This document shows, piece after piece, positions 1 to 64,000 of a stretch of 64,000 bases of DNA. Position numbers and translations under genes: made by a program. A model generated the notes under the pieces. The model had not been told where the DNA came from, made no database searches, and was given only the letters and a program-made list of their open reading frames with translations. Origin of the DNA: Spirosoma endbachense (GTDB lineage Bacteria > Bacteroidota > Bacteroidia > Cytophagales > Spirosomataceae); assembly GCF_010233585.1 (NCBI RefSeq), contig NZ_CP045997.1, forward strand, positions 9,164,114-9,228,113, written 5' to 3'. Numbering within the stretch: the stretch's first letter is position 1; each line of letters opens with the position of its first letter.

Positions 1-117
1 ATGGTTATCAACTTGTTAGGGCGAAAAAAGCCCAAAAATATGGTTGCTCAACTAGAAGACTTTGCCGACAAATTCCTAACATTGATTCAGTTCATGAATC
101 AAGAACTGGTTTTATAA
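1..117 (+). pseudogene. C-terminal fragment of a probable transposase
   Basis: The first 38 codons of the window read openly to a stop at 115-117. The fragment is Lys-rich at its start (GRKKPKN) and then forms an amphipathic helix (MVAQLEDFADKFLTLIQ), which resembles the tail of an IS transposase. It may continue left of the window. A second identical copy of this DNA lies inverted at 46983-47108, where both sides are broken, which fits a mobile-element end. The IS family was not recognised. Confidence 0.45.
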
Positions 118-127
118 GAAAGCCCTG
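2..127. repeat. 126-bp inverted duplicate (partner at 46983-47108)
   Basis: Positions 2-127 are the exact reverse complement of 46983-47108 (126 of 126 bases by eye). Identity stops abruptly at both ends inside the window. The two copies are about 47 kb apart in inverted orientation and carry the transposase-like tail fragment. Confidence 0.9.
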
Positions 128-410
128 TAAAGTTGATGAACTTACGGAAAGTGATTTTTACACCATCGCAACAAATGTATTGGGCTCTGTTTGGTTTGAT
201 AATCTGTATGACATAAAGTTACTTATCAAGAAAGGCGTTAATCCTGCAACTGGTAAGGAAGAGCTTACAGACCGGGCCAAGCAAGCTATTAATGCCTTAA
301 ATGAAATTCGCCCGAGGGACATCTCCATTGTGAGATTTGTTCAAATGATCCAAGAGATTGGTACCCAAACTGAAAGTATCCGTGCTGAGTATAGAGAAAA
401 AACGCCTTAG
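128..410 (+). pseudogene. 5'-truncated gene of unknown function
   Basis: An open frame runs from the break at about 128 to a stop at 408-410, giving about 93 residues (read from the VDELTESDFY stretch to REKTP). A TTG at 180 could be used as a start, but coding-like sequence continues upstream to the junction with the 126-bp repeat, so the gene probably lost its 5' part by insertion. The product is soluble, charged and mostly helical. I do not recognise the family. Confidence 0.4.
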
Positions 411-868
411 AAACTCTGGTAATGAGGGTGGAAATTAGTGAAATATCAACCGATATTGCAGATGGTCGGGCTATAGGAATCAGGCCGCAAAGTCAATGCT
501 TTTAGCCCAACAAACTCAGGGTGTAAAGGTTGACGTTACGTCCGTGGTTTTGATTGGTCTCATCATCCATCAACCCTCAGGGGTGTTGGGTGGATGGAAT
601 GACGAATAACGTAACGGCGGGCTTGCATACGACTGTTAGCTTAGCGAGGCTCCTGCTTTTCAACCCACTTATTAACTACATCTCACAAATCCCTCCTACT
701 TGAGACGAAAGGTGATTTGAGTATCTATAATTCGGGCGTATAATAATACAGATAATTCACAGTAGGTAGCCTGGGATTTTTTACCTAGGCTCACTTTCAA
801 GGGTTCAGAACATTAGGCGTTTATTATAGATGGTAATAGCTATATTAGTACAAAAGAGATTTACTACT
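411..868. other. Intergenic stretch with hairpin and first dispersed palindrome
   Basis: No convincing gene. It holds an imperfect hairpin at 564-596 (CATCCA/TGGATG plus CAAC/GTTG) nested inside a CGTTACG (534-540)/CGTAACG (610-616) pair, and the first copy of the dispersed palindromic element at 680-754. Confidence 0.6.
680..754 (+). repeat. Dispersed palindromic element, copy 1 (ATAATTCGGG subtype)
   Basis: Carries TCTCACAAATCCCTCC, then CTTGAGACGA, then ATAATTCGGGCGT. The 5' arm can pair with the 3' arm (CCCTCC with GGGCG, and outer ATCT with AGAT at 751-754). Same strand as all other copies. It shares the ATAATTCGGGCGT end with copies 6 and 7. Confidence 0.75.
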
Positions 869-3073
869 ATGTCCACTGTTTTTATTCATATCGGTCTAAT
901 TTTCTTCCTAATTAATTTTTCTATCCAAGCGCAAGATCTTAATCAGGGTCTGGTTCTCTATTACTCTCTAGATAAAGGTGTTGTTGACAGGAAGGTCAAT
1001 GACGATAGTAGAAATGGACTAGATGGTCAGGTAATAGGGTCTCCGATTTCTGTATATAATGGGCTTTTTTTGAATTGTGATGCCAGCCGACTTAATAACT
1101 GTAATAAAAGTGGTGGCGATTACATCCAAATGCCGACTTTAGGCCCTATTTGGCAACAGGGATTAACAGTTAGTGCTTGGGTCAAGTTTGGGCCCATTAA
1201 CAGGAATTTCGAACGGATTATTGAGATTGGTAATGGCGAAGGTGATAGCCAGAGTGATCCCACTGGCAAAAACTTCTTGTTTGGCAGGGACGGTACAACA
1301 AGTGATCTTCGGGTTGAAAATTGGCTTGATAAAGATCGAAGACATATAAGCTCACTGAATGTCAAACAGGGGGTATACGGCAATGAGTTGCACCATTATG
1401 CAGCCACAGTCTCACCTACGGGCGTTATCAGAATTTATATTGATGGTCGCAAGATGGAGGAGAATAGCAAGGATATTCACCCCATCCAGAATATTGAGCG
1501 TACAAAGAATTTTTGGGGAAAGTCGAATTGGTGTTATTTAGATCCTGATTTTCGTGGGTTATTTGATGAGTTACGATTGTACAATCGAGAGCTATCCGAA
1601 ACTGAAATGGCTGCTTTATACCAAATAAAACCCGAGAGCCTAAAAGCTAGCGTTATCATATCAAGCAACAACGGTTTATGTACGAATCGCTCCTTAACGG
1701 CAGAAGCCAATTTCACACTTCAGAAGCCTAAGTATACATGGTTTTTAGATGGCCGCCCACTCAGCGATACAACTGCCACAATTAAACCAATAACAACCGG
1801 AAAATACTCCGTTTTAATTACAGAAACGTCACCCTGTCATGATCTGGCTGCCCGCTCAGCTGAACAAATCGTAAATTTTCCATCATATAATCATTCTGTC
1901 ACAATTAGTAAGTGTAATCAGGCTTTACTGAAAGCTGGTGCAGGCGAAGGAAATATTAGCCACTGGATTGGTCCTGGTATTCTTCCTTCCAAAGGTCGCC
2001 AGGATACAATAACGGTAATTGGAAGTGGGAAAGTAGTCTATACGTTGCGCATTTATCCTTCACAGGCGGACACAAGTTGCTATGTCGAACGGCAAGTTGA
2101 CGTAAATTTCCCGATTGTCCCTACCTATATGTTTGTGCCAACGTCAACAACGGTTTGTCAGGATAGCCTTAAGCTAACACCACCGATTTCACAGGATTAC
2201 GATCAATATGTTTGGCTTCTCCCTACTGGAAAGTCTATTAATCAACGAGAAATCACGGCATCAATAAGTGGAAATTATACGCTTGTAGTTACCAATAGGC
2301 AAACTTTTTGTTCACAGAGTGTTGAGGTCTACGTTAGATTGCTTTCAAAACCGGTTGTAAACTTGGGCCCTGATACGTCAATCTGTCAAGGGGAACGCTT
2401 TTATCTTCGTCCAAATTTATTAGGCGCAATTTATCGCTGGCAGGATGGTTCACAGGGCAATGAGTTTCTAGTTACTAGTTCCGGTCAATACGCGGTTTTA
2501 GCATCATTATCAGGTTGTACTGGTAGTGATACGATTACAATAATAACTAGAGAGAGAGAGGTATTCGATTTAGGGCCTACCAAAGCAATATGCAGTGATA
2601 GTACGATAACATTAACAATCCCTCAACCAAGTTCTTCCAAGGCAGACTACGTCTGGTCAGACAATACGACATCTCCTACTTTATTGATCAAAAATGTCGG
2701 CCTTTACTGGCTACAATCAACCTTTAATAACTGTGTATTTAGAGACTCTGTTCTAGTTGTTGATGAGACGGATTGTGCAAGTGACTGGAAGATATTTGTA
2801 CCAGGGGCCTTTACACCAGATAGTCATCCCATGAATAATGTGTTCGAAATAAAAGGCAATTTATCTGGCTGTTCAATAACTATTTACAATCGGTGGGGTG
2901 CCATAATTTACTTAAACGAAACACTGGAGAATAGGCAATTTTGGGATGGTCGCTTTAAAGGGATTGATTGTCCACCGGATAATTATACATGGCAAATCGT
3001 TTGTCAAAATAAATTTTTGTCCAAGCAGATTAATCCTTTTATTAAAAATGGAACTGTTTTGTTGGTCCGATAA
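869..3073 (+). CDS. Secreted LamG-domain protein with gliding-motility type C-terminal sorting domain
   Basis: 734 residues from the ATG at 869. An in-frame ATG at 830 would add 13 residues before an otherwise typical signal peptide (hydrophobic core ending SIQAQ), so 869 is preferred. Residues ~20-240 form a LamG/concanavalin-like domain (start GLVLYYSLDKG, end FDELRLYNRELSETEM). Several Ig/PKD-like modules with the recurring LGPDTSICQGE-type motif follow. The last ~85 residues (FVPGAFTPDSHPMNNVFEIKG, IYNRWGAIIY, WDGRFKGIDCPPDNYTWQI) match the type-B T9SS sorting domain. Likely exported to the cell surface or medium by the type IX system; its ligand is unknown. Confidence 0.85.
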   Translation: MSTVFIHIGLIFFLINFSIQAQDLNQGLVLYYSLDKGVVDRKVNDDSRNGLDGQVIGSPISVYNGLFLNCDASRLNNCNKSGGDYIQMPTLGPIWQQGLTVSAWVKFGPINRNFERIIEIGNGEGDSQSDPTGKNFLFGRDGTTSDLRVENWLDKDRRHISSLNVKQGVYGNELHHYAATVSPTGVIRIYIDGRKMEENSKDIHPIQNIERTKNFWGKSNWCYLDPDFRGLFDELRLYNRELSETEMAALYQIKPESLKASVIISSNNGLCTNRSLTAEANFTLQKPKYTWFLDGRPLSDTTATIKPITTGKYSVLITETSPCHDLAARSAEQIVNFPSYNHSVTISKCNQALLKAGAGEGNISHWIGPGILPSKGRQDTITVIGSGKVVYTLRIYPSQADTSCYVERQVDVNFPIVPTYMFVPTSTTVCQDSLKLTPPISQDYDQYVWLLPTGKSINQREITASISGNYTLVVTNRQTFCSQSVEVYVRLLSKPVVNLGPDTSICQGERFYLRPNLLGAIYRWQDGSQGNEFLVTSSGQYAVLASLSGCTGSDTITIITREREVFDLGPTKAICSDSTITLTIPQPSSSKADYVWSDNTTSPTLLIKNVGLYWLQSTFNNCVFRDSVLVVDETDCASDWKIFVPGAFTPDSHPMNNVFEIKGNLSGCSITIYNRWGAIIYLNETLENRQFWDGRFKGIDCPPDNYTWQIVCQNKFLSKQINPFIKNGTVLLVR

Positions 3074-3197
3074 ATCGATTTCAGATACTATGCCTGCTAT
3101 AATTGTACGTCGTCAGCCAACAGTGGACAGATGTGAGTAGTCGCCGTTGAGGTGGGAATGGGAAGAGACAATTCACTCAATCTCACAATAACGCTCC

Positions 3198-3704
3198 TTA
3201 TTTTTTACTGTCACCATTGGCCGCTCGTGAGTCTATAACCGTGTTTTGGCCAGCTGAAAGCAACCACACCCCATTTCTCTTTACAAACACCAAAGTCAAT
3301 AAGTCATCTGCTTCGGGCATGCGATTAGTGCCGTGATTCACTCCGTCAGGTGGGAAAAACTCACCAACATGACAAATTAGATTAGCAACGGCCACTTCAG
3401 GGGTCAAAGAACGAATTTTTACGCTCTTTTTTGTAAAAGGTACACCTTTGAATATTGTGTCAAATATTCGTTGGTGAGCCGATTTTACTTCTGTTCTTCC
3501 TTTCCACCACATTCCAACAATATTTACCCATTCAACATCTTCTGTTGTATAAGTATCCATATTTTTGAAAGAGTGAGTATTCCAGTCTGAAACCAACTTA
3601 TCAACCTGATTTTCTATTGCTTTTTCATCGGTCTGTGCATGACCAATATGAGCTACGGCTACGCAGAGCAATAAAGAAAGCAGGGCTCTTTTTGAATTTT
3701 GCAT
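3198..3704 (-). CDS. Secreted NTF2-like (SgcJ/EcaC, DUF4440-type) protein
   Basis: 168 residues with an N-terminal signal peptide ending HIGHAQ. The rest is one alpha+beta NTF2/SnoaL-like cone: an opening helix (IENQVDKLVSDWNTHSFKNMDTYTTEDVEWVN), a central GRTEV segment, and closing strands (LLTLVFVKRNGVWLLSAGQNTV). Proteins of this fold bind small hydrophobic ligands or act as cyclases/isomerases; nothing here fixes an activity. It lies 28 bp downstream of a second NTF2-like gene on the same strand, so the two probably form an operon. Confidence 0.8.
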   Translation of the reverse strand: MQNSKRALLSLLLCVAVAHIGHAQTDEKAIENQVDKLVSDWNTHSFKNMDTYTTEDVEWVNIVGMWWKGRTEVKSAHQRIFDTIFKGVPFTKKSVKIRSLTPEVAVANLICHVGEFFPPDGVNHGTNRMPEADDLLTLVFVKRNGVWLLSAGQNTVIDSRAANGDSKK

Positions 3705-3732
3705 GATGTTATAAATGCAATAATGTTTTAAT

Positions 3733-4182
3733 CTATTGACTTACGTTAGTGGCTTGACGGGCTATTAATTGCCAGCTTCCATTACTATTCTGCCAAATAT
3801 TGGTAAATCGTCGTGGGCTAGTCACACTTTTAGGAACACCGGAAACAGCGCTTTTTTCATCGGGAATTTCTTGACCCATTTCAATTGCCAGATTCTGATT
3901 AATGGTGATTTTTTCGATGATTCGATCAAATCGAATTTGATTGATTTTGGCGTTTCTCATCAATACCTTGATTTCATTGAAGGAAACAATTTTATTAAAC
4001 GGATTCATCACCACATAGTTAGGTGACCATAACTTGGCTAAACTAGCGGTATCGTTCGATAAAAAAGCCGTAACCTCCAAGGCGCTCACTTTGCGAACAG
4101 CTGTCTCCTCAGCGGACTGAGCACAGGCTAAAAATGGGATCGATGTCACCAAAAAGACTAGAAGCAGGAAACGCATCTTCAT
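3733..4182 (-). CDS. Secreted NTF2-like (DUF4440-type) protein
   Basis: 149 residues when started at the ATG ending at 4182, which gives a clean signal peptide (MKMRFLLLVFLVTSIPFLACAQ). The frame is open to 4290, but those 36 extra residues precede the signal peptide and look untranslated. The mature part is a single NTF2-like domain (EVTAFLSNDTASLAKLWSPNYVVMNP near the start; RFTNIWQNSNGSWQLIARQATNV at the end). The Cys in FLACAQ could be a lipobox, though AQ after the Cys also fits signal peptidase I. First gene of a two-gene NTF2-like operon. Confidence 0.8.
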   Translation of the reverse strand: MKMRFLLLVFLVTSIPFLACAQSAEETAVRKVSALEVTAFLSNDTASLAKLWSPNYVVMNPFNKIVSFNEIKVLMRNAKINQIRFDRIIEKITINQNLAIEMGQEIPDEKSAVSGVPKSVTSPRRFTNIWQNSNGSWQLIARQATNVSQ

Positions 4183-4452
4183 GGTTAATGTCTGGTTTGT
4201 GAATATTGAATGCTGGAGATACATCTTACAGATTTTCAGTATGTTGGTAACGGTTTTCAGTAAATAAGTATATATATTTTTCCATTTCAAAGAATTTATC
4301 TACGAACTGATTAAGTGGTAGGTATTTTTACTGAGTAAGCCTATAATTATTCTGGCTTAGAGTAACAGGCTGCTTTTACCCTAAAGGTGGTTAGATAGGA
4401 TTCAACGGGACTTTGTTATGTTCAAAACAGATTACGAGTACATATTTTATAT

Positions 4453-4523
4453 TCTCAAAATACCCTCCTGCTTGAGACGAAGGAGCATTCATATATCTGT
4501 TTCAGAATTGGGGCGTTTTGAGT
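4453..4523 (+). repeat. Dispersed palindromic element, copy 2
   Basis: Starts TCTCAAAATACCCTCC and ends GGGGCGTTTTGAGT. The outer arms pair as CTCAAAA-C-CC with GG-G-TTTTGAG, a copy-specific match that keeps the stem although the bases differ from other copies. Inner stem TTGA/TTCA. Centre TTGAGACGAAGGAGCATTC. Confidence 0.85.
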
Positions 4524-4634
4524 TTATAGTAAAGTGATGTACAATGGCAATAGCATGAAGCTTGTCATGCTATCGCAAAAGAGATTTCGTTGCTAGTAAG
4601 TGTCAGATTTACCGAATGAGACAAAAAATACGTA

Positions 4635-4675
4635 ACTAGTATTGGCTAACGATCAGTCATTTAGTCAATACTAGG
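4635..4675. repeat. Imperfect hairpin
   Basis: CTAGTATTG at 4636-4644 is the exact reverse complement of CAATACTAG at 4666-4674, with a further CT/AG pair after one mismatch. No T tract follows, so it is not an obvious terminator. Confidence 0.6.
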
Positions 4676-4986
4676 TTGGGTGGGCACCAAAAAGCAGTAC
4701 GTGAGTGCTAGCGTTTCGGCGACAAACTCAATACCCCGGTTAGGAAAATTCAGTCTTCCATTTACAGGTTGTAGTTGACCGAGCAAATGCCCCGATTAGT
4801 CAGGTCTAGGCTTGAGGAGCAGCGTCCGTGTGACATGGTAGCCGCTAAGCCAGTCAAGGACGCCGAATACTATAGCACAGCAAAATACGGCAGTCAATCG
4901 GCTAGCTACCCGTCATGTTTACACACACGAAGCCATCAACATACTTAATGGGCTTTTTATAAAATAATAAAAATAAAAGAAGCCAT

Positions 4987-5469
4987 ATGAAAACTATAGT
5001 GTATAAAGCCGGGATTACAGTTGACTTCCTGAGGGAGGGCAGGGATACCAACGATGAGTATTGCGAATTCCGTTGTTCGATCAAGCCCTCAAGCCGAGTT
5101 CCTATGCCCCATTATCATCAGGGGTTCGAGGAAATAGTATACGGGGAAAAAGGCATTGTTAGCTGGACGGTAAATGGCAAAACGACCGACATTGGTCCGG
5201 GTGAAAAGCTTGTTATTCCTGTGGGGGCTATCCATATGTTTGAAAATAAATCCAATGAAACGGTTGAATTTCTCTGCCGCACCACACCGGGGAATGCATT
5301 TGGATCTGACTATTTTGAAGACATCGCTACAGTATTGAATGCGGACGGGCTTCCGGATTTTAACAAACTACAGGACATTATGAAGCAGTATGGCTTGATC
5401 CCTGTAGTGGGTTTAAAACGCAGGTTGATTTTTGCCATCATTAATCTGATTAGAAAAATCAAATCCTGA
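4987..5469 (+). CDS. Cupin-domain protein
   Basis: 160 residues, no signal peptide, cytoplasmic. Residues ~35-105 hold the cupin fold: metal-binding motif 1 (PMPHYHQGFEEIVYGEKG, with two His and a Glu) and motif 2 (PGEKLVIPVGAIHMFEN). The last 60 residues are a basic helical tail (LKRRLIFAIINLIRKIKS). Cupins of this small type are dioxygenases, isomerases or ligand-binding proteins; the substrate is not evident. It is the only gene between palindromic elements 2 and 3, so it forms a one-gene unit. Confidence 0.85.
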   Translation: MKTIVYKAGITVDFLREGRDTNDEYCEFRCSIKPSSRVPMPHYHQGFEEIVYGEKGIVSWTVNGKTTDIGPGEKLVIPVGAIHMFENKSNETVEFLCRTTPGNAFGSDYFEDIATVLNADGLPDFNKLQDIMKQYGLIPVVGLKRRLIFAIINLIRKIKS

Positions 5470-5584
5470 CTCGTTTACCACTGCTGGTAGCATCGTATTG
5501 CCCAAAGGGGGGCTTGACCCTATTGATTCAGCAGCCTAACAAAACAGGAGTGTACAAACTGGAAATTGTAGACCTTTTAACTTT

Positions 5585-5660
5585 GTCTCAAAAATTGCTC
5601 CTTCCTGAGACAAAGGAACTTTCATTTTTATGCTTCAGGAAATGGGGCGTTGAATGAGAC
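5585..5660 (+). repeat. Dispersed palindromic element, copy 3
   Basis: 5' arm GTCTCAAAAATTGCTCC pairs with 3' arm GGGGCGTTGAATGAGAC: the ends GTCTCA/TGAGAC match exactly and GCTCC pairs with GGGGC. The inner stem TTCCTGA/TCAGGAA is a 7-bp match that differs in sequence from the TTGA/TCAA stem of other copies (compensatory change). This copy shows the fold most clearly. Confidence 0.88.
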
Positions 5661-5669
5661 CGCTTTTTG

Positions 5670-6578
5670 TCAATTAAAAGAAGTCCTAAACTCCAATGGC
5701 GACAGTTTAGTTTTTGTCTTAAACAGCTTGCTGAATGATTGCAAATGTTCAAAACCCAGCTCGTAAGCAATTTCGCTAACCGTCAGGTTAGTGGTCGATA
5801 ATTTTTCTTTGGCTTTAGCTATTAGCTTAGCATGAATATGCTGCTGTGTGTTTTGCCCTGTTAATACCCGCAATAGATTACTTAAATACTTTGGAGAGAG
5901 ACATAATTGTTCCGCAATTGACTGAACAGTTGGTAAGCCTCTTTCTACCAAATCATCGCTGTTGAAATAATCATGAAGCAGTAATTCTAGCCGTTCGAGT
6001 ACTTGATGGTTGGCCTTTTCTCGTGTTATGAACTGGCGATCATAAAACCGGTCACCATAATTCAGCAAACTTTCAACATGTGAGACAATGATTTGCTTAC
6101 TAAACCTGTCAATAGTGGAATAATACTCCTGTTGAATAGCGAGAATAATAGTAGTGATGGTCGCTTCTTCTTTTGCAGAAAGAAATAAGGCTTCACTGAG
6201 AGAATAATCCCAAAAATCGTATTGCTTTATGGTTTTGGCTAAGGGCGTATTCCAGATAAAATCAGGATGAATATAGATCACCCAGCCTGATTTTTCTACT
6301 TCTTTATCTTTGTTATCAACCGCAATACTAAATACCTGGTTGGGCGACATAAAAGACAGAATGCCTTCAGTAAAGTCAAATGGATGCTGCCCGTATTTTA
6401 ATTTGACGTTATGCATTCTTTTTACAGAAATAGCATAAAAATCCAGTAGCATCGTAATTGGTTCAACGCTATCCCTGTGCGGAACGGTTTCAACATCTAC
6501 TACACTAATAAGTGGATGTTGCGGTTTAGGCAACTGCACAAACGCATGAAATTCGCTTATCGTTTTAAAATGCCTCAT
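5670..6578 (-). CDS. AraC-family transcriptional regulator
   Basis: 302 residues. The N-terminal ~180 residues form an AraC-type sensor region (ILSFMSPNQVFSIAV). The C-terminal ~100 residues hold two helix-turn-helix motifs (SIAEQLCLSPKYLSNLLRVLTGQNTQQHIH and TVSEIAYELGFEHLQSFSKLFKTKTKLSPLEFR), the AraC/XylS signature. Its start overlaps the stop of the upstream oxidoreductase gene by 4 bases (ATGA), so both are on one transcript and this is probably the regulator of that operon. The stop lies only 10 bp from palindromic element 3. Confidence 0.9.
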   Translation of the reverse strand: MRHFKTISEFHAFVQLPKPQHPLISVVDVETVPHRDSVEPITMLLDFYAISVKRMHNVKLKYGQHPFDFTEGILSFMSPNQVFSIAVDNKDKEVEKSGWVIYIHPDFIWNTPLAKTIKQYDFWDYSLSEALFLSAKEEATITTIILAIQQEYYSTIDRFSKQIIVSHVESLLNYGDRFYDRQFITREKANHQVLERLELLLHDYFNSDDLVERGLPTVQSIAEQLCLSPKYLSNLLRVLTGQNTQQHIHAKLIAKAKEKLSTTNLTVSEIAYELGFEHLQSFSKLFKTKTKLSPLEFRTSFN

Positions 6579-7549
6579 ACAAGCTTATCTTCTTTTCTTA
6601 TTTCCAAGACCAGCTTACCCCGCACATGCCAGGTTGCGCTTTCGCGGTGGGCTTCCGCCACCTGCTCCAGCGGAAACACGTTGCTGATGAGAACCTTCAC
6701 CTTGCCTTCGTCAATCAGCTGGGCAATTTCGGTTAACCAGTCCTGCCGGGGTTGGTTCACGGCGAGTTCGCCTTTGGCCTGTTTCCCGGCCAGCGCGGCC
6801 AGCACCTCCTCATCAAACGGAAAATCTGTATTGACGCTCACAAATAGGCCACCCGCCTTCAATACGGTCACCGATTTCAATCGTTCCGAGTTGTCGCGAA
6901 GGGGCGAAGCTTCAACCACTACGTCTACCTCGTTCAACAGCTCTTCAACCGTCTGACTTTGGTAATCCATTACCTCATCGGCCCCTAGCGTCTTTAGATA
7001 AGCCAGGTTGGCGGCCGAAGCGGTTCCAATAACATATGCCCCTTTTGCCTTGGCAAATTGCACGGCGAAACTCCCCACTCCACCCGAGGCCCCCTGAATT
7101 AAAACGCGTTGACCGGCCTGCAATTTTCCGTGTTCAAAGAGAGCAGTCCAAGCGGTGAGGCTGGCCAGCGGCACCCCCGCTGCCCCCGTAAAGCCGATGC
7201 TTTTTGGCTTAAGCGCAAATTGACTGGCTTTGGCCGCACAATACTCGGCGTAGCTGCCATTGCCGGGAAAATTCGGAACCCCGTACACAGCATTGCCTTT
7301 CTGAAAGGCGGTTACCTCGCTGCCAATTTCAGCCACAATGCCGGCCGCATCCCAACCTAAGGTCAGTGGCAAGGTCAAAAAAGACCTCATCCTTATATTT
7401 GCCCCTTCCCGAATTGCCCAGTCTACCGGGTTTACGCCACTTGCATACACGTTCACCAAAATCTCATCGGCGGCTGGCACAGGCCGTGCTACGTCTTCTA
7501 CTTTCATCACCTCAGGTCCGCCAAATGTATGAATTCTGACTGCTTTCAT
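6575..7549 (-). CDS. NADP-dependent quinone-oxidoreductase-like MDR protein
   Basis: 324 residues, the usual length for zinc-free medium-chain dehydrogenases/reductases of the QOR type. The N-terminal GroES-like domain has GVNPVDWAIREG and LGWDAAGIVAEIGSEV. The Rossmann fold has the nucleotide-binding motif GASGGVGSFAVQFAKAKGA. No structural-zinc Cys cluster is present. Expected to reduce quinones or alpha,beta-unsaturated carbonyls with NADPH. First gene of a two-gene operon, translationally coupled to the AraC regulator. Confidence 0.9.
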   Translation of the reverse strand: MKAVRIHTFGGPEVMKVEDVARPVPAADEILVNVYASGVNPVDWAIREGANIRMRSFLTLPLTLGWDAAGIVAEIGSEVTAFQKGNAVYGVPNFPGNGSYAEYCAAKASQFALKPKSIGFTGAAGVPLASLTAWTALFEHGKLQAGQRVLIQGASGGVGSFAVQFAKAKGAYVIGTASAANLAYLKTLGADEVMDYQSQTVEELLNEVDVVVEASPLRDNSERLKSVTVLKAGGLFVSVNTDFPFDEEVLAALAGKQAKGELAVNQPRQDWLTEIAQLIDEGKVKVLISNVFPLEQVAEAHRESATWHVRGKLVLEIRKEDKLV

Positions 7550-8191
7550 TAGAAGCTATTTTGTTTTTGTTGACGATACAAAGGTCGCCACTGCCTGAAA
7601 AACAGGTTTAATCAAACTGCCTTTTGTTTTAGCCAAAACAGCCGGTGGGCATTAGCCTAGACCCAAACACAGGTTGTCAAACAGCTTAACGTTTACCGCA
7701 GAAATTGCAAGGCGGCAATAACTCAGTTGTCTTTAATGCGGATTTGGTGCCTGATTTTCCTATTGTTCATTAGCAAAAAGACTGCCTGAATGTTACCATT
7801 AAGATTCCGTCTTTACCTCGCCGAAGGAAGTGGATGATTGTGGATGCTCCAAGCCTGATTCTTAAAAAATCGCACTAACCCATAATTGATAGTATTTTTT
7901 TCTTAGCCTTCTCAATCGTTGTAAGGGTCACGATTTTAGCTGACATTATTTTTTACTCAGCATGACTCTGTGTAACCAATTGCTACATAATCTCGCAAAA
8001 CGCTCTTTTTTCGCACACAGGATGCAGGATTCTTCTTTTTTGTTCTAAAAACAACTGTTCGTCTAGTTATGAACAAAAATGCTAGTTCAGGCTGATACAA
8101 AATCAGTGAGATGAAATTTAACCGGGTTATCGACGATTAATGATCGTATATCTGGATTGGTTCGCAAACTGTCAACCAGATGCAGCCCATA
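7550..8191. other. Gene-free stretch with a partial palindromic element
   Basis: Upstream region of the oxidoreductase operon and 3' flank of the next minus-strand gene. At 7990-8005 the sequence ATCTCGCAAAACGCTC fits the 5' arm of the dispersed element in the same orientation, but no matching GGGGCGTT arm follows, so it may be a decayed copy. No gene seen. Confidence 0.5.
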
Positions 8192-8941
8192 TTAGGGCAG
8201 ATGCGCTTTCGGTTGGGTTAAACCGGTTGAGGGGGAGGAAACCCTATTTAGTTCGATACGGTCGTCCCCTTCCGGAATGACTAGGCTATATTGAATGGTG
8301 TTTTGTCCACTGTCGATGTCAAATCGATAACGACCCGGGGGAAGCTGACTCAGATTGAACAATTCACTATTCGTTTTTGCGAGGCTTCTCGCTCGGTACA
8401 TATAGTGGGAAAACTCATCTTTAATACTGACTAGGAGATGTTGCTGAGCCGGGTTGCTATAGCACAGTCTTACTTTTTTATCCTGAACCGGTAGTAAGTT
8501 TACCAAAAGTTGATTAGAAGGAGTTTGGGGTGAGTCTGTAGGTGGCTCATCAACCTCAGGAAGCAAAAAGCGGGGTGGATCGATCCCATGGGTGCTTACG
8601 AGTAAATCATACGATTTAATCCGATCTGCCACCAAATGACCATCCACTAGCTTCGCCAGTAATTCGTTAAACTGGGCTATGGTTCGTTTGGTCAATTTAA
8701 TGTAGCGGTCTTTCATTTTTTCCTGATAGAGCAGTTCATGCTCAGTTGTGTAAAAGCTGATGCGAGTCAAACCAGTGTTGTAGTCGGTATATACTCGCCA
8801 ATATCCTTTTGCCGAATCGGGAAGCACCGCTGCGTCCTGGACGTTTGGCTGACTCTGAGCCCTTGGTACACCAAAGAGAAACAGCGAAAATATAAAGGGG
8901 TTAATGAGCCAACTTGGGGCAAAGAGTCCATTAATAGGCAT
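8192..8941 (-). CDS. Secreted protein of unknown function
   Basis: 249 residues. The N-terminus has a hydrophobic stretch (WLINPFIFSLFLFGVPRAQSQ) that fits a signal peptide. The mature part has an RISFYTTEHELLYQEKMKDRYIKLTKRTIAQFNELLAKL segment, a Pro/Ser/Thr-rich linker at residues ~125-145, and a beta-rich second half with a repeated strand pattern (LVSIKDEFSHYMYRARSL, PPGRYRFDIDSGQN) like T9SS-style or carboxypeptidase-regulatory-like beta domains. I do not recognise the family. It sits alone before a 930-bp gene-free stretch. Confidence 0.6.
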   Translation of the reverse strand: MPINGLFAPSWLINPFIFSLFLFGVPRAQSQPNVQDAAVLPDSAKGYWRVYTDYNTGLTRISFYTTEHELLYQEKMKDRYIKLTKRTIAQFNELLAKLVDGHLVADRIKSYDLLVSTHGIDPPRFLLPEVDEPPTDSPQTPSNQLLVNLLPVQDKKVRLCYSNPAQQHLLVSIKDEFSHYMYRARSLAKTNSELFNLSQLPPGRYRFDIDSGQNTIQYSLVIPEGDDRIELNRVSSPSTGLTQPKAHLP

Positions 8942-9244
8942 GGCCGTAAGCGTTTAAACGTGAAAAAAAGTAGTTGTTGTTGCGATTGGTTGCACTTCAC
9001 GAGTTGTGACCAGGTTAACACGCTAGTTAGGTATCTACCCGCTAAGGAATGTCCCGGCAATTGATCCAGCTGACTAAACTCTTCTACACCATTGCTCTTG
9101 TGCATCAGTGGAGCCGAGCGTTTGCCCTCTATTCATTTACTTGGGTAGCTTTTCTGGATGAATGTGCCTTATTCTCCTCATTTGGATTGCAAATAGATTG
9201 CCAACGTCCTAAAAGCTATTTTAATGAAATAGAACATGGTTATC

Positions 9245-9305
9245 GTGGTGGACGGGTGTCCGCTTGTGGACACCTACTGTACATAGGCGGACACCCCTCC
9301 ACCAC
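9245..9305. promoter_or_regulatory. Nested inverted repeat with TGTCCG-N-TGGACA core
   Basis: A 19-nt arm at 9245-9263 matches the reverse complement of 9287-9305 at 18 of 19 positions. Inside it, TGTCCGCTTGTGGACA (9257-9272) forms an alternative small palindrome, so two mutually exclusive hairpins are possible. The same 16-mer occurs with two changes at 48008-48023 upstream of an ABC permease. It looks like a regulator-binding site or a structured RNA switch; its target is unknown. Confidence 0.6.
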
Positions 9306-9672
9306 ATTCAGGGGGTGACTTGCTTGGTCTACCGCCTTATTTTGCGGGGATAAAGTTGGCCTCTTGGATTGGGTACCCTAAATAGTCTTCATGATTTTGA
9401 TTCATATTTTATTGCTGATTGATTTAAATCTGGAGCGCCTACACACGACACCCTATTAGGCAGCTTCTGATTCAAAATACATTTTCTGAAACGAATAGTA
9501 TGCCAACAATAAATGCTTTATACAGAGCACAATAGCAAGACAGAAGGCTATTTCACCTGTTCGATACCGCACATGTAGGGCGGTATCGAACAAACTTGCT
9601 TGATCGGTGTGCTGAAACGAATTCGCCTGACAAGATGATCCTCCGTTAGATCTTGTAGGGATTGTCACAAGT

Positions 9673-9747
9673 ATCTCAAATAACCCTCCTAGTTGAGACG
9701 ATAGAATCTTCATATATCTGCTTCAAGAAATGGGCGTTTAAAGAGAT
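9673..9747 (+). repeat. Dispersed palindromic element, copy 4
   Basis: 5' arm ATCTCAAATAACCCTCC, 3' arm GGGCGTTTAAAGAGAT (ATCTC pairs with GAGAT). Complementarity continues outward: GTCAC (9664-9668) pairs with GTGAC (9749-9753). Inner stem TTGA/TCAA around CGATAGAATCTTCATATATC. Confidence 0.88.
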
Positions 9748-9873
9748 AGTGACATAGAATAAAAATTCACGTCTAGCAGTAAGAAACACTTTCTGAGAAC
9801 TCTATTCTAAAATTGTTCCTAATAAATCTCAATATAATAGGTGCTTTCTTAGCGTGATTGAACCTCGAAATTT

Positions 9874-11343
9874 ATGAAAGCCAAATGCATGATGTATACG
9901 CTGATCGTCACATTGATTTGTTGCATCGGGCTGGCTCATTCACAACCTGTCGGAATGACAGCTAAAAATATTGTCTTCAAGACATTGAAGTTTAAACCTT
10001 CCATTGGAGACAGCGTATCGTACGAGTACGGTTTGCTGAAGGTTCCTGAGAACCGGAAGGTCACCGGGACCCGCGACATTGAGCTCGCTGTATTGAGGTT
10101 GAAAGCCAAAAATCCAACCACACGCTCCCCAATCCTGTTTTTGTCAGGCGGACCCGGCCAATCAGGTATCAGTTACATTCAGGAAGACTATTTCCAAGCG
10201 CTTATTTTTGACCTCCAGGACGATCATGACATTATTTTACTGGATCAGCGCGGTTCGGGCAGGTCCACGCCCAGTTTGGGATTTCCCTTATCGGACGCGG
10301 ATAACAAAACTATTTTCCTGGATGAAAAAAGGGCAATAAAGCTTCACAATGAGGCTGCGGCTGCCGGACTCGCCGATTTCAAAAAAAGGGGGATCGACAT
10401 CAAAGGGTACAATACCGTTCAAAATGCCGAAGACCTGAATGACCTAAGGATTGCCTTGCAGACCGAGAAACTAAATTTACTTGCTTACAGTTACGGCACT
10501 CATCTTGCCCTCGCCTTGGCGCGGGAACATGCTTCCTGCATCGACCAGATGATCCTCATTGGAACCTCAGGACCGAATCACATGCACCACCTGCCAGTTA
10601 CCTATGACAAACAATTAATTCGTATCTCCGCTTTGGCTGCACAGGATTCGGCGATCAATGGCTACGTACCTGACATGATGGCACTGTTGAAAAGTCAGCT
10701 AAAAAAACTGGAGGCACATCCTGTTGTCATTCCTATAAAAGACCAGCGATTTAAAAAGGTTGTACACGTTCCCATCGGGAAATTTGGCCTTCAGCTGATT
10801 TTGAGGTTAGATACCGGCGACAGCAATGACTTTATTTACTTTCCGGCCCTGTTGTATGGGATGCAGCAAGGAGACTACCGAATCCTGCAACGGTATGTCG
10901 AAAGGCGTTACAATCAGTTTAACGGGAGATACGGTTCAGGCATATCTGCCATGCGTCAGGCATCCGGAGCAACACCCGACAGATATGCCCAAATCAAAAG
11001 TCAAGGGAAAACCGCAGTTCTGGGAACCAGCGTGAACACCCCGGATATCTATGGAGGATGGCAACATGTTGATCTTGGCGATGGGTTCCGTACACCTTTC
11101 AGGTGCGAGCTGCCGACGTTGTTCGTCAGTGGCACACTTGATAGCAATACGCCAGTTTCCAATGTTGAAGAATTGCTCCCCTGGTTTTCTAAGGGGCGGC
11201 AACTAAGGGTAGAAAATGCGGGGCATGAAGACATGCTGCCCAACGCCGAGGTTCAAAAAGAGATCATCCGATTTTTTAGAAAATTAGAACCATCGAGACG
11301 ATCTATCTCCCTTCTCAAACCCCGTTTCGTTTCTTTCTTTTAA
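9874..11343 (+). CDS. Secreted TAP-like alpha/beta hydrolase (prolyl aminopeptidase type)
   Basis: 489 residues with a signal peptide (MMYTLIVTLICCIGLAHSQ; the ATG at 9874 gives residues KAKC before it). Oxyanion-hole motif LFLSGGPGQSG, then LLDQRGSGRSTP, the nucleophile elbow AYSYGT (Ser), a C-terminal TAP-like segment with acid LFVSGTLDSNTP and base ENAGHED (His). This is the tripeptidyl/prolyl aminopeptidase branch of the alpha/beta hydrolases, acting in the periplasm on small peptides or esters. It is the only gene between elements 4 and 5, so it forms a one-gene unit. Confidence 0.88.
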   Translation: MKAKCMMYTLIVTLICCIGLAHSQPVGMTAKNIVFKTLKFKPSIGDSVSYEYGLLKVPENRKVTGTRDIELAVLRLKAKNPTTRSPILFLSGGPGQSGISYIQEDYFQALIFDLQDDHDIILLDQRGSGRSTPSLGFPLSDADNKTIFLDEKRAIKLHNEAAAAGLADFKKRGIDIKGYNTVQNAEDLNDLRIALQTEKLNLLAYSYGTHLALALAREHASCIDQMILIGTSGPNHMHHLPVTYDKQLIRISALAAQDSAINGYVPDMMALLKSQLKKLEAHPVVIPIKDQRFKKVVHVPIGKFGLQLILRLDTGDSNDFIYFPALLYGMQQGDYRILQRYVERRYNQFNGRYGSGISAMRQASGATPDRYAQIKSQGKTAVLGTSVNTPDIYGGWQHVDLGDGFRTPFRCELPTLFVSGTLDSNTPVSNVEELLPWFSKGRQLRVENAGHEDMLPNAEVQKEIIRFFRKLEPSRRSISLLKPRFVSFF

Positions 11344-11425
11344 TTCGGTACATATTAAAATGGACTTGCTACCTTTTACTGAGCATGGAGCTAAGTAACA
11401 TTTGTCTAGAAATGTAACAACTGTA

Positions 11426-11500
11426 ATCTCACAAATCCCTCCTACTTGAAACGATAGAATCTTCATGCGTCCGCGCCAAGAAATGGGCGTTTTATGAAGC
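11426..11500 (+). repeat. Dispersed palindromic element, copy 5
   Basis: 5' arm TCTCACAAATCCCTCC, 3' arm GGGCGTTTTATGAAG, whose reverse complement (CTTCATAAAACGCCC) follows the 5' arm base by base with few mismatches. Inner stem CTTG/CAAG. Here TTGAGACGA is changed to TTGAAACGA. Confidence 0.85.
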
Positions 11501-11512
11501 AAGAATTCAACA

Positions 11513-13438
11513 TTATTTACAGTATCTTTCAGATCCGTTGTTAATAGAAATCACAGACAAAGTGCCTTTCCCTTCATTTGAAGTTACCCTCCAGGAGCCA
11601 TCCAGTGACTTGACTCGTTCAGCGATGTTACGCAGTCCTTTCCCGTTGGGATCCTTTTCAGAGATACCTTTCCCATTGTCAATGACCGTTAATTTTATCT
11701 CATTATTCACCTCTTCAACAGCAATTCTTGCTTCGGTCGCTTGAGCATGTTTAAGAATGTTATTAATGAGTTCAAGGCAAATGCTGTACAACTCAAATGC
11801 AATTTTAGCCTTCAGCCTTTCTTTCTTTTCAGGTAGGTGCAGAGTAAAGGTGACCGGCGTATTTTTATTGAGTTTTCGGGTCAGTTGCTCAAGAGCTACC
11901 CAAAGACCCTGTTTCTCCAATTCTTCCGGTAGCAGATTATGAGCCAGCAGGCGAACCTGATCATAGGAAAGCTCAATGCTATTTTGTACATGCCGGTATA
12001 CTTCCTGCTCATGCAGGCTGAGTTTATTTTTATCAATGGCTCCTAAGCTCCATCTCAAAGAGGAAAGAGTACTACCCAGATTATCATGCAGATCAGCGGC
12101 TACCCGTTTACGCTCGGTGGTTTGACCTTCCAGCAGTGCGGCCTGGAGCTCAGCGTTTTGGCGGAGCAGGGTGGCTTCTTTTTCGGTAGAAAGTTGCTGA
12201 ACTTCCTTGAACTTACTTTCTAAGGCTTTGCTCGTGCCGGCGAATTTTCTTGATAGATAGATCGAAAATGAAATCGGAGCGCAAAAAAGACTTCCATTAT
12301 ACAACACACTGGCCAAGTCATACTCCTGAATGATTTGTTGATTGGGGATACTATCCACCACGATGAGCATGAACCATGAAAAGAAGATGAAATAGGCAGC
12401 AAGGCCAATGATGATAGCCAGTACTCCACTTTGTTTTTTACGAAAGGCATCAAAACTGATGCGTAACGATTCGGCATTGGCCAGGAAAAGTGGAAGAACG
12501 ACGCCCCACAGATAACCCGAGTGGTAAAGCCTGGTAAATGTTAACGAGCCAATTGCGGTGTAAGTAAGCAGAAACCAAAAGTATGGAGTTCGCTTCTGAG
12601 AAAATAAATCCCAGATAGTCAGGTACAAAAATATACCATAAACGGGCATAATTAGCGGGTAATCAATGGCTGCAGCATAGGCCTTAAAAGCCAGCGAAGT
12701 GGACTTTAGAATAAACCCAAAGAAAAGATGACCAATACCAATTGAAAAAGCCGAAAACGCAAAATAAAGATTTGCTTTCTGCTTTGGGTAGTTCAGAAAG
12801 AAAATCAGATGAATTAAAGCTAACAACAAAAACATTCCGGCTTCAAAACAATTTAACCCAAAATGCTTTACTTCCAAACTTCGTATGTAAGCCGCAGATT
12901 TTACAGAATTGAGCCGAAATTCAAAGACCTTATAAGGTCGAATATAGTAAAAATAAGGTAAATCAGGCTGAAGGGAGAAACGTACTGCCAGTACTTGTTG
13001 TGTCTTTTGAAAAATAATCCCTTCGGGCTCATAATGGGGTTGATACCCTACTGCTTCTTGTCCGGTTGGACCGACTACCCCATATTTCTGCAGGAGGTTT
13101 CCATTCAGATAAATTTCGGAAGCAATGGATTGGTACACCTGAAATGCCAGGGGCATATTGAGTAAACTGCTGTCAACCTCAAATCGAATCCTAAACCAAC
13201 CTGTTACCCCTGGCCGCAGTTGGGGTAGATCGCCCATATCTTTTGTTGGGTCAATCATTTCCCATCTCGAGTCGTCAAAATCCGGTTTTGCCCAGACTTG
13301 ATGATCACCTTTATGCCATTTCCAACCTTCGGTAAGGACAATTCCCAGTTCCGACTGGCTATCGAGATGAAAGCTATTTGTTTGAGCAAGTACAGCTCTA
13401 GTGCTCAGCAAAAGTAGAAACGTCAGCCAGTTAAACAT
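11513..13438 (-). CDS. Membrane sensor histidine kinase with 7TM-DISM domain
   Basis: 641 residues. Signal peptide (residues 1-18), a periplasmic jelly-roll domain (~25-175, WFRIRFEVDSSLLNMPLAFQVY), seven transmembrane helices (~190-400, 7TMR-DISM type), a coiled coil (~405-440), a HisKA_3 dimerisation domain with phospho-acceptor His in KRVAADLHDNLGSTLSSLRW, and an HATPase domain with N box (ELINNILKHA) and G box (DNGKGIS). Kinases of this type pair with NarL/LuxR response regulators; the likely partner is encoded at 14543-15193 with one NTF2-like gene between them. Input signal probably a carbohydrate or small ligand. Confidence 0.92.
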   Translation of the reverse strand: MFNWLTFLLLLSTRAVLAQTNSFHLDSQSELGIVLTEGWKWHKGDHQVWAKPDFDDSRWEMIDPTKDMGDLPQLRPGVTGWFRIRFEVDSSLLNMPLAFQVYQSIASEIYLNGNLLQKYGVVGPTGQEAVGYQPHYEPEGIIFQKTQQVLAVRFSLQPDLPYFYYIRPYKVFEFRLNSVKSAAYIRSLEVKHFGLNCFEAGMFLLLALIHLIFFLNYPKQKANLYFAFSAFSIGIGHLFFGFILKSTSLAFKAYAAAIDYPLIMPVYGIFLYLTIWDLFSQKRTPYFWFLLTYTAIGSLTFTRLYHSGYLWGVVLPLFLANAESLRISFDAFRKKQSGVLAIIIGLAAYFIFFSWFMLIVVDSIPNQQIIQEYDLASVLYNGSLFCAPISFSIYLSRKFAGTSKALESKFKEVQQLSTEKEATLLRQNAELQAALLEGQTTERKRVAADLHDNLGSTLSSLRWSLGAIDKNKLSLHEQEVYRHVQNSIELSYDQVRLLAHNLLPEELEKQGLWVALEQLTRKLNKNTPVTFTLHLPEKKERLKAKIAFELYSICLELINNILKHAQATEARIAVEEVNNEIKLTVIDNGKGISEKDPNGKGLRNIAERVKSLDGSWRVTSNEGKGTLSVISINNGSERYCK

Positions 13439-13498
13439 CTTCTACGAGGTTACGGAGTGTTAATTTCACTCATTTGGGGCCTATTTCCAAGATTCCGT

Positions 13499-13555
13499 AA
13501 AAAGCTCATGGTTTTCCATGAGGTAAAACCCTAGAAAACCATGAGCTTTTTTTTT
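13499..13555 (+). terminator. Intrinsic terminator or attenuator ahead of the NTF2-like gene
   Basis: An 18-bp perfect stem (13499-13516 with 13534-13551, core GCTCATGGTTTTC/GAAAACCATGAGC) and a 17-nt loop run into nine T residues (13547-13555). The A run on the left side makes it usable on both strands. It stands between two divergent gene starts (kinase start at 13438, NTF2-like start at 13605), where a terminator is unexpected, so leader attenuation is possible. Confidence 0.8.
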
Positions 13556-13604
13556 GGACCATTGCTGTTCCTTTGCCCTGGTCAAATCACTAAACTTTAA
13601 GCCA

Positions 13605-14444
13605 ATGAAATCTTTATATGTAGCCAAAAAGGTATTGAGTATCTTGATAATTTTAGGGAATTGTCAGGCCGCATTTTCCCAAAAAGAGGTTGCTGATGAC
13701 CCTGAAAAAGTGGTACAGGTGTTGGTGGCTGAATACAATCAGAACCCTTACAATTTCTTCAAAAATCGGGCAACCAGTGACTTTAGATATATCAATCGAA
13801 AAGGAGAGTTGGAAGACTATGCCAAAGTCCTAAAAGACAGTGAAGGCCGCTCCAGCCTCGAAAGTAGGGTGTCTGACCTGAAAACCTTTAAATCCGGAGA
13901 CTTAATTATTGCCAATGGTCTTCATTGGATTGGAGATCCTGCCACGAAATCGGCATTCACCTATACGTTCAAAAAACAGAATGGGAAGTGGATGTTTGCC
14001 TCCTCCCAGCATACCCCTATATTAGAGGTTAATCCAATTTCAATTGCTGATAATAAGACAGTAGCGAGGAAATATTTGGAAGAAATTATCAGTCGTAAAA
14101 GACCCGAATTATTAAAGGAAGTATTTACTGATGATATTCAAATGATCGATGGAAAAGAATCGGGTCATTTAAAAAGACTGGAAGCCTTCCTAACCTATTT
14201 TTTTAAAGCATTTCCCGATATTACCTATACCGTAGAGGATGTCGTTGCCGAAGGAGATAAAGTTTTTATCAAAGCGACTGCCAGAGCCACCCACCAAGGG
14301 GAATTTTGGGGGTATCAGCCATTAGGAAATAAATTGGAAATTAGGGAGATATTCTTTTTTGCCATGGAAAATGGAAAGGTAAAAAGTCATACGGGCTATC
14401 CTGACATGGCAAAACTTGACAAGCAACTTAAGGCCAAACCCTAG
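13605..14444 (+). CDS. Secreted two-domain NTF2-like/SnoaL-type protein
   Basis: 279 residues from the ATG at 13605, which starts a signal peptide (MKSLYVAKKVLSILIILG, cleavage near AAFSQ); the frame is open upstream to 13554. Two NTF2-like cones in tandem: residues ~25-130 DUF4440-like (ending GKWMFASSQHTPIL) and ~145-275 SnoaL/ester-cyclase-like (ARKYLEEIISRKRPELLKE, FPDITYTVEDVVAEGDKVFIKATARATHQGEF, MENGKVKSHTGYPD). It lies between the histidine kinase and the response regulator genes in opposite orientation, so it is a good candidate target or ligand-binding partner of that two-component system. Confidence 0.8.
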   Translation: MKSLYVAKKVLSILIILGNCQAAFSQKEVADDPEKVVQVLVAEYNQNPYNFFKNRATSDFRYINRKGELEDYAKVLKDSEGRSSLESRVSDLKTFKSGDLIIANGLHWIGDPATKSAFTYTFKKQNGKWMFASSQHTPILEVNPISIADNKTVARKYLEEIISRKRPELLKEVFTDDIQMIDGKESGHLKRLEAFLTYFFKAFPDITYTVEDVVAEGDKVFIKATARATHQGEFWGYQPLGNKLEIREIFFFAMENGKVKSHTGYPDMAKLDKQLKAKP

Positions 14445-14542
14445 CTTGTAGGAGTGAAAGTCCAGGACATTAAGGACCTGTAGGCCTTAAGATGCAGGAA
14501 ATGTTTCTTCCAGTAAATCGTCGTTTTGGTGTCTGCGTAGGC

Positions 14543-15193
14543 TCAGACCAGGCCGTGCTTCAGGGCGTATTTTACCAGTCCTACCACATTTTTAGCGTTG
14601 AGTTTGATCATCAGATTCCGGCGATGGGTTTCCACCGTGGGGACACTGATGCAGAGTTTGTCAGCAATCTCGGCGGTAGACTGTTCTTCTGAGATCAGTT
14701 TCAGGATTTCGACTTCCCGACCGGTCAGGTGCTGAATCGTGGCGGGGGTCATCAGGTTCAAGTTATCGGTGGGGGCCTGGGCCAGTTCGTTAATCACCTC
14801 GTCGCTGTAAAACCGTTGCCCCGCCAGTACGTACATCAGGGCTTTCTCGAGATCTGCTTTGTTGGCTTTTTTAAGGACGTACCCATGGACACCTGCTCTA
14901 ACGGCTTCGCGGATGTGGGCGGCATCTTCGGCCATGGTGAGTAAGAGGATCTTCAATTCGGGAAATAGCGGGCGCACCTGTAAGGTTAAATCGATTCCGG
15001 TCAGATGTGGCATGTGTAGATCCGCCACTAGGATGTCGACCGGATGAGTTTGCAGGTAAGGCAGTATTTGTCGGCTATCGGTGAAGGTAGCCGTCACCTC
15101 GACGTTTTCGATGGAAGAAAACAAAAAGCGCAGGCCATCCAGAATGATCTGGTGGTCGTCGACCAATAAGAGCTTGACGGGTCGTCCGGCCAT
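14543..15193 (-). CDS. NarL/LuxR-family response regulator
   Basis: 216 residues. Receiver domain at 1-125 with the acidic pair DD near residue 12, phospho-acceptor Asp58 (ILVADLHMP), Thr in LLTMAED and Lys in GYVLKKAN. LuxR-type HTH at ~150-212 (LTGREVEILKLISEEQSTAEIADKLCISVPTVETHRRNLMIKLNAKN). Probable partner of the 7TM-DISM histidine kinase at 11513-13438. Conserved residues are all present, so it should be functional. Confidence 0.93.
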   Translation of the reverse strand: MAGRPVKLLLVDDHQIILDGLRFLFSSIENVEVTATFTDSRQILPYLQTHPVDILVADLHMPHLTGIDLTLQVRPLFPELKILLLTMAEDAAHIREAVRAGVHGYVLKKANKADLEKALMYVLAGQRFYSDEVINELAQAPTDNLNLMTPATIQHLTGREVEILKLISEEQSTAEIADKLCISVPTVETHRRNLMIKLNAKNVVGLVKYALKHGLV

Positions 15194-15767
15194 CTTTCAA
15201 CAATTAGCAGGTCAGCTACTAAAGGTAGCATTTTAAGTGAGATGACAAAGATCGATGACTTCCTGTAACCAAGCACTCCGGGTTTACCAGTAAAATGCCT
15301 CATGGAAAACCCTGATTTCTAAGTATTAGTAGCCAATGATGTTACAATCTCCTAAAACGCTCCCTACTGAGACGAGAAGCGATTTACGTATCGATAATTC
15401 GGGCGTTTGGCAAGACGAGAATAGGATCCGTTGAAGTCATGACGAACATAAGTGGCACAAGATTATCCTGGAAGGACGCCCAAAAGGACCAACTGCATAC
15501 AGGCCTAATCAGGCCGTTGGATAGCCACTACGGCGACAACTCAACGACCTAGTCAGGTTTCACCCAACGACAAAACCAGCGCACAACCCTACTGAATGGT
15601 CAGAATGCTCAGGGGCAGCTAACCGATCCGACTAGCGCTAGGTTTAGGCGGGATGGCTGAGTCAACAAAATCACTCGGCCGGCTGATTGACACGAACCGT
15701 GTAAATACCTAACTTCGGCGCTAAGGCTCGTTTAGTCAACGCGTTGCGTAAACAAGACTTCATCATC
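15194..15767. other. Gene-free stretch with element copy 6
   Basis: Holds dispersed element copy 6 (15347-15420). The ~330 bp after it up to the repeat-protein start carry no convincing gene or strong hairpin. Confidence 0.55.
15347..15420 (+). repeat. Dispersed palindromic element, copy 6 (ATAATTCGGG subtype)
   Basis: 5' arm ATCTCCTAAAACGCTCCC, 3' arm CGGGCGTTTGGCAAGACGAGA. AACGC-CCC pairs with GGGCGTT with one bulged T. GAGACGA occurs centrally (15369) and GACGAGA again at the 3' end (15414). Shares ATAATTCGGGCGT with copies 1 and 7. Confidence 0.85.
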
Positions 15768-18700
15768 ATGAAATTCCACATCACGCACCGACTCCTGGGG
15801 CTGTGCGTCTTACTGACGGTCAACCTGATCGATCCACCGCTACTGGCTCAGACCATCCGCTACGTCAAACCCACCGCATCCGGCTCCGCCAATGGCTCCT
15901 CCTGGGCCAATGCCTCCGCCAGCTTGCAGGCCATCATCAACGCCAGTGCTTCGGGTGATCAGGTGTGGGTAGCGGGTGGAACCTACAAACCCACCAGTAC
16001 CACCGACCGCACGGTGAGTTTTGCCATGAAAAACGGGGTAGCCATCTACGGCGGGTTTGCAGGCACCGAAACCGCCCTGAGCCAGCGGCCCCCCATCAAC
16101 CCCGTAGGTGGGCCCGGCGTGGTATCGCAGCCCTCCACCACTACGTTATCAGGGGATATTGACAACGACGGCACATGGGCCAACAACAGCTACCACGTTA
16201 TCAGCAACCCGGCCAGCCTGAGCCTGACTCCCACCGCCCTGCTCGATGGCGTTGTTGTCAGCGGGGGCAATGCGAATGGGACTGCCTCAAATAACAGGGG
16301 CGGAGGAATCCATAATGATGGCAGCGGCAACACCTGCCAGCCCACCTTCCAAAACTGCACCTTTCAGACCAACGTAGCCACCTACGGCGGTGCCCTGTTC
16401 AACTATGGGTCTCTAGGCAGCAGCAGCCCCCTGCTGACCAACTGCGCCTTGTTCAGCAACTCGGCTGCCTACGGTGGGGCCATGTATAACTATGGAGATC
16501 GGGGCAGCAGTAGCCCTCAACTGACCAACTGCGTCTTTCAGAGTAACTCGGCCACCTCCGGCGGGGCACTTTTCAATTTTGGGTTATATAATGGTAGCAG
16601 TAGCCCTCAACTGACCAACTGCGTCTTTCAGAGTAACTCAGCCACCACCGGCGGGGCGATAGGCAACGATGCTGAAAATAATGGCAGCAGTAGCCCTCAA
16701 CTAACCAACTGCGTCTTTCAGAGTAACTCAGCCACCGCCGGCGGGGCAATGGAAAACTATGGAACAAGTACTGGCATCAGTAACCCTCAACTAACCAACT
16801 GCGTCTTTCAGAGTAACTCAGCCACCTCTGGCGGCGGGGCCATATACAACGTTAACCGTCAGGGAACCAGTAGCTCTCAACTGACCAACTGCTCTTTCCA
16901 GAGTAATTCAGCCAATAACGGCGGGGCCATGTATAACGAAAGTAATTATGGGACCACTAACCCTCAACTGACCAACTGCTCGTTCCAAAGCAACTCGGCC
17001 ACCACCTCCGGCGGGGCGATGTACAACTATGGGGCAAATAGTGGCAGCAGTAGTCCCCTGCTGACCAACTCGGTGCTGTGGAACAATGGGGGCAGTAACT
17101 CGATTGTTAATTTCTATGGGGCGTTGGTGGCTCGCTACAGCCTCTTCGACAACACCGTTACGGGCTATAGCGGCTCCGATAATCTCACGACCACCGTCTC
17201 TCCGTTTGTGTCGGCTACTTCCGTAGCCCTGTATGCCTGCTCGCCCGCCATCAACGCCGGCAACCCGACCAGTGTCACAACGAGCAGTCCCCCGTACTCC
17301 GAAACGGCCCTGCCCGCCACCGACCTGATGGGCGGTCCGCGTATTGTGGGCGGACGCGTGGACATGGGCGCGGTGGAGTTTACCGGCATCGTGTCACCTG
17401 TGTTATATGTAACGCCGGCGGGGAATGGGTTGCGGAACGGCAGTAGCTGGGCCAACGCTTACGTAGGAGCGGCCCTCCAGATAGCCATTGATCAGGCTCC
17501 GGGTTGTCAGGCTCAGGTTTGGGTAGCGGGCGGCACCTACAAACCCACCAGCATCACCACCGACCGCAGCGTCAGCTTCACGATGCGGAACGGGGTGGGC
17601 ATCTATGGCGGGTTTGCAGGCACCGAAACCGCCCTGAGCCAGCGGCCCCCCATCAACCCCGTAGCGGAACCCGGCATGGTAGGGCAGCCCTCCTCGACGA
17701 CCCTGTCGGGGGATATTGACAACGACGGAACGCGGACCAACAACAGCTACCATGTCATCAGCAACCCGGCCAGCCTCAGCCTGACCCCCACCGCCCTGCT
17801 CGATGGTGTAGTCATCAGCGGGGGCAATGCCAATGGGAGTTCCCCCCATGACAGTGGTGGCGGAGGGGTTTACAACGGGGGCAGTGGGAGCGGCAACACC
17901 TGCCAGCCCTCCTTCCGAAACTGCACCTTTCAGACCAACTCGGCCAGCTTCGGCGGAGCTGTCTATAACGATGGTTCACTTTCGGGCAGCAGTAGCCCCC
18001 TACTGACCAATTGCGCTTTGGTGAGTAACTCGGCCACTACTGGCGGGGCGATGTATAACGATGGTTCATTTTCGGGCAGCAGTAATCTGGTCCTAACCAA
18101 CTGCTCATTCCAAAGTAACTCGGCCACCTCCGGTGGGGCAATGGTCAATAATGGGGAGCGGGGCAGCAGTAGTCCTGGGCTAACCAACTGCTCGCTTCAA
18201 GGCAACTCGGCCACCAATGGCGGGGGGGCAATGGTCAATTATGGAGACCGGGGCAGCAGTAGCCCCTTGCTAACCAACTCGGTACTGTGGAACAATGGGG
18301 GCAGCAGCGCGATTGTCAATTTCTCTGGGTCGATGGTGGTGGCCCGGTATAGTTTGTTCGATGCCAGCGTGACGGGTTACACCAGCGTCACCGGCAACCT
18401 GACCACCACCACCACCCCCTTTGCCAGCACCGCCACCACCCGGCTACGGACCGGCTCGCCGGCCATCAACACGGCCGACCCCTCCACCACTACCGCAACG
18501 GTTGGTCGTACCGATTTGGCGGGCCTGCCACGCGTTGTGGGTAGGCTGGATATGGGGCCGCTGGAGTTTCAGGACGAGCTGTTTACGGTCAAACCCGGCC
18601 CCTGGAACGATCCGACCGTTTGGAACGTGAACCGTCTGCCCCAACCTGGCGACCGGGCGCGGCTCAAACACGCCATTACGATTCCTGGGAGTTATCCGGC

Positions 18701-18779
18701 GTTTGTGACTTTGTTGCTTTACGATCAGGCCGGCCGATTGCTTTATAACGCTGGCGGGCGGCTGCAGTTGGTGCAGTGA
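15768..18779 (+). CDS. Secreted beta-helix repeat surface protein (polymorphic OMP-like)
   Basis: 1003 residues from the ATG at 15768, the start of a signal peptide ending LLAQT (a TTG at 15744 would lengthen it). Two large halves repeat each other (~20-535 and ~540-930): each begins GSSWANA...QVWVAGGTYKPTS and AIYGGFAGTETALSQRPP, a choice-of-anchor/POMP-like opening, then runs of a ~30-residue beta-helix unit (SSPQLTNCVFQSNSATSGGAM). The C-terminus has FTVKPGPWNDPTVWNVNRLPQPGD and ends LLLYDQAGRLLYNAGGRLQLVQ, which resembles a shortened T9SS type-A sorting domain. Probably an adhesin or matrix-binding surface protein. Confidence 0.85.
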   Translation: MKFHITHRLLGLCVLLTVNLIDPPLLAQTIRYVKPTASGSANGSSWANASASLQAIINASASGDQVWVAGGTYKPTSTTDRTVSFAMKNGVAIYGGFAGTETALSQRPPINPVGGPGVVSQPSTTTLSGDIDNDGTWANNSYHVISNPASLSLTPTALLDGVVVSGGNANGTASNNRGGGIHNDGSGNTCQPTFQNCTFQTNVATYGGALFNYGSLGSSSPLLTNCALFSNSAAYGGAMYNYGDRGSSSPQLTNCVFQSNSATSGGALFNFGLYNGSSSPQLTNCVFQSNSATTGGAIGNDAENNGSSSPQLTNCVFQSNSATAGGAMENYGTSTGISNPQLTNCVFQSNSATSGGGAIYNVNRQGTSSSQLTNCSFQSNSANNGGAMYNESNYGTTNPQLTNCSFQSNSATTSGGAMYNYGANSGSSSPLLTNSVLWNNGGSNSIVNFYGALVARYSLFDNTVTGYSGSDNLTTTVSPFVSATSVALYACSPAINAGNPTSVTTSSPPYSETALPATDLMGGPRIVGGRVDMGAVEFTGIVSPVLYVTPAGNGLRNGSSWANAYVGAALQIAIDQAPGCQAQVWVAGGTYKPTSITTDRSVSFTMRNGVGIYGGFAGTETALSQRPPINPVAEPGMVGQPSSTTLSGDIDNDGTRTNNSYHVISNPASLSLTPTALLDGVVISGGNANGSSPHDSGGGGVYNGGSGSGNTCQPSFRNCTFQTNSASFGGAVYNDGSLSGSSSPLLTNCALVSNSATTGGAMYNDGSFSGSSNLVLTNCSFQSNSATSGGAMVNNGERGSSSPGLTNCSLQGNSATNGGGAMVNYGDRGSSSPLLTNSVLWNNGGSSAIVNFSGSMVVARYSLFDASVTGYTSVTGNLTTTTTPFASTATTRLRTGSPAINTADPSTTTATVGRTDLAGLPRVVGRLDMGPLEFQDELFTVKPGPWNDPTVWNVNRLPQPGDRARLKHAITIPGSYPAFVTLLLYDQAGRLLYNAGGRLQLVQ
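16414..17090 (+). repeat. Coding tandem repeats, first block
   Basis: Seven or so units of about 87-105 bp, each carrying GGCAGCAGTAGCCCTCAACT then GACCAACTGCGTCTTTCAGAG and GGCGGGGC. Neighbouring units are nearly identical at DNA level, while their 3' thirds (the MYNYG-type part) vary. Unit length changes keep the reading frame, so copy number can change without breaking the gene. Confidence 0.85.
17983..18290 (+). repeat. Coding tandem repeats, second block
   Basis: A shorter block of the same unit (three to four copies) in the second half of the beta-helix gene, again with GGCAGCAGTAG and AACTCGGCCAC cores. The 5' parts of the two halves (from 15955 and 17515) are also close duplicates, so the gene arose by internal duplication. 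Confidence 0.8.
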
Positions 18780-18802
18780 TCAGCCGTGTGTATTTGGGAG
18801 AG

Positions 18803-18977
18803 GGTTCTGAGCCACTTTGGGTGAAACCAAGTTCCCGATCCTTTATTTTAGGCTAGTTTTGCTTTTCAAGGTTTCTGTGAACCGATCGAGACCTTAGTCA
18901 GAACTCCGATTTACTCCTCCCGTTGTCGAACCCGCATCGGATGACCATTCTAGTATCACCCAAAGTGGCTCAGAACC
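18803..18977. repeat. 22-bp perfect inverted repeat bounding a possible invertible segment
   Basis: 18803-18824 and 18956-18977 are perfect inverted copies (core TCTGAGCCACTTTGGGTG) separated by 131 bp. The right arm codes for GSEPLWV in the minus-strand gene. The left arm read on the plus strand gives the same GSEPLWV followed by KPSSRSFILG and a stop. Inversion of the intervening DNA would therefore swap the gene's C-terminus in frame. Confidence 0.65.
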
Positions 18978-19472
18978 AAAGGCACTGAAATCTCCAGATT
19001 TTGTAGGACAGTTATTAAAATCACTGTCTCCTGAAACGCTCCCGGATTGATACCAAGAAACCTTCAGGGATCGCTTGGTAGATAAACCTTCAGGTTTCTC
19101 GGCATTGAGCCCAGCTACGTCCAGCGTCTTAACCGGACTTAGCTTAATGTCATACCAGGCATCAATAAGCTCTTGTTTCAGCAGGACTTTAGATAGATAC
19201 CCTGAACAACTAATCAGTACTAAATCAGTGTCTGCGACCGATGACAGGTCCATCTCAAAGTTACCAGTTGAGTCTACCTGGACGCGAATAGGTTTGTCTT
19301 TTACCCAAAGACTAGCCTCGGGTAATGGTTTATAAGTCAGGTTATCACCTATTTGTCCATGGAAGGTCTGAGCAACGGAGAGCCTAGCGAGCAGCAACAA
19401 ACTAGCCAATAGGACACCTTTAACGAATAGCATACGAATAGTAATTAGGGGAATAAGTAGAATTGTCTTCAT
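18894..19472 (-). CDS. Secreted carboxypeptidase-regulatory-like domain protein
   Basis: 192 residues from the Met at 19472 (MKTILLIP); the frame is open to 19505 and a later Met precedes the hydrophobic core, so the start is uncertain. Signal peptide ends LSVAQT. Residues ~35-115 are a CarboxypepD_reg-like beta-sandwich (FHGQIGDNLTYKPLPEASLWVKDK, VDSTGNFEMDLSSVADTDLVLISCSGYLSK). The last ~25 residues (ILEWSSDAGSTTGGVNRSSD) begin exactly at the edge of the 22-bp inverted repeat and may be one of two alternative C-termini. Confidence 0.7.
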   Translation of the reverse strand: MKTILLIPLITIRMLFVKGVLLASLLLLARLSVAQTFHGQIGDNLTYKPLPEASLWVKDKPIRVQVDSTGNFEMDLSSVADTDLVLISCSGYLSKVLLKQELIDAWYDIKLSPVKTLDVAGLNAEKPEGLSTKRSLKVSWYQSGSVSGDSDFNNCPTKSGDFSAFGSEPLWVILEWSSDAGSTTGGVNRSSD

Positions 19473-19842
19473 AATTAATGTATAACATAGTACTATACTA
19501 TACATACTACACCAGCGGTTCTATTTATAGCTCTATGGTAAAGGAAGATTAAGTTCCTGCTATTCGCAAAATCAACGGAGCTGTGTAGGTATTTGAAAGA
19601 ACTTAGTGCCTATTGCCACTAAACCATTCGTAGCCTGTCTTCACTTCAAATCCTCATTATTGATTGATTTGTAGGGCCGAACCATTTCTATTCATTAAAA
19701 TCAGCCCCGCTCGAAATGGGGATGTCCATCAAAAAGGGAAACTTTGCCTCGCCAATTTTGATGGACTGTTGTCAACCTCATAGACCACTCCTATAGGCTT
19801 CACTGATACCAACAGACGGCCAGTAGGATTCTCCCCCATAAG
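19473..19842. other. Gene-free stretch with a perfect hairpin
   Basis: GTCCATCAAAA (19724-19734) is the exact reverse complement of TTTTGATGGAC (19756-19766) with a 21-nt loop. It lies downstream of the glyoxalase-like gene and could end that minus-strand transcript, although there is no clear T run. Nothing else seen. Confidence 0.55.
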
Positions 19843-20169
19843 TTACTGTTGATGCAGGCACAATCGATTCCCATCTACATCCTTCAGCCACGCGAACTGT
19901 CCCCAAGGGGTTTTATTAATTGGTTCAACATCGATTCCTTGCTCCCTCAACGCATTGATGTCGGCTTCTATATCCGCCGTTTCACAGATAATCCCTTGAA
20001 ATGTTGCCAGGGAAATAGATGTACTGGTACCGGGTAGCCCCATCTGTAGCCACGTTTGCCCGTGTGCATCAGAGGCTTCCACTACCACCTGAAAGCCCAG
20101 TTTGAGGTAAAACTCTTTTGCTTGCTGCCGGTCGGCTACCGGCAGCATAATGATTTCGATTGATTTCAT
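19843..20169 (-). CDS. Glyoxalase/bleomycin-resistance (VOC) family protein
   Basis: 108 residues, one VOC module with two beta-alpha-beta-beta-beta units. MKSIEIIMLPVADRQQAKEFYLKLGFQVV is the typical opening and PWGQFAWLKDVDGNRLCLHQQ the typical close. A metal-site Glu/Gln pattern is only partly visible, so the activity (glyoxalase, dioxygenase, or drug binding) is open. It is divergent from a GlxA-type AraC regulator across an 85-130 bp promoter region with a repeated GGTGAAAACG site. Confidence 0.88.
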   Translation of the reverse strand: MKSIEIIMLPVADRQQAKEFYLKLGFQVVVEASDAHGQTWLQMGLPGTSTSISLATFQGIICETADIEADINALREQGIDVEPINKTPWGQFAWLKDVDGNRLCLHQQ

Positions 20170-20183
20170 GAGCTACGATTTAT

Positions 20184-20236
20184 GGTGAAAACGCAAATCT
20201 ATCGTCTCCACCGAGGTTAATCACCGGGTGAAAACG
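20184..20236. promoter_or_regulatory. Direct repeat in the VOC/GlxA-regulator divergent promoter
   Basis: GGTGAAAACG occurs at 20184-20193 and 20227-20236, 43 bp apart (about four helical turns), between the divergent starts. Spaced direct repeats are typical AraC-family sites, so this is a candidate binding site for the neighbouring regulator. Confidence 0.5.
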
Positions 20237-20298
20237 ACATTCTTACCGGTTGAATGCGACAGACCAATTTTCTAGCTTTGCGACAAACCCTGACCCCA

Positions 20299-21270
20299 AT
20301 GAAGCACATTTCTATCCTACCGCTTTATGAGGCAACACTCGCCAGCATAGACACCACGCACCAACTTTTCAGTCGCATAAACGACTTTATGCACTACCAG
20401 GGAAAACCCCCTGTTTACCAAATTGAGGTTGTTGGACTGACCAAACATACGAAACTAGCCAGTGGACGCTATAGCATACAGACCGATAGACTCATTGACG
20501 AGCTTGACAAAACGGATGTCATTGTTTTGCCGCTACTTTGTAGTGAGTTTAAACGGGCTATCCACTTGAATCTGCCGTATACGGACTGGCTGATTGGTCA
20601 GTATCGTCAGGGGGCAGAAATACTGTGTCTGTGCGTGGGCTCGTTTTACTTAGCCTCAACTGGCTTGTTGGATGGCCGGAAATGCGCTGTGCATTGGGCA
20701 GCTGTCAATGAATTCAAACAACTCTTCCCAGCTGTTAACGTTGTGGACAATGTACTCATTACCGACGAGCGTGGTATTTATACGTGTGGCGGTGGTTTCT
20801 CGTACCTGAATTTACTCCTTTATCTGTTCGAAAAACAGCTGGGTCGAGACATCGCCATTCTGGCCGCTAAGATGTTTGAAATTGATCTTGACCGCAAAAG
20901 TCAGAACGCCTATGCAATCTTCATAGGCCAGAAACAGCATGGTGATGAACTGGTACTAAAAGCCCAGGAACTGATCGAGGAGGATCCAGGGGCCAACTGG
21001 ACGGTAGATAGGTTGTGCCAAAAGCTATGCATCGGTAGGCGAAGCTTTGAAAGGCGGTTTAAAGCTCGCACCACCAATACACTAGTCGAATACGTGCAGC
21101 GGGTAAAGGTGGAGTTTGCCAAAAAGCAGTTAGAAGGGGGTCAGAAGACGATCAATGAAATCGTCTATGCGACCGGTTACATTGACCTTGATGCCTTTCG
21201 GAAGGTCTTTCGGAAGGTGACGGACTTATCACCCGTTGAATACCGGAAGAAATATGGGGGTTATCGGTGA
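20299..21270 (+). CDS. GlxA-type AraC regulator with DJ-1/PfpI domain
   Basis: 323 residues from the ATG at 20299 (MKHISILPLYE); an upstream in-frame ATG at 20254 adds 15 residues that do not fit the fold. Residues 1-190 are a DJ-1/PfpI (class I amidotransferase-like) domain with the Cys elbow LCLCVGSFYLASTGLLDGRK. Residues ~220-320 are the AraC HTH pair (WTVDRLCQKLCIGRRSFERRFKARTTNTLVEYVQ, INEIVYATGYIDLDAFRKVFRKVTDLSPVEYRKKY). Divergent from the VOC gene, which is its likely target. Confidence 0.92.
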   Translation: MKHISILPLYEATLASIDTTHQLFSRINDFMHYQGKPPVYQIEVVGLTKHTKLASGRYSIQTDRLIDELDKTDVIVLPLLCSEFKRAIHLNLPYTDWLIGQYRQGAEILCLCVGSFYLASTGLLDGRKCAVHWAAVNEFKQLFPAVNVVDNVLITDERGIYTCGGGFSYLNLLLYLFEKQLGRDIAILAAKMFEIDLDRKSQNAYAIFIGQKQHGDELVLKAQELIEEDPGANWTVDRLCQKLCIGRRSFERRFKARTTNTLVEYVQRVKVEFAKKQLEGGQKTINEIVYATGYIDLDAFRKVFRKVTDLSPVEYRKKYGGYR

Positions 21271-21327
21271 ACGAACCACCTCTAGTCAATGATCCTTTGG
21301 AAACCTATTTAGGACTATTTGTTCCAA

Positions 21328-21390
21328 CGTTTCAAAATACCCCACTAGGTGTGACGAAGGAGTATCAATAATTCGGGCGTTTAACGAGAT
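21328..21390 (+). repeat. Dispersed palindromic element, copy 7 (short, ATAATTCGGG subtype)
   Basis: CGTTTCAAAATACCCC, then GTGTGACGAAGGAG, then ATAATTCGGGCGTTTAACGAGAT. The 3' arm GGGCGTTTAACGAGAT is the consensus form. The middle part is about 12 bp shorter than in the other copies. Confidence 0.8.
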
Positions 21391-21587
21391 TACCAAAAGT
21401 GACATCCAGTAGTCTCAAAAACACTTGAAAGTAGGTCAAACTTGTAGTAAGGCCATCTGTTCAGACACGAAGAATCGCCTTCAGATTCATGGGTGCCGAT
21501 CTGCATCCAGTGCACATTAGTAGCAGCCAAAAAGCTACTCAAAATCGTAAGGAAAATTTGTTTGCAAGAATATTTTCCGTTTCCTTT

Positions 21588-21625
21588 GCTATGGAAAATA
21601 TAGTTAGGCTAATATTTTCCATAGC
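21588..21625. promoter_or_regulatory. Palindromic operator of the TetR gene
   Basis: GCTATGGAAAATAT (21588-21601) is the exact reverse complement of ATATTTTCCATAGC (21612-21625), 10 nt apart, ending 8 bp before the TetR start. A further half-site ATATTTTCC lies at 21570-21578. This fits an autoregulatory TetR operator. Confidence 0.75.
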
Positions 21626-21633
21626 CAGCTTCT

Positions 21634-22272
21634 ATGAAGAACCAAATAGTACAGGCATCCTTACAGCTGTGCTTACAGTATGGCATTCGGCAAATGTCCA
21701 TCCAGAAGCTCGTTGAGTCCTTAACTATCTCCACCAAAACAGTTTATAAGTACTTTACAAATAAAGAAGAGCTCCTTGAAGCAGTCTTGTATCGCTACCA
21801 TGGCGAGCAGTACCAACTGTTGGAAAAACTTCCAGTTGGGGAAAACGCGGCCTGTCTGTTTTTCACGATCTGGCAAACGGCTATTGACAAGGAGTACCAG
21901 ATCAATAAAGTCTTCTACGAAGATCTGCACGATTACTACCCCGAGCTGGAACAGAAGGTGAATGCCGTAATTGGGCCAAAATTTGAGCAGTACTTTCTGG
22001 CCGTCATTCACCAGGCCATAGACCAGGGGGCCTTTAGAGACGACATTCTTCCCCCCGTTGCTTTACAAAGTGTGCTGGTACTTCACCAGGCTGTTGTTCG
22101 GGGCGGGGCGTTTAACCGGTTCGGTTTATCGGCCCAAGCCTTAATGATCCAAACGATCGGTCAGTACATCCGAAGTCTTTGCACACCCGGCGGACTTAAA
22201 GCCCTTGATGAGCATATACAAGCGTCGTTGACAACCCCTATAGCCCCATTGCCAATGGGCTCTTCTCACTAA
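21634..22272 (+). CDS. TetR/AcrR-family transcriptional regulator
   Basis: 212 residues. N-terminal HTH at ~1-50 (IVQASLQLCLQYGIRQMSIQKLVESLTISTKTVYKYFTNKEELLEAVLYRY), then an all-helical ligand/dimerisation domain. The start is fixed by the palindromic operator directly upstream. Only 15 bp separate it from the large secreted hydrolase gene downstream, so it probably regulates its own operon with that enzyme. Confidence 0.92.
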   Translation: MKNQIVQASLQLCLQYGIRQMSIQKLVESLTISTKTVYKYFTNKEELLEAVLYRYHGEQYQLLEKLPVGENAACLFFTIWQTAIDKEYQINKVFYEDLHDYYPELEQKVNAVIGPKFEQYFLAVIHQAIDQGAFRDDILPPVALQSVLVLHQAVVRGGAFNRFGLSAQALMIQTIGQYIRSLCTPGGLKALDEHIQASLTTPIAPLPMGSSH

Positions 22273-22287
22273 TTCAAAACTGCTGAA

Positions 22288-24480
22288 ATGCCAGTACCTA
22301 TGCCATCAAACCGTTTTCGTCACATCCTGTTTTGTCTGACAATGGCTGCTTCTTCGGTTAGCCAGGCGCAAAATAATCTGCCACAGCAAAGCGCGGTGCT
22401 CGCCAAACAATACACCACCAAAGACACGCTGTTTAGCCAGCCTTACGTGGATAAGGATGAGTGGCGGGAAAAGCCGGTGCGCCACCGGTACGTACATGGT
22501 GGTTTTACGGGGACGGACGCCCGTTTCTCGTTTTACTTCCCGCCGAAAGAAACCTACCAGGGCCACTTTTTCCAGTATATCACGCCCTTTCCCGACAATG
22601 AAAATTTGTCCCAGGGTGCCTCCGGCGAGGAAGACAAGATTGGCTTTGCGGTCTCGCATGGAGCCTATTTTGTTGAAACCAATGAAGGCGGCAAGATTGA
22701 CTTTGCCCGCCCACAAGCCCGGGATGCGAGCATTGGCGCCTACCGGGCCAATGCGGCCTCAGCGCAGTATTCCCGGGTGATCGCGGCCCAACTCTACGGG
22801 GGGAAGCGTCCGTTCGGTTACGCCTTCGGGGGCAGCGGGGGTGCCTATCGGACGGTTGGCGGTATCGAGAATACGGAGGGGGTTTGGGATGGGGTCGTGC
22901 CCTATGTGCTGGGTTCACCCATGGCCATTCCCAACGTTTTTACGGTTCGAATGCATGCCATGCGGGTATTGCACGATAAATTCCCTCAGATCATCGATGC
23001 CCTCGAACCGGGTGGTAGTGGCGATATGTATGCGGGGCTGAATCCCGAAGAAAAAGAAGCGTTGCAGGAGGTTACCAAAATGGGCTTTCCGCCCCAGTCG
23101 TGGTTTGGCTACAAGACCATGGGTATCCACGGGTTTCTGGTGCTGTATCGAAGTGTGGTTGGCATCGATCGGGCCTATTTCGAGAAGGATTTCTGGAACA
23201 CCCCTGGCTATTTGGGAGCCACCGCACCGGCCTCCCTGTTAAAAGCGCGTATCCAGCAGAAAAGTATCATAAAGGCCGGTGTCACCCCTGACCAGGCCGT
23301 GGCGTCAGGCTTAATGAAGGCGATGTCCGCGCAGGACCGGGGCACAGCCGATGCCGCCTGGAAAAGTCTGGGCGGGGTGGAAGGGGCCATGCCCGTTGGG
23401 TTTCAGTTGCAAAACCAATTACCTGATATTGACTTTTTGGGAGGAGACCTGCTCATTAAAAGCGGGGCGGCAGCCGGTAAGAGCCTACAGCTCACCAAAA
23501 TTTCGGGTGACAAGGTCGTTCTTGGCCCGGTAGATCCGGCGCTGTTGACGCTGGTAAAGCCGGGTGACAGCGTACAGGTAGACAATTCAAACTTCCTGGC
23601 GGTTCAAACCTATCACCGACACCAAGTGCCCGGTAAAGAGTATGCGGTATACGACCAGTTCAGGGATGCCACTGGAAAACCGATTTACCCCCAGCGCCCT
23701 ATGCTTCTGGGACCCCTGTTTACCCAGGGAGCGGCTGGTGTATTGCCGACGGGTAAGTTCAAGGGAAAGATGATTTTACTCGAATCACGCTGGGATCGGG
23801 AAGCGTTCGGGTGGCAGGCGGATTGGTACCGGGCCCGGGTACAGGCGAATCTAGGCGACCAAACCGATCAGCATTTTCGACTCTGGTACACCGACCACGC
23901 CCTGCACGGGGATGTGGCCATTGAGGATGACCCCACCCGGACGGTGAGTTATCTGGGCGTCCTACAGCAGGCGTTGCTGGACCTAAGCGCCTGGGTTGAG
24001 CAAGGCATCGAACCTGCCGCCACGACCCGCTATACGATCGTCGACGGACAGGTTGTCATTCCCTCTACAGCAGACGAGCGCGGAGGTATTCAGCCGGTGG
24101 TTAACGTGCTGGCCAATGGGGGCAAACGGGCGGTGGTAAAAGTGGGGCAAGCGGTTCGCTTTACCGCCGAGGTTGCCGTGCCTAAAAACAAGGGTAAAGT
24201 CGTGAAGGCGGTCTGGAATTTTGAGGGGTTACCAAGTGACTTTACCTTCAGTGATCTTCATGGCTGGAATTTTGACAGCTCGGCTGTCTTCCCCGTATCT
24301 ACCCAACCCAAGCCATCCGATAAAACCGGTTCTCATGCCCGGGTGACGTCTACCTACACCTTTACCAAACCAGGTACTTACTTCCCAACCCTTCGCGTAG
24401 CGGCTCAACGGGAAGGCGATGCGAAAACACGGTTTACCCGCATCCAGAATCTGGACCGGGTCCGGGTCATTGTTGAATAG
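22288..24480 (+). CDS. Secreted alpha/beta-hydrolase-like protein with C-terminal PKD-like domain
   Basis: 730 residues with a signal peptide ending SSVSQAQ. Residues ~60-560 resemble large secreted tannase/esterase-like hydrolases: the elbow YAFGGSGGAYRT supplies a candidate Ser, and late LLESRWDREAFGWQADWYR and HFRLWYTDHALHGDV supply candidate acid and His. Residues ~610-725 form a PKD-like beta-sandwich (VVKAVWNFEGLPSDF, STYTFTKPGTYFPTLRVAAQREG). Substrate unknown. Follows the TetR gene by 15 bp. The gene is clearly more GC-rich than the AT-rich units around 4-10 kb. Confidence 0.75.
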   Translation: MPVPMPSNRFRHILFCLTMAASSVSQAQNNLPQQSAVLAKQYTTKDTLFSQPYVDKDEWREKPVRHRYVHGGFTGTDARFSFYFPPKETYQGHFFQYITPFPDNENLSQGASGEEDKIGFAVSHGAYFVETNEGGKIDFARPQARDASIGAYRANAASAQYSRVIAAQLYGGKRPFGYAFGGSGGAYRTVGGIENTEGVWDGVVPYVLGSPMAIPNVFTVRMHAMRVLHDKFPQIIDALEPGGSGDMYAGLNPEEKEALQEVTKMGFPPQSWFGYKTMGIHGFLVLYRSVVGIDRAYFEKDFWNTPGYLGATAPASLLKARIQQKSIIKAGVTPDQAVASGLMKAMSAQDRGTADAAWKSLGGVEGAMPVGFQLQNQLPDIDFLGGDLLIKSGAAAGKSLQLTKISGDKVVLGPVDPALLTLVKPGDSVQVDNSNFLAVQTYHRHQVPGKEYAVYDQFRDATGKPIYPQRPMLLGPLFTQGAAGVLPTGKFKGKMILLESRWDREAFGWQADWYRARVQANLGDQTDQHFRLWYTDHALHGDVAIEDDPTRTVSYLGVLQQALLDLSAWVEQGIEPAATTRYTIVDGQVVIPSTADERGGIQPVVNVLANGGKRAVVKVGQAVRFTAEVAVPKNKGKVVKAVWNFEGLPSDFTFSDLHGWNFDSSAVFPVSTQPKPSDKTGSHARVTSTYTFTKPGTYFPTLRVAAQREGDAKTRFTRIQNLDRVRVIVE

Positions 24481-24913
24481 CAATGAACCCCAACTCGAAA
24501 GAAAACTGTATACCCTTTTACCGTTTAACGGCGAAGAAAACGTACGTATCCTTCTTCTGTTCCTGCTGGTCGGGATGGCCCATGCCGGTTTTTCGCAACT
24601 GGCGACTCCGCCTAATTACTTTGCGGGCAACTGGGAAATTAGTGTCGTAGGCAGCCCCGTGGGCGATGTGAAATTTACAACGGATTTAGTCCGCAAGGCG
24701 GGTAAACTGACGGGAGCCTTGACCAATACGACCGATCCCAGTCAGGCCAAACGCCCCCTCATGCGGGTCGAGGAGAAGGGCGATAAGCTGATGATGTACT
24801 TTGACTCGTCTCAGGGCGGGGAGGTGCCCATTGAGCTCACCAAAGTGAATGATGATAATCTGACAGGTACTTTATCGACGTTCGACGCGACCGCCAAACG
24901 CGTAAAACCTTAA
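24473..24913 (+). CDS. Small secreted protein, lipocalin-like beta type; start uncertain
   Basis: The frame to 24913 is open from an ATG at 24419 inside the upstream gene. The hydrophobic signal-like segment (RILLLFLLVGMAHAGFSQ) has no ATG just before it; a TTG at 24473 is a candidate start. The mature ~100 residues (PNYFAGNWEISVVGSPVGDVKFTTDLVRKAGKLTGALTN, DKLMMYFDSSQGGEVPIELTKVNDDNLTGTLSTFDATAKRVKP) look like a small beta-barrel. Another frame starts ATG at 24483, so a frameshift between start and signal peptide is possible. Overlaps the hydrolase gene end. Confidence 0.6.
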   Translation: MNSNEPQLERKLYTLLPFNGEENVRILLLFLLVGMAHAGFSQLATPPNYFAGNWEISVVGSPVGDVKFTTDLVRKAGKLTGALTNTTDPSQAKRPLMRVEEKGDKLMMYFDSSQGGEVPIELTKVNDDNLTGTLSTFDATAKRVKP

Positions 24914-24924
24914 CGAAAGGTTGT

Positions 24925-24947
24925 CCTGAAGGGGTGACCCCTTCAGG
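24925..24947 (+). terminator. Stem-loop after the esterase operon
   Basis: CCTGAAGGGG (24925-24934), loop TGA, CCCCTTCAGG (24938-24947): a 10-bp perfect stem 12 bp after the stop codon. No T run follows, so termination efficiency is unclear. Confidence 0.6.
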
Positions 24948-25086
24948 TACGAGCCAAATAGGCACTATTTTCTTAGGCCAATGCCTGTTTAATTAATCGG
25001 TAAATCCGTAAAATCAGGTTAGTTTCTGGCAATGCGTATGTGACTGAAGGCCGGTCCGCAGGGGGGTGACAGGTGTTAAAATGGAT

Positions 25087-25102
25087 GTCTCATAATTCGC
25101 TC
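25087..25102 (+). repeat. Possible 5' half of the dispersed palindromic element
   Basis: GTCTCATAATTCGCTC matches the R-TCTCA-n-AA-nn-GCTC 5' arm in the usual orientation. No GGGGCGTT arm follows before the next gene, so this may be a decayed copy or chance. Confidence 0.3.
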
Positions 25103-25121
25103 GTAGCTTAATACACGGTCA

Positions 25122-25164
25122 GATCTACACACTAAAACTAGTTAATAGGTTTAGTGTGTAGATC
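25122..25164. terminator. Bidirectional stem-loop between convergent genes
   Basis: GATCTACACACTAAA (25122-25136) and TTTAGTGTGTAGATC (25150-25164) form a 15-bp perfect stem with a 13-nt loop, in the gap between the converging small secreted protein gene and the hydrolase gene. Confidence 0.65.
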
Positions 25165-25177
25165 GACAAACGGCGAT

Positions 25178-25924
25178 TTAGTTCAGGACTTCCTCCAACT
25201 TCTTCACCAGCTGTTCGGGCTGTTCGCGCATGGCATAATGCCCGCCTTCCAGTGTAGCGATCCGCCAGTGCCGTTGTCGAGCTTTGACTAAGCCCATTCG
25301 GTCATTGGCGGCTTGGCTTTGTCCGTTCTTGGTCATCACAATAAAAGCGGTGGGGATACTCTTGACTAACGGATTGCGAATGGGTAGCGGCTCGGTAAAC
25401 GTTTTCAAGGACTGAGCCACATCCAGTGGGGGAGTTGATCTGACCGGCCCAAACGGATATTGCATAAAGCCATCCTTCACGTGGGAAGCCATGAGGCTAT
25501 TCCATAAATCACCGCAAACCATCTTGGCACTCTCCCCATCATTGGGTACCATGGCATCCAAATAAACCAGGTGACTGATTCGCTCGGGCAGCTGCTCGGC
25601 TACTCCAGAAATGACCATGCCCCCAAAGCTGTGTCCGACTAGAATGACGTTGTGCAAATCTTCAAACTTAATCACGTTGACGATGTCGCTAATGAAGGTA
25701 GTCAAGTTGATGTTCGGGTTGGCTAGGTGAACCCGCTCCCCCAAACCGGTCAACGTAGGCCGGTACACCTTGTCGCCGTTGGCTCGTAGAACGGTCTCAA
25801 CCTTGGCATAGTCCCAGCCACCCGACCAGGCCCCATGTACTAGTAGAAACGTGCGGGGCTGATGAGTTTGGGCATAAACAGTTGAGGAAGCCATGAGGGC
25901 AAGAATCAACACTAGTTTGTTCAT
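25178..25924 (-). CDS. Secreted alpha/beta hydrolase (methylesterase/hydroxynitrile-lyase-like)
   Basis: 248 residues with signal peptide MNKLVLILALMASSTVYAQ. Motifs of the small esterase group: FLLVHGAWSGGWDY (oxyanion hole), nucleophile elbow LVGHSFGG (Ser), and C-terminal LEGGHYAMREQPEQL (His); the acid is probably in the FIVMTKNGQSQ/NDRMG region. Divergent from a HxlR regulator with a doubled palindrome between them. Substrate probably a small ester or lactone. Confidence 0.88.
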   Translation of the reverse strand: MNKLVLILALMASSTVYAQTHQPRTFLLVHGAWSGGWDYAKVETVLRANGDKVYRPTLTGLGERVHLANPNINLTTFISDIVNVIKFEDLHNVILVGHSFGGMVISGVAEQLPERISHLVYLDAMVPNDGESAKMVCGDLWNSLMASHVKDGFMQYPFGPVRSTPPLDVAQSLKTFTEPLPIRNPLVKSIPTAFIVMTKNGQSQAANDRMGLVKARQRHWRIATLEGGHYAMREQPEQLVKKLEEVLN

Positions 25925-25989
25925 AATTGGTATAGCTGATGATTAACAACTGAACAAAGTTCGCTATCTTCGCTTTCGAAAAGTTAGTC

Positions 25990-26023
25990 GTTACCTGTGA
26001 GTAACTAGTTACCTGCGAGTAAC
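25990..26023. promoter_or_regulatory. Doubled palindromic operator for HxlR
   Basis: GTTACCTGTGAGTAAC (25990-26005) and GTTACCTGCGAGTAAC (26008-26023): each has GTTAC/GTAAC arms and the pair repeats with an 18-bp period between the divergent hydrolase and HxlR starts. Fits a HxlR dimer-binding tandem site. Confidence 0.75.
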
Positions 26024-26042
26024 CATCAATCAAGCTAAGCGG

Positions 26043-26387
26043 ATGGAATCTTCAGAACCGGCTTGCCAATATGAACTGCTGGCGGCCCGAGATGCACTGG
26101 AAGTGATTCAGGGCAAATGGCGCATTCCTATTATCATCTCCTTGACCTATGGGACAAAACGATTTGGGGAGATTCAACGAGATATTGGTGATATCTCGCC
26201 AAAGATGTTATCTCAGGAATTGAAAGCACTGGAAGCTAATCAGCTTATTAGGCGTAAACTGTTGGCTGAGAGTATACCTGTTTCGGTCGAATACTCGCTG
26301 ACGCCCCTAGGCATTTCATTAAAGGGTTTGTTAGTCGAACTACGGCTTTGGGGTCGGCATTTTCGGACTGCGATGATAAAGAGTTGA
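26043..26387 (+). CDS. HxlR-family transcriptional regulator
   Basis: 114 residues, usual HxlR length. Opening CQYELLAARDALEVIQGKWRIPIIISLTYGTKRFGEIQRDIGDISPKMLSQELKALEANQLI is the family's winged HTH; SVEYSLTPLGISL is the wing. The Cys near the start may be redox- or electrophile-sensing, as in some HxlR proteins. Divergent from the alpha/beta hydrolase, its likely target. Confidence 0.93.
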   Translation: MESSEPACQYELLAARDALEVIQGKWRIPIIISLTYGTKRFGEIQRDIGDISPKMLSQELKALEANQLIRRKLLAESIPVSVEYSLTPLGISLKGLLVELRLWGRHFRTAMIKS

Positions 26388-26480
26388 CAGGCTCTACTAG
26401 CGGAAAGTCAGGCCATTATTCCTATGAAGGCGTCGGTTTTCGTTTGTGAATACAACTTTTCCGACCTGTCTCAAAAAGTG

Positions 26481-26561
26481 GTGCAATCTCAGAAAATGCT
26501 CCCAACTGAGACGAAGGAGCGTTCTTGTGTCAACCTCATAAATGGGGCGTTGCTGTTGCAC
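26481..26561 (+). repeat. Dispersed palindromic element, copy 8
   Basis: 5' arm GTGCAATCTCAGAAAATGCTCCC, 3' arm GGGGCGTTGCTGTTGCAC. AATGCTCC pairs with GGGGCGTT over eight positions (two G-T), and GTGCAA pairs with TTGCAC outside. Inner stem TGAG/CTCA. The 3' tail CTGTTGCACAAC (26553-26564) also matches the IS1182-type end at 50813-50824, so part of the outer pairing may be due to an IS scar. Confidence 0.82.
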
Positions 26562-26640
26562 AACTCTCAGCCATGAACAGAGGGTTGAAGTGGGTAATTC
26601 AATAAACGATCCTCACATCTTCAACGGTCCAATGATCCCC

Positions 26641-28071
26641 TTAGGGAGCCCTAAAATTCCACTTCGAATTATCGCTGTTAACATCAAATTCTGCCAGGGT
26701 CGGTGTGCTATCTCCAGAAGATACCAGTGCTAGCTTCCTCCCCGAATTCGGTACGAGCTTAGGCAGGATTCGGTAAGTGCCATCCGTCAGTTGATCGATT
26801 CGCCATAACTGTTCAGGTACGCCGGTAAAGGCCGGTACAGTAATGACTTCGGCATCGGCCGTGGCAGCCAAGGCCCGATCTGTGCCAGCCAGGACAATTT
26901 TATAATAGGGACCCCCTAAATAGCCGGTCGTATCTGGCGCATCAGTAATGGTCCATTGTTGATGGGGCCGAGCCATATAATCACCGATTCTCAAGGTAAT
27001 CGTTCCTGTCGGCCAGTTGTTTACTACATCGGCTAACTGCTGAGCCGGAACGGGCTTTATGGGCTCATTGGTGGGCGGGCCAAATCCGCGTAGACCAACG
27101 GCCATTCTGGTAAAATCAACGGCCAATTCTAAGCTGTAGCCTCTTCGTACGGATTCAATTTCATAGGTGCCTTCTTTAAACTTTTCGCCGGCAACCGGCC
27201 AGCCATCTCTCCAAACCACCGGAAGGATACCTAATACGCTTCGGCCACCCTGCTCTAAATCAGCTTCATAATGGAGGGACATTTTTTCCACCCCTTTCTC
27301 CAGAACGATGTGGCCAAAATGGCCGGGGCCTATTAATCCACCACGGGTAGCCACCACCAGCTTACCACCCCCCTGCAACATGCTTCTGCCTACATTATCG
27401 AGGTAAGGGCCGGATATTTTCTTTGACCGACCCACCACCACATTGTAGGTCGAGTTAGCCCCATCGCAACAACTGCCATGTGTAGCCAGCAGGTAGTACC
27501 AACCCTCGCGATAAACTAACGTGCTGGCTTCACAGACGATGGCTACATCGACGGGTTTATTTCCGGCTTTAAGGCCTCCTGTTTTGGGGTCTAATTCGAT
27601 TAGGCGAGTAAAGCCAAAATAGGTGCCGTAGGTGAGCCAAAGGCGTCCGGTAGTCGGATCTAACATAACGCCGGGGTCAATGGCGTCGTTCTCTTCATAG
27701 CCATCCGAGGTAGCCACCACAACCGGTTCCGAATACTTAAAATCAGGCGACTTTGGATCCAAAGTCTTGTTCCACATGGTCAGAATCGCGCCTTTGTGGT
27801 TGGGTGAGCCACCAGTTGCGCCATAGATGACCAGGTAACGATCCCCCAGTTTGATGACATCCGGGGCGGCTCCACCACCCGGTCTCACCCCGCCACCATA
27901 CCAGGTCCAGCCATCGTTGGACATTAATCCACCACCGCCCGTGCCGAATGTGTAATACTTGCCGTCGCATTCGGTGACGGTTGAGGGGTCATGGATAAAT
28001 GGTCTTCCGACTTGAGCGAGTACCGTCGGTGTTAATAATAAAGCAAATAAGGTTATCAGCATTCTGTTCAT
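26641..28071 (-). CDS. Secreted glycoside hydrolase family 43 protein with ricin-like domain
   Basis: 476 residues with signal peptide ending TVLAQ. Residues ~20-300 form a GH43 five-bladed propeller: catalytic Asp in FIHDPSTV, pKa-modulating Asp in NDAIDPGVM, and acid Glu in VCEASTLVYREGWYYLL. Residues ~330-475 are a beta-trefoil/ricin-like carbohydrate-binding region (PHQQWTITDAP, PEQLWRIDQLTDGTYRILPK). Expected to act on arabinan or another arabinose/xylose side chain. It is followed 34 bp downstream on the same strand direction by another secreted gene that precedes it in transcription. Confidence 0.88.
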   Translation of the reverse strand: MNRMLITLFALLLTPTVLAQVGRPFIHDPSTVTECDGKYYTFGTGGGGLMSNDGWTWYGGGVRPGGGAAPDVIKLGDRYLVIYGATGGSPNHKGAILTMWNKTLDPKSPDFKYSEPVVVATSDGYEENDAIDPGVMLDPTTGRLWLTYGTYFGFTRLIELDPKTGGLKAGNKPVDVAIVCEASTLVYREGWYYLLATHGSCCDGANSTYNVVVGRSKKISGPYLDNVGRSMLQGGGKLVVATRGGLIGPGHFGHIVLEKGVEKMSLHYEADLEQGGRSVLGILPVVWRDGWPVAGEKFKEGTYEIESVRRGYSLELAVDFTRMAVGLRGFGPPTNEPIKPVPAQQLADVVNNWPTGTITLRIGDYMARPHQQWTITDAPDTTGYLGGPYYKIVLAGTDRALAATADAEVITVPAFTGVPEQLWRIDQLTDGTYRILPKLVPNSGRKLALVSSGDSTPTLAEFDVNSDNSKWNFRAP

Positions 28072-28105
28072 GTAAGAGCTTGTTTTGGCGTAAACAGACG
28101 GCTAC

Positions 28106-28873
28106 TTAATCTTGGTAACCAATACTGAGATTTGTTACGGGCGATCCTTTTTCATCTAAAAAACGCATACAGAAATTAGCCATGCCCGGTCCGTTGATGA
28201 CGGCCCCACGGATGATGTTCTTTCCCTTTTTCAGCGTTAAACGGGCCGAGGTGCCATTATCGGCAATCATATCGCGGTCACCCGACAGCAACAAGGCTTC
28301 CTGCCCATTTAACCACCACATGCTACCGGAATTACAGCCTGCCGCCAGCCTGACGTTTTGGATTTCTTCCGGGCAATCGATAACCGTGACCAGCCAGACA
28401 AGGATTCCGAATTTTGGCTGGTTAAGGGCGTAGGTAAACTGGTATAAATTAAAATTGAATGCCTTGCTGTCCAGTGCATACCACTTCCGGGTCTGATTGC
28501 CTACGGTTACCGTTTCCCCATTGCGTGGAACGACCGTGTAATCGCCGGAAAAATTATCGGTTGAAAAGGTTGTTCGGAGGTAGTTGTCGGTAAAAATATT
28601 ATTCCGGACAATGTCTTTCTTTACGGGTTCCAGCACCAGCCAGCGTTGAATAAACCCTAGTGCATCTGGTGATTTTAGGGCCGCTGAGGCTGGTGTGAAG
28701 TGTTTGGAGAGGGTGTGGGTTGTATCGCCTTTTATAGGGATAGGAGGCAGGGGTATTCGTTGCCCCGGCCCTGGGCCCTGTGCAAAAGCAGTAAGGCCAC
28801 TAAGTAATAATCCTGATAAAACGATACATGATATAAACGGCAATACATAGTTGTATTTTCTGTTCATAGCCAA
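28106..28873 (-). CDS. Secreted protein with carbohydrate-enzyme accessory-like domain
   Basis: 255 residues with signal peptide ending TAFAQ (a Met at residue 3 is an equally good start). Residues ~60-110 (LGFIQRWLVLEPVKKDIVRNN) recall the N-terminal segment found in secreted sugar-active enzymes. Residues ~165-250 form a jelly-roll with LAAGCNSGSMWWLNGQEALLL and LTLKKGKNIIRGAVINGPG, the pattern of a galactose-binding/sialate-esterase-like domain. No catalytic residues recognised. Transcribed just before the GH43 gene (34-bp gap), so probably in one operon with it. Confidence 0.65.
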   Translation of the reverse strand: MAMNRKYNYVLPFISCIVLSGLLLSGLTAFAQGPGPGQRIPLPPIPIKGDTTHTLSKHFTPASAALKSPDALGFIQRWLVLEPVKKDIVRNNIFTDNYLRTTFSTDNFSGDYTVVPRNGETVTVGNQTRKWYALDSKAFNFNLYQFTYALNQPKFGILVWLVTVIDCPEEIQNVRLAAGCNSGSMWWLNGQEALLLSGDRDMIADNGTSARLTLKKGKNIIRGAVINGPGMANFCMRFLDEKGSPVTNLSIGYQD

Positions 28874-29015
28874 TTGTGTTTGTACTAAGTATTATTTCTA
28901 CGAAAAGCATAACTTGGCCCCTTCTACTGGACATTTCATGCTTCCAACAACAGGTTTGTAGTCGATGGTAACCTAATTTCTTGCTCCCTAAATAAGAGTC
29001 AAAGTGCGTGTTTTG

Positions 29016-29333
29016 CTACAGCTCATTATCGATGCTCATCTCCAGCAGTGCATAACTCAAGCTTTTACCGTGCGTGTCGATCGTTAAAGAGGTAGTCACG
29101 CCACCACTCAACGCTTGTTGGCAAACAAATTGAAGGGCGGGCAGATTTGGTAATTCATACCGGGTGATTTCGCCCAGTACCAGATCGCGAAAGTGATAGC
29201 TAACCGCAGAAGCTGTTACTTTTTCGCATATTAACGGGTAATCCTCTGGTTTATAAGGAATCAACGATAAGGTCAGTGTGTTGCCTTTGTCCCCTGCTCG
29301 GCTATGAGCGATATCATAGAGTTTGATGGTCAT
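29016..29333 (-). CDS. AtuA C-terminal-like protein
   Basis: 105 residues. MTIKLYDIAHSRAGDKGNTLTLSLIPYKPEDYP matches the small domain that is fused to, or encoded next to, AtuA-family proteins in acyclic terpene and acyl-CoA catabolic clusters. Its ATG overlaps the stop of the AtuA gene by 4 bases, so the two are translationally coupled and probably form a complex. Confidence 0.88.
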   Translation of the reverse strand: MTIKLYDIAHSRAGDKGNTLTLSLIPYKPEDYPLICEKVTASAVSYHFRDLVLGEITRYELPNLPALQFVCQQALSGGVTTSLTIDTHGKSLSYALLEMSIDNEL

Positions 29334-30652
29334 GATTGAAAAAGTGTAACTTGAGGATTGATTCGATCGCGACCTAGGAAAGTCGACACAATACCTACCA
29401 CTTCATGGACATATTTTCGGGCGCCACCACCACCCGCTGGCCCATTGGTGTAAAGCGCTTCGACTTCCTCGCCCACCAAAGAGGCCTGCTCAAATGTGGC
29501 CGCTTTACCAGCAACCCGAAGACGGATTTCATACTGGTCTGGATGTTCTCCAAAGCTAGTGCGATGAACCGACGTACTGCCCATGAAATCAATGCGAAGG
29601 TCAGTGAATTGGTTCTGTAATCGTTCCTGAATAATTGATCCTGCCAGTTTCGCCCGACCCAGCGCATTCGATCCTGCGTAGGAAATTTCTCCTTCGCCAA
29701 CAAATCCAGCGTTATAGCCTACGCTTACCTTTAGCGTGTTCGGTCGGGATTGTCCCTGTCCACCCGTCGCTTTCACTTGGTTAGGACCAATTTCCTCCAG
29801 ACTTACCTTGGTAAAATCGGCCACTACGTCGGGAGTCATGTATCGGCTTGGGTCCATCACTTCATAGAGCAGTTGCTCTTTGGCCGTTGCCACGTTTAAC
29901 GTTCCACCTGTTCCGGCCACTTTACCAAAAATGGCTGTGCCATCGGTCGAAACATCAGCAAAGGGATGCCCTAGATGCGCCATGTCTGGAATGTCTTTCT
30001 TGCCAGGATCGGCAAAATAACCACCCGTCAACTGGCCCGCACATTCCAGCAAATGCCCAATGACCGTAGCCTGTCCAATCCGATCTGCTTCATCCAGCGA
30101 CCAGCCAAACTCGTGAACCAACGGAGCGACAAACAGCGATGGATCAGCCACACGACCTGTAATGATGATGCTGGCACTGGTTGCTAAGGCCGGTAAAATA
30201 GCGTCGGCACCCAGATACGCATTCGCTGAAATTAATGGGCCAGCTTCGCGTAAGGGTTTGCTCGTTTCCAACGAAATCTCATGACCTGTAAGCAAGCCAA
30301 ATATATCGTCACCCGTTACGACAGCAATAGTTATATTTAAGCCAAGACGCTTCGCAATGCTGACAATAACCTCGGCAGCCGCCAACGGATTCGCTGCGCC
30401 CATGTTTGTAATCAGACGAACATTGTTAGCCAGCAAATGGGGCAATAAACATTCAATACGTCGTTCCAGCAGCGGATCGTAGCCGAGTGCTGGATTTTGC
30501 CGTTTCCGCTTTTGAGCCAGGGCAATTGTTCGTTCGGCCAGGCACTCCAGCACCAGATAATCCAATTGTCCCTGCTGCGCCAGGATAATCGCTGGTTCCA
30601 GCCGGTCGCCGGAAAAACCGGCTCCGCAGCCGATGCGAATGGTTTCTTTCAT
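29330..30652 (-). CDS. AtuA-family (DUF1446) protein
   Basis: 440 residues. N-terminal IRIGCGAGFSGDRLEPAIILAQQGQLDYLVLECLAERT, then NMGAANPLAAAEVIVSIAKRLGL and TGRVADPSLFVAPLVHEFGW, are signatures of the AtuA family of the acyclic terpene utilisation pathway, of poorly known biochemical role (probably acyl-CoA metabolism). Gene order downstream is the C-terminal-domain protein; upstream is a CitMHS transporter 13 bp away. Part of the minus-strand catabolic operon. Confidence 0.9.
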   Translation of the reverse strand: MKETIRIGCGAGFSGDRLEPAIILAQQGQLDYLVLECLAERTIALAQKRKRQNPALGYDPLLERRIECLLPHLLANNVRLITNMGAANPLAAAEVIVSIAKRLGLNITIAVVTGDDIFGLLTGHEISLETSKPLREAGPLISANAYLGADAILPALATSASIIITGRVADPSLFVAPLVHEFGWSLDEADRIGQATVIGHLLECAGQLTGGYFADPGKKDIPDMAHLGHPFADVSTDGTAIFGKVAGTGGTLNVATAKEQLLYEVMDPSRYMTPDVVADFTKVSLEEIGPNQVKATGGQGQSRPNTLKVSVGYNAGFVGEGEISYAGSNALGRAKLAGSIIQERLQNQFTDLRIDFMGSTSVHRTSFGEHPDQYEIRLRVAGKAATFEQASLVGEEVEALYTNGPAGGGGARKYVHEVVGIVSTFLGRDRINPQVTLFQS

Positions 30653-30665
30653 AACATCTTGCCGT

Positions 30666-31961
30666 TCATAGGTGAATTGATCCGGTGAGTAGCGCGGCTA
30701 ATGTCATCACGAGCGTCGTTCCGAAAGCCCATTTCAAAATGAATTTCTGATGATCGCCCAGATCGACTTCAGCCAACCCAACCAGCAGGAACGTCGAAGC
30801 GGTCAGCGGACTCACTGGAAAACCAACTGTCATCTGACCCAGCAATGCAGCCCGACCGATTTCAAGAGGATCGATACCAAACTGCGTGGCTGTCTGACTC
30901 AAAATGGGTACAACCCCAAAATAATAGGCATCTGGTGTAAACAATAAACTGGCTGGCATGCTGGTAATGGCCGTAAGTGTTGGTAACCAGGCTGCGTGTT
31001 GCTGGGGGATGAGTGAAACCAAGGAGGTTGCCATCGCGTCGATCATTTTCGAGCCGGTCAGGATGCCCGAAAACACCCCTGCCGCAAAGATCATACTCGA
31101 CACCATAAAAATATTGTTACCGTGACTTCGGAGTACTTTTTGCTGATCGGCTAGCTTGGGATAATTAATCAGTAGCGCAACTGCGGCAGCTACTATAAAT
31201 AAGGCGGGCGTAGGGACCCAGCTCTTCATCAACGTAACAATGAGTCCAATCGTTAGTAGGGCGTTGATCCAGAATAGCTTGGGCCGTCGTAGCTGCTGCT
31301 GTTGCTCGGTTAAATTTTCGTGATGCGCATAAGCCAGGTCAGTAATACCTAGTCGTTTTCGTTCTTTCTGACCAAACCAGTAAGCTACAAAAAGTACCCA
31401 GCCGATGCCAGCGATGATGGCCGGAATATTTGGGTTAAAAAGCTGCGTAGCGTCGGTCTTCAATGTCGAAATTGCTCGCGCCGATGTACCAGACCAGGGA
31501 ACCAAGTGCAACGGCCCAACGCTTAGCGCGACAATGCCGGGCAATATCAGCCGATTAATTTTTAGTCGTTTATAGATAGGTAAAAAGGCCGACATAACAA
31601 TCATAAACGTAGCCGTACCGTCACCATCTAGGTGGACAATCATGGTCAGGATAGCCGTTCCGACAATTACTTTAAGCGGATCGCCTTTGACGTACCGAAT
31701 GATTCCGGCAATGATCGGATCGAACAGACCCGCATCGAGCATAGTCGCAAAATAGAGCACCGCGAACATGAGCAAAATACCCGTTGGAGCTACCTGTTTA
31801 ATACCCGCCAGAATCATTTCGCCCAGTTCCTTCGGGCTGAATCCGGCCAGTAACCCCATGATTAAAGGCACTAAGATCAGCGCTGTAACGACCGACAATC
31901 GCTTGGTTATAATAAGAATCAGAAAAAGCCCAATCGTGGCAAAACCAAGGAGAGAAAGCAT
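30666..31961 (-). CDS. CitMHS-family carboxylate transporter
   Basis: 431 residues, about 11-12 transmembrane helices. Opening LSLLGFATIGLFLILIITKRLSVVTALILVPLIMGLLAG, the IVHLDGDGTATFMIV segment and MPASLLFTPDAYYFGVVPIL fit citrate-metal:H+ or related carboxylate symporters (CitMHS). In this cluster it would import an organic acid, perhaps released by the neighbouring esterases. 16 bp after the stop of the large hydrolase gene and 13 bp before AtuA: one operon. Confidence 0.9.
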   Translation of the reverse strand: MLSLLGFATIGLFLILIITKRLSVVTALILVPLIMGLLAGFSPKELGEMILAGIKQVAPTGILLMFAVLYFATMLDAGLFDPIIAGIIRYVKGDPLKVIVGTAILTMIVHLDGDGTATFMIVMSAFLPIYKRLKINRLILPGIVALSVGPLHLVPWSGTSARAISTLKTDATQLFNPNIPAIIAGIGWVLFVAYWFGQKERKRLGITDLAYAHHENLTEQQQQLRRPKLFWINALLTIGLIVTLMKSWVPTPALFIVAAAVALLINYPKLADQQKVLRSHGNNIFMVSSMIFAAGVFSGILTGSKMIDAMATSLVSLIPQQHAAWLPTLTAITSMPASLLFTPDAYYFGVVPILSQTATQFGIDPLEIGRAALLGQMTVGFPVSPLTASTFLLVGLAEVDLGDHQKFILKWAFGTTLVMTLAALLTGSIHL

Positions 31962-31977
31962 AGTGTAGGTTTCGAGG

Positions 31978-34005
31978 CTATTTCAATACGTTACTTTTCT
32001 GGGCCATATTCACCTCGTTCTGAGCATCTTCTGGCGATAAAAAACCTTCTTTTATTAATTCGTCAGCAGCTTTACGGACAGCGCTTACGTACACTTCGTG
32101 CGTTTTATACCGCTCTTCAAGCGACAAACGAGGATCGCCTTCTGCTAACCGCTCAACCTTCGTTTTTTTGAACGGGATGAACATGCCATTGAGCGAAGCT
32201 AAATCCCCTTCTCCGTAACCGGCTTGCCGTAATGCCCAGCCCGTATACGTGCCAAGCGGTACCCGCATGGTCGTGTTTCGAATGCCCGCTACCTCGTTGC
32301 CATCCTGATCAACTTTCGGCACTAAAACGGCGTAGACATTCTCTTTAACCACTTTCGGCGGCTCATTTGTCACAATCCCCGTAATGAAGTGGCTGTTGAA
32401 CGCTGGTCCAAAATCGAGCAACGGGACGTTGTTGAATTGACCGTTATATACTACGCCTGGAATTGACGGCCAACCGATACTTTTTGCATCAGGCAGCACG
32501 AGCGTTTTTGCCTTAATCGTTGGGTAAGCGCTGGCAGGTGGTAGTTTATCTGCCATCACCCACTGTTCCAGCGCAATCAGCAAGGCTCGTAACGTCGGTT
32601 GGGTTGAATTGTAGTTCATCTGGAAACCACTTAAGGGGTCCTTCGCGCCGTTGGGTGAGTGCTGGGTTCCGGTGATGAAATAAATACGCACGTTGTCGGG
32701 AATCGCCAGGTCTTTTTTACCAGACGGATCAGTGGTCGGTAGCGATGCCCGTATTTGCCGGTATTCCGAGGAACTGAGCGTTTGCATAATTTTCGGGCAA
32801 TTGCCCATCGGCGAACAGGCTTCCAGAATTCCTCCAGTAATTCCCGAAACAGGATCTTTCGTGATCTGCCAGGTAAACGGAGCCTCGTTGCTAGGAAACA
32901 AATGATCTTCGTGTTGAAGACCACCACCGCCCGGTCTGCCGAAACGAACATTCAGCGAATTACGCCGAGTGGCAATGTGCGCGTTGATACCATCAAATAC
33001 CCGCTTACCGCTTTCATCCTGATTAAAACCCAATTGTAGAAACGTCCGGCAGAAGTTACTGCACTGTGATACGCCCTGTAGAATAGTCGACCGGATCGGA
33101 ATTGTTTGGGTATCTGTCGGCAACAAGGGATTTCGGTTGCTGGCTTCGTCGGTGGCCTGGTTCCGCAAAAACGACGCGATGTCCCGGATGGCGGCAAATC
33201 CCAGGCCCATCACCAGTGGATTTTTAGCGGTGTACACCAACTCATAAATATAGTTCGGATCAAAACCGCCTTTTATGGAAAGTTGCGTCGTACTAGGCGT
33301 GCCGGGAAATGGTTTTGTCGTACAATCCGAAAAAGCCCAGTCACTATTCGGAATGGGGATGTGTGGATCGGCTTCGTGAACGCGTTTGGTAAGCTGAAGT
33401 CCCGTGTTGTCCAGGCTGACGGTTTCGTAGGGGTGATGCGTGGCTCCACTAAATGGTCCACTGCTCAAAAGCTGCGTTTGCGCAGGCGCAAAAACCTGGA
33501 ATTCCGCCCGAACCTTCCCCGTGATTTCACGGCCATTTTCCGTCGCAACCGGTACCCTAATCGTTAGTCGAGAATTTCCGGCTAATACATCCCCCTGCCA
33601 GGCACTCCACAAATACACATACCCTCGTTTAAGCAGTGCCGTATCTGCCGGAAATACGTTCCCCCGATTGGGTAGGCTAAAAAACAGTAGTCCGTTGCTC
33701 TTGCCCATATCGGTAGGGCGCAATAGGATAAACTCGGAAACGTATTCGACAAAACCCCGATTATTGCGAGGAGCCAATTGTAAATCCTGAATAATTTTAT
33801 TTGGAGCCAGTTTGGGATCGACTTCTCCGTAGGCCTGTCCATATACCCGTTCATACGTTCCAGTCTTCCCAAATGCCCGTCCTCCCGCGTAAGGTTCAGT
33901 TTTTGTAATGACAAGTTTTACAATTTTGGCTTGGACAGGAAAGCCAGAAAGAAATAGGCCAAAACTTAGAAAAGCGAATAGACAGTAGCGTAGACGAAAG
34001 GCCAT
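31978..34005 (-). CDS. Large secreted alpha/beta hydrolase domain protein (Abhydrolase_10 type)
   Basis: 675 residues with signal peptide ending PVQAK. The family hallmarks are the N-terminal beta domain (VKLVITKTEPYAGGRAFGKTGTYERVYGQAYGEVDP), the elbow LQGVSQCSNFCRTFLQLGFNQ (nucleophile Ser), IYFITGTQHSPNG (acid/His region) and the closing ATMRVPLGTYTGWALRQ-like segment. Family function is essentially uncharacterised; an esterase is likely. Sits between a type-B carboxylesterase and the CitMHS transporter. Confidence 0.82.
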   Translation of the reverse strand: MAFRLRYCLFAFLSFGLFLSGFPVQAKIVKLVITKTEPYAGGRAFGKTGTYERVYGQAYGEVDPKLAPNKIIQDLQLAPRNNRGFVEYVSEFILLRPTDMGKSNGLLFFSLPNRGNVFPADTALLKRGYVYLWSAWQGDVLAGNSRLTIRVPVATENGREITGKVRAEFQVFAPAQTQLLSSGPFSGATHHPYETVSLDNTGLQLTKRVHEADPHIPIPNSDWAFSDCTTKPFPGTPSTTQLSIKGGFDPNYIYELVYTAKNPLVMGLGFAAIRDIASFLRNQATDEASNRNPLLPTDTQTIPIRSTILQGVSQCSNFCRTFLQLGFNQDESGKRVFDGINAHIATRRNSLNVRFGRPGGGGLQHEDHLFPSNEAPFTWQITKDPVSGITGGILEACSPMGNCPKIMQTLSSSEYRQIRASLPTTDPSGKKDLAIPDNVRIYFITGTQHSPNGAKDPLSGFQMNYNSTQPTLRALLIALEQWVMADKLPPASAYPTIKAKTLVLPDAKSIGWPSIPGVVYNGQFNNVPLLDFGPAFNSHFITGIVTNEPPKVVKENVYAVLVPKVDQDGNEVAGIRNTTMRVPLGTYTGWALRQAGYGEGDLASLNGMFIPFKKTKVERLAEGDPRLSLEERYKTHEVYVSAVRKAADELIKEGFLSPEDAQNEVNMAQKSNVLK

Positions 34006-34021
34006 GAAGTATAAAAATTAG

Positions 34022-34080
34022 GTATAGACAGGATAAGACAGTATTAAATAATAAAAAATCCTCTCTTATCCTGTCTATAC
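34022..34080. repeat. 17-bp-arm stem-loop between two operon genes
   Basis: GTATAGACAGGATAAGA (34022-34038) is the exact reverse complement of TCTTATCCTGTCTATAC (34064-34080), with an AT-rich 25-nt loop that includes an AATAATAAAAAAT run. It fills the 79-bp gap between two same-strand genes, so it may terminate part of the transcripts or protect processed ends. Confidence 0.75.
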
Positions 34081-34084
34081 GAGT

Positions 34085-35698
34085 CTACATCTGTTTGCCG
34101 GCAGCCATCTGTAACAGCTCCTTATCCGGGTTGTTTTTCACCTGATTTACGTTGTCAAAAATCATGGTGGCCCCGTTTTCGGCGGTGTATTGCGGCCAGG
34201 ACGGCAGCCCTTTGTGGTTCGGGTTTCCGGTTCGGGCGAAGGCAATCCACGCCCGACTCATTTTATCAGCCAAGATATGCGCTTCTTTACCACCTCCGGT
34301 CATTTCCTCACAGCGGCTGATGTTGTCAAACACGAACGGAATTTCCATACAGTGCATGGCTTTATAGATTCCATCCATTACCGGCGATTGCCAAGTGAAC
34401 AGATACATATACACTGGAGCCGCCCCCGGAATCGCTTTGGCATTAGCCTGCCTAACGGTAAGTGGCCGGAAATTTAAGTCGATATCAATGTAATCGGATG
34501 GCTTCACTGTTTCGGGATAGGCTTTTTTCACAGCGGCCAGATATGCATCTGTTTTATCACCGTACTTTTTTTGCAGGTTGGCTTTGGCACCTTCCATCGA
34601 CATGTTGCGACTAGCCGGGTTGAAGGGCGTAAACTCATTTTTTGTCGAACCAACCAGTAACGGAATATCTTTAGACAGAGCAATTGACGCTGGTTCTGTC
34701 GGTTGGTAGGGCAGTATATTACCGTCATGAATCGGCCCCCAACCTAATCCAAAAGCTGGCTTTCCTTCGGCTTTCATCGCATCCGATACTTTTCGCAGCG
34801 CCTTTTTACCAGCCGCATTTAACCGCTCGTAGGATATTTTCTGGAGCGAATCGACCTGGCTAGGTTGCAGTTTTAGTTCTTCAAGCAGGGCCGCACTTAC
34901 TTTCTTCATCAGATCGCTTTCTGCAAAACTGGTTATGTAGCTACCACTTTGTACGATGGCCTTCTGGAATAAGCCTTTTGCCGAAGGCGCATTCATCAGG
35001 CTCGTTACTTTACCGCCCCCGCCTGACTGACCAAAAATGGTTACATTACCCGGATCACCGCCAAACTGATCGATATTTTGGTTCACCCATTGCAAAGCCG
35101 ATACTAAATCCATCAGACCTGCATTCGCTGAGTTTTTGTATTTCTCGCCATAGCCCGACAAATCGAGGAAGCCCAGGATATTTAGCCGATGATTCACCGT
35201 CACCACCACTACGTCGCCCTTTTTGGTCAGATTTTCGCCATCGTACGACGGTAACTCCACCGAAGAACCGGCCGTAAACCCGCCACCGTGCAACCAGACC
35301 ATGACCGGGCGCTTTTTGGCTTTGCTGATTTCGGGCGTCCAGACATTCAAGCTCAGGCAATTTTCGTTGGTATAGCCCCAATTGTGGTTAAACGGAAATT
35401 CAATCTCATCATAAGTGCTCGTGGTTGGGTCCATTGGGCAAACAGGTCCGTACGTCATTGAGGATCGAACGCCCGTCCACGAATCGGGTTTTGAGGGAGC
35501 CATAAATCGCTCGGCCTTGGCGTAAGGAATTCCCTTGAACGTAAACGTACCATTGTGAATGTAGCCCCGAACATCACCCGATGCGGTCGAGACGGTGGCG
35601 ATCCCTTTGCCGGCTACGATTGGATCTTTGGCTTGCCCAATAGAAAAAAGGGGCACCGCGAGAATAAATAAGGAAAGGAGAATTAGTTTGATTTTCAT
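34085..35698 (-). CDS. Secreted carboxylesterase type B (para-nitrobenzyl esterase-like)
   Basis: 537 residues with signal peptide ending FSIGQAK. Type-B carboxylesterase features in order: FKGIPYAKAERF, ENCLSLNVWTP, PVMVWLHGGGFTAGSS (oxyanion hole), VTIFGQSGGGGKV (nucleophile Ser), SSTKNEFTPF region (acid) and HCMEIPFVFDN (His). Hydrolyses carboxylic esters in the periplasm. Part of the three-esterase set in this block. Confidence 0.92.
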   Translation of the reverse strand: MKIKLILLSLFILAVPLFSIGQAKDPIVAGKGIATVSTASGDVRGYIHNGTFTFKGIPYAKAERFMAPSKPDSWTGVRSSMTYGPVCPMDPTTSTYDEIEFPFNHNWGYTNENCLSLNVWTPEISKAKKRPVMVWLHGGGFTAGSSVELPSYDGENLTKKGDVVVVTVNHRLNILGFLDLSGYGEKYKNSANAGLMDLVSALQWVNQNIDQFGGDPGNVTIFGQSGGGGKVTSLMNAPSAKGLFQKAIVQSGSYITSFAESDLMKKVSAALLEELKLQPSQVDSLQKISYERLNAAGKKALRKVSDAMKAEGKPAFGLGWGPIHDGNILPYQPTEPASIALSKDIPLLVGSTKNEFTPFNPASRNMSMEGAKANLQKKYGDKTDAYLAAVKKAYPETVKPSDYIDIDLNFRPLTVRQANAKAIPGAAPVYMYLFTWQSPVMDGIYKAMHCMEIPFVFDNISRCEEMTGGGKEAHILADKMSRAWIAFARTGNPNHKGLPSWPQYTAENGATMIFDNVNQVKNNPDKELLQMAAGKQM

Positions 35699-35758
35699 AA
35701 AGACAATAGGTTGGTAATTCGGTTTATAAAGATTGGAAGCACAGGTAAGCGTTTTGCC

Positions 35759-36664
35759 TTAGCGAATCATGACGCCATTCTCGATCAGGACCTTACTGAA
35801 AAATAGTACCTGATAAGGAAGCGAGTTTTGCCAGTACTCCCAGCTATGCCCACCGGGCCGTTCGCCATAATCGTGTGGCGTATTATTAAATACCAGCCGA
35901 CGGTGCAATTCCCGGTTGGGCTCGATCAGAAAATCATCAACGCCACAATCAAAGACTAGTTTTAGCCCATTGGTCTTCATTCTGTCGGCCATGCCTACCA
36001 CTGAATAAGACGCCCAGCCGTCTGGTGACTGAGAAAAAGGTCCTAAGATCTTTTCAAATTCCGCTCGAATACCCTTAGCCGCATCGGGTGGCAGTTTCCA
36101 GGCATTCATGTCTACGTTGAGGGCACCACTCATACTGCCAGCCGCACAGTATAGCTCGGGATGGCGCGTAGCCAGATACAACGACCCGTAGCCGCCCATC
36201 GAAAGGCCCGTAATTACCCGACCTTTGCTTGACCGAATAGTTCGGTAGGAGTTGTCGATTTTGTCAATAACTTCTTTGGTTAGGTAGGTCTCAAACTGGC
36301 TGTCTTTTATGACGGGACTGTCCAGATAATAACTAAAAATCTCTCCTTCCGGTAATACGATCAGGATGTTGTATTGGTCGGCAAGGCGGTGCAGCAGCGT
36401 TTTGTCGGGTGTTTTGGTGATCCAGTCATTAAAATGGCCATAGCCACCGTGGAGTAAATACAGTACCGGGTAAGTCGTTTTACTTTTATCGGTTGACTGA
36501 TACGAATTGGGCAAAACAACAACGGCCCGCATCGCTTTCTTCATAACCGCGCTGGGTATGTCCAGTGAATCTACTTTGGCAGCATAAAGAGCTGAGGTTA
36601 GCAGAAAACTAACCAGAAAGACAATTTTGGGGAATAGAGTTTTAAGCGGTTTCAAAACGTGCAT
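35759..36664 (-). CDS. Secreted esterase-D-like alpha/beta hydrolase
   Basis: 301 residues from the ATG at 36664 (MHVLKPLKTLFPKIVFLVSFLLTSALYAAK, a signal peptide); the frame is open to 36802 but that extension is not protein-like. Typical PF00756 enzyme: LLHGGYGHFNDWITKTPDK, nucleophile elbow ITGLSMGGYGSLYLA, acid in FDCGVDDFLIEPNRE, and GGHSWEYWQNSLPYQ (His). Homologues include feruloyl and xylan acetyl esterases and S-formylglutathione hydrolase; the signal peptide argues for polysaccharide-linked esters. First gene of the minus-strand catabolic block. Confidence 0.9.
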   Translation of the reverse strand: MHVLKPLKTLFPKIVFLVSFLLTSALYAAKVDSLDIPSAVMKKAMRAVVVLPNSYQSTDKSKTTYPVLYLLHGGYGHFNDWITKTPDKTLLHRLADQYNILIVLPEGEIFSYYLDSPVIKDSQFETYLTKEVIDKIDNSYRTIRSSKGRVITGLSMGGYGSLYLATRHPELYCAAGSMSGALNVDMNAWKLPPDAAKGIRAEFEKILGPFSQSPDGWASYSVVGMADRMKTNGLKLVFDCGVDDFLIEPNRELHRRLVFNNTPHDYGERPGGHSWEYWQNSLPYQVLFFSKVLIENGVMIR

Positions 36665-36907
36665 GGCAATAGTGAGTTGCCAGCTGATAGACTGACAAGG
36701 TTGATGGTAAGGGTTATTTTCTGTTGATTTATCGATATTCACTTGGACAAAACGATGACTCTGGCAAATATAGAATTGCTTCGTGTTGAATCTTCTTGCC
36801 AAGCCTGATTATAAGTACCTTCCGAGCTTACTAAATGACTCGTATTTTTAGGAAAATTTAGTAAGCCTTAATTAAATTTTATAAACGCCTAGCGAATAGA
36901 CAGTTAA

Positions 36908-38146
36908 ATGAAAATTAAGACGGGGAAAGAGGAGATCAGTTATTTACTCGAAAAAGTCATTGACGCGTACCAACTGGCAACGGGTCAACAAATTATACGG
37001 AATACCAGCCCCAAAAACTACGAAGACATCGCGAAACAGCTCAGCTCCATCAGTCACGAGTTGCCCAATACAGCTCAAACATTAAAACACGTACCTTACT
37101 CCCCTGATCCGAACCCCAGACAGGTAGACTATCCGCATCGAAAGTATGACATTACGGGCGTTCAGGTAAAAGATGCGTATAACGGGCTCGTGGCCAATCC
37201 CCGTCCGTTTCTGCTTGATGCCTGCTATATCTATCTGTACGGCGTTGGTCGTCAAGGTTTTGAGCAACATCCAATGGATGATAACCTCATTGAGGGGGTA
37301 GATGCGTCAGTTAGAGTCCGGCTCGATGAGCAGAAAGCGCTTCAGCAGCAATTGGCAGACTGTCAGCAGGAAAACGAATTATTGAGTCGTCGACTAAAAA
37401 ATTCAAGCCGAAAAAAGACTATAGTTTGGCTGAGTAGTCTGCTTCTTTGTGTGGTACTACTGGTCTTTGTTAGCGCACGTTGGGTGACGGAACGAAACGA
37501 GTGGGCAACGGTACGGCACGACCTAAACCTTCTTCCTTATCAGCCAACGCAGGCAGAGATTGACAGTTTGTCGGGTATCTGGTTGTATTATACGGGGGCA
37601 CCTCAGGCTAGAATCAACGATCCGAATCGGTATCATCAGGTAGCCAATAACTTGGTAGAAATAACGTACAAGGATGGCTATTTCCTGTATTATCGGCATG
37701 GAGCCAATATTGATCATGTTGGCTATATGCAGTTTGAATCACCGGGTTTGGTCTCGATTTACTCGCGGATCAAGAATACAACGGGCAAAGTAGAGTCGCC
37801 CATTCATGCACTCCTACGGCTGGATAAAGGCAAGAAATATCTGACCAGCATTGCCACCACCTGGAGTTTCGATACAGGTGATGCCAACGAGATGATTGGG
37901 ATTCGGAATGTATTTATAAAACAGGGAAAAGGTGGCTCGCTTGAAGAAGTTACCAATACAGCTGAAAACGCGAACTGTCACTGTAAGATCATGAAATGGA
38001 TTCATACTGCGAATCGAGTAAAGACCTATCAATTGCGGTATCGATTGTTGGATACCTTAGCCAATGAGCCGCTGAAAGCGTTGATTAACGAAAAGAGTAT
38101 TCTATTGCGAGAACCCAAGGAAGGTGTTTTGCTTACCCGTCCATGA
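36908..38146 (+). CDS. Single-pass membrane protein of unknown function
   Basis: 412 residues, no signal peptide. Residues 1-~125 are a helical cytosolic domain (LLEKVIDAYQLATGQQIIRNTSPKNYEDIAKQL), ~135-165 a coiled coil (RVRLDEQKALQQQLADCQQENELLSRRL), ~170-190 one transmembrane helix (IVWLSSLLLCVVLLVFVSA), and ~195-412 a beta-rich outer domain (SLSGIWLYYTGAPQARINDPNRYHQVANNLVEI). I do not recognise the family. The domain plan (small helical adaptor, coiled coil, TM, sensor) suggests a signalling or effector-type protein. Alone, divergent from the esterase operon. Confidence 0.7.
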   Translation: MKIKTGKEEISYLLEKVIDAYQLATGQQIIRNTSPKNYEDIAKQLSSISHELPNTAQTLKHVPYSPDPNPRQVDYPHRKYDITGVQVKDAYNGLVANPRPFLLDACYIYLYGVGRQGFEQHPMDDNLIEGVDASVRVRLDEQKALQQQLADCQQENELLSRRLKNSSRKKTIVWLSSLLLCVVLLVFVSARWVTERNEWATVRHDLNLLPYQPTQAEIDSLSGIWLYYTGAPQARINDPNRYHQVANNLVEITYKDGYFLYYRHGANIDHVGYMQFESPGLVSIYSRIKNTTGKVESPIHALLRLDKGKKYLTSIATTWSFDTGDANEMIGIRNVFIKQGKGGSLEEVTNTAENANCHCKIMKWIHTANRVKTYQLRYRLLDTLANEPLKALINEKSILLREPKEGVLLTRP

Positions 38147-38255
38147 TAGAGGATAGTAAATTCCTTTACTAGCTGGCGTAACAACACCCTTGTAAGCCGC
38201 TCATTAGGCACCTTCACGATTCTTTAGACTGTACTTTACCCTTGATTTTATAAAT

Positions 38256-38329
38256 TCTCACAAATCCCTCCCACTTGAGACGAAGAAGTATTCATGTATC
38301 TGCTTTATAAACTGGGCATAGATAGAGAT
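38256..38329 (+). repeat. Dispersed palindromic element, copy 9
   Basis: TCTCACAAATCCCTCCC, CACTTGAGACGAAGAAG, TTCATGTATCTGCTT, then GGGCATAGATAGAGAT. The outer TCTC/GAGA pairing and CCC/GGG are kept; GCGTT has changed to GCATA. Confidence 0.82.
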
Positions 38330-38445
38330 ACTCGCTTCGGTAATGGCTTCCATTTGCGCTGGCGTCTCGCTTCGACATTTGCTCTCAGTAAGTTACGCTA
38401 AATTAGCCCGTATAGCTGGTAATGTACTTTTCCTCAATGCTCATA

Positions 38446-38467
38446 TAAAGTGTATCTTTACACTTTA
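38446..38467. promoter_or_regulatory. Palindrome at the AlbA_2 gene start
   Basis: TAAAGTGTA (38446-38454) and TACACTTTA (38459-38467), a perfect 9-bp palindrome with a 4-nt spacer ending two bases before the ATG. A bound protein would block initiation, so autoregulation or control by another factor is likely. Confidence 0.65.
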
Positions 38468-38469
38468 CT

Positions 38470-39798
38470 ATGGCTGAAAACCAATTCATTGAATACAAAG
38501 AAAGCTGGCGTGACGAATACCTCAAATGGATCGCCGGTTTTGCCAATGCGCAGGGCGGCACGTTGTTGATTGGTGTCAATGACAAAGGGCAGGTTGTTGG
38601 CCTTGATAATGCCAAACGGCTGCTGGAAGATCTCCCTAACAAGATTCAGAATGCACTGGGCATCATCGCCGACGTAAACCTGCGCGAGCAAGCAGGACAG
38701 GCTTATATCGAGATCGTTACCCAGCCTTATGAGATGCCCGTCGCCTATCACGGGGAGTATCACCTACGAAGCGGTAGTACGAAGCAGGTGCTCAAAGGTA
38801 ACGCCTTGCAGCAGTTTTTGCTCAAACGCTTGGGTAAGACTTTTGATGATGTCGTCGAACCCAATGTGAGATTGGAAGATCTTGATCCCGAAGCTATACA
38901 AGCCTTTGGGCAACGGGTTATGGAACGACAGCGGCTGGATCAACATGAACCCCTACAGATCGGTTTGTCAACCTTCCTGGACAATCTCAATCTAACCGAC
39001 GGCGAAGGGGGATTGAAGCGAGCGGCATTAATCTTATTTGGCAAACACCCGATGCGCTTTATCTTAGGGGCTCACATCAAGATCGGCCGCTTTGGCCAAG
39101 ATGCCACCGATCTGAAGTTTCAGGATGAGTTGAGTGGCGATGGGTTCCGGCTGGCCGAACGCACCCTACAACTGCTGGATAGTAAGTACCTACCTGGCCT
39201 GGTCTCTTATCAGGGCTTATATCGCCAAGAGCGGTTGCCATACCCACCCGATGCCATTCGCGAGGCCTTGCTCAACGCCATCATGCACAAGGACTACTTT
39301 GGCGGTCCTATCTTTGTGTGGGTGTATGATGACCGGCTGGTGTTCTTCAACGACGGCTCGTTAATTGAGGGCTTAACTCTGGATGATCTGCAACAGCCTC
39401 ATTCCTCTCGTCGTCGTAACCCTACTCTGGCAATGGCCATGTTTCGGGGCGGTCTGGTGGAAACCTGGGGTCGTGGTACATTGAAGATGATTGCTGAATG
39501 TCGGGCGTGGGGGCTGCCGGACCCTTTGTTTGAAGACAAACAAGGTGGATTCTGGGTAACCTTCTTTGCCGATCGCTATCAGGAAGTGTTGTTACGACAA
39601 GCCGGGTTGAATGAGCGACAGATGAAAGGTGTTCTTTATGCCAAGCAGCAGGGACGGATCACGAACGCTGACTATCAGCGGCTCAATGATTGTTCGCGCA
39701 ACACGGCTAGTGCTGACTTGAAAGGACTGGTTCAACAGAATTGGCTCAAGCACCAGGGCACCAAAGGGGCAGGCTCTTACTATGTAATAAGACAGTAG
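38470..39798 (+). CDS. AlbA_2/Schlafen-type ATP-binding transcriptional regulator
   Basis: 442 residues. Residues 1-~115 are an AlbA_2 (divergent AAA/Schlafen-like) domain: NQFIEYKESW, IAGFANAQGGTLLIGVNDKGQVVGL. Residues ~255-345 are an HATPase_c_4-like region (PPDAIREALLNAIMHKDYF, GGLVETWGRGTLKMIAECRAWGLPDP). Residues ~370-440 form a winged HTH (YQRLNDCSRNTASADLKGLVQQNWLKHQGTKGAGSYYVI). Members are common in accessory and defence-like neighbourhoods; the exact role is unknown. The start is set by the palindrome directly upstream. Confidence 0.88.
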   Translation: MAENQFIEYKESWRDEYLKWIAGFANAQGGTLLIGVNDKGQVVGLDNAKRLLEDLPNKIQNALGIIADVNLREQAGQAYIEIVTQPYEMPVAYHGEYHLRSGSTKQVLKGNALQQFLLKRLGKTFDDVVEPNVRLEDLDPEAIQAFGQRVMERQRLDQHEPLQIGLSTFLDNLNLTDGEGGLKRAALILFGKHPMRFILGAHIKIGRFGQDATDLKFQDELSGDGFRLAERTLQLLDSKYLPGLVSYQGLYRQERLPYPPDAIREALLNAIMHKDYFGGPIFVWVYDDRLVFFNDGSLIEGLTLDDLQQPHSSRRRNPTLAMAMFRGGLVETWGRGTLKMIAECRAWGLPDPLFEDKQGGFWVTFFADRYQEVLLRQAGLNERQMKGVLYAKQQGRITNADYQRLNDCSRNTASADLKGLVQQNWLKHQGTKGAGSYYVIRQ

Positions 39799-39802
39799 GG
39801 TA

Positions 39803-39841
39803 ATTGCACAAATTGCACAGCAATTGCACATTAATTGCACA
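39803..39841. repeat. Four direct repeats of ATTGCACA
   Basis: ATTGCACA at 39803, 39812, 39823 and 39834 (spacings 9, 11, 11), starting 4 bp after the AlbA_2 gene stop and 65 bp before the next ATG. The array looks like an iteron or a multi-site operator for the downstream gene. Confidence 0.75.
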
Positions 39842-39904
39842 ATTACGTTCATCAAACTATTCAATGTATTGAATATGGCCCTGTTTTATTTGTAGGCTTA
39901 TCTA

Positions 39905-40471
39905 ATGGATAACATCATTCAAGTTAAAATCAGCCTGCGCGGCACCAAACCACTCATCTGGCGACGCATACTGGTGGAAAAGACTGGTACGTTTGAAGCA
40001 CTGCATGAGGTCATCCAAATCGCCATGGGCTGGACCAACTCGCATCGGCACGAGTTTACCGCAGATGGAGTACGGATTGGTCAGCCACTAGATGAGTTTG
40101 ACATGGATTACGGCGAAAAGTTGATCGACGAAACAACGGTTACCCTGGAAAGCGTGCTGACAAATGGTACTCAAAGGGTTGACTATACCTATGATTTCGG
40201 GGATAGTTGGGAGCATACCCTTGTCGTGGAGAAATGGCTTCCTGTTGATGCTGCTATACGGTATCCTATGTGTACAGGTGGCAAGCTAAACTGTCCACCC
40301 GAAGACTGTGGTGGGATTCCCGGTTTCTACGAGCTGCTACGCATTGTGAATGACGAAGGACACCCCGAGCGGCAGGAAATGCTGGAATGGCTCGGCGGGG
40401 ACTATGATGCTAAGGCGTTCGACTTACAAGAGGTGAACCAGCAGTTAACAGTTTTTTTTCACTCATCATAA
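39905..40471 (+). CDS. Plasmid pRiA4b ORF-3 family protein
   Basis: 188 residues, usual length for the family. Hallmarks: IIQVKISLRGTKPLIWRRILVEKTGTFEALHEVIQIAMGW, the SHRHEFTADG segment, YTYDFGDSWEHTLVVEKWL, and YPMCTGGKLNCPPEDCGGIPGFYELL with clustered Cys that may bind metal. The function is unknown; members occur on plasmids and in mobile regions. The ATTGCACA array precedes it. Confidence 0.92.
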   Translation: MDNIIQVKISLRGTKPLIWRRILVEKTGTFEALHEVIQIAMGWTNSHRHEFTADGVRIGQPLDEFDMDYGEKLIDETTVTLESVLTNGTQRVDYTYDFGDSWEHTLVVEKWLPVDAAIRYPMCTGGKLNCPPEDCGGIPGFYELLRIVNDEGHPERQEMLEWLGGDYDAKAFDLQEVNQQLTVFFHSS

Positions 40472-41397
40472 GTTAACCAATTAAGGCGGGTATAGTCAAG
40501 ATTACCAATTGGGCAGTTAACCAATGCCATATGCAACGGGTTAGCATTGACTTAATTGCCCAAAAAATAAGCGTCTCACAAAAAGCTCCCCAAAGTGAGA
40601 AAAGAAAATAGTAGCTACAAACTATAAATCTCACCGTCCACGGCCGAGGTTTGCAACCGCCCGACGGCCCGGCAATAATTCCTGCCCGGTTGCAACGGGA
40701 ACCCATTTAAAGAATGGATTCAAAGATTATCACAGGAATAACTCTCCGCTTATACGTCCGCGCTGTTGAGATCATCACATTAAGCGACGGATTTTGTACG
40801 AAACGGCAAAACTACCCATTCCTGTTTCAATTGAAAGGTATATGCTAAATTGCGTATATATTTATATAAATGATTACCGCAATGAATAAGTCGGTTTATA
40901 CCTCAGTTCCTGACACCTCAGACGCAAAGTATTGGGAGCTAAAGTCCAGGTAAATCGAGAACGTTTGTACCTCGCAACCCAAAATTGCATAAGCAGCTAA
41001 AAACAGAGGCATGGATAAAGATACAGATGAATTTACCCAAGCAGCACCGAAGCCGCGAGTTAGGCGGACCAAGAATAAATCAGTAATTTCTTTTCGATAC
41101 TCACCCAGGGTATAGGTAGTTTTGCCACTTTGTGCAAAAATCGTCTCTTGGGTTGTATTTTGTTTAAACAGGGGTTTAGCTAATTGTAAAATAGGCTATA
41201 CAACAAAATAAGAAGCCTGTTTGCTAACCAAGGGGCTAACTCAATTGGCGACTCCAATAAAGCATTTATGAGAAGATTGTAATGATAATCTCCCCATTAA
41301 TGCCCGACAATTCACAAAAAAGCCCTACGGTAATCGACAAAACCATTAGAACTGAGCACTTGAGTAAATTTGGTAAGCAATTAAGGCTACTGAAGTG
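40472..41397. other. Gene-free stretch with partial element and a hairpin
   Basis: Contains a partial dispersed element (40572-40612) and a palindrome with TTGCAACCG (40651-40659) against CGGTTGCAA (40687-40695) around a GC-rich loop. A short frame near 41011 is Lys/Arg-rich (TKNKSVISFRYSPRV) but too short to call. Nothing else supported. Confidence 0.5.
40572..40612 (+). repeat. Dispersed palindromic element, copy 10 (partial)
   Basis: GTCTCACAAAAAGCTCCCC followed by AAAGTGAGAAAAG keeps the 5' arm and the TCTCA/TGAGA pair. The GGGGCGTT 3' arm is missing. Same orientation as the full copies, right after a plus-strand gene. Confidence 0.6.
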
Positions 41398-42477
41398 TCA
41401 TTGTACAACAACACCACCACCTGGTGTCCAAAAAAGCGATCCGCCCTGGAATCTTTGTAGTCGACCACCTGCATGATCGTGTTCTGCTTCAATGGGATAA
41501 CCGAGATGACTTCGTTCCCAATTCATCGAACTCCATTTATCACGGATAGCGCCATAGGTTTCGTGAGCTCCGGTTTCAGGTGTCCAATGAATTGATGATT
41601 CTGGTTTGTTCGGTAAGTGAATAGCTCGGAAATGATTATATCGGCCACGCCCGTCCGACGTCGGAGATTCATCGTTAATTGGGTAACCAAATTTTTCTCT
41701 CCCAATCTGAAGCCAGCGCGCGCCTATTGACCCCCAGACAATATGAGCTTCAGTTTCAGGATGCCAGGAGATAATGCCACCTACAAAATTTCTGTACCGG
41801 CCGATTCCGTCATAAGTTGGAATTTCATCAGAGACGGGTTTACCTAACCGTCCAGATACCCGACCTGCTGCTACCCATTTGTCACGAATAGCCCCAAATA
41901 CACCGAATTCGTTTACTGCTTCGAATGTCATTGTATAACTGCCGCCATCACCGCGGCTCCAAGTCGTCTTCTGGATGAGTTCTCCCCGTTCCGCACGAGC
42001 TAGATCCTCCATTGAGAAGACTAATTCTTGAGAGGGTCCGATTTTATCATCATAATTGGGACCCCCAGTTGGCGTTCCAGAAGCTGAATTGACATCCCGA
42101 AGTAGGGCCATAACTTTATTAGTCCGGTCAAGACTAAGCGATCCAAGGATTGATGATCCAACGATGCCTTTCACAATACTTCTAAGCGCTTGCGGATTAC
42201 CATCATCATTCTCCATCAGTGTCACCAAAAAGATGACATTGTTTGGATCAGTCAATTGGGCAGGACGAGCATTGATTCCCCAAAAAGAGGATGAAATGCC
42301 TTGGGAATAATGCGTTTCCCGACTGCTCACACCATCAAAAGCATAAAGAGTTACATCAAAAGTTGGAACTGGTGTGGCAGCCAGATTAACGACTGTAACA
42401 AGTACATAAGGTTCATCAGGGGTTAGCTCGGAAGTATCACTAACACAACGGATGCTGGATAGATAGATCTGGATCAT
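41398..42477 (-). CDS. LGFP-repeat protein
   Basis: 359 residues, no signal peptide. The first ~200 residues form an unrecognised beta-rich domain (IQIYLSSIRCVSDTSELTPDEPYVLVTVVNLA). The C-terminal ~160 residues hold three LGFP-type repeats of ~53 residues (IRDKWVAAGRVSGRLGKPVSDEIPTYDGIGRYRNF then GGIISWHPETEAHIVWGSI; LGYPIEAEHDHAGGRLQRFQGGSLFWTPGGG). LGFP repeats occur in envelope proteins and in cargo-like secreted proteins and probably bind cell-wall or surface material. Confidence 0.8.
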   Translation of the reverse strand: MIQIYLSSIRCVSDTSELTPDEPYVLVTVVNLAATPVPTFDVTLYAFDGVSSRETHYSQGISSSFWGINARPAQLTDPNNVIFLVTLMENDDGNPQALRSIVKGIVGSSILGSLSLDRTNKVMALLRDVNSASGTPTGGPNYDDKIGPSQELVFSMEDLARAERGELIQKTTWSRGDGGSYTMTFEAVNEFGVFGAIRDKWVAAGRVSGRLGKPVSDEIPTYDGIGRYRNFVGGIISWHPETEAHIVWGSIGARWLQIGREKFGYPINDESPTSDGRGRYNHFRAIHLPNKPESSIHWTPETGAHETYGAIRDKWSSMNWERSHLGYPIEAEHDHAGGRLQRFQGGSLFWTPGGGVVVQ

Positions 42478-42561
42478 ATAACATGATTGTTTACTTGCGA
42501 GTTAGTCGTTAAAGCCAGAGAACAGAGTAACAGAAACTACTTAAATAGTGCTTATTTTACT

Positions 42562-42900
42562 TCATAAGCAGTTGATTATATAGTGGGTAGAAAACTCCAG
42601 CCCCCTTGTGTTTTTAAGCACCTGTGACTCATAATAAAGTCCATAGTTATCCTCCCTCAGTATAGTTAGTTTACCAAGAACAACAGTATTATTAAATCCC
42701 AGATCATGAGTGATCCTAGGCTTTATAGCCGTTGGCCCATTGGCTGCTACTGTCTTAAAAAACGCACCTGGACAAAGCATAAACCTCTCCGGATCGGCTT
42801 CATTAAAGGCCGCTAAATAGCCGCATATAACGCCCTTTTCTAGGTCAACATGGGTTATACCTTTTGAGCGATCTGTGAGAATCCGTTGCTTTAATTCCAT
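42562..42900 (-). CDS. Truncated HK97-type prohead protease (phage remnant)
   Basis: 112 residues. VICGYLAAFNEADPERFMLCPGAFFKTVAANGP, a His in ITHDLGFNNTVVLGKL, and LREDNYGLYYESQVLKNTRGLEF follow the start of Caudovirus prohead serine proteases (His then, later, a Ser). The frame ends at FSTHYIINCL, well short of the usual ~180-200 residues, so the C-terminal catalytic part is lost. No other phage structural gene is nearby. Probably non-functional. Confidence 0.65.
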   Translation of the reverse strand: MELKQRILTDRSKGITHVDLEKGVICGYLAAFNEADPERFMLCPGAFFKTVAANGPTAIKPRITHDLGFNNTVVLGKLTILREDNYGLYYESQVLKNTRGLEFSTHYIINCL

Positions 42901-43733
42901 TGGTGAGTGAGGTTATCCGTATAACTATGCTGATGCCTGTGCAACAAACGTTGTACTTCTTGCTATACAAACGCTATACAGCAAATTACGTGAGTTGAGC
43001 CAGATTAACCTGCGTTAAGAATTTATACGCTGAAGCTATCCACCAAAGCTTTCATTCTTTTCTGATACGAGCTGAATAACAAGGTTTAGTCGGCGCAAAC
43101 ACTGCTTTGTTAGTTACGATAACTATGTAAGAAGATTCTAGAAAATTAAATGGCATTTTCAAAAATACCCTTCATCATAGCTCAAAAAGCCAATAGATGA
43201 ATAATTATTTATTTGTTCGCCTTTTTAGGTACAATCGAATTGATAATCAATGTTATAGCAGTGAAAAGGCGTAGCAGATTTGCAACGGTTTTGAACGCTG
43301 TTTTTCACACAATTTTTAGTTAATACATTATAGATCAAGAAGTTGTTGTTTTTACTTTTAATTTCCGGTTCCGGTTTCTCTCGGTAGAGCACGCCACGCA
43401 CGAAGGACACAGTACAATTGTACGACACAAAGTCAGGCATATATGAAACAGGGTCGGGTACTCAATGGGAGAAATGACCAAGGTGAGTTGACAACGTAAA
43501 AGAAGACCCAATGGACCTATACCGGTTAAGGAACACTAGTTAGCAAATCGATCGCTAGAAGGTGAGTATCGGTCGTTTTGCCGTTTCTTAACACTCCGGC
43601 CGCCCGGCGTAAAATCCTCACTTACATTATATCAGGTTGCTTCGGTGCTTCTATACCTAAACGTGAGTGGGCAACCGAATCAACCCAACTGATCAGTGAT
43701 AAAAAGGCTCAACAATAAAAACAGTAAACAACG
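42901..43733. other. Gene-free, AT-rich stretch
   Basis: No convincing gene. A small minus-strand frame (43225-43440) lacks family features and looks like chance. The stretch ends with the promoter region of the lipoprotein-like gene. No dispersed palindrome copy was recognised here. Confidence 0.5.
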
Positions 43734-44210
43734 ATGCTAAGGCGGACACTGTATTTGAGCGGTTTCTTGTTGACTCTGATGCTGTTAACCAGTTGCCCCA
43801 GACCCGACCTGGCTTCCGATCAGGCCTTCGTTTTATTTCGACAAAATCGAATCGGTAGCTGGCAATGGGTCAAAACCGTAACACCTACCCGTACCCTAAC
43901 ACCACAGTTAACCGGGCATACGCAAACCTTAAGGACTAGTCGTTTCGACGCGGACACGCTGACCTTTTATCAAGATCAACAGGTAAACTGTCGCTTGAAT
44001 CCCGATCAATCGACCAACCTCACCAATGTCATTGATCTTCGATCAAAGACGATGCTGACCAGTTATCTGGATAGTACCCAGCTCCATCGCTACTATATCA
44101 AATTCTTTTTTGAGGCGACTCAAAAGGCGACGACGATGCAAACCAGTGCTCCGCTGGTCTATCTCAATCCGGACTATGATACCGTTCGCATCTATTACCG
44201 AAAACAATAA
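43734..44210 (+). CDS. Small lipoprotein of unknown function
   Basis: 158 residues. Basic start then a hydrophobic core and LLTSC, a lipobox, so it is probably a lipoprotein with mature Cys near residue 21. The mature region reads like small Bacteroidota 'WxW-type' lipoproteins (VLFRQNRIGSWQWVKTV, DADTLTFYQDQQVNCRLNPDQ, DYDTVRIYYRKQ), beta-rich. No function assigned. Stands alone 240 bp before the MFS gene. Confidence 0.7.
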   Translation: MLRRTLYLSGFLLTLMLLTSCPRPDLASDQAFVLFRQNRIGSWQWVKTVTPTRTLTPQLTGHTQTLRTSRFDADTLTFYQDQQVNCRLNPDQSTNLTNVIDLRSKTMLTSYLDSTQLHRYYIKFFFEATQKATTMQTSAPLVYLNPDYDTVRIYYRKQ

Positions 44211-44449
44211 GGGCGTTTTTCACGACATGGATTGAGGAGACCAAATTGCTTTTGATGGCCCCACTCGATAGAATATTTGCAGAGAGTAGTAGCCCCTAGC
44301 GGTTGAGTCATGCCTTACTAGTATATATTCGTTGCAAAAAATACCTACCGATCTATTGAGAACCAACGTTTAATGTAGCATCTTACCCTCTTTTAGCCCG
44401 TGCGTATAGATCTCTCCTTACGCGCTAATTTTACTCACTACCCCAACGT

Positions 44450-45688
44450 ATGGTTTCCCAGCCCCCAAAAACGCAGAATTACTTCGCTCCACTACTCGTC
44501 ATTGGCATCTTGTTTTCCGTATTTGGCTTTCTCACTTGGGTCAACAGCGTGCTAATTGCCTTTTTTAAACAGGTATTCAATCTAAGCACGGTAGCGTCTA
44601 ATTTAGTCGCCTTTGCCTTTTTGATCTCTTATACAGTGATGGCTGTTCCAGCATCCATCGTGTTAAAGCGGACTGGCTTCAAGAAGGGAATGTCACTGGG
44701 TTTACTAGTGATGGCCACGGGAACAGTAACGTTTGTACCCGCCGTTCGAGTGGTCTCTTACCCACTCTTTTTAATCGGTCTGTTCGTAACGGGTATCGGT
44801 ATGACCGTGCTCCAAACAGCCGCCAATCCATACGCCACTATTCTAGGCCCACGGGAGAGCGCAGCTCAACGCATCAGTTTTATGGGGATTGCCAATAAAC
44901 TGGCCGGTATTGCCAGCCAATATATTTTTGGCGGCTTACTGCTAACGGGAGCTGGTACAGTAACTGGAGCGGCTTCATTGGAGAAGATCGTGTCGCCTTA
45001 TCTAATTTTGACGGGGTTATTGGTCGGGCTGGCTGGTTTGATCCGTTTTTCGAATTTGCCCGAAGTTTCCGAAGAACAGGACGATCCATCGGCCGATGTG
45101 ACAGCAGGTACAACCGACCGATCTGAACACACCAGTATTTGGCAATTTCCTAATCTGGTGCTAGGCGTCATCACGCTGTTTTGTTATGTCGGTGCCGAAG
45201 TCATCGCCGGGGACACTATTATCAATTATGGTCGGGCACTAGGGTTTGCTAATGACGAAGCCAAATATTTCACCACCTACACACTTTATGGGCTATTAGG
45301 GGGCTATCTACTAGGTATCATTTTGATTCCTCGTTTCATCTCACAGCAGGCAGCTTTGCGTTTCGGAGCCCTTTACAGCCTAGTACTGACCATAGCTACT
45401 TTGCTCACTAGTGGTTTTCGCTCTGTGCTGTGCGTAGCGTTGATGGGTTTTGGCTTAGCTCCCATTTGGCCTGCTATCTGGCCGCTGGCGTTGAACCGGC
45501 TCGGCCGGTTTACCAAAACGGGCTCAGCCCTGTTGATCATGGGTATATCGGGTGGAGCCTTGTTACCCTTGCTGCATGGCTATTTAACCGATGTGGTTAG
45601 CCCTAAACTGGCGTATGGGCTGTTACTACCGTTGTTTGGTTTTATTTTGTACTACGCTATCTGGGGCTACAAAAAGACGAGCTGGTAG
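44450..45688 (+). CDS. FucP-type sugar MFS transporter
   Basis: 412 residues, 12 predicted transmembrane helices. NYFAPLLVIGILFSVFGFLTWVNSVLIAFFKQVFNLS and the IGMTVLQTAANPYATILGP segment are typical of L-fucose/glucose/galactose:H+ symporters of the FHS family. The Asn-Pro-Tyr motif is kept. Substrate within the sugar range is open. It precedes a partial copy of the dispersed element. Confidence 0.93.
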   Translation: MVSQPPKTQNYFAPLLVIGILFSVFGFLTWVNSVLIAFFKQVFNLSTVASNLVAFAFLISYTVMAVPASIVLKRTGFKKGMSLGLLVMATGTVTFVPAVRVVSYPLFLIGLFVTGIGMTVLQTAANPYATILGPRESAAQRISFMGIANKLAGIASQYIFGGLLLTGAGTVTGAASLEKIVSPYLILTGLLVGLAGLIRFSNLPEVSEEQDDPSADVTAGTTDRSEHTSIWQFPNLVLGVITLFCYVGAEVIAGDTIINYGRALGFANDEAKYFTTYTLYGLLGGYLLGIILIPRFISQQAALRFGALYSLVLTIATLLTSGFRSVLCVALMGFGLAPIWPAIWPLALNRLGRFTKTGSALLIMGISGGALLPLLHGYLTDVVSPKLAYGLLLPLFGFILYYAIWGYKKTSW

Positions 45689-45729
45689 AATCCTCACGAC
45701 TGCTGGCCTATCAAAGCCGAACTAACAAA

Positions 45730-45758
45730 TTCTCAAAATAGGCTCGAATTGAGCTACC
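45730..45758 (+). repeat. Dispersed palindromic element, copy 11 (partial)
   Basis: TTCTCAAAATAGGCTCGAATTGAGCTACC keeps TCTCA, GCTC and TTGAG in the usual order and orientation, 43 bp after the MFS stop. No GGGGCGTT arm follows. Confidence 0.5.
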
Positions 45759-45936
45759 TTGCTTTTTCGACAACGATTAGTCTGGTCAATAATTATATGC
45801 CACTCATATGCCGTAGAAAGGCAGTCGTCAAGCTTATTTTGAAAAATCTTTGGAGTCCCTAGCTTTGCGGAAAACGTTAACTGAGTCCTGTTAGGCACAT
45901 TCACTACGTTTGTAAACGTATTTCTAAATAGTTCAA

Positions 45937-46725
45937 ATGAAAAATTTCATATCGCTACTTACGTTATTGATTTGTATTCATTTCTCCCATGCACAGGATT
46001 TCAGTGCCTATAAAAAAGCGCTTTTTATCCAAGGTAAAGACACGTTGCGTTACAGAATATTACATCCTGAAAGTTATGACCCCGCAAAGTCATACCCTTT
46101 GGTCGTTTTCCTGCATGGGGCAGGCGCAAGAGGAAATGATAATGAACGTCAATTCATCGATGGCGGTAGTTTGTTTTTACATGATTCGGTCCGGAAAAAA
46201 TTTCCTGCTCTGGTAGTTTTGCCGCAATGTCCTGCGGACAGCATGTGGTTCAAAATTCCTCCGGGGCCGCCTTACGATACAACAGCAGCCTTTAACCATA
46301 AGATGAACACCCTGGCACTTTCAACACCAGAACGGATGGTCAAACTTTTAATGGACAGTTTAGCGGAACATAAAATTGCAGACAGAAAAAGAATTTATCT
46401 GGGCGGCACTTCACTTGGCGCCTTTGGCACTTACGATTTGATCATCCATTATCCCGGTTATTTTGCGGCTGCTTTTCCTATATGTGGGCAGGCTAACGTA
46501 GAGCTGTATCCTAAAAGAGCAGCCCATGTTCCGGTGTGGATTTTTCACGGTGCGATTGATGACGTTATTAATCCCTGGCCAGATAGGAGCCTGATAAAAG
46601 CGTTACAACAAAGCGGTGCAAAAAATGCGAAATACACAGAATATCCAGGCTTAAAACATGATATTACGGGCAACGTATTTGCCGAACCAGATTTGCTGCC
46701 GTGGTTATTTTCATTTAAAAAATGA
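45937..46725 (+). CDS. Secreted prolyl-oligopeptidase-like/phospholipase-like esterase
   Basis: 262 residues with signal peptide ending FSHAQD. PLVVFLHGAGARGNDNERQFIDGG (oxyanion region), nucleophile elbow YLGGTSLGAFGTYDL (Ser), acid in HGAIDDVINPWPD, His in PGLKHDITGNVF. This is the predicted-peptidase/dienelactone-hydrolase-like group common in Bacteroidota polysaccharide loci. It is the only gene between partial copies 11 and 12 of the element. Confidence 0.9.
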   Translation: MKNFISLLTLLICIHFSHAQDFSAYKKALFIQGKDTLRYRILHPESYDPAKSYPLVVFLHGAGARGNDNERQFIDGGSLFLHDSVRKKFPALVVLPQCPADSMWFKIPPGPPYDTTAAFNHKMNTLALSTPERMVKLLMDSLAEHKIADRKRIYLGGTSLGAFGTYDLIIHYPGYFAAAFPICGQANVELYPKRAAHVPVWIFHGAIDDVINPWPDRSLIKALQQSGAKNAKYTEYPGLKHDITGNVFAEPDLLPWLFSFKK

Positions 46726-46776
46726 AGTTCGGTAATAGGCTTACACCTGAGCCAACTATTAGTGGCTTAAAACTAT

Positions 46777-46792
46777 TCTCAAAAAAAGCTCC
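46777..46792 (+). repeat. Dispersed palindromic element, copy 12 (doubtful, 5' arm only)
   Basis: TCTCAAAAAAAGCTCC matches the 5' arm. A later TGAGACGACGG...GGGGCGCAC (46845-46876) resembles the rest of the element after a ~50-bp insertion, but that part also reads as the start of a Tat-signal protein, so only the 5' arm is claimed. Confidence 0.4.
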
Positions 46793-46843
46793 ATTTAGGA
46801 AGCAGTTAAAAAAGAACTCCATCAACTCAAATGGGAGCCTAGC

Positions 46844-46982
46844 ATGAGACGACGGGAATTTCTTAAACGGGGCGCACTTTAACCTTTACACCCTCATTGG
46901 GTTGGGCTGTTCGCCTGACCTACAAGCGTGCTCTCTGTCGCCCGACAACACACCTTGTAAAGCTAATATCAATAATGACCTG
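46844..46982 (+). pseudogene. Broken start of an exported (Tat-signal) protein gene
   Basis: ATG at 46844 gives MRRREFLKRGAL, a textbook twin-arginine signal start, then a stop. In the +1 frame the sequence continues NLYTLIGLGCSPDLQACSLSPDNTP, with a GLGC lipobox-like motif. A single-base frameshift would join them. The gene is then cut off at 46983 by the 126-bp mobile fragment. Family not identifiable from so short a piece. Confidence 0.5.
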
Positions 46983-47108
46983 CAGGGCTTTCTTATAAAA
47001 CCAGTTCTTGATTCATGAACTGAATCAATGTTAGGAATTTGTCGGCAAAGTCTTCTAGTTGAGCAACCATATTTTTGGGCTTTTTTCGCCCTAACAAGTT
47101 GATAACCA
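46983..47108 (-). mobile_element. Transposase-end fragment, inverted copy of 2-127
   Basis: Exact inverted copy of window positions 2-127, coding on the minus strand for the same tail (VINLLGRKKPKN...). Upstream of the match the frame is closed by a stop, so this is a fragment, not a complete IS. Confidence 0.75.
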
Positions 47109-47109
47109 C

Positions 47110-47224
47110 CAATCATTTTGCCTTGAAAGGGCGGTTATACCTCAAAGCCCTGCAAGCGGCTTTTGCGGAACTGGCCGTCCTCAAAAATCAACTCAGCCAA
47201 CATCCACAAATGGAGTTGGCGTAA
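47110..47224 (+). pseudogene. Second transposase-like C-terminal fragment
   Basis: Plus-strand frame TNHFALKGRLYLKALQAAFAELAVLKNQLSQHPQMELA ends at the stop 47222-47224. The long amphipathic helix resembles the tail of a transposase. It directly abuts the truncated ABC permease gene and the inverted 126-bp fragment, so it probably marks the insertion that destroyed the permease gene. Confidence 0.4.
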
Positions 47225-47226
47225 CA

Positions 47227-47835
47227 TCAGTTATAATTTTGACTGGCAATCACACCCGTGATTGTATAGTGGCCCCATTCGGTTGGGGCCACTTCTTTCC
47301 GGTTGCCTCCCAGGTAGTGCAGTCCCCGGTCAAAATAGCGAACTGTTTTACCGATTGGATTTTGAGAACCAAATAAGGTCTGAGCAACCTTGTCGGTAAT
47401 TATCATGGAATTCGGCTCATGAAGGGCCGTCCTTTTATCGCCTTTCGTCAAGTCAAAACTGAATACCTCGAAAAAGGAAGGATCTGAAAAAAAACCGCGA
47501 ATCTCCGCGGTTTTACGATTATAGATGGCATCTCCTCCAACCCCTCTCACCAACCTTGTAGCCTGTTCTACAATGGGATAGTGGTTCTTCAACTCCGCAG
47601 CCAGGGGAATCGGTGAGGTTGCATTGGGGAAGGGCGAGTTGGCGTCATCTGAAAGAAGGCGGTAAATCCGCTCCTTCTGCTGGTTAAATTGATCATACTC
47701 CTTCTGGTCGGCTAGCATCAACACGATTAACAGGCCGACAGACAGGGCTAATGCCAGGCCTAAAACATTGATCAGTGAAAACACTTTGTATTTAAGGATA
47801 TTCCTGATCGCTACGGTTAGATAATTTCCAAGCAT
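47227..47835 (-). pseudogene. N-terminal fragment of a MacB/FtsX-type ABC transporter permease
   Basis: 202 residues. MLGNYLTVAIRNILKYKVFSLINVLGLALALSVGLLIVLMLADQKEYDQF is the first transmembrane helix and start of the MacB periplasmic core domain; GGDAIYNRKTAEIRGFFSDPSFFEVFSFDLTKGDKRTALHEPNSMIITDKVAQTLFGSQNPIGKT continues it. Full-length members have about 780-800 residues with four helices; this one stops after GHYTITGVIASQNYN, next to transposase remnants. The upstream palindromes show that the regulatory region is still in place. Confidence 0.85.
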
Positions 47836-47911
47836 AAAAAGAGCGTTTATGAGCGAGATAGATGGGGGATCCTTACCAAAAAACGTTCAAGCTACCCAGG
47901 TTTAAGCGCCC

Positions 47912-47963
47912 TTATAGTATAGGGCAAACTTGGTAAGTACAAACAGTTTGCCATATACTATAA
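47912..47963. promoter_or_regulatory. Long inverted repeat upstream of the permease fragment
   Basis: 19-nt arms 47912-47930 and 47945-47963 match at 18 of 19 positions (TTATAGTATA-GGCAAACT type) with a 14-nt loop, 77 bp upstream of the permease start. Either a regulator site or a structured leader. Confidence 0.65.
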
Positions 47964-48007
47964 ATGGCTGAAATTCAGCCTATTTATATAGAAATTCACC
48001 TATCATG

Positions 48008-48035
48008 TGTCCGATTATGGACATCCTATGTCCGA
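48008..48035. promoter_or_regulatory. TGTCCG-N4-TGGACA palindrome plus extra half-site
   Basis: TGTCCGATTATGGACA (48008-48023) followed by TATGTCCGAT. It is nearly the same 16-mer as 9257-9272. Such palindromes upstream of MacB-type permease genes fit an NtrC-class activator site (inference); no clear sigma-54 promoter could be placed. Confidence 0.5.
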
Positions 48036-48105
48036 TTTAGAGCAGCCTTCCCTGTTCTCTAAATTTCGCACTTGTCACAAGGCTCACGATCGTAGTGCTG
48101 GAACT

Positions 48106-48180
48106 GTCGCAGGAAACCCTCCTATTCGAGACGGTTGAATCTTCATGACTCTGCTTCAAGAAATGGGCGTTCGGCGAGAC
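48106..48180 (+). repeat. Dispersed palindromic element, copy 13
   Basis: 5' arm GTCGCAGGAAACCCTCC, 3' arm GGGCGTTCGGCGAGAC: GTC/GAC ends and CCC/GGG pair, and the extra GC in GTCGC faces CGGCGAGAC. Centre TTCGAGACGG, then CTTCATGACTCTGCTTCAAG, close to copies 4 and 5. Confidence 0.85.
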
Positions 48181-48201
48181 AAGGTCCTATTCCAAAAGTC
48201 T

Positions 48202-48636
48202 TTAGAACACAGATATCTGTTGTAGCTCACTGGCTAAGTCATGAATCGCTGTTTGAATTTTATTGGCTTGGGCTTGGGACGCCCGTTTATTGCCTGACAC
48301 ATATTGTTGCAAAAGGTTGGGATTGATACCAGCTCTTGCAGCGATTGCCGATATTTTCAGCTCTTGGTAAAGCTCGAAGAAGGCCGCTAAATTATACTCA
48401 CATTGAAATTCGAAATCGTCAACTTGGCGGTCTTGCCAAGGCGATGCTTGTTTGCCTTCATGCGCTAAATAATCCGCAAGCAAGTTTTTTAGCTTAACCA
48501 AAATAGTTGGTACGGAGTCCGATTGGGTTGTAAATAAAAAGCTATCGGATTTAAGTTGTGCTACAAATTCCTTATGGCCCCATTCGATTCGGACAGGTAA
48601 GCAAATTTTTTGTGCTACGCTATTCATACCCACCAT
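48202..48636 (-). CDS. hicB: HicB-like antitoxin with C-terminal HTH
   Basis: 144 residues (an internal Met at residue 4 is an alternative start). The N-terminal ~75 residues form the partly degraded RNase-H-like HicB fold (LPVRIEWGHKEFVAQLKSDSFLFTTQSDSVPTILVKLKNLL). The C-terminus has an HTH (ISAIAARAGINPNLLQQYVSGNKRASQAQANKIQTAIHDLASEL) for operator binding. Its start directly abuts the HicA stop (48637), so the two are co-transcribed. It would neutralise HicA and repress the operon. Confidence 0.82.
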   Translation of the reverse strand: MVGMNSVAQKICLPVRIEWGHKEFVAQLKSDSFLFTTQSDSVPTILVKLKNLLADYLAHEGKQASPWQDRQVDDFEFQCEYNLAAFFELYQELKISAIAARAGINPNLLQQYVSGNKRASQAQANKIQTAIHDLASELQQISVF

Positions 48637-48888
48637 TTAGCTAAAAAGACGTTGCCAGGCATTCCATATAGTTCTTGGATTGAAGGCGACTTTATGAACC
48701 CTCGCTTTAAGACCTGCCGTTTGAAAAATGTCATTGAGCAGTTCGACTTTGAGCGGCTGTTCTCCTAAGTTGGGAATAGATATTAGCTTACTATGGCTAG
48801 AGTGGCTGAAAAGGAAATCACCTTCAACTTGTCTAATCTGTTGCCATCCGGCCTTTTCCAGCATTATAATCAGCATTGATGTTTTCAT
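48637..48888 (-). CDS. hicA: HicA-like toxin
   Basis: 83 residues from the Met at 48888 (MKTSMLIIMLEKAGWQQIRQVEGDFLFSHSSHSKLISIPNL), preferred over the upstream Met at 48912. The dsRNA-binding-like HicA fold is seen: LEKAGWQQIRQ, the His-containing FSHSSHSK strand in place of the usual GSHhif, ISIPNLGEQPLKVELLNDIFQTAGL. HicA proteins cleave mRNA on ribosomes. The catalytic His environment is altered compared with the textbook GSH motif, so activity is uncertain. First gene of the pair. Confidence 0.8.
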   Translation of the reverse strand: MKTSMLIIMLEKAGWQQIRQVEGDFLFSHSSHSKLISIPNLGEQPLKVELLNDIFQTAGLKARVHKVAFNPRTIWNAWQRLFS

Positions 48889-48913
48889 ATCGACGAAATG
48901 TTTACGCGACAAA

Positions 48914-48964
48914 GGTAATATTTTTATTACCCTACAAATCGGTTTGGGTAATTTTTTTATTACC
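48914..48964. promoter_or_regulatory. Two tandem palindromic operators for HicAB
   Basis: GGTAAT-N6-ATTACC occurs at 48914-48931 and again at 48947-48964, centres 33 bp apart (three helical turns), 26 bp upstream of the HicA start. Ideal sites for the HTH of HicB. Confidence 0.8.
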
Positions 48965-49045
48965 TAATTTTGTCGGCAACCAATTGGCATTCCGAATGGG
49001 TATTGCAGAGATTTAACTACGAGGGCAGAGGGAGGATGAACTTCA

Positions 49046-49108
49046 ATCTCATAAAATGCTCCCAAATGAGACGATGCAAGCTTCATGAATTCATTCGGGT
49101 TTTATGTG
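49046..49108 (+). repeat. Dispersed palindromic element, copy 14
   Basis: ATCTCATAAAATGCTCCC, CAAATGAGACGATGCAAGC, then CGGGTTTTATGTGAC. TCATAAAA faces TTTTATGTGA, so the pairing is kept although GCGTT is changed to GGTTTTAT. Inner stem AATGA/TCATT, again a compensated change. Last copy seen; none from 49.1 to 64 kb. Confidence 0.8.
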
Positions 49109-49234
49109 ACGGCGGAGAAATCCCCTAGTCTTTGCTGGACTAAACAAATTAGATCAGAAGCCGTTGCGGGGCAATTCCCGGCGGCTTGGAGTTTGGAAGG
49201 CATTAGAAACTAGCCAGGATAGCCATCATCGTGA

Positions 49235-49594
49235 TTAAGGTAGGATGTTCTTTAGAATGAGCATCCGCAACCGCCCATCATGCTGATCGCCCCACTGCCC
49301 GATGGCGCCAATAACAGGGATGAGTGATTTGCCGAAATCGGTAAGATGATATTCAACCTTGGGCGGCACAACCGGGTATATTACTTTCCCAACCAACTCG
49401 TGGCTTTCCAGTTCCTTCAACTGTACATTCAGCACGCGTCGGGAAGCACCCGGAATTTTTCGCTGCAGCTCGCTGGGCCGTTGAAATCCTTCGTTGATAA
49501 ACCACAAAAGCCGCATCTTCCATTTTCCGTACAGTACTTCGCCGATCAGGTCAAGCCCGCAGTTCAGCTCTGGTAAGATCTTTCGTTCGTACAT
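49235..49594 (-). CDS. HxlR-family transcriptional regulator
   Basis: 119 residues. LPELNCGLDLIGEVLYGKWKMRLLWFINEGFQRPSELQRKIPGASRRVLNVQLKELESHELVGKVIYP is the HxlR winged HTH; KVEYHLTDFGKSLIPV is the wing. The Cys near the N-terminus is at the usual sensing position. Divergent from a truncated SDR gene with a perfect palindrome between them. Confidence 0.93.
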   Translation of the reverse strand: MYERKILPELNCGLDLIGEVLYGKWKMRLLWFINEGFQRPSELQRKIPGASRRVLNVQLKELESHELVGKVIYPVVPPKVEYHLTDFGKSLIPVIGAIGQWGDQHDGRLRMLILKNILP

Positions 49595-49627
49595 ACCACA
49601 AAGGTAGCTATACGCCTTGGGCAGGTC

Positions 49628-49651
49628 AATAGGGATAAATTTATCCCTATT
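49628..49651. promoter_or_regulatory. 24-bp perfect palindrome, HxlR operator
   Basis: AATAGGGATAAA at 49628-49639 is followed directly by its reverse complement TTTATCCCTATT (49640-49651). It lies between the divergent HxlR (start 49594) and SDR (start 49723) genes and is the likely HxlR operator. Confidence 0.82.
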
Positions 49652-49722
49652 TGATTCGTAAGTCCGTACTTGTCAGCCCCGGCCATACACCCCAAATTTG
49701 GCCTAAACAAATCAACTAGGTT

Positions 49723-50022
49723 ATGGTCTTTACATTTGAAAACGAACTGGTGGGCAAAATCGCACTGGTAACAGGCGGCAGTAAAGGTGCGGGTAAAGCG
49801 ATCGCTGACCGCCTGTTGAAAGCGGGGGCAACGGTGATCATTACGGCAAGAAACAAGCCGGAAGACGAAACGAATGGTGTCCATTTCATGGCTGCCGATT
49901 TAAGCAAACCGGGCCGCCGGGCGGTGCTCAATAACGTCCGCAACAAGTTAGTTCTACGCGTTTTTGCCTGCGTTCGGGAAGACCGAAATTATGACAAAAA
50001 GTATACGCCCGCGCTTGTTTAG
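49723..50022 (+). pseudogene. Truncated short-chain dehydrogenase (SDR) gene
   Basis: The first ~65 residues are a standard SDR start: ELVGKIALVTGGSKGAGKAIADRLLKAGATVIITARNKP with the GxxxGxG cofactor loop, then FMAADLSKPG. After a GC-rich patch at ~49908-49924 the sequence turns into an unrelated tail (NVRNKLVLRVFACVREDRN) and stops. The Tyr-x-x-x-Lys active site is missing, so it is non-functional. IS1182 remnants follow at once. The intact ancestor was probably the HxlR target gene. Confidence 0.85.
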
Positions 50023-50030
50023 ATCATAGA

Positions 50031-50838
50031 AATCGGTCCGACCACCAGGTGATTACGCACATTCAGGCCGACTCGGCTGACCAAAAAGATTCACGCCATT
50101 TGGTAAACATAGTCGACCGAACCCGCGCTCGTTTGTCAAGTTTGAACTTATCACTTCAGTGTGTGCTAGCCGATGCGGCCGGGCCGCCGTCGCGGCTTTA
50201 GCTCAGGCGAAAACTATGCCGCCTTAGAGAATCGACATAGTGAGGTCTATATCCCTTTGTTTGGGCGTTACATTCCCGTCCGTGAGCCCTTTACGTATGA
50301 ACCTGAGAAGGATAATACCGCTGCAATCACGGAGCCATTTTACGCAATCACGGCCTTAAGATGGCCGGTGGGTATGGTAACTATCACTACATTGCCAACT
50401 TGAGTGCCTGTCAAAATTGTCCCATCAAGGAAAGTTGTTGTGGCAAACGAGATCGTAAATCACTCAGTGTGACCATGTATATTCGGGAGTATGAGCGGAT
50501 GGAAGCTCGCTTGACGAGTGCGAAAGGGAAGCGGCTGAAAAGGCGACGGAGTGCGGTGGTTGAGCCTGTAACGGTCCGCCGTCGCGGTTGGTAGTTTACT
50601 GAACTACTTTGGGATGCGTCGGGCGCCAGGCAAAGGTAAAACGAGTGCTCACAAGCGGATGGTAATGGCGGCAACAGCCTACAACCTCAAGAAGTGGCTG
50701 TTGGCAAAGCGCTGGCCTAAAGTGGTTACTCAAGTGTTGGCTTTGCAGCCAGAGGACTCTTTTTTTGCCTTTATTGGATGGGTTACTTCAAGGGCTATCT
50801 CATCCCAAAAGGGTTGTGCAACAGTCACGGACGTTTAA
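50031..50838 (+). pseudogene. IS1182-family transposase remnant, frameshifted
   Basis: Three segments in different frames together read as the second half of an IS1182-type transposase: DHQVITHIQADSADQKDSRHLVNIVDRTRARL (from 50031), GFSSGENYAALENRHSEVYIPLFGRYIPVREPF with CQNCPIKESCCGK (50196-50570) and LLNYFGMRRAPGKGKTSAHKRMVMAATAYNLKKWL (from 50594). The first half is absent. The frames are broken at ~50178 and ~50573 by GC-rich insertions that share CCGCCGTCGCGG. The right end GTTGTGCAACAG (50813-50824) looks like a terminal inverted repeat. Confidence 0.8.
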
Positions 50839-50885
50839 CTGAACGGTGATTGGGTAGAGGGAAACAAGAGAACGAGCAAGCAACG

Positions 50886-51356
50886 CTAAGTTGGTAAGCG
50901 CCAAAGCCGTCGGTCAACAGGCTGAATTTCTTGGCTGACAATTTGAATCTTTTCAAATAAACGGTGTGCCGGGTGCAAAAGCACATTATAAGATAGGGGT
51001 ACTAATACAGAGGGTACAGCAACCCCTAACTGGTCGGGTACTGCTAACCAGTCTTTCAACCAAGTTTGGGTTCGCTCGTAGGTTTCGTCTTGCCAATAAT
51101 CAGGTAATTCATTCCGCTTATAATAGTGGATGTCATCGGGCACTTCTAAAGAAAACACCCAATAAGTAGGTAAGTCCTCATAGCGAACTGCTGGAGCGTG
51201 GGCTAGGGTTTCGACTAAGCCCAACTCAGGTGTTGATGTAGCGTACAACACACCGACACCTTTGGGATTCCAGCGGCCACCGAATAACCGACTCCCCACC
51301 GCCGATAGGGGTTCCTGCCGATATTTGTCCCGGATGATGCGATAAAGAAGGCTCAT
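50886..51356 (-). CDS. RES-domain toxin
   Basis: 156 residues, the typical length. YRIIRDKYRQEPLSAVGSRLFGGRWNPKGVGVLYATSTPELGLVETLAH carries the Arg, Tyr and Glu/Ser positions of the RES fold, related to ADP-ribosyltransferases; known members degrade NAD+. The gene lies 10 bp after its Xre/ParS-type antitoxin gene. The conserved set looks complete, so the toxin is probably active. Confidence 0.9.
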   Translation of the reverse strand: MSLLYRIIRDKYRQEPLSAVGSRLFGGRWNPKGVGVLYATSTPELGLVETLAHAPAVRYEDLPTYWVFSLEVPDDIHYYKRNELPDYWQDETYERTQTWLKDWLAVPDQLGVAVPSVLVPLSYNVLLHPAHRLFEKIQIVSQEIQPVDRRLWRLPT

Positions 51357-51366
51357 AAGGGCTTAA

Positions 51367-51780
51367 TCAGGCTGGCAAACCGTAATCTAAGCGACCCAAC
51401 ACATCATCGGCTAAACCAAAGCCTGTCACCGTGTCGAGTAATTGAAGAGGGGCTTGGCTAGCCAATTCCCGAATGGGTGTTCGTAGCCATTGCAAAACGG
51501 TTACTTTGCGTCCCTCAAATGTATCCAGGGCATGTATTAATAGATTCTTCAGTAAAAGCAGGCGCTCGGAGGCATCTACGCTAAAGCGTTGCTCATCCTT
51601 AAGTCGGTGTAAATTACGGGGTGTCATATTAAGAGCATAGGCCATTTCCCGATCGGTTAATCCGACTAGGGCAGCCACCTCATCAACTTGAGAGCGCAGG
51701 ACTCCCTGACGGGAAGAATTAATCACACCAAAGGGCGAAGAACGACTAGAGCTTAGAGCTTGGTGAACTGGAGTTGCCAT
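51367..51780 (-). CDS. Xre/MbcA/ParS-type antitoxin (DUF2384)
   Basis: 137 residues. VDEVAALVGLTDREMAYALNMTPRNLHRLKDEQRFSVDASERLLLLKNLLIHALDTFEGRK forms the Xre-like HTH, followed by the DUF2384 tail VLQWLRTPIRELASQAPLQLLDTVTGFGLADDVLGRLDYGLPA. This is the usual partner of RES toxins, transcribed first and 10 bp upstream of the toxin gene. It should bind the toxin and autoregulate the operon. Confidence 0.9.
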   Translation of the reverse strand: MATPVHQALSSSRSSPFGVINSSRQGVLRSQVDEVAALVGLTDREMAYALNMTPRNLHRLKDEQRFSVDASERLLLLKNLLIHALDTFEGRKVTVLQWLRTPIRELASQAPLQLLDTVTGFGLADDVLGRLDYGLPA

Positions 51781-51972
51781 GCGAAAGATGAATTAAGTCA
51801 CAAACGTAAGTGAAACAAGTCATCATAACAAGTAGTTTCCTCACCTATTGCCTAGGGTCATGCTTATGCCGTTAATAGGAACTTTCCAGATTTATTGTCA
51901 ATCATCAATTTAGCTAGCTTATAAGGCTACAGGATATTTTCTGACTTATTCCGAATCGGACGTATAACTGAA

Positions 51973-53559
51973 CTACTTTTTAGTTAATTCTCCATATGGT
52001 ATGACCCCAGCCCGTTTGGACCAGGAGGTATAGAGGGCCTCCATTTCTTTAACCCGTTTGGGCTCTTTCCCAGCCATGTCCTGTAATTCAGTTCGGTCCG
52101 TTTTCAAATTGTAGAGTTGCCATTGATTAGACGGATAGTCCGAAACGAGTTTCCAGTCCCCCTGACGGACAGCCCGATTACCTTCGTGCTCAAAAAAGAG
52201 CGCTTCATGCCCTTTCCAGGATTTTCCCCGAAACACAGGGACAAGGCTTATGCCTTCTGTAGGGGTAATATCGTTTCCTTTGTAGACTTTTGGGTAGGTT
52301 CCACCCGCCAGATCAAGACACGTCACCATTATATCTGTAATATGACCTGGTCGCGGGTCAACTTTACCTGGTTGCACAATAGATGGCCCGTACGCAATAA
52401 ACGGTGTAGCTGTGCCGCCTTCAAACTCCCAGTGTTTGTATAGCCGAAAGGGCGTGTTACTTAAATTAGCCCCTCGCATGCCATAGGCGGTAAAGGAAGA
52501 AGGATCACTGGCCGGTTTCTTGCTGCTTTCGTAAATCTGCGGCAAAAACCCATCGGTTGTAATGTTCTCATGGCTGGCTCCGTTATCCGAAAGAAACAGA
52601 ATTACCGTATTTTGGTCCTGCCCCGAAGCCTTTAATTTTTGCCGGATTCGACCGATGTTCTGATCCATTCGGTCAATCATGGCTGCATAAACGGCCATCT
52701 TGTCCTCCCAGCTCTGTTTTTGTTCTTCAGTTAATGAGTCCCAGGCTGGTATCTTGTTATCACGTGGTGAAAGCCGGGTGTCTTTAGCCAGAATGCCCAT
52801 TGTTTTCATGCGCTCAAATCGCTCTTCCCGAAGCTGATCCCAGCCTTTTCGATACGCTGTTTTATAGTTGGCAATATCTTCCGGTAAGGCATGCAATGGC
52901 CAGTGGGGAGCGGTAAAAGCCAGGTAAAGAAAAAACGGTTTGTCTTTAGGGTTTTGCTCAATGAAGTCAAGGGCATGATCCGTATACGCATTCGTTGCAT
53001 AATACCCTTTTTCGGGTGTATACTCCTGATCGTCCAGCGCGATGGTGAGCTTTTGATTCGGGCGGTACGACGAATTGTCAAAGTAACTACCCGCCCCGTC
53101 AATCAACCCAAAATAGCGATCAAAGCCTCGTTTTGTAGGCCAGTGTTCGGGCTTGGTACCCACATGCCATTTGCCCGCCATGTAAGTTTTATAGCCACTT
53201 TCCTTCAGTGCTTCAGCCAGGGTCACACAATGCTGATTCAGATAACCTTGATAAGCCGGTTGCGGGCGAGTATTCACCATATCGCCCACCCCTGCCTGGT
53301 GTTGGAACAGGCCCGTCAACAGTGACGCCCGGGTGGGACAACAACGTGACGCATTATAGAACTGCGGCATACGAAGCCCGTTTTTGGCCAGATCATCCAG
53401 GTTTGGCGTCTTAATCTCAGAGCCATAGCAGCCAATGTCAGAATAGCCCATATCGTCGGCCAGAATCAGGATGATATTGGGCTTTTTCTCTGGTAATTGT
53501 AACGTAGGAGAGCACAGCAGCGATAAGGCCAGAAACGAAATGAAGAGTTTGATTGCCAT
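51973..53559 (-). CDS. Secreted arylsulfatase (formylglycine sulfatase)
   Basis: 528 residues with signal peptide ending CSPTLQ. Family motifs: NIILILADDMGYSDIGCYGSEI (metal Asp pair), the active-site sequence CCPTRASLLTGLFQHQAG with the C-x-P-x-R formylglycine Cys, MAGKWHVG, and FLSDNGASHEN (Asp-Asn metal ligands). The CPTR type needs an anaerobic or FGE-type maturase, not in this window. Belongs to the S1 sulfatases of marine or soil Bacteroidota. First of two sulfatases next to the SusCD pair. Confidence 0.95.
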   Translation of the reverse strand: MAIKLFISFLALSLLCSPTLQLPEKKPNIILILADDMGYSDIGCYGSEIKTPNLDDLAKNGLRMPQFYNASRCCPTRASLLTGLFQHQAGVGDMVNTRPQPAYQGYLNQHCVTLAEALKESGYKTYMAGKWHVGTKPEHWPTKRGFDRYFGLIDGAGSYFDNSSYRPNQKLTIALDDQEYTPEKGYYATNAYTDHALDFIEQNPKDKPFFLYLAFTAPHWPLHALPEDIANYKTAYRKGWDQLREERFERMKTMGILAKDTRLSPRDNKIPAWDSLTEEQKQSWEDKMAVYAAMIDRMDQNIGRIRQKLKASGQDQNTVILFLSDNGASHENITTDGFLPQIYESSKKPASDPSSFTAYGMRGANLSNTPFRLYKHWEFEGGTATPFIAYGPSIVQPGKVDPRPGHITDIMVTCLDLAGGTYPKVYKGNDITPTEGISLVPVFRGKSWKGHEALFFEHEGNRAVRQGDWKLVSDYPSNQWQLYNLKTDRTELQDMAGKEPKRVKEMEALYTSWSKRAGVIPYGELTKK

Positions 53560-53612
53560 TTTGGTGAGGGAATATAAGGGCTTTTAAAATGGGGGCACTT
53601 TATAACCTGTGC

Positions 53613-55100
53613 TTAGTTGAACAGGCCGGTATTGCCCTTGTCCCAAATCGGGCTCAGATGCTTGACAAGATCCGGGTGTTCACCAGCAACGTTGTGATTT
53701 TCATTCGGGTCGTTCTGGTGATCATATAGTTCAACGGTTGGTTCCTGAGTACGAAAGTATTTGGTCAGCCGGTAGCGATCCGTGCGGAGGGTAATGCCCT
53801 GTTTAAAATAACTATAGGCCACATTATCCCAATGCGTCAATTTCCCCTTTTTTAGCAGGCTGCCAAAACTTTTGCCATCCAGTGCTGTTGGTGCTTTCAC
53901 GTTACATAACTCCATAAGCGTCGGGTAAATATCAACGGAACTAACGACTTCTTTTCGTACCAACCCGTTTTTCATTGCTGGCGTTTTTACCATCAGGACG
54001 CTCCGGACGGCCTGATCGAAGATGGTGTGTTTGCCCCAAACCCGGTAATCGCCCAGGTGCCAGCCGTGATCGCTCCAAACGATCACGATCGTGTTTTTAT
54101 CCATACCCGACTGCGCTAAAGCATCCAGTACCTTACCCACCTGCGCATCTGTATAACTCACGCCGGCGTAATAGGCATGGCGCAATTTGCGCGCATAAGC
54201 ATCCGAAACCGGCTTTTCCAGGCTAGCCTGCTCATCGCCCTGCTTGTATCCGTTGAATTCAGCACTTTCGTGCAGACTGGCCGCGCTAACCTTTTCGGGA
54301 ACAGCTGGGGAGGGCGTTAGGGGAATTTTAGTTTCGTCGTACAAATCCCAGTATTTCCTGGGCGCATTGAAGGGTAAATGAGGCTTGAAGAAACCTACGC
54401 TCAGGAAAAATGGTTGCTTCCTGGCCGACAGTTCTTTCAGTTTGGCTACGGCTATTTTGGCCGATAATCCGTCTGGATAACCCTCGTCATCGACTTCCGC
54501 GCTTTCATACGGCTTCACCTGGGCTTTCCGGCTTTGGCGGTTGGAGCCGTCGGCATAAGCAAAAAACGCGTTCCAGCCTGTTTTCCATTTGCCAGGATCA
54601 AACAACATTTCATCCCAGCTATGGGGCAATTCCAGTACGTTGCTTTTCGGCTCCTCGTACTTATAGACGTATCCATCGGCGGAGTGGCTGATTTTACCGA
54701 TTCCGACGGTGTAATAGCCGTTCCGGCGCAGATTATCGATGAACGTTTCCGGTACCTCGGCACGGGGTTTTCCGGCGATTTCCTTTTCAATCGCTTCGTT
54801 TGTCAGCTCCACGGTGTTGCGCGGTAAACGCCCGGTGAGCAGACTATACCGAGAAGCCCCGCAAGTAGGCTGGGTCACGTATTGATGCATAAACAGGGCT
54901 GACTGCTTCGCCAATCGATCAAGATTCGGAGAATGGATAATCGGATTACCGTAGCACGCTAAATCAGGCCGCAGGTCATCAATGCAAATAAAAAGCACGT
55001 TTGGGCGCTGGGCGGGTTGATGCTGCCTCGCTCCTATAAACAATACACTGACAACCAATGTCGTAACAACTACACTTCCGATAAATAGCCTGGAGTTCAT
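53613..55100 (-). CDS. Secreted sulfatase, iduronate-2-sulfatase-like
   Basis: 495 residues with an N-terminal signal anchor or signal peptide (residues ~7-24). Motifs: VLFICIDDLRPDLACYGNPI (metal ligands), PTCGASRYSLLTGRLP with the C-x-A-x-R formylglycine site, IGKISH, WSDHGWHLGDYRVWGKH. The GWHLGE-like and WGKHT motifs match iduronate-2-sulfatase-type S1 enzymes acting on sulfated glycosaminoglycan-like chains. 53 bp separate it from the arylsulfatase and 59 bp from the SusD gene. Confidence 0.93.
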   Translation of the reverse strand: MNSRLFIGSVVVTTLVVSVLFIGARQHQPAQRPNVLFICIDDLRPDLACYGNPIIHSPNLDRLAKQSALFMHQYVTQPTCGASRYSLLTGRLPRNTVELTNEAIEKEIAGKPRAEVPETFIDNLRRNGYYTVGIGKISHSADGYVYKYEEPKSNVLELPHSWDEMLFDPGKWKTGWNAFFAYADGSNRQSRKAQVKPYESAEVDDEGYPDGLSAKIAVAKLKELSARKQPFFLSVGFFKPHLPFNAPRKYWDLYDETKIPLTPSPAVPEKVSAASLHESAEFNGYKQGDEQASLEKPVSDAYARKLRHAYYAGVSYTDAQVGKVLDALAQSGMDKNTIVIVWSDHGWHLGDYRVWGKHTIFDQAVRSVLMVKTPAMKNGLVRKEVVSSVDIYPTLMELCNVKAPTALDGKSFGSLLKKGKLTHWDNVAYSYFKQGITLRTDRYRLTKYFRTQEPTVELYDHQNDPNENHNVAGEHPDLVKHLSPIWDKGNTGLFN

Positions 55101-55159
55101 AAGGACATAAGTGTTGTAACTACCCGAAAGTGGACAATTACCGGGTAGTTTGGGACTTC

Positions 55160-56803
55160 TTAGTAACCCGGATTTTGGGAAAACTCACTCGGATTCGTTA
55201 CCCGGTCAATCTGCGTTTGCGGAATCGGGCGTACAAGATGCATTTCCTTGATGTTGGGAGCCGCATCGAGGTTGTACTGTTTCACCCGTGTCAGCAATGT
55301 TCCCGTCCGTTTTAGATCGTACCAGCGCAAGCCTTCGCCAGCCAGTTCGCGCCCCCGCTCATCCAGAATGAACTCCAGGTTGATATCAGCAGCACTTACC
55401 TGCATGTCTTTTTCCTTGCCCGAAATTGCCGCTCGCGTGCGAACCACATTAAAATACGTGGCCGATTCGGCCAGCTTATTTTGCCGCCAGGCTGCTTCTC
55501 CGGCAATGAGATACATTTCGGCCAGCCGAAGAACGATAAAGTCCCGGCGTCCTTCGACGGCATTGACGCTGATGCGTAGGGGATCGAGAAATTTCTTGAG
55601 TACTGGAAAGCGTCGACGCTGGCCTCCACCAATCTCGTTATTGGTAATCGTAGAAGCCCCTACCCATTTATCGTTAAAGTCGATGTACCAGTAGGGGGCC
55701 GTGTTTTGTACATTGTCGGGAACGGGATAGGTCACAATCTTGATGGCCGTATCGCCGGGCATAACCGTTTTGCCGTTGATTGTCCCTTTGGTATTGGCAA
55801 AAAATACGGTTTTGAAAGAACCTTCCCACCGGCTGTCTTTGGTCTGGTCGAAGAGCTTGATCAGATAATTTGTCGGCATAAATCGCTGGTAAGCCCGTCC
55901 GTTGGCCAGATCCCGTACGATGGTCGGATTTTGGGTATAGTCGATCAGAAAAAACAGGTGCGCTTGGTTACCGTCGCCGTTAGTCAGCACGTCGCTCGTG
56001 AATTGCACCGACCAGATCACTTCTGCGTTTTGATCGTTGTTGATATCCCACAGATTCGCATAGGGTTTGACAAGCTGGAAGCTGTAATTTTTGATGACGT
56101 TCGACGCCAGCGCTTCGGCTTCCGCCCAGTTGCCCCGTGTCAGTTGCACCCTCGCCAACAGGGCTTCCGATGCGGCTTTGGTAGCCCGACCATAATTGGC
56201 CGCTTTAGCCGGTAAATTCGCTATGGCAAACTGTAAATCGGGCACAATGCCCTGCTCATAGATCGTGGCAACAGGGGTTCGTTTCGCTGTGGTCTGAACC
56301 CCAACGGATTCCTGCAGGGAGAAATGGATATCGCCGAACTGTTGCACCAGATGGAAATAAAACAGAGCCCGAAGAAAACGAGCTTCACCCAGGATTCGGT
56401 TTTTTTCGGCATCGCTCAATCCGGCCACCGCCGGAGCGCGGTTAATGACGGCGTTCGCCTGGTTAATGCCTACGTAGAAGTTATTCCAGACGGAGGTAAC
56501 GAACGTATCGGTGCCTAAAAAGTTAGTCGAGTAATCATTTACCGCCGGGTGATTGGTCACGCCCCCAAAACCATTGGTATACATATCGGTTCCGGGAACA
56601 GTTAAAAAGCTGGCATCCTCCTGCCCATAAAACACGCGTAAACGGCTATATGTGGCATTCAGGGCGTCACTGATTCCTTTTGGTGTAGCATAATAACTAT
56701 CGGCGGCAGCCAGCCCCACCGGATTCTCTTCCAGAATATCCTGACACGAAAACAGGCTGATGAGTAAGAGGGCCGTTGATAAAAAGGTATTTATTTTTTT
56801 CAT
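55160..56803 (-). CDS. SusD/RagB-family nutrient-binding lipoprotein
   Basis: 547 residues. Signal peptide with lipobox LLISLFSCQDILEENP. Typical SusD: LEENPVGLAAADSYYATPKGISDALNATYSRLR, then tetratricopeptide-like helices (ILGEARFLRALFYFHLVQQFGDIHF), the EVIWSVQF segment, and the C-terminal FILDERGRELAGEGLRWYDLKRTGTL signature. It caps the SusC channel and binds the glycan on the cell surface. Starts 8 bp after the SusC stop. Confidence 0.96.
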   Translation of the reverse strand: MKKINTFLSTALLLISLFSCQDILEENPVGLAAADSYYATPKGISDALNATYSRLRVFYGQEDASFLTVPGTDMYTNGFGGVTNHPAVNDYSTNFLGTDTFVTSVWNNFYVGINQANAVINRAPAVAGLSDAEKNRILGEARFLRALFYFHLVQQFGDIHFSLQESVGVQTTAKRTPVATIYEQGIVPDLQFAIANLPAKAANYGRATKAASEALLARVQLTRGNWAEAEALASNVIKNYSFQLVKPYANLWDINNDQNAEVIWSVQFTSDVLTNGDGNQAHLFFLIDYTQNPTIVRDLANGRAYQRFMPTNYLIKLFDQTKDSRWEGSFKTVFFANTKGTINGKTVMPGDTAIKIVTYPVPDNVQNTAPYWYIDFNDKWVGASTITNNEIGGGQRRRFPVLKKFLDPLRISVNAVEGRRDFIVLRLAEMYLIAGEAAWRQNKLAESATYFNVVRTRAAISGKEKDMQVSAADINLEFILDERGRELAGEGLRWYDLKRTGTLLTRVKQYNLDAAPNIKEMHLVRPIPQTQIDRVTNPSEFSQNPGY

Positions 56804-56811
56804 GGCTGGGC

Positions 56812-59800
56812 TTAAAATTTGAGATTCATACCGAATACGTAGACTGCGGATGTCATGGGCGTAGCCCCACCAACGATACCGGAGCTGGACTCTGGATCGA
56901 CCAGTTTATAAGGCGAGAAAATTAGGGCGTTGTCGGCAGTGCCGTATAGACGCAGGCTTGAAACGCCAACCTTAGCCAGCAGGCTCTTCGGCAGGGTATA
57001 ACCCAGCGTGATGTTTCGGATTTTGACAAACGAACCGTTGAAGTAGCTAACCGCGTCGGCATACAAGGGCGCCGAGGAGGTATAGGGTATTGGAATGCTA
57101 TTGCTCGGATTGGTTGGAGTCCAGTAATCGAAATTAATATTGTTGTAGCGCCCCTGCCACTGGTTTCCGCCCAGGTTATGAAAACCACTCTGAAGCATCT
57201 GGCCCTGCCGGGCATACACCAGAAAGGAAAAGTCAATTCCCTTATAACTAAACCGGTTGGTAAGTCCACCGCTCCACTTTGGTACGGTCGAACCCAGTAC
57301 AGTGCGGTCGTCGGCATTGATAACGCCATCGGGCTGCTTCGTCAAATTTCCTTTCGGATCACGCCCGTTGACGTCGGCAATCTTGATATCGCCTGGCCGC
57401 TGGCCAGCGGCTTTGGCCGCATCAACTTCTCCCGTTTGCCAGATGCCCAGTTGCTTGTAACTATAAAAAACGCTGACCGGCTTGCCAATGAACCACTTGT
57501 TTCCTACATCGTCCGTCTGTCCGTTGAATAATTCGGTAATTTCTTCCTTATTCGAAAAGAAATTCAGACTGGCATCCCATTTAAACCCTTTCGATGTGTT
57601 CAGAATGGATCCGTTAAGCGTGAGTTCTATGCCCCGGTTTTGGGTCGCACCAATGTTTTGCAGGATGGACGTGTAGCCAGAGGTTATTGGAATCAACCGA
57701 TTGAGTAGCAGGTCGCTGGTTCGGGTATCGTAGAGTTCCAGCGATCCGCTGATTCGATCATTCAGGAATCCAAAATCTAAACCAATATTGAGCGTTTTGG
57801 AGATTTCCCAGCGCAAATCCGGATTGGGAATGACACTCAGGCTATACCCATAAGCGGCCTCGGTGCCGTACGCATAAATCGACCGCGTCAATCCACCCAG
57901 CGTTTGATACGGATCGATCGACGTATTGCCGACAGCCCCGTAACCAGCGCGGATTTTTAGAAATGATAACACTGGATTAGCCTTCATGAAAGCTTCGTCA
58001 GAAATAACCCAACCAGCGGATATCGATGGAAAAAACGCCCATTTTCGACCGGGGGAGAGTCGCGAAGAGCCGTCGGCACGCCCGGTTAACGTAAGCAAAT
58101 AGCGGCTGTTAAAACCATAGTTGATGCGACCCATGTAGGATAATAATCCCCACTGCGTCAGCGAACTACCGATACCTGTAATCACGCCCGAACTGCCCAG
58201 GTTGTAAAAGGAAGCCGTTTCGATGGGGATATTTTGCCCACTGGCCATGGACGATTCGAAGCGATTCTTCTGGGTGCTGAACAATCCCACCACATTTAAG
58301 CCATGATGCCCGAATTTCCGGTCAAATGTTAGGAGGTTTTCAAGCGTGTAGGCAAAGTTTTGCTGGTTATTGACGCTGGCGGAGTTCACGCTTCCGGTCA
58401 ACGTGCCCGTGTACGTTCCGGCCCGAAAGGTGCTGAGATCAGGGCCATAGTTGAGCCGATAGGTAAAGCCATCTGCAATTTTGTACTCCCCAAACATCGT
58501 AGCAAAGACACGGTATTTTTTGCGCTCATCGGTGTATTGATTGGGCTGGTAATCCATGAGCGGGTTCGCCTGTAACCCTTCTCTGGGATTCGGGTAGGGC
58601 ACTACGTTCCCGGCCGCATCGTAAGGCGTAATCAGGGGTGAGTAGCCCAGTGCATAGGTATAAGGCCGGTTCACCATGACATTTTGCAGATCGGTCGACA
58701 CTGTCGCGCTGACACCTACTTTCAGCCGTTCCGTTACGTTCATATTGATATTCGCCCGGAATGAATATCGGCGATAATCGCTTTTCTGGAGAACGCCTTT
58801 TTCGTCGAAAAACGAGCCAGACAGATAGTAGGTTGTATTTTTTGCCCCTCCGCTGGCCGCGATCTGATGACTTTGCTGAACGCCATCACGCAGCACCAGA
58901 TCCAGCCAATTGGTTGAAACGCCGTTCTTTAAATTCTCGGCTTCAACCGGACTCATAATCGTAGCATCCTGACTGGCATCTTCAGCCGATAGCCCCCGCG
59001 ACACCCGAACGTATCGCGCAAATTCGGTTCCGTTCATGGACAGAAAATTCTTTCTGGCTTTCTTAATGCCGTAATAGCCATCATAGCTAATGACTGCCTT
59101 CCCTTCCTTTCCTTTCTTCGTCGTAATCAGAATGACGCCATTGGCCCCGCGTGAACCATAAATGGCAACGGCGCTGGCATCTTTCAGCACCTCCATCGAT
59201 TCAATATCATTGGGATTGAAATCGCTGATACTCACGTCGGTTGGAATGCCATCAATCACATACAGGGGGTTATTGCTGGCATTGATTGACCGGTTCCCCC
59301 GAATGCGGATCACCGGACTGGAGCCGGGATTACCATCCGCGCGGACAATATCCACTCCTGCCAGGCGACCCTGCGCATTGGATAGTACATTAGAGGCTGG
59401 TGTCTCGGCAATATCCTTGCTGGATATGGACGAAATGGCCCCGGTCAGATCACGTTTCTTTTGGGTACCATAACCCACCACCACCACTTCATTCAGTGAT
59501 TTTTCATCAGTACTCATCGCTATTCGAAGGGTAGTTTGGCTGCCCACCGAAATTTCCTGCGTCTGGTAACCAACAAAACTGAACACCAGTACCGTTGGGC
59601 CGTCGGGTACGTTGGTCAACCGGAATTGGCCATTACCATCAGAGGTGGTTCCTCGTTGGCTCCCTTTTATAACCACTGAAACACCAGGCAACGCTCCGCC
59701 TTTTTCATCTAAAACGGTACCGGAAACATCATGATCAATAGGCGTATTCAATAGCGTTCTTTCTGAGGAGGCCGGTTTGGGGCTGATAGGAGGAGTAGTG

Positions 59801-60165
59801 GAAGGCAACCGATTTAGAATGATCTGTTTTCCCGACACTTCATAGCCTAGGTTCATCGGCTTAAGCATCTCTTCCAATACCATTCCCAGCTTTTCCTGCT
59901 GAACATTCAGAGAGATTTTTCGCTCCGCCTGGATCAGGCTCGTGCTATACAGGAATTTTACGTTCGTCTGCTCTTCAATAACCGCCAAAATCGTTTTCAT
60001 GTTCTGATTTTGCAGGTGAAGCGTAATCCGGGTATCCAGAATGGTTTGCGCTCGAATGCCCGTAGCCAGCGCCATACTGGTCACTAAAAACGAAATAGCC
60101 AGCGGCAGACAACTTATTCGCACAATCGTTTGCCAATAAGCCAGGTTTGGAAACGTTTTTCTCAT
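56812..60165 (-). CDS. SusC/RagA-family TonB-dependent transporter with STN domain
   Basis: 1117 residues from the Met at 60165 (MRKTFPNLAYWQTIVRISCLPLAISFLVTSMALATGIRAQT, a long signal peptide); the frame is open to 60219. Order: secretin/TonB STN domain (~45-100, TNVKFLYSTSLIQAERKISLNV), CarboxypepD_reg (~145-235), TonB box and plug (VVVVGYGTQKKRDLTGAIS...), 22-strand barrel ending AVYVFGMNLKF. The STN domain shows that it signals through FecR to the ECF sigma factor encoded upstream, so the locus is probably self-inducing by its glycan. Confidence 0.96.
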   Translation of the reverse strand: MRKTFPNLAYWQTIVRISCLPLAISFLVTSMALATGIRAQTILDTRITLHLQNQNMKTILAVIEEQTNVKFLYSTSLIQAERKISLNVQQEKLGMVLEEMLKPMNLGYEVSGKQIILNRLPSTTPPISPKPASSERTLLNTPIDHDVSGTVLDEKGGALPGVSVVIKGSQRGTTSDGNGQFRLTNVPDGPTVLVFSFVGYQTQEISVGSQTTLRIAMSTDEKSLNEVVVVGYGTQKKRDLTGAISSISSKDIAETPASNVLSNAQGRLAGVDIVRADGNPGSSPVIRIRGNRSINASNNPLYVIDGIPTDVSISDFNPNDIESMEVLKDASAVAIYGSRGANGVILITTKKGKEGKAVISYDGYYGIKKARKNFLSMNGTEFARYVRVSRGLSAEDASQDATIMSPVEAENLKNGVSTNWLDLVLRDGVQQSHQIAASGGAKNTTYYLSGSFFDEKGVLQKSDYRRYSFRANINMNVTERLKVGVSATVSTDLQNVMVNRPYTYALGYSPLITPYDAAGNVVPYPNPREGLQANPLMDYQPNQYTDERKKYRVFATMFGEYKIADGFTYRLNYGPDLSTFRAGTYTGTLTGSVNSASVNNQQNFAYTLENLLTFDRKFGHHGLNVVGLFSTQKNRFESSMASGQNIPIETASFYNLGSSGVITGIGSSLTQWGLLSYMGRINYGFNSRYLLTLTGRADGSSRLSPGRKWAFFPSISAGWVISDEAFMKANPVLSFLKIRAGYGAVGNTSIDPYQTLGGLTRSIYAYGTEAAYGYSLSVIPNPDLRWEISKTLNIGLDFGFLNDRISGSLELYDTRTSDLLLNRLIPITSGYTSILQNIGATQNRGIELTLNGSILNTSKGFKWDASLNFFSNKEEITELFNGQTDDVGNKWFIGKPVSVFYSYKQLGIWQTGEVDAAKAAGQRPGDIKIADVNGRDPKGNLTKQPDGVINADDRTVLGSTVPKWSGGLTNRFSYKGIDFSFLVYARQGQMLQSGFHNLGGNQWQGRYNNINFDYWTPTNPSNSIPIPYTSSAPLYADAVSYFNGSFVKIRNITLGYTLPKSLLAKVGVSSLRLYGTADNALIFSPYKLVDPESSSGIVGGATPMTSAVYVFGMNLKF

Positions 60166-60323
60166 GTATGTAAAGGTTTTTATTTGATAAAAAAAGACAT
60201 AAAAATTCCTTTCCGTCATATAACGGATATATGTATACGTAACAAAAAAAGAATTGAAACACTAGCTTAGTGGCTCATAACAAATGGGTTCAACGAGTTG
60301 GGTTTGGGGCTACATAAACTTAT

Positions 60324-61391
60324 TTATTGACAACCTTTGGCTGATATAACAATCTGCGCATCAACCACTTCATATTGACCTTCGATGCCCTTGCAGAGCA
60401 ATCTAAGTTTCTCATACAGCGGCTCCTCCGCCAGCGATGCCGTTACCAGGCAGTTGCCCAGTAACTCTTCATCGTAAATAATGTCAATTCCGTAGGCCTG
60501 CTCCAAAGCCACGAAAATGCGTGTTACAGGTTCATCTTTAAATTCAAATCGCTGAAGGTGAACAGGAAGGGGTGCAGAAACCAACGATTTCTTCATTCGC
60601 ACATCGCTGCGCGAGAACGTTATTTGCTGATTAGGCGTCAGCACAACCCCTTCCAGTTCCCGATTGGCTTTCATCTCATTGGCTCGGCTATCGTTTCGTG
60701 CAAAGACCGATACTTTCCCCGTTTTTACCTGAACCACAACCTGCTTACTGGCGTCGGTGGCTTTAATCCAGAAGCTTGTGCCCAGCACTTTAGTCACCAA
60801 CTCATCGGCATAAACAAAGAACGGTTTATCTGGATTTTTGGTTACCTCGAAGAACGCTTCCCCCGACAAATAGACCTCTCGTTTGACCTGACGATCCAAG
60901 TCTTTGGCGTAACTGATCCGACTATTGGGTTTCAGCAAAACAGTACTTTTATCCGGTAAACGAACCAGCAAGGGTACAGTAGATAGATTATTATTTTCCT
61001 GTAATGTAGCAGATGCCTGATCAATGAGTTGCTCATATTGGGTGGGCATCTGATTCTGCTTATATAACCAGAGGCCAAGACAAAGCAGCACCGAAGCAGC
61101 TGCCAGCCAGGGCCAGCCAAAGCGAGATTGAACAAATGAGACAGTTTGTATCCGCTCCTGCACCTGGTTGAATATCCGCTCCACCTGACGGTCGTCTGGA
61201 TAGTTCGCTATGACTTCCTGTTCAATCGACAATAAAATGGTTCGTGCATCATCAATTATAGGCAGCATTTCAGGGTGCTCTTCCTGAAAACATTCCCAAA
61301 ACGTATTGTTCTCCGGCGTCGGCTGATAGACCCATTGGGTAAAGGAATCATCTTTTAGAAAGTTCTCTAACTTATAATCAGCATAGCCCAT
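60324..61391 (-). CDS. FecR-family anti-sigma factor
   Basis: 355 residues. Cytosolic N-terminal part (~1-85), one transmembrane helix near residues 87-105 (WLAAASVLLCLGLWLY), periplasmic FecR domain (TVLLKPNSRISYAKDLDRQVKREVYLSGEAFFEVTKNPDKPFFVYADELVTKVLGTSFWI) and a DUF4974 end (FEFKDEPVTRIFVALEQAYGIDIIYDEELLGNC). Passes the SusC STN signal to the sigma factor. 63 bp after the sigma gene and ~160 bp before SusC. Confidence 0.95.
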   Translation of the reverse strand: MGYADYKLENFLKDDSFTQWVYQPTPENNTFWECFQEEHPEMLPIIDDARTILLSIEQEVIANYPDDRQVERIFNQVQERIQTVSFVQSRFGWPWLAAASVLLCLGLWLYKQNQMPTQYEQLIDQASATLQENNNLSTVPLLVRLPDKSTVLLKPNSRISYAKDLDRQVKREVYLSGEAFFEVTKNPDKPFFVYADELVTKVLGTSFWIKATDASKQVVVQVKTGKVSVFARNDSRANEMKANRELEGVVLTPNQQITFSRSDVRMKKSLVSAPLPVHLQRFEFKDEPVTRIFVALEQAYGIDIIYDEELLGNCLVTASLAEEPLYEKLRLLCKGIEGQYEVVDAQIVISAKGCQ

Positions 61392-61454
61392 GCTACTTTT
61401 TGGCTAATAAATAAAACGATTCCTATATTAGGAAAGAGGAGATAAAGAGTGGAT

Positions 61455-62072
61455 TTAACTCACTTCAAGCAAAAAAAATAGCAATACAAATAAAATACTC
61501 CCTAAATGGGCTAGTTGCCGGAGTTTATGAAGACCCCGTTGCAGTAGATTTCGAACCGATTGCTCGTTGATGGCTAAGATTGACGCAATCTGAGCGTAAT
61601 TGAAGCCCTGGTAATAGTAGAGCATAAGGACTTCGTACTGCCGCAGGGGTAAACTTTTCATTTTACCCTGTAAATCAGTCGTCTGTAGCTGTATCGTTTC
61701 GGCATTGATCAGTTCAGTTTCCTGGGCTGGGCTGATAGGTAAAAACGCTTCGTCCGTGGATTCCCAATTTTCAGATAACGATTGATCAGGTCGGATCGAT
61801 TGGTGAATCTTCCGGCGCAGTGAACGAAATAAATAAAAGCGGGCAGACTCCACATCGCTCAGGCGTCTACGACTCTGCCATAAATCGACAAACAGATCCT
61901 GAACCGCATCTTCTACCGCCTGTTCGTCCTGAGATATTTTGTTACCATAACTTAACAGCACCCGGATATAGCGCTGGTATAACAACGAGAATGCTCCTTT
62001 ATCTCCTTGCTTAAACGCCTGCCACAATAACTTATCGTCAGTAGTTTCTGAAAAAGGCATAATAGGAATCAA
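61455..62072 (-). CDS. ECF-type sigma-70 factor
   Basis: 205 residues. Sigma-2 region FKQGDKGAFSLLYQRYIRVLLSYGNKISQDEQAVEDAVQDLFVDLWQ, sigma-4 region LPLRQYEVLMLYYYQGFNYAQIASILAINEQSVRNLLQRGLHKLR. A hydrophobic tail (LGSILFVLLFFLLEVS) follows, unusual for a sigma factor and perhaps membrane-anchoring. Drives transcription of the sulfatase/SusCD locus when released by FecR. Confidence 0.95.
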   Translation of the reverse strand: MIPIMPFSETTDDKLLWQAFKQGDKGAFSLLYQRYIRVLLSYGNKISQDEQAVEDAVQDLFVDLWQSRRRLSDVESARFYLFRSLRRKIHQSIRPDQSLSENWESTDEAFLPISPAQETELINAETIQLQTTDLQGKMKSLPLRQYEVLMLYYYQGFNYAQIASILAINEQSVRNLLQRGLHKLRQLAHLGSILFVLLFFLLEVS

Positions 62073-62444
62073 TAGCCGCTCTCACTGGAGAACACTTACA
62101 AAATGTTTGACATACATTATCAAAGGATAATGCATGTTTCAACTTACCATAAAAACAATAAAAATACAATAAAACAGTAAAATACTCTTAAAATACAGGA
62201 AGTATTACTTTATGTATCATATAGCCCTGAAAATTGCACACACTATGTTGATCCTATTAGGACATTTTCGTGGACGATTAACGAATCGATTTGAATTAAT
62301 GGAACGTTACATCCGGCATGTCGACGACTGAACTAGCCCGTTTAATTTTTACGCGTGACATACTTTATTGGCGTAAGCAGTTGAATGTAGCTGACAAAAT
62401 ATTAATTCAATTTGCGTAATAATCTACATCAATACTAGTCCAAC
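62073..62444. other. Gene-free stretch upstream of the sigma gene
   Basis: AT-rich region with no convincing gene or strong hairpin. It should carry the promoter of the sigma/FecR/SusCD transcription unit. Confidence 0.5.
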
Positions 62445-63845
62445 TTACGGTTTCTGACGGTACGATTTTGGCGATAGACCCGTCTGTTTGCGGAAAAATT
62501 TCCCAAAGGCGGATTGCGTACCAAACTGTAAATAATCCGCTACGCTATATTTTAGTTTGGTAAGTCGCTCAAAATCTGACTGATCCGTTTCTGAAAGGCC
62601 CAGGTCCATCATAAAGGCGCTATGTGTCATTCCATCTTCATCGACCTTCACGATACCAAACTGAGTGACCGAAAATATATCCTTTATTTTGGCATTCACC
62701 ACTTTAAATAGGTCCACCCGGCTTTTAAGCGAAGCAATTTCGGTACTCAGCGAAAGCAGGATCGTTTTCTCGTTTTCCCTGCGTTCCAGTTCGTCTCTGC
62801 TCAGCAGGTTGGATGCTGTAATAGCGAGCTGGGAACAAATGCTTTTAAATAGCCCCAGCTGCGGTTTCATGTCATTATGATTAAACGTTAAAACCGCAAC
62901 GTCTTCCTGCGCTAAACGGATCGTATGACAGCCCCAACCCCTAAAATTGATCGCATCTCCCATTTCCCGGTACGGGGCTGTTCCGGGCAGTTGGTAATAT
63001 TCCTCTGCCGTGAGCAGCAAGACATCGGTGGCATTCTTGGCAACCTGGTAAAGCTCGTCATTATTATCTTGAGGTAACTCAATCAGGTCTTTAAAATCAG
63101 GGTATTTCGCTATGGCCGTGTCCCGGTCAAATAGGTAAGCCCATCGCCATTTTTCATCCCTTGAAATAATATAGATACAGTATTCATGAATGTTGAATAA
63201 GTTATCCAGTTGCTGACCAATTATTTTCCCCAGCGTGTATTTGTCGCTTGCCGACGCAATGGCATTGCTGAACGATAGAATTTTTGATTTCTCTTCTTCA
63301 CGACGATTTATTTCTTCGTTCGCCAAGATGCTATTGACCGCAATTGAAAGCATACTGGCTATCTGCCTAATCAACCGAAGGTGGCTCGTAGTGGCGTATT
63401 GATTATCAAGTTGGGAGATCCCCCAAATGCCAATGGCCTTATCACTTATCGATAATTTGCTCCAGATAAGCCGCTTAATACTAGTTTGATGCGAGATACG
63501 AGTATTCCCGTCATGGCTAAGCACTTGAGTCACATCCTCAACGACGGGCTCTTTAGCGTTCAGTATTTTACTGACTGTTTCGTTGTTCATCAGTCCTTTA
63601 TTCGTCAATCTTTCCCGGTATGTGGCGTCATCCGTTTCTAAAGGGATGTCATCCAAAAACATCGAAACGGACGATTCATCTGGATTGATCAACTCAATAA
63701 AATGGCTATGAAAGTCAACTAACCCGTTCAGTTTTTCGGCAAGTACTTTTTGAAGATCCCCTCTGTCTCGAACAGCGGCAAATTCCATATTCAGTGCCTG
63801 AATTATCTCACTTTGCTCAATCAGTTCCAGTAAGCTGCCCGACAT
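62445..63845 (-). CDS. GAF-repeat protein with a half AraC domain at its C-terminus
   Basis: 466 residues. Three similar GAF-like modules follow one another (~20-165, ~190-340, ~370-430), each after an ERREEEKSKILSFSNAIASASDK-type helical linker. The last ~32 residues (SVADYLQFGTQSAFGKFFRKQTGLSPKSYRQKP) match only the second HTH half of an AraC domain; the first HTH is missing and the third GAF module is cut short. This looks like a fusion by deletion between two genes (a GAF sensor and an AraC regulator). The start is the Met at 63845. Confidence 0.7.
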   Translation of the reverse strand: MSGSLLELIEQSEIIQALNMEFAAVRDRGDLQKVLAEKLNGLVDFHSHFIELINPDESSVSMFLDDIPLETDDATYRERLTNKGLMNNETVSKILNAKEPVVEDVTQVLSHDGNTRISHQTSIKRLIWSKLSISDKAIGIWGISQLDNQYATTSHLRLIRQIASMLSIAVNSILANEEINRREEEKSKILSFSNAIASASDKYTLGKIIGQQLDNLFNIHEYCIYIISRDEKWRWAYLFDRDTAIAKYPDFKDLIELPQDNNDELYQVAKNATDVLLLTAEEYYQLPGTAPYREMGDAINFRGWGCHTIRLAQEDVAVLTFNHNDMKPQLGLFKSICSQLAITASNLLSRDELERRENEKTILLSLSTEIASLKSRVDLFKVVNAKIKDIFSVTQFGIVKVDEDGMTHSAFMMDLGLSETDQSDFERLTKLKYSVADYLQFGTQSAFGKFFRKQTGLSPKSYRQKP

Positions 63846-63950
63846 GGCTCAAATGGTGTTACGTTTTTGTCAATTATTCATTTTGGCACAAAATGAAAAG
63901 CGAACTAGGGTCCGAAAAATCGACGGCTTGCTTTGTGACGGTACCAAATT

Positions 63951-63983
63951 GAAAATGCTCCGATCAGATACCGGAGCATTTTC
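63951..63983. terminator. Perfect 12-bp stem-loop
   Basis: GAAAATGCTCCG (63951-63962) is the reverse complement of CGGAGCATTTTC (63972-63983) with a 9-nt loop, in the region upstream of the GAF gene at the window edge. T residues on the minus strand side make it a candidate terminator for a gene to the right. Confidence 0.55.
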
Positions 63984-64000
63984 AAAAATAGTAATCTTTA

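Follow-up and report, generated by a model that had tools for sequence, protein, structure and literature searches.

The short elements that lie between genes in a 64,000-nt stretch of the Spirosoma endbachense chromosome (the window) are very probably paired, inversely oriented site-specific recombination junctions, and they appear to belong to a new cassette system that is integron-like and dif-module-like. By comparing copies, we demonstrate at the sequence level the sites themselves, two breakpoints in each element, the recurrence of gene blocks between arrays and species, and a longer head site with its position. The sites are well supported by these comparisons, and we infer the enzyme that would act on them. 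No paper describing these elements in Spirosoma was found by title or abstract in the open-access literature, which is no proof of absence.

Distribution and orientation of the elements

We built a model, R1, from the 11 copies listed in a first-pass annotation of the window. Recovery of those 11 is therefore by construction, and independent support comes from the remaining chromosome matches and from a core-pattern count. All 11 were present, intergenic and on the + strand. About five partial copies had also been proposed; at E ≤ 1, among the best 150 of 2470 candidates, R1 returned two weaker copies in the window and no further partial ones. One of these is reversed, so the claim that all copies point the same way stands for the 11 listed copies and fails for this weaker one. 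The copies, and one gene block that recurs in the same array, are as follows.

680..750, + strand: element copy, 48-nt body (R1 55.2 bits; core CTCC at 693)
4452..4526, + strand: element copy, 53-nt body (R1 71.1 bits; core CTCC at 4465)
4666..5608, + strand: gene block with a cupin gene at 4987-5469 (89.5% copy at genome 9240149-9241078, same array)
5585..5660, + strand: element copy, 54-nt body (R1; core CTCC at 5598)
9673..9747, + strand: element copy, 53-nt body (R1 76.3 bits, the genome's best among those scored; core at 9686)
11426..11500, + strand: element copy, 53-nt body (R1; core at 11439)
15347..15416, + strand: element copy, 48-nt body (R1; core at 15360)
19024..19072, + strand: weak or decayed element copy (R1 14.7 bits)
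21328..21389, + strand: element copy, 40-nt body (R1 39.9 bits; core CCAC at 21341)
26484..26565, + strand: element copy, 53-nt body (R1; core at 26499)
38255..38329, + strand: element copy, 53-nt body (R1; core at 38268)
46777..46851, − strand: weaker, reversed element copy (R1 19.4 bits)
48106..48180, + strand: element copy, 53-nt body (R1; core at 48119)
49046..49112, + strand: element copy, 45-nt body (R1; core at 49059)

The two length subtypes described earlier were seen again, one with a 53-nt body and one with a 40-48-nt body and the end ATAATTCGGGCGTT. Genes do point both ways, with 16 ORFs of at least 100 aa on the + strand and 22 on the − strand between 600 and 49200 (greedy ORF choice), and the gene blocks of the window hold one to nine such ORFs in both orientations. 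The right end of the copy at 26484..26565 runs into TGCTGTTGCACAACTC, which resembles an insertion-sequence end. The absence of copies after 49.1 kb was confirmed inside the window; beyond it, weak matches resume at window-equivalent 72.2 kb and a strong one follows at 75.8 kb, and by R1 the array extends to genome 9.262 Mb.

Across the 10.3-Mb host chromosome, R1 gave at least 128 matches at E ≤ 1, a lower bound because 150 of the 2470 first-look candidates were scored. Of these matches, 122 were analysed further, leaving out a reverse-strand shadow of the copy at 4366109 and five weak singles (2341557, 3912412, 7969963, 8420030 and 8605089; E 0.008-0.97). The family was present in at least 30 of 35 further Spirosoma genomes (R1, E ≤ 1), with counts that are lower bounds and saturate near 77-80, the best 77 candidates having been scored per genome. 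With the same threshold and the best 77 candidates per genome, R1 had no match in 23 genomes of other genera. In 800 kb of array regions the core pattern was counted 96 times, compared to once in the same sequence reversed, and its strict form had no match in the viral contigs searched.

The first-pass annotation had named unclustered copies on both strands as one refuting outcome. Both strands are indeed found genome-wide (74 + and 48 − among the 122 copies), yet with strong clustering and a near-uniform strand in each cluster. Gaps shorter than 25 kb made up 104 of 121 (500 random placements: mean 31, maximum 45), and strand was shared by 98 of the 104 neighbours less than 25 kb apart (2000 shuffles: mean 54, maximum 71). 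Split by strand, the 122 copies form 23 groups, four of them singletons, and clusters reach 27 sites. In the host arrays, cassettes are separated by sites that follow one another in a single orientation.

Breakpoints and sequence conservation

Pairs of copies were found to share a long flank on one side, followed by unrelated DNA from CTCC or from GGGCGTT, ~50 nt further right. Among 198 unique copies, 17 pairs had a common upstream flank only, seven a downstream flank only and one had both; example pairs hold 101-400 nt in common on one side. The first mismatch in the 17 upstream-only pairs fell 3-7 nt from the core start, and directly after CTCC in eight. Several such pairs involve the window. 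The copy at 680..750 has ~50 nt of upstream flank in common with a copy at genome 5991850, that at 11426..11500 has 83 nt upstream in common with S. profusum locus L115, and both differ downstream. At least 300 nt upstream of 5585..5660 were found again at genome 9241054, with divergence past the core, and the downstream side of 38255..38329 is common to S. utsteinense locus L083 while the upstream side differs. The matches of the recurring gene block and its copy both stop ~10 nt beyond the next core.

The right breakpoint was assessed in 110 full elements. In five of the 15 pairs sharing a right flank, matching ended within GGGCGTT or 2 nt to its left; three of these five involve one and the same copy, and a single compound element accounts for three of the 15 pairs. 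A recognisable right core was present in only 123 of the 198 copies. Without anchoring on the core, the right ends of upstream matches lay at 0..29 in 23 of 48 cases and at 45..59 in nine, and the left ends of downstream matches at −20..9 in 32 of 47 and at 40..59 in five, the rest being scattered in both sets. Identical 53/53 bodies were found between unrelated flanks, and the body at 9673..9747 is 94% identical to one at locus L081 of genome G031, again with unrelated flanks. Gene blocks and 53-nt bodies are evidently exchangeable separately.

The first-pass annotation had read the inverted arms as stems kept by compensating changes, and had named a lack of covariation as its other refuting outcome. 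We found no covariation for the proposed stems. In 39 ungapped copies with a 53-nt body, taken after removal of two near-duplicates, a single column pair exceeded the 95% null level, and complementary bases are avoided there; the largest excess of complementary pairs, at columns 54/59, five apart, reached z 3.9, yet stayed under that level. RNAalifold gave no pair with two-sided change, none of the 11 copies folded much better than its shuffles (z −1.64 to +0.93), and no Rfam gathering-score match was obtained within the window. The outer arms paired no better with their own partner (67 own pairs, mean 3.19 of 5 positions) than with a neighbour's arms (3.08-3.32, shifts −3..+2). We also rejected integron-type pairing of a left arm with the previous site's right arm, as shift −1 was no better than the own or other shifts. 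The element is conserved as sequence, not as pairing, and its inverted arms are better explained as putative binding arms that belong to two recombination sites of inverse orientation, one at each body end.

These results bear on what kind of repeat the element may be. A folded RNA or hairpin element was rejected on the Rfam null, the missing covariation and the ordinary folding. A passenger repeat between genes, whether a folded RNA or a regulatory sequence, is suggested by the inverted arms and the intergenic location, but is extremely improbable on these same grounds and because gene blocks switch at the element. A MITE or insertion sequence was also rejected: it would be expected as dispersed copies in both orientations with both flanks unrelated, whereas we saw one-way clusters and flank switching at internal cores, observations that uphold the earlier view of elements orientation-fixed in clusters that are neither terminators nor MITEs. 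RecA-dependent homologous recombination between dispersed repeats, which would need no dedicated enzyme, could use the conserved blocks common to copies; repeat-repeat exchange is expected from it, and some match ends scatter outside the two junctions. We nevertheless consider it very unlikely. Many crossovers map to a core of 4 nt with differing bases on both sides, at a median body identity of ~70%, they concentrate at two points, and a search of the 110 full elements for inverted exchange of a left with a right core gave no case.

We propose instead that each element would comprise two inversely oriented junctions bounding a 53-nt (or 40-48-nt) body. The left site would be RTCTCAnnAAA-nSCTCC-YnnnTGAGACG and the right site, on the other strand, RTCTCAnnAAA-CGCCCn-ATTTnnTGAAGC, which we read as an 11-6-11 layout. 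Gene blocks and bodies would be inserted, removed and swapped when strands are exchanged at either core, CTCC on the left or GGGCG/TT on the right. Because the cores differ (CTCC vs CCCn), left would join left and right would join right, and this presumed mismatch rule for orientation would explain the one-way arrays and the absence of inverted exchange.

The head site and candidate recombinase

A longer relative of the element, ~140 nt in length, has the same half-site motifs and the same right end, starts with the inverted pair TCTCACA..TGTGAGA and tends to head arrays in a fixed orientation. This attI-like head site may be the array head where blocks enter. We sampled 38 regions from matches to a second model, R2 (the strongest and some weak ones; best 123 candidates scored per genome). 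Allowing up to 17 substitutions, we located the head site in 32 of the 38; with L065 and L041 this gave 34 head sites, and with L182, 35. Within 8 kb of the 34 head sites, elements numbered 40 + and 5 − downstream, compared to 8 + and 6 − upstream; a same-strand element lay within 8 kb downstream of 22 head sites and of none of the other 12. One cassette was found behind a head site in S. spitsbergense and also within arrays of the host genome and of G035. The S. spitsbergense copy matches the host genome over 843 bp at 79%, starting within ~20 nt of GGGCGTT, while its match to G035 is broken into segments of 63-368 bp (76-85%). In G023, two head sites share their first cassette (96% over 2.6 kb).

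The candidate enzyme is a Cre-like tyrosine recombinase encoded at genome 1519564 and 7954747 (354/327 aa), which matches Cre by sequence (E 2.4e-11). Residues R174, K200, H275, R278, H301 and Y310, the expected catalytic residues of tyrosine recombinases, were invariant across 14 aligned homologues. In the genomes searched, a head site lies 117 nt to 2.2 kb downstream of all seven intact orthologues (at least 84% identity); among these loci, those of G000, G005 and G034 served as sources of R2, the second G000 copy is a near-twin, and those of G031, G030 and G019 are independent of R2, with weak scores for G030 (28 bits) and G019 (23 bits). Other counts speak against this enzyme. For homologues of at most 58% identity, a head site was present within 3.5 kb at 3 of 19 places, and none was found near the intact 76% homologue of G061. 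Of the 35 head sites, only eight had the Cre-like recombinase within 3.5 kb; five had a serine recombinase, three a DUF5712 protein and 19 none of the three. At E ≤ 1e-8, the element-rich genomes G011, G009, G026 and G001 had no Cre-like recombinase, and a close orthologue is present despite few elements in G019 (at least 2) and G030 (at least 7). The invariant residues and the head sites downstream of close orthologues suggest that the enzyme is the Cre-like recombinase, acting mostly in trans; it could instead be a serine or another recombinase.

Relation to known cassette systems

An alternative is that the blocks are moved by XerC/XerD, the enzymes of the dif modules found on Acinetobacter plasmids. 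Both systems have an 11-6-11-like layout and sites that alternate in inverse orientation; in dif modules, C and D modules alternate (PMC13141974). Here too there are two alternating module kinds, gene blocks and bodies recurring separately (site layout by inspection). Insertion sequences targeting the sites are a further likeness, as they target the pdif sites of these plasmid modules (PMC10132070). A XerC/D-like gene, named by score (~155-162 bits) and length, was found in 13 of 13 genomes examined; such genes are, however, also present in the element-free genomes G008 and G017, and other recombinases adjoin head sites. One exact match in the host genome to a dif pattern, TTGTTGTATAA-TTTATA-TTATGTTAAGT at 554527, has arms unlike RTCTCAnnAAA or YnnnTGAGACG, which weakens the XerC/XerD reading; with 1-2 mismatches the pattern was no commoner than in a reversed control. 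The elements also differ from dif modules in that one module kind is a fixed ~53-nt body, in being clustered on the chromosome, with as many as 27 sites together, and in having a dedicated head site. We regard movement by XerC/XerD as unlikely.

A true but divergent integron, with an IntI integrase, attI and single-strand-folded attC sites, is improbable as well. The layout is alike, with a head site, tandem one-orientation sites and cassettes of varied genes that recur in other arrays and species, and many arrays lack a nearby integrase (cf. CALIN). The right end GGGCGTT also resembles the ends of attC. According to IntegronFinder 2.0, one Bacteroidetes, Salinibacter ruber, has a complete integron. 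In the host genome, by contrast, TIGR02249 (integron integrase) had no match above the cut-off, its best being a XerC/D-like gene at 78.8 vs 265 bits, and a Cre-like recombinase adjoins some head sites. Whereas attC is conserved in its fold and has a single crossover point, the element is conserved as sequence and breaks at both body ends, gene blocks and bodies moving apart; the window's multi-ORF blocks in both orientations are a further difference.

Besides the candidate enzyme, the inverted pair at the start of the head site recalls Cre/loxP. Cre is known for dimer resolution at a single lox site, and to our knowledge not for cassette arrays such as these.

Returning to a system of paired junctions, we tentatively suggest that it may be a separately evolved counterpart of integrons, with a Cre-family recombinase, a 140-nt head site and double sites, in which the body is a transferable module that could attach to new genes, so that cassettes are created as well as shuffled. 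Integrons are known cassette platforms, as are dif modules on plasmids. A chromosomal system with another enzyme, spread through a genus of Bacteroidota, would show that gene stocking and shuffling by this route arose more than once. How a gene gains its attC site is an open question for integrons, and a body swapped independently of genes would bear on it. The elements would also provide a recombination site that is new and apparently strict in its orientation, and the cassette system could account for part of the variation in gene content among Spirosoma genomes.

Clustering of the element and exchange of its flanks

We searched the 10.33 Mb assembly of Spirosoma endbachense, one contig with the window at 9164114-9228113, with a sequence-only model built from the eleven copies named by the first-pass annotation, all of which were found in the window. 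This returned at least 128 matches (E ≤ 1), a lower bound since 150 of 2470 candidates were scored, and they fall into clusters.

Clusters of element matches (genome positions, Mb)
0.34, 1.52, 2.56, 2.99-3.05, 4.06-4.08, 4.32-4.37, 5.86-5.89
6.29-6.30, 7.56, 7.82-7.86, 7.96-7.99, 9.15-9.26, 9.59-9.61, 10.2-10.3

Among the 122 copies used, 104 of 121 gaps were below 25 kb, compared to a mean of 31 and a maximum of 45 under random placement. With up to five substitutions allowed, 800 kb of array regions contained the core pattern 96 times, and a single instance turned up when that sequence was reversed. The copies had been described as all pointing one way. The clusters are nearly strand-uniform: of the 104 neighbours less than 25 kb apart, 98 share a strand (mean 54 and maximum 71 in shuffles) and 6 are opposite, and one window copy is reversed.

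Flank alignment placed a first breakpoint at the left core. Copies 5863515 and 5865656 have ~350 nt in common up to CTCC and are unrelated beyond, and the same upstream-only sharing was observed for 4327548/9151025, 7818394/10245573, 9169696/9241054 and 7830542/9260714. The reverse, with common sequence downstream from CTCC and different sequence upstream, was found for 1524299/3037065, 2995386/4369157 and 3001918/10248416. Across 198 unique copies from several species, 17 pairs shared the upstream flank only, 7 the downstream flank only and 1 both, at the score limits used; window copies 11426 and 38256 show one-sided sharing with S. profusum and S. utsteinense, respectively. Judged from the alignments, this flank switching shows recombination at the element.

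The 53-nt bodies of copies 4366109 and 7834765 are identical, with unrelated flanks on both sides. Conversely, a common right flank follows different bodies in 4366109 and a copy from another genome (G035, locus L080), and in 9162969 and 9239898. These pairs place a second breakpoint where the body ends on its right side. The ends of local matches, for which the core was not used as an anchor, gave the same two breakpoints plus scattered other ends. Whole blocks recur; for example, 4358727-4359722 matches 9260779-9261772 (93%), and the window cupin block recurs at 9240149-9241078 (89.5%).

Other repeats in the window and array regions
Window 15744-18779: 1011-aa ORF, largely ~90-bp tandem repeats, beside element 15347
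Window 9245-9305: strong hairpin of 28 bp with 86% complementarity and a loop of 5 nt
Genome 10245715-10247855 and 7987896-7988911: 408-bp period tandem repeat common to two array regions

Core orientation and arm pairing

The core sequence is nSCTCC on the left and, read from the opposite strand, CGCCCn on the right. Tyrosine recombinases require matching overlaps. Under the rule we propose, left cores would pair with left cores only and right with right only, both being direct repeats along the array; with like cores so arranged, array exchange would consist of insertion and excision without inversion. For pdif recombination, spacers are described as identical or nearly so (PMC13141974). No inverted sharing was observed among 110 full elements, which fits the proposed rule. 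Given the reversed window copy and the opposite neighbours, either the rule has exceptions or rearrangements of another kind take place. Window 2-127 and 46983-47108, separated by 47 kb, form a perfect inverted repeat of 126 nt. Its second copy is just upstream of the one element in the window that is reversed, suggesting that a block was copied in inverted form.

The claim that compensating changes keep the stems paired was not borne out. Outer arms paired within a copy no better than between neighbouring copies. We found no helix pattern in 39 ungapped copies. Here a single column pair, 54 and 58, exceeded the 95% null level, and complementary bases are avoided in it; they were most in excess at columns 54 and 59, a lone pair five columns apart that stayed below that level. 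RNAalifold predicted five pairs, none with two-sided change. The apparent compensation is most simply a combination of a few common arm variants, and the arms, being inverted, are as expected for two putative protein-binding sites in inverse orientation.

Head sites and a candidate recombinase

A PF00589 search of the host genome gave 13 genes. Two of them, at 1519564 and 7954747, lie inside a 1.6-kb duplicated stretch (95%) close to elements, and their proteins are 97% alike. The duplicated gene encodes a tyrosine recombinase, with Cre nearest among solved structures; it has 703 relatives at E ≤ 0.001, and the organism names among the 120 listed were Spirosoma, Hymenobacter or 'Bacteroidota bacterium'. 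Downstream of both genes is GTCTCACAAACTCAGCTTGAATGTGAGATTTTGCGTTTGATTGGTGAGACGGCATTTTGAGACT, in which RTCTCA/TGAGAY motifs are densely packed. Clusters with four of these motifs in 70 bp numbered three in 800 kb, two of them at GTCTCACAAACTCAGCTTGAATGTGAGATTTTGCGTTTGATTGGTGAGACGGCATTTTGAGACT, and none in the reversed control. At the orthologue loci of genomes G005 and G034 this head site, a ~140-nt attI-like relative of the element and proposed array head, is kept and the surrounding sequence has changed.

A model of five head sites matched 29 of 39 genomes (E ≤ 0.001): the host, 26 of the 31 further genomes of the genus that were searched and, weakly, two of three reached through Larkinella or 'Flavobacterium' loci, with no match in four genomes of other genera. 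The element right end GGGCGTTTnnTGA, or a variant, follows ~60 nt past the conserved part at 31 of 32 aligned head sites (exception, locus L235), and the loci diverge beyond it. A same-strand element lay within 8 kb downstream of 22 of 34 head sites and upstream of 6; counted as elements, 40 same-strand and 5 opposite lay downstream, and 8 and 6 upstream. The first block behind the S. spitsbergense head site, which holds a 700-aa histidine-kinase-like ORF (named by inspection), also occurs within arrays, at 4366109 and in G035; the match starts within ~20 nt of GGGCGTT.

At all seven intact loci with ≥84% identity in the genomes searched, the head site is downstream of the recombinase gene on the same strand. 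One host copy, G005 and G034 were sources of the model and the second host copy is a near-twin; G031, G030 and G019 are independent, the latter two weak. In a second lineage (~44% identity), gene and head site are divergently placed, ~270-370 nt apart, at three loci: G027, which is in the model, and the independent G034 and G016, the G016 gene being broken. Homologues of ≤58% identity had no adjoining head site at 16 of 19 places, and the Cre-like gene is absent from some element-rich genomes. Near 35 head sites we found a serine recombinase at 5, a DUF5712 protein at 3, and none of these or a Cre-like gene at 19. On balance, the Cre-like tyrosine recombinase is the likely enzyme of the system, a reading about evenly poised or slightly favoured.

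At three loci in different genomes (L221, L235, L245), the DUF5712 protein (345-348 aa) ends ~190 nt ahead of the head site. The first two also have a nearby ORF that looks ParA-like by inspection, so some head sites may be on plasmid-like backbones. Within 3.5 kb of 4 of 35 head sites there is a conserved protein of 197-218 aa whose N-terminus is MTPKQ or similar.

Loci with the MTPKQ-type protein
L041: 2913-3506
L065: 12972-13565
L111: 6626-7282
L217

An IS-like end, GGCTGTTGCACAACTC, directly follows the CGT of element or head-site cores at 17 of the 20 occurrences listed from array regions and fetched loci, as judged by eye, two of the 20 being one site. It is mostly backed by unrelated DNA and occurs at left and right cores in both orientations (for example genome 9602146 and 9598987; loci L214, L215, L217 and L244). 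Insertion sequences seem to target these cores, much as IS1202 relatives are reported to target pdif sites (PMC10132070).

Distribution and relation to known systems

With stricter filters and 77 candidates scored per genome, the element model matched 30 of 35 other same-genus genomes and none of 23 from other genera (E ≤ 0.001); two same-genus genomes held 124 and 107 matches (E ≤ 0.01). The exact 20-base core pattern occurred in 44 stretches of the named genome collection (Spirosoma 40, Larkinella 3, a record labelled Flavobacterium 1) and in no viral contig. The three genomes reached through the Larkinella and 'Flavobacterium' stretches had 3, 6 and 4 element matches (E ≤ 0.05).

Spirosoma arrays resemble integrons in layout and behaviour, but their sites keep no fold and the integron integrase model found no match above its cut-off in the host genome. 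As in dif modules, modules of two kinds alternate between sites in inverse orientation; however, the element arms do not resemble the dif-like site of the host itself, TTGTTGTATAA-TTTATA-TTATGTTAAGT at genome 554527, the sole exact match to the dif pattern searched. The system works like both and, on the tests made, belongs to neither group.
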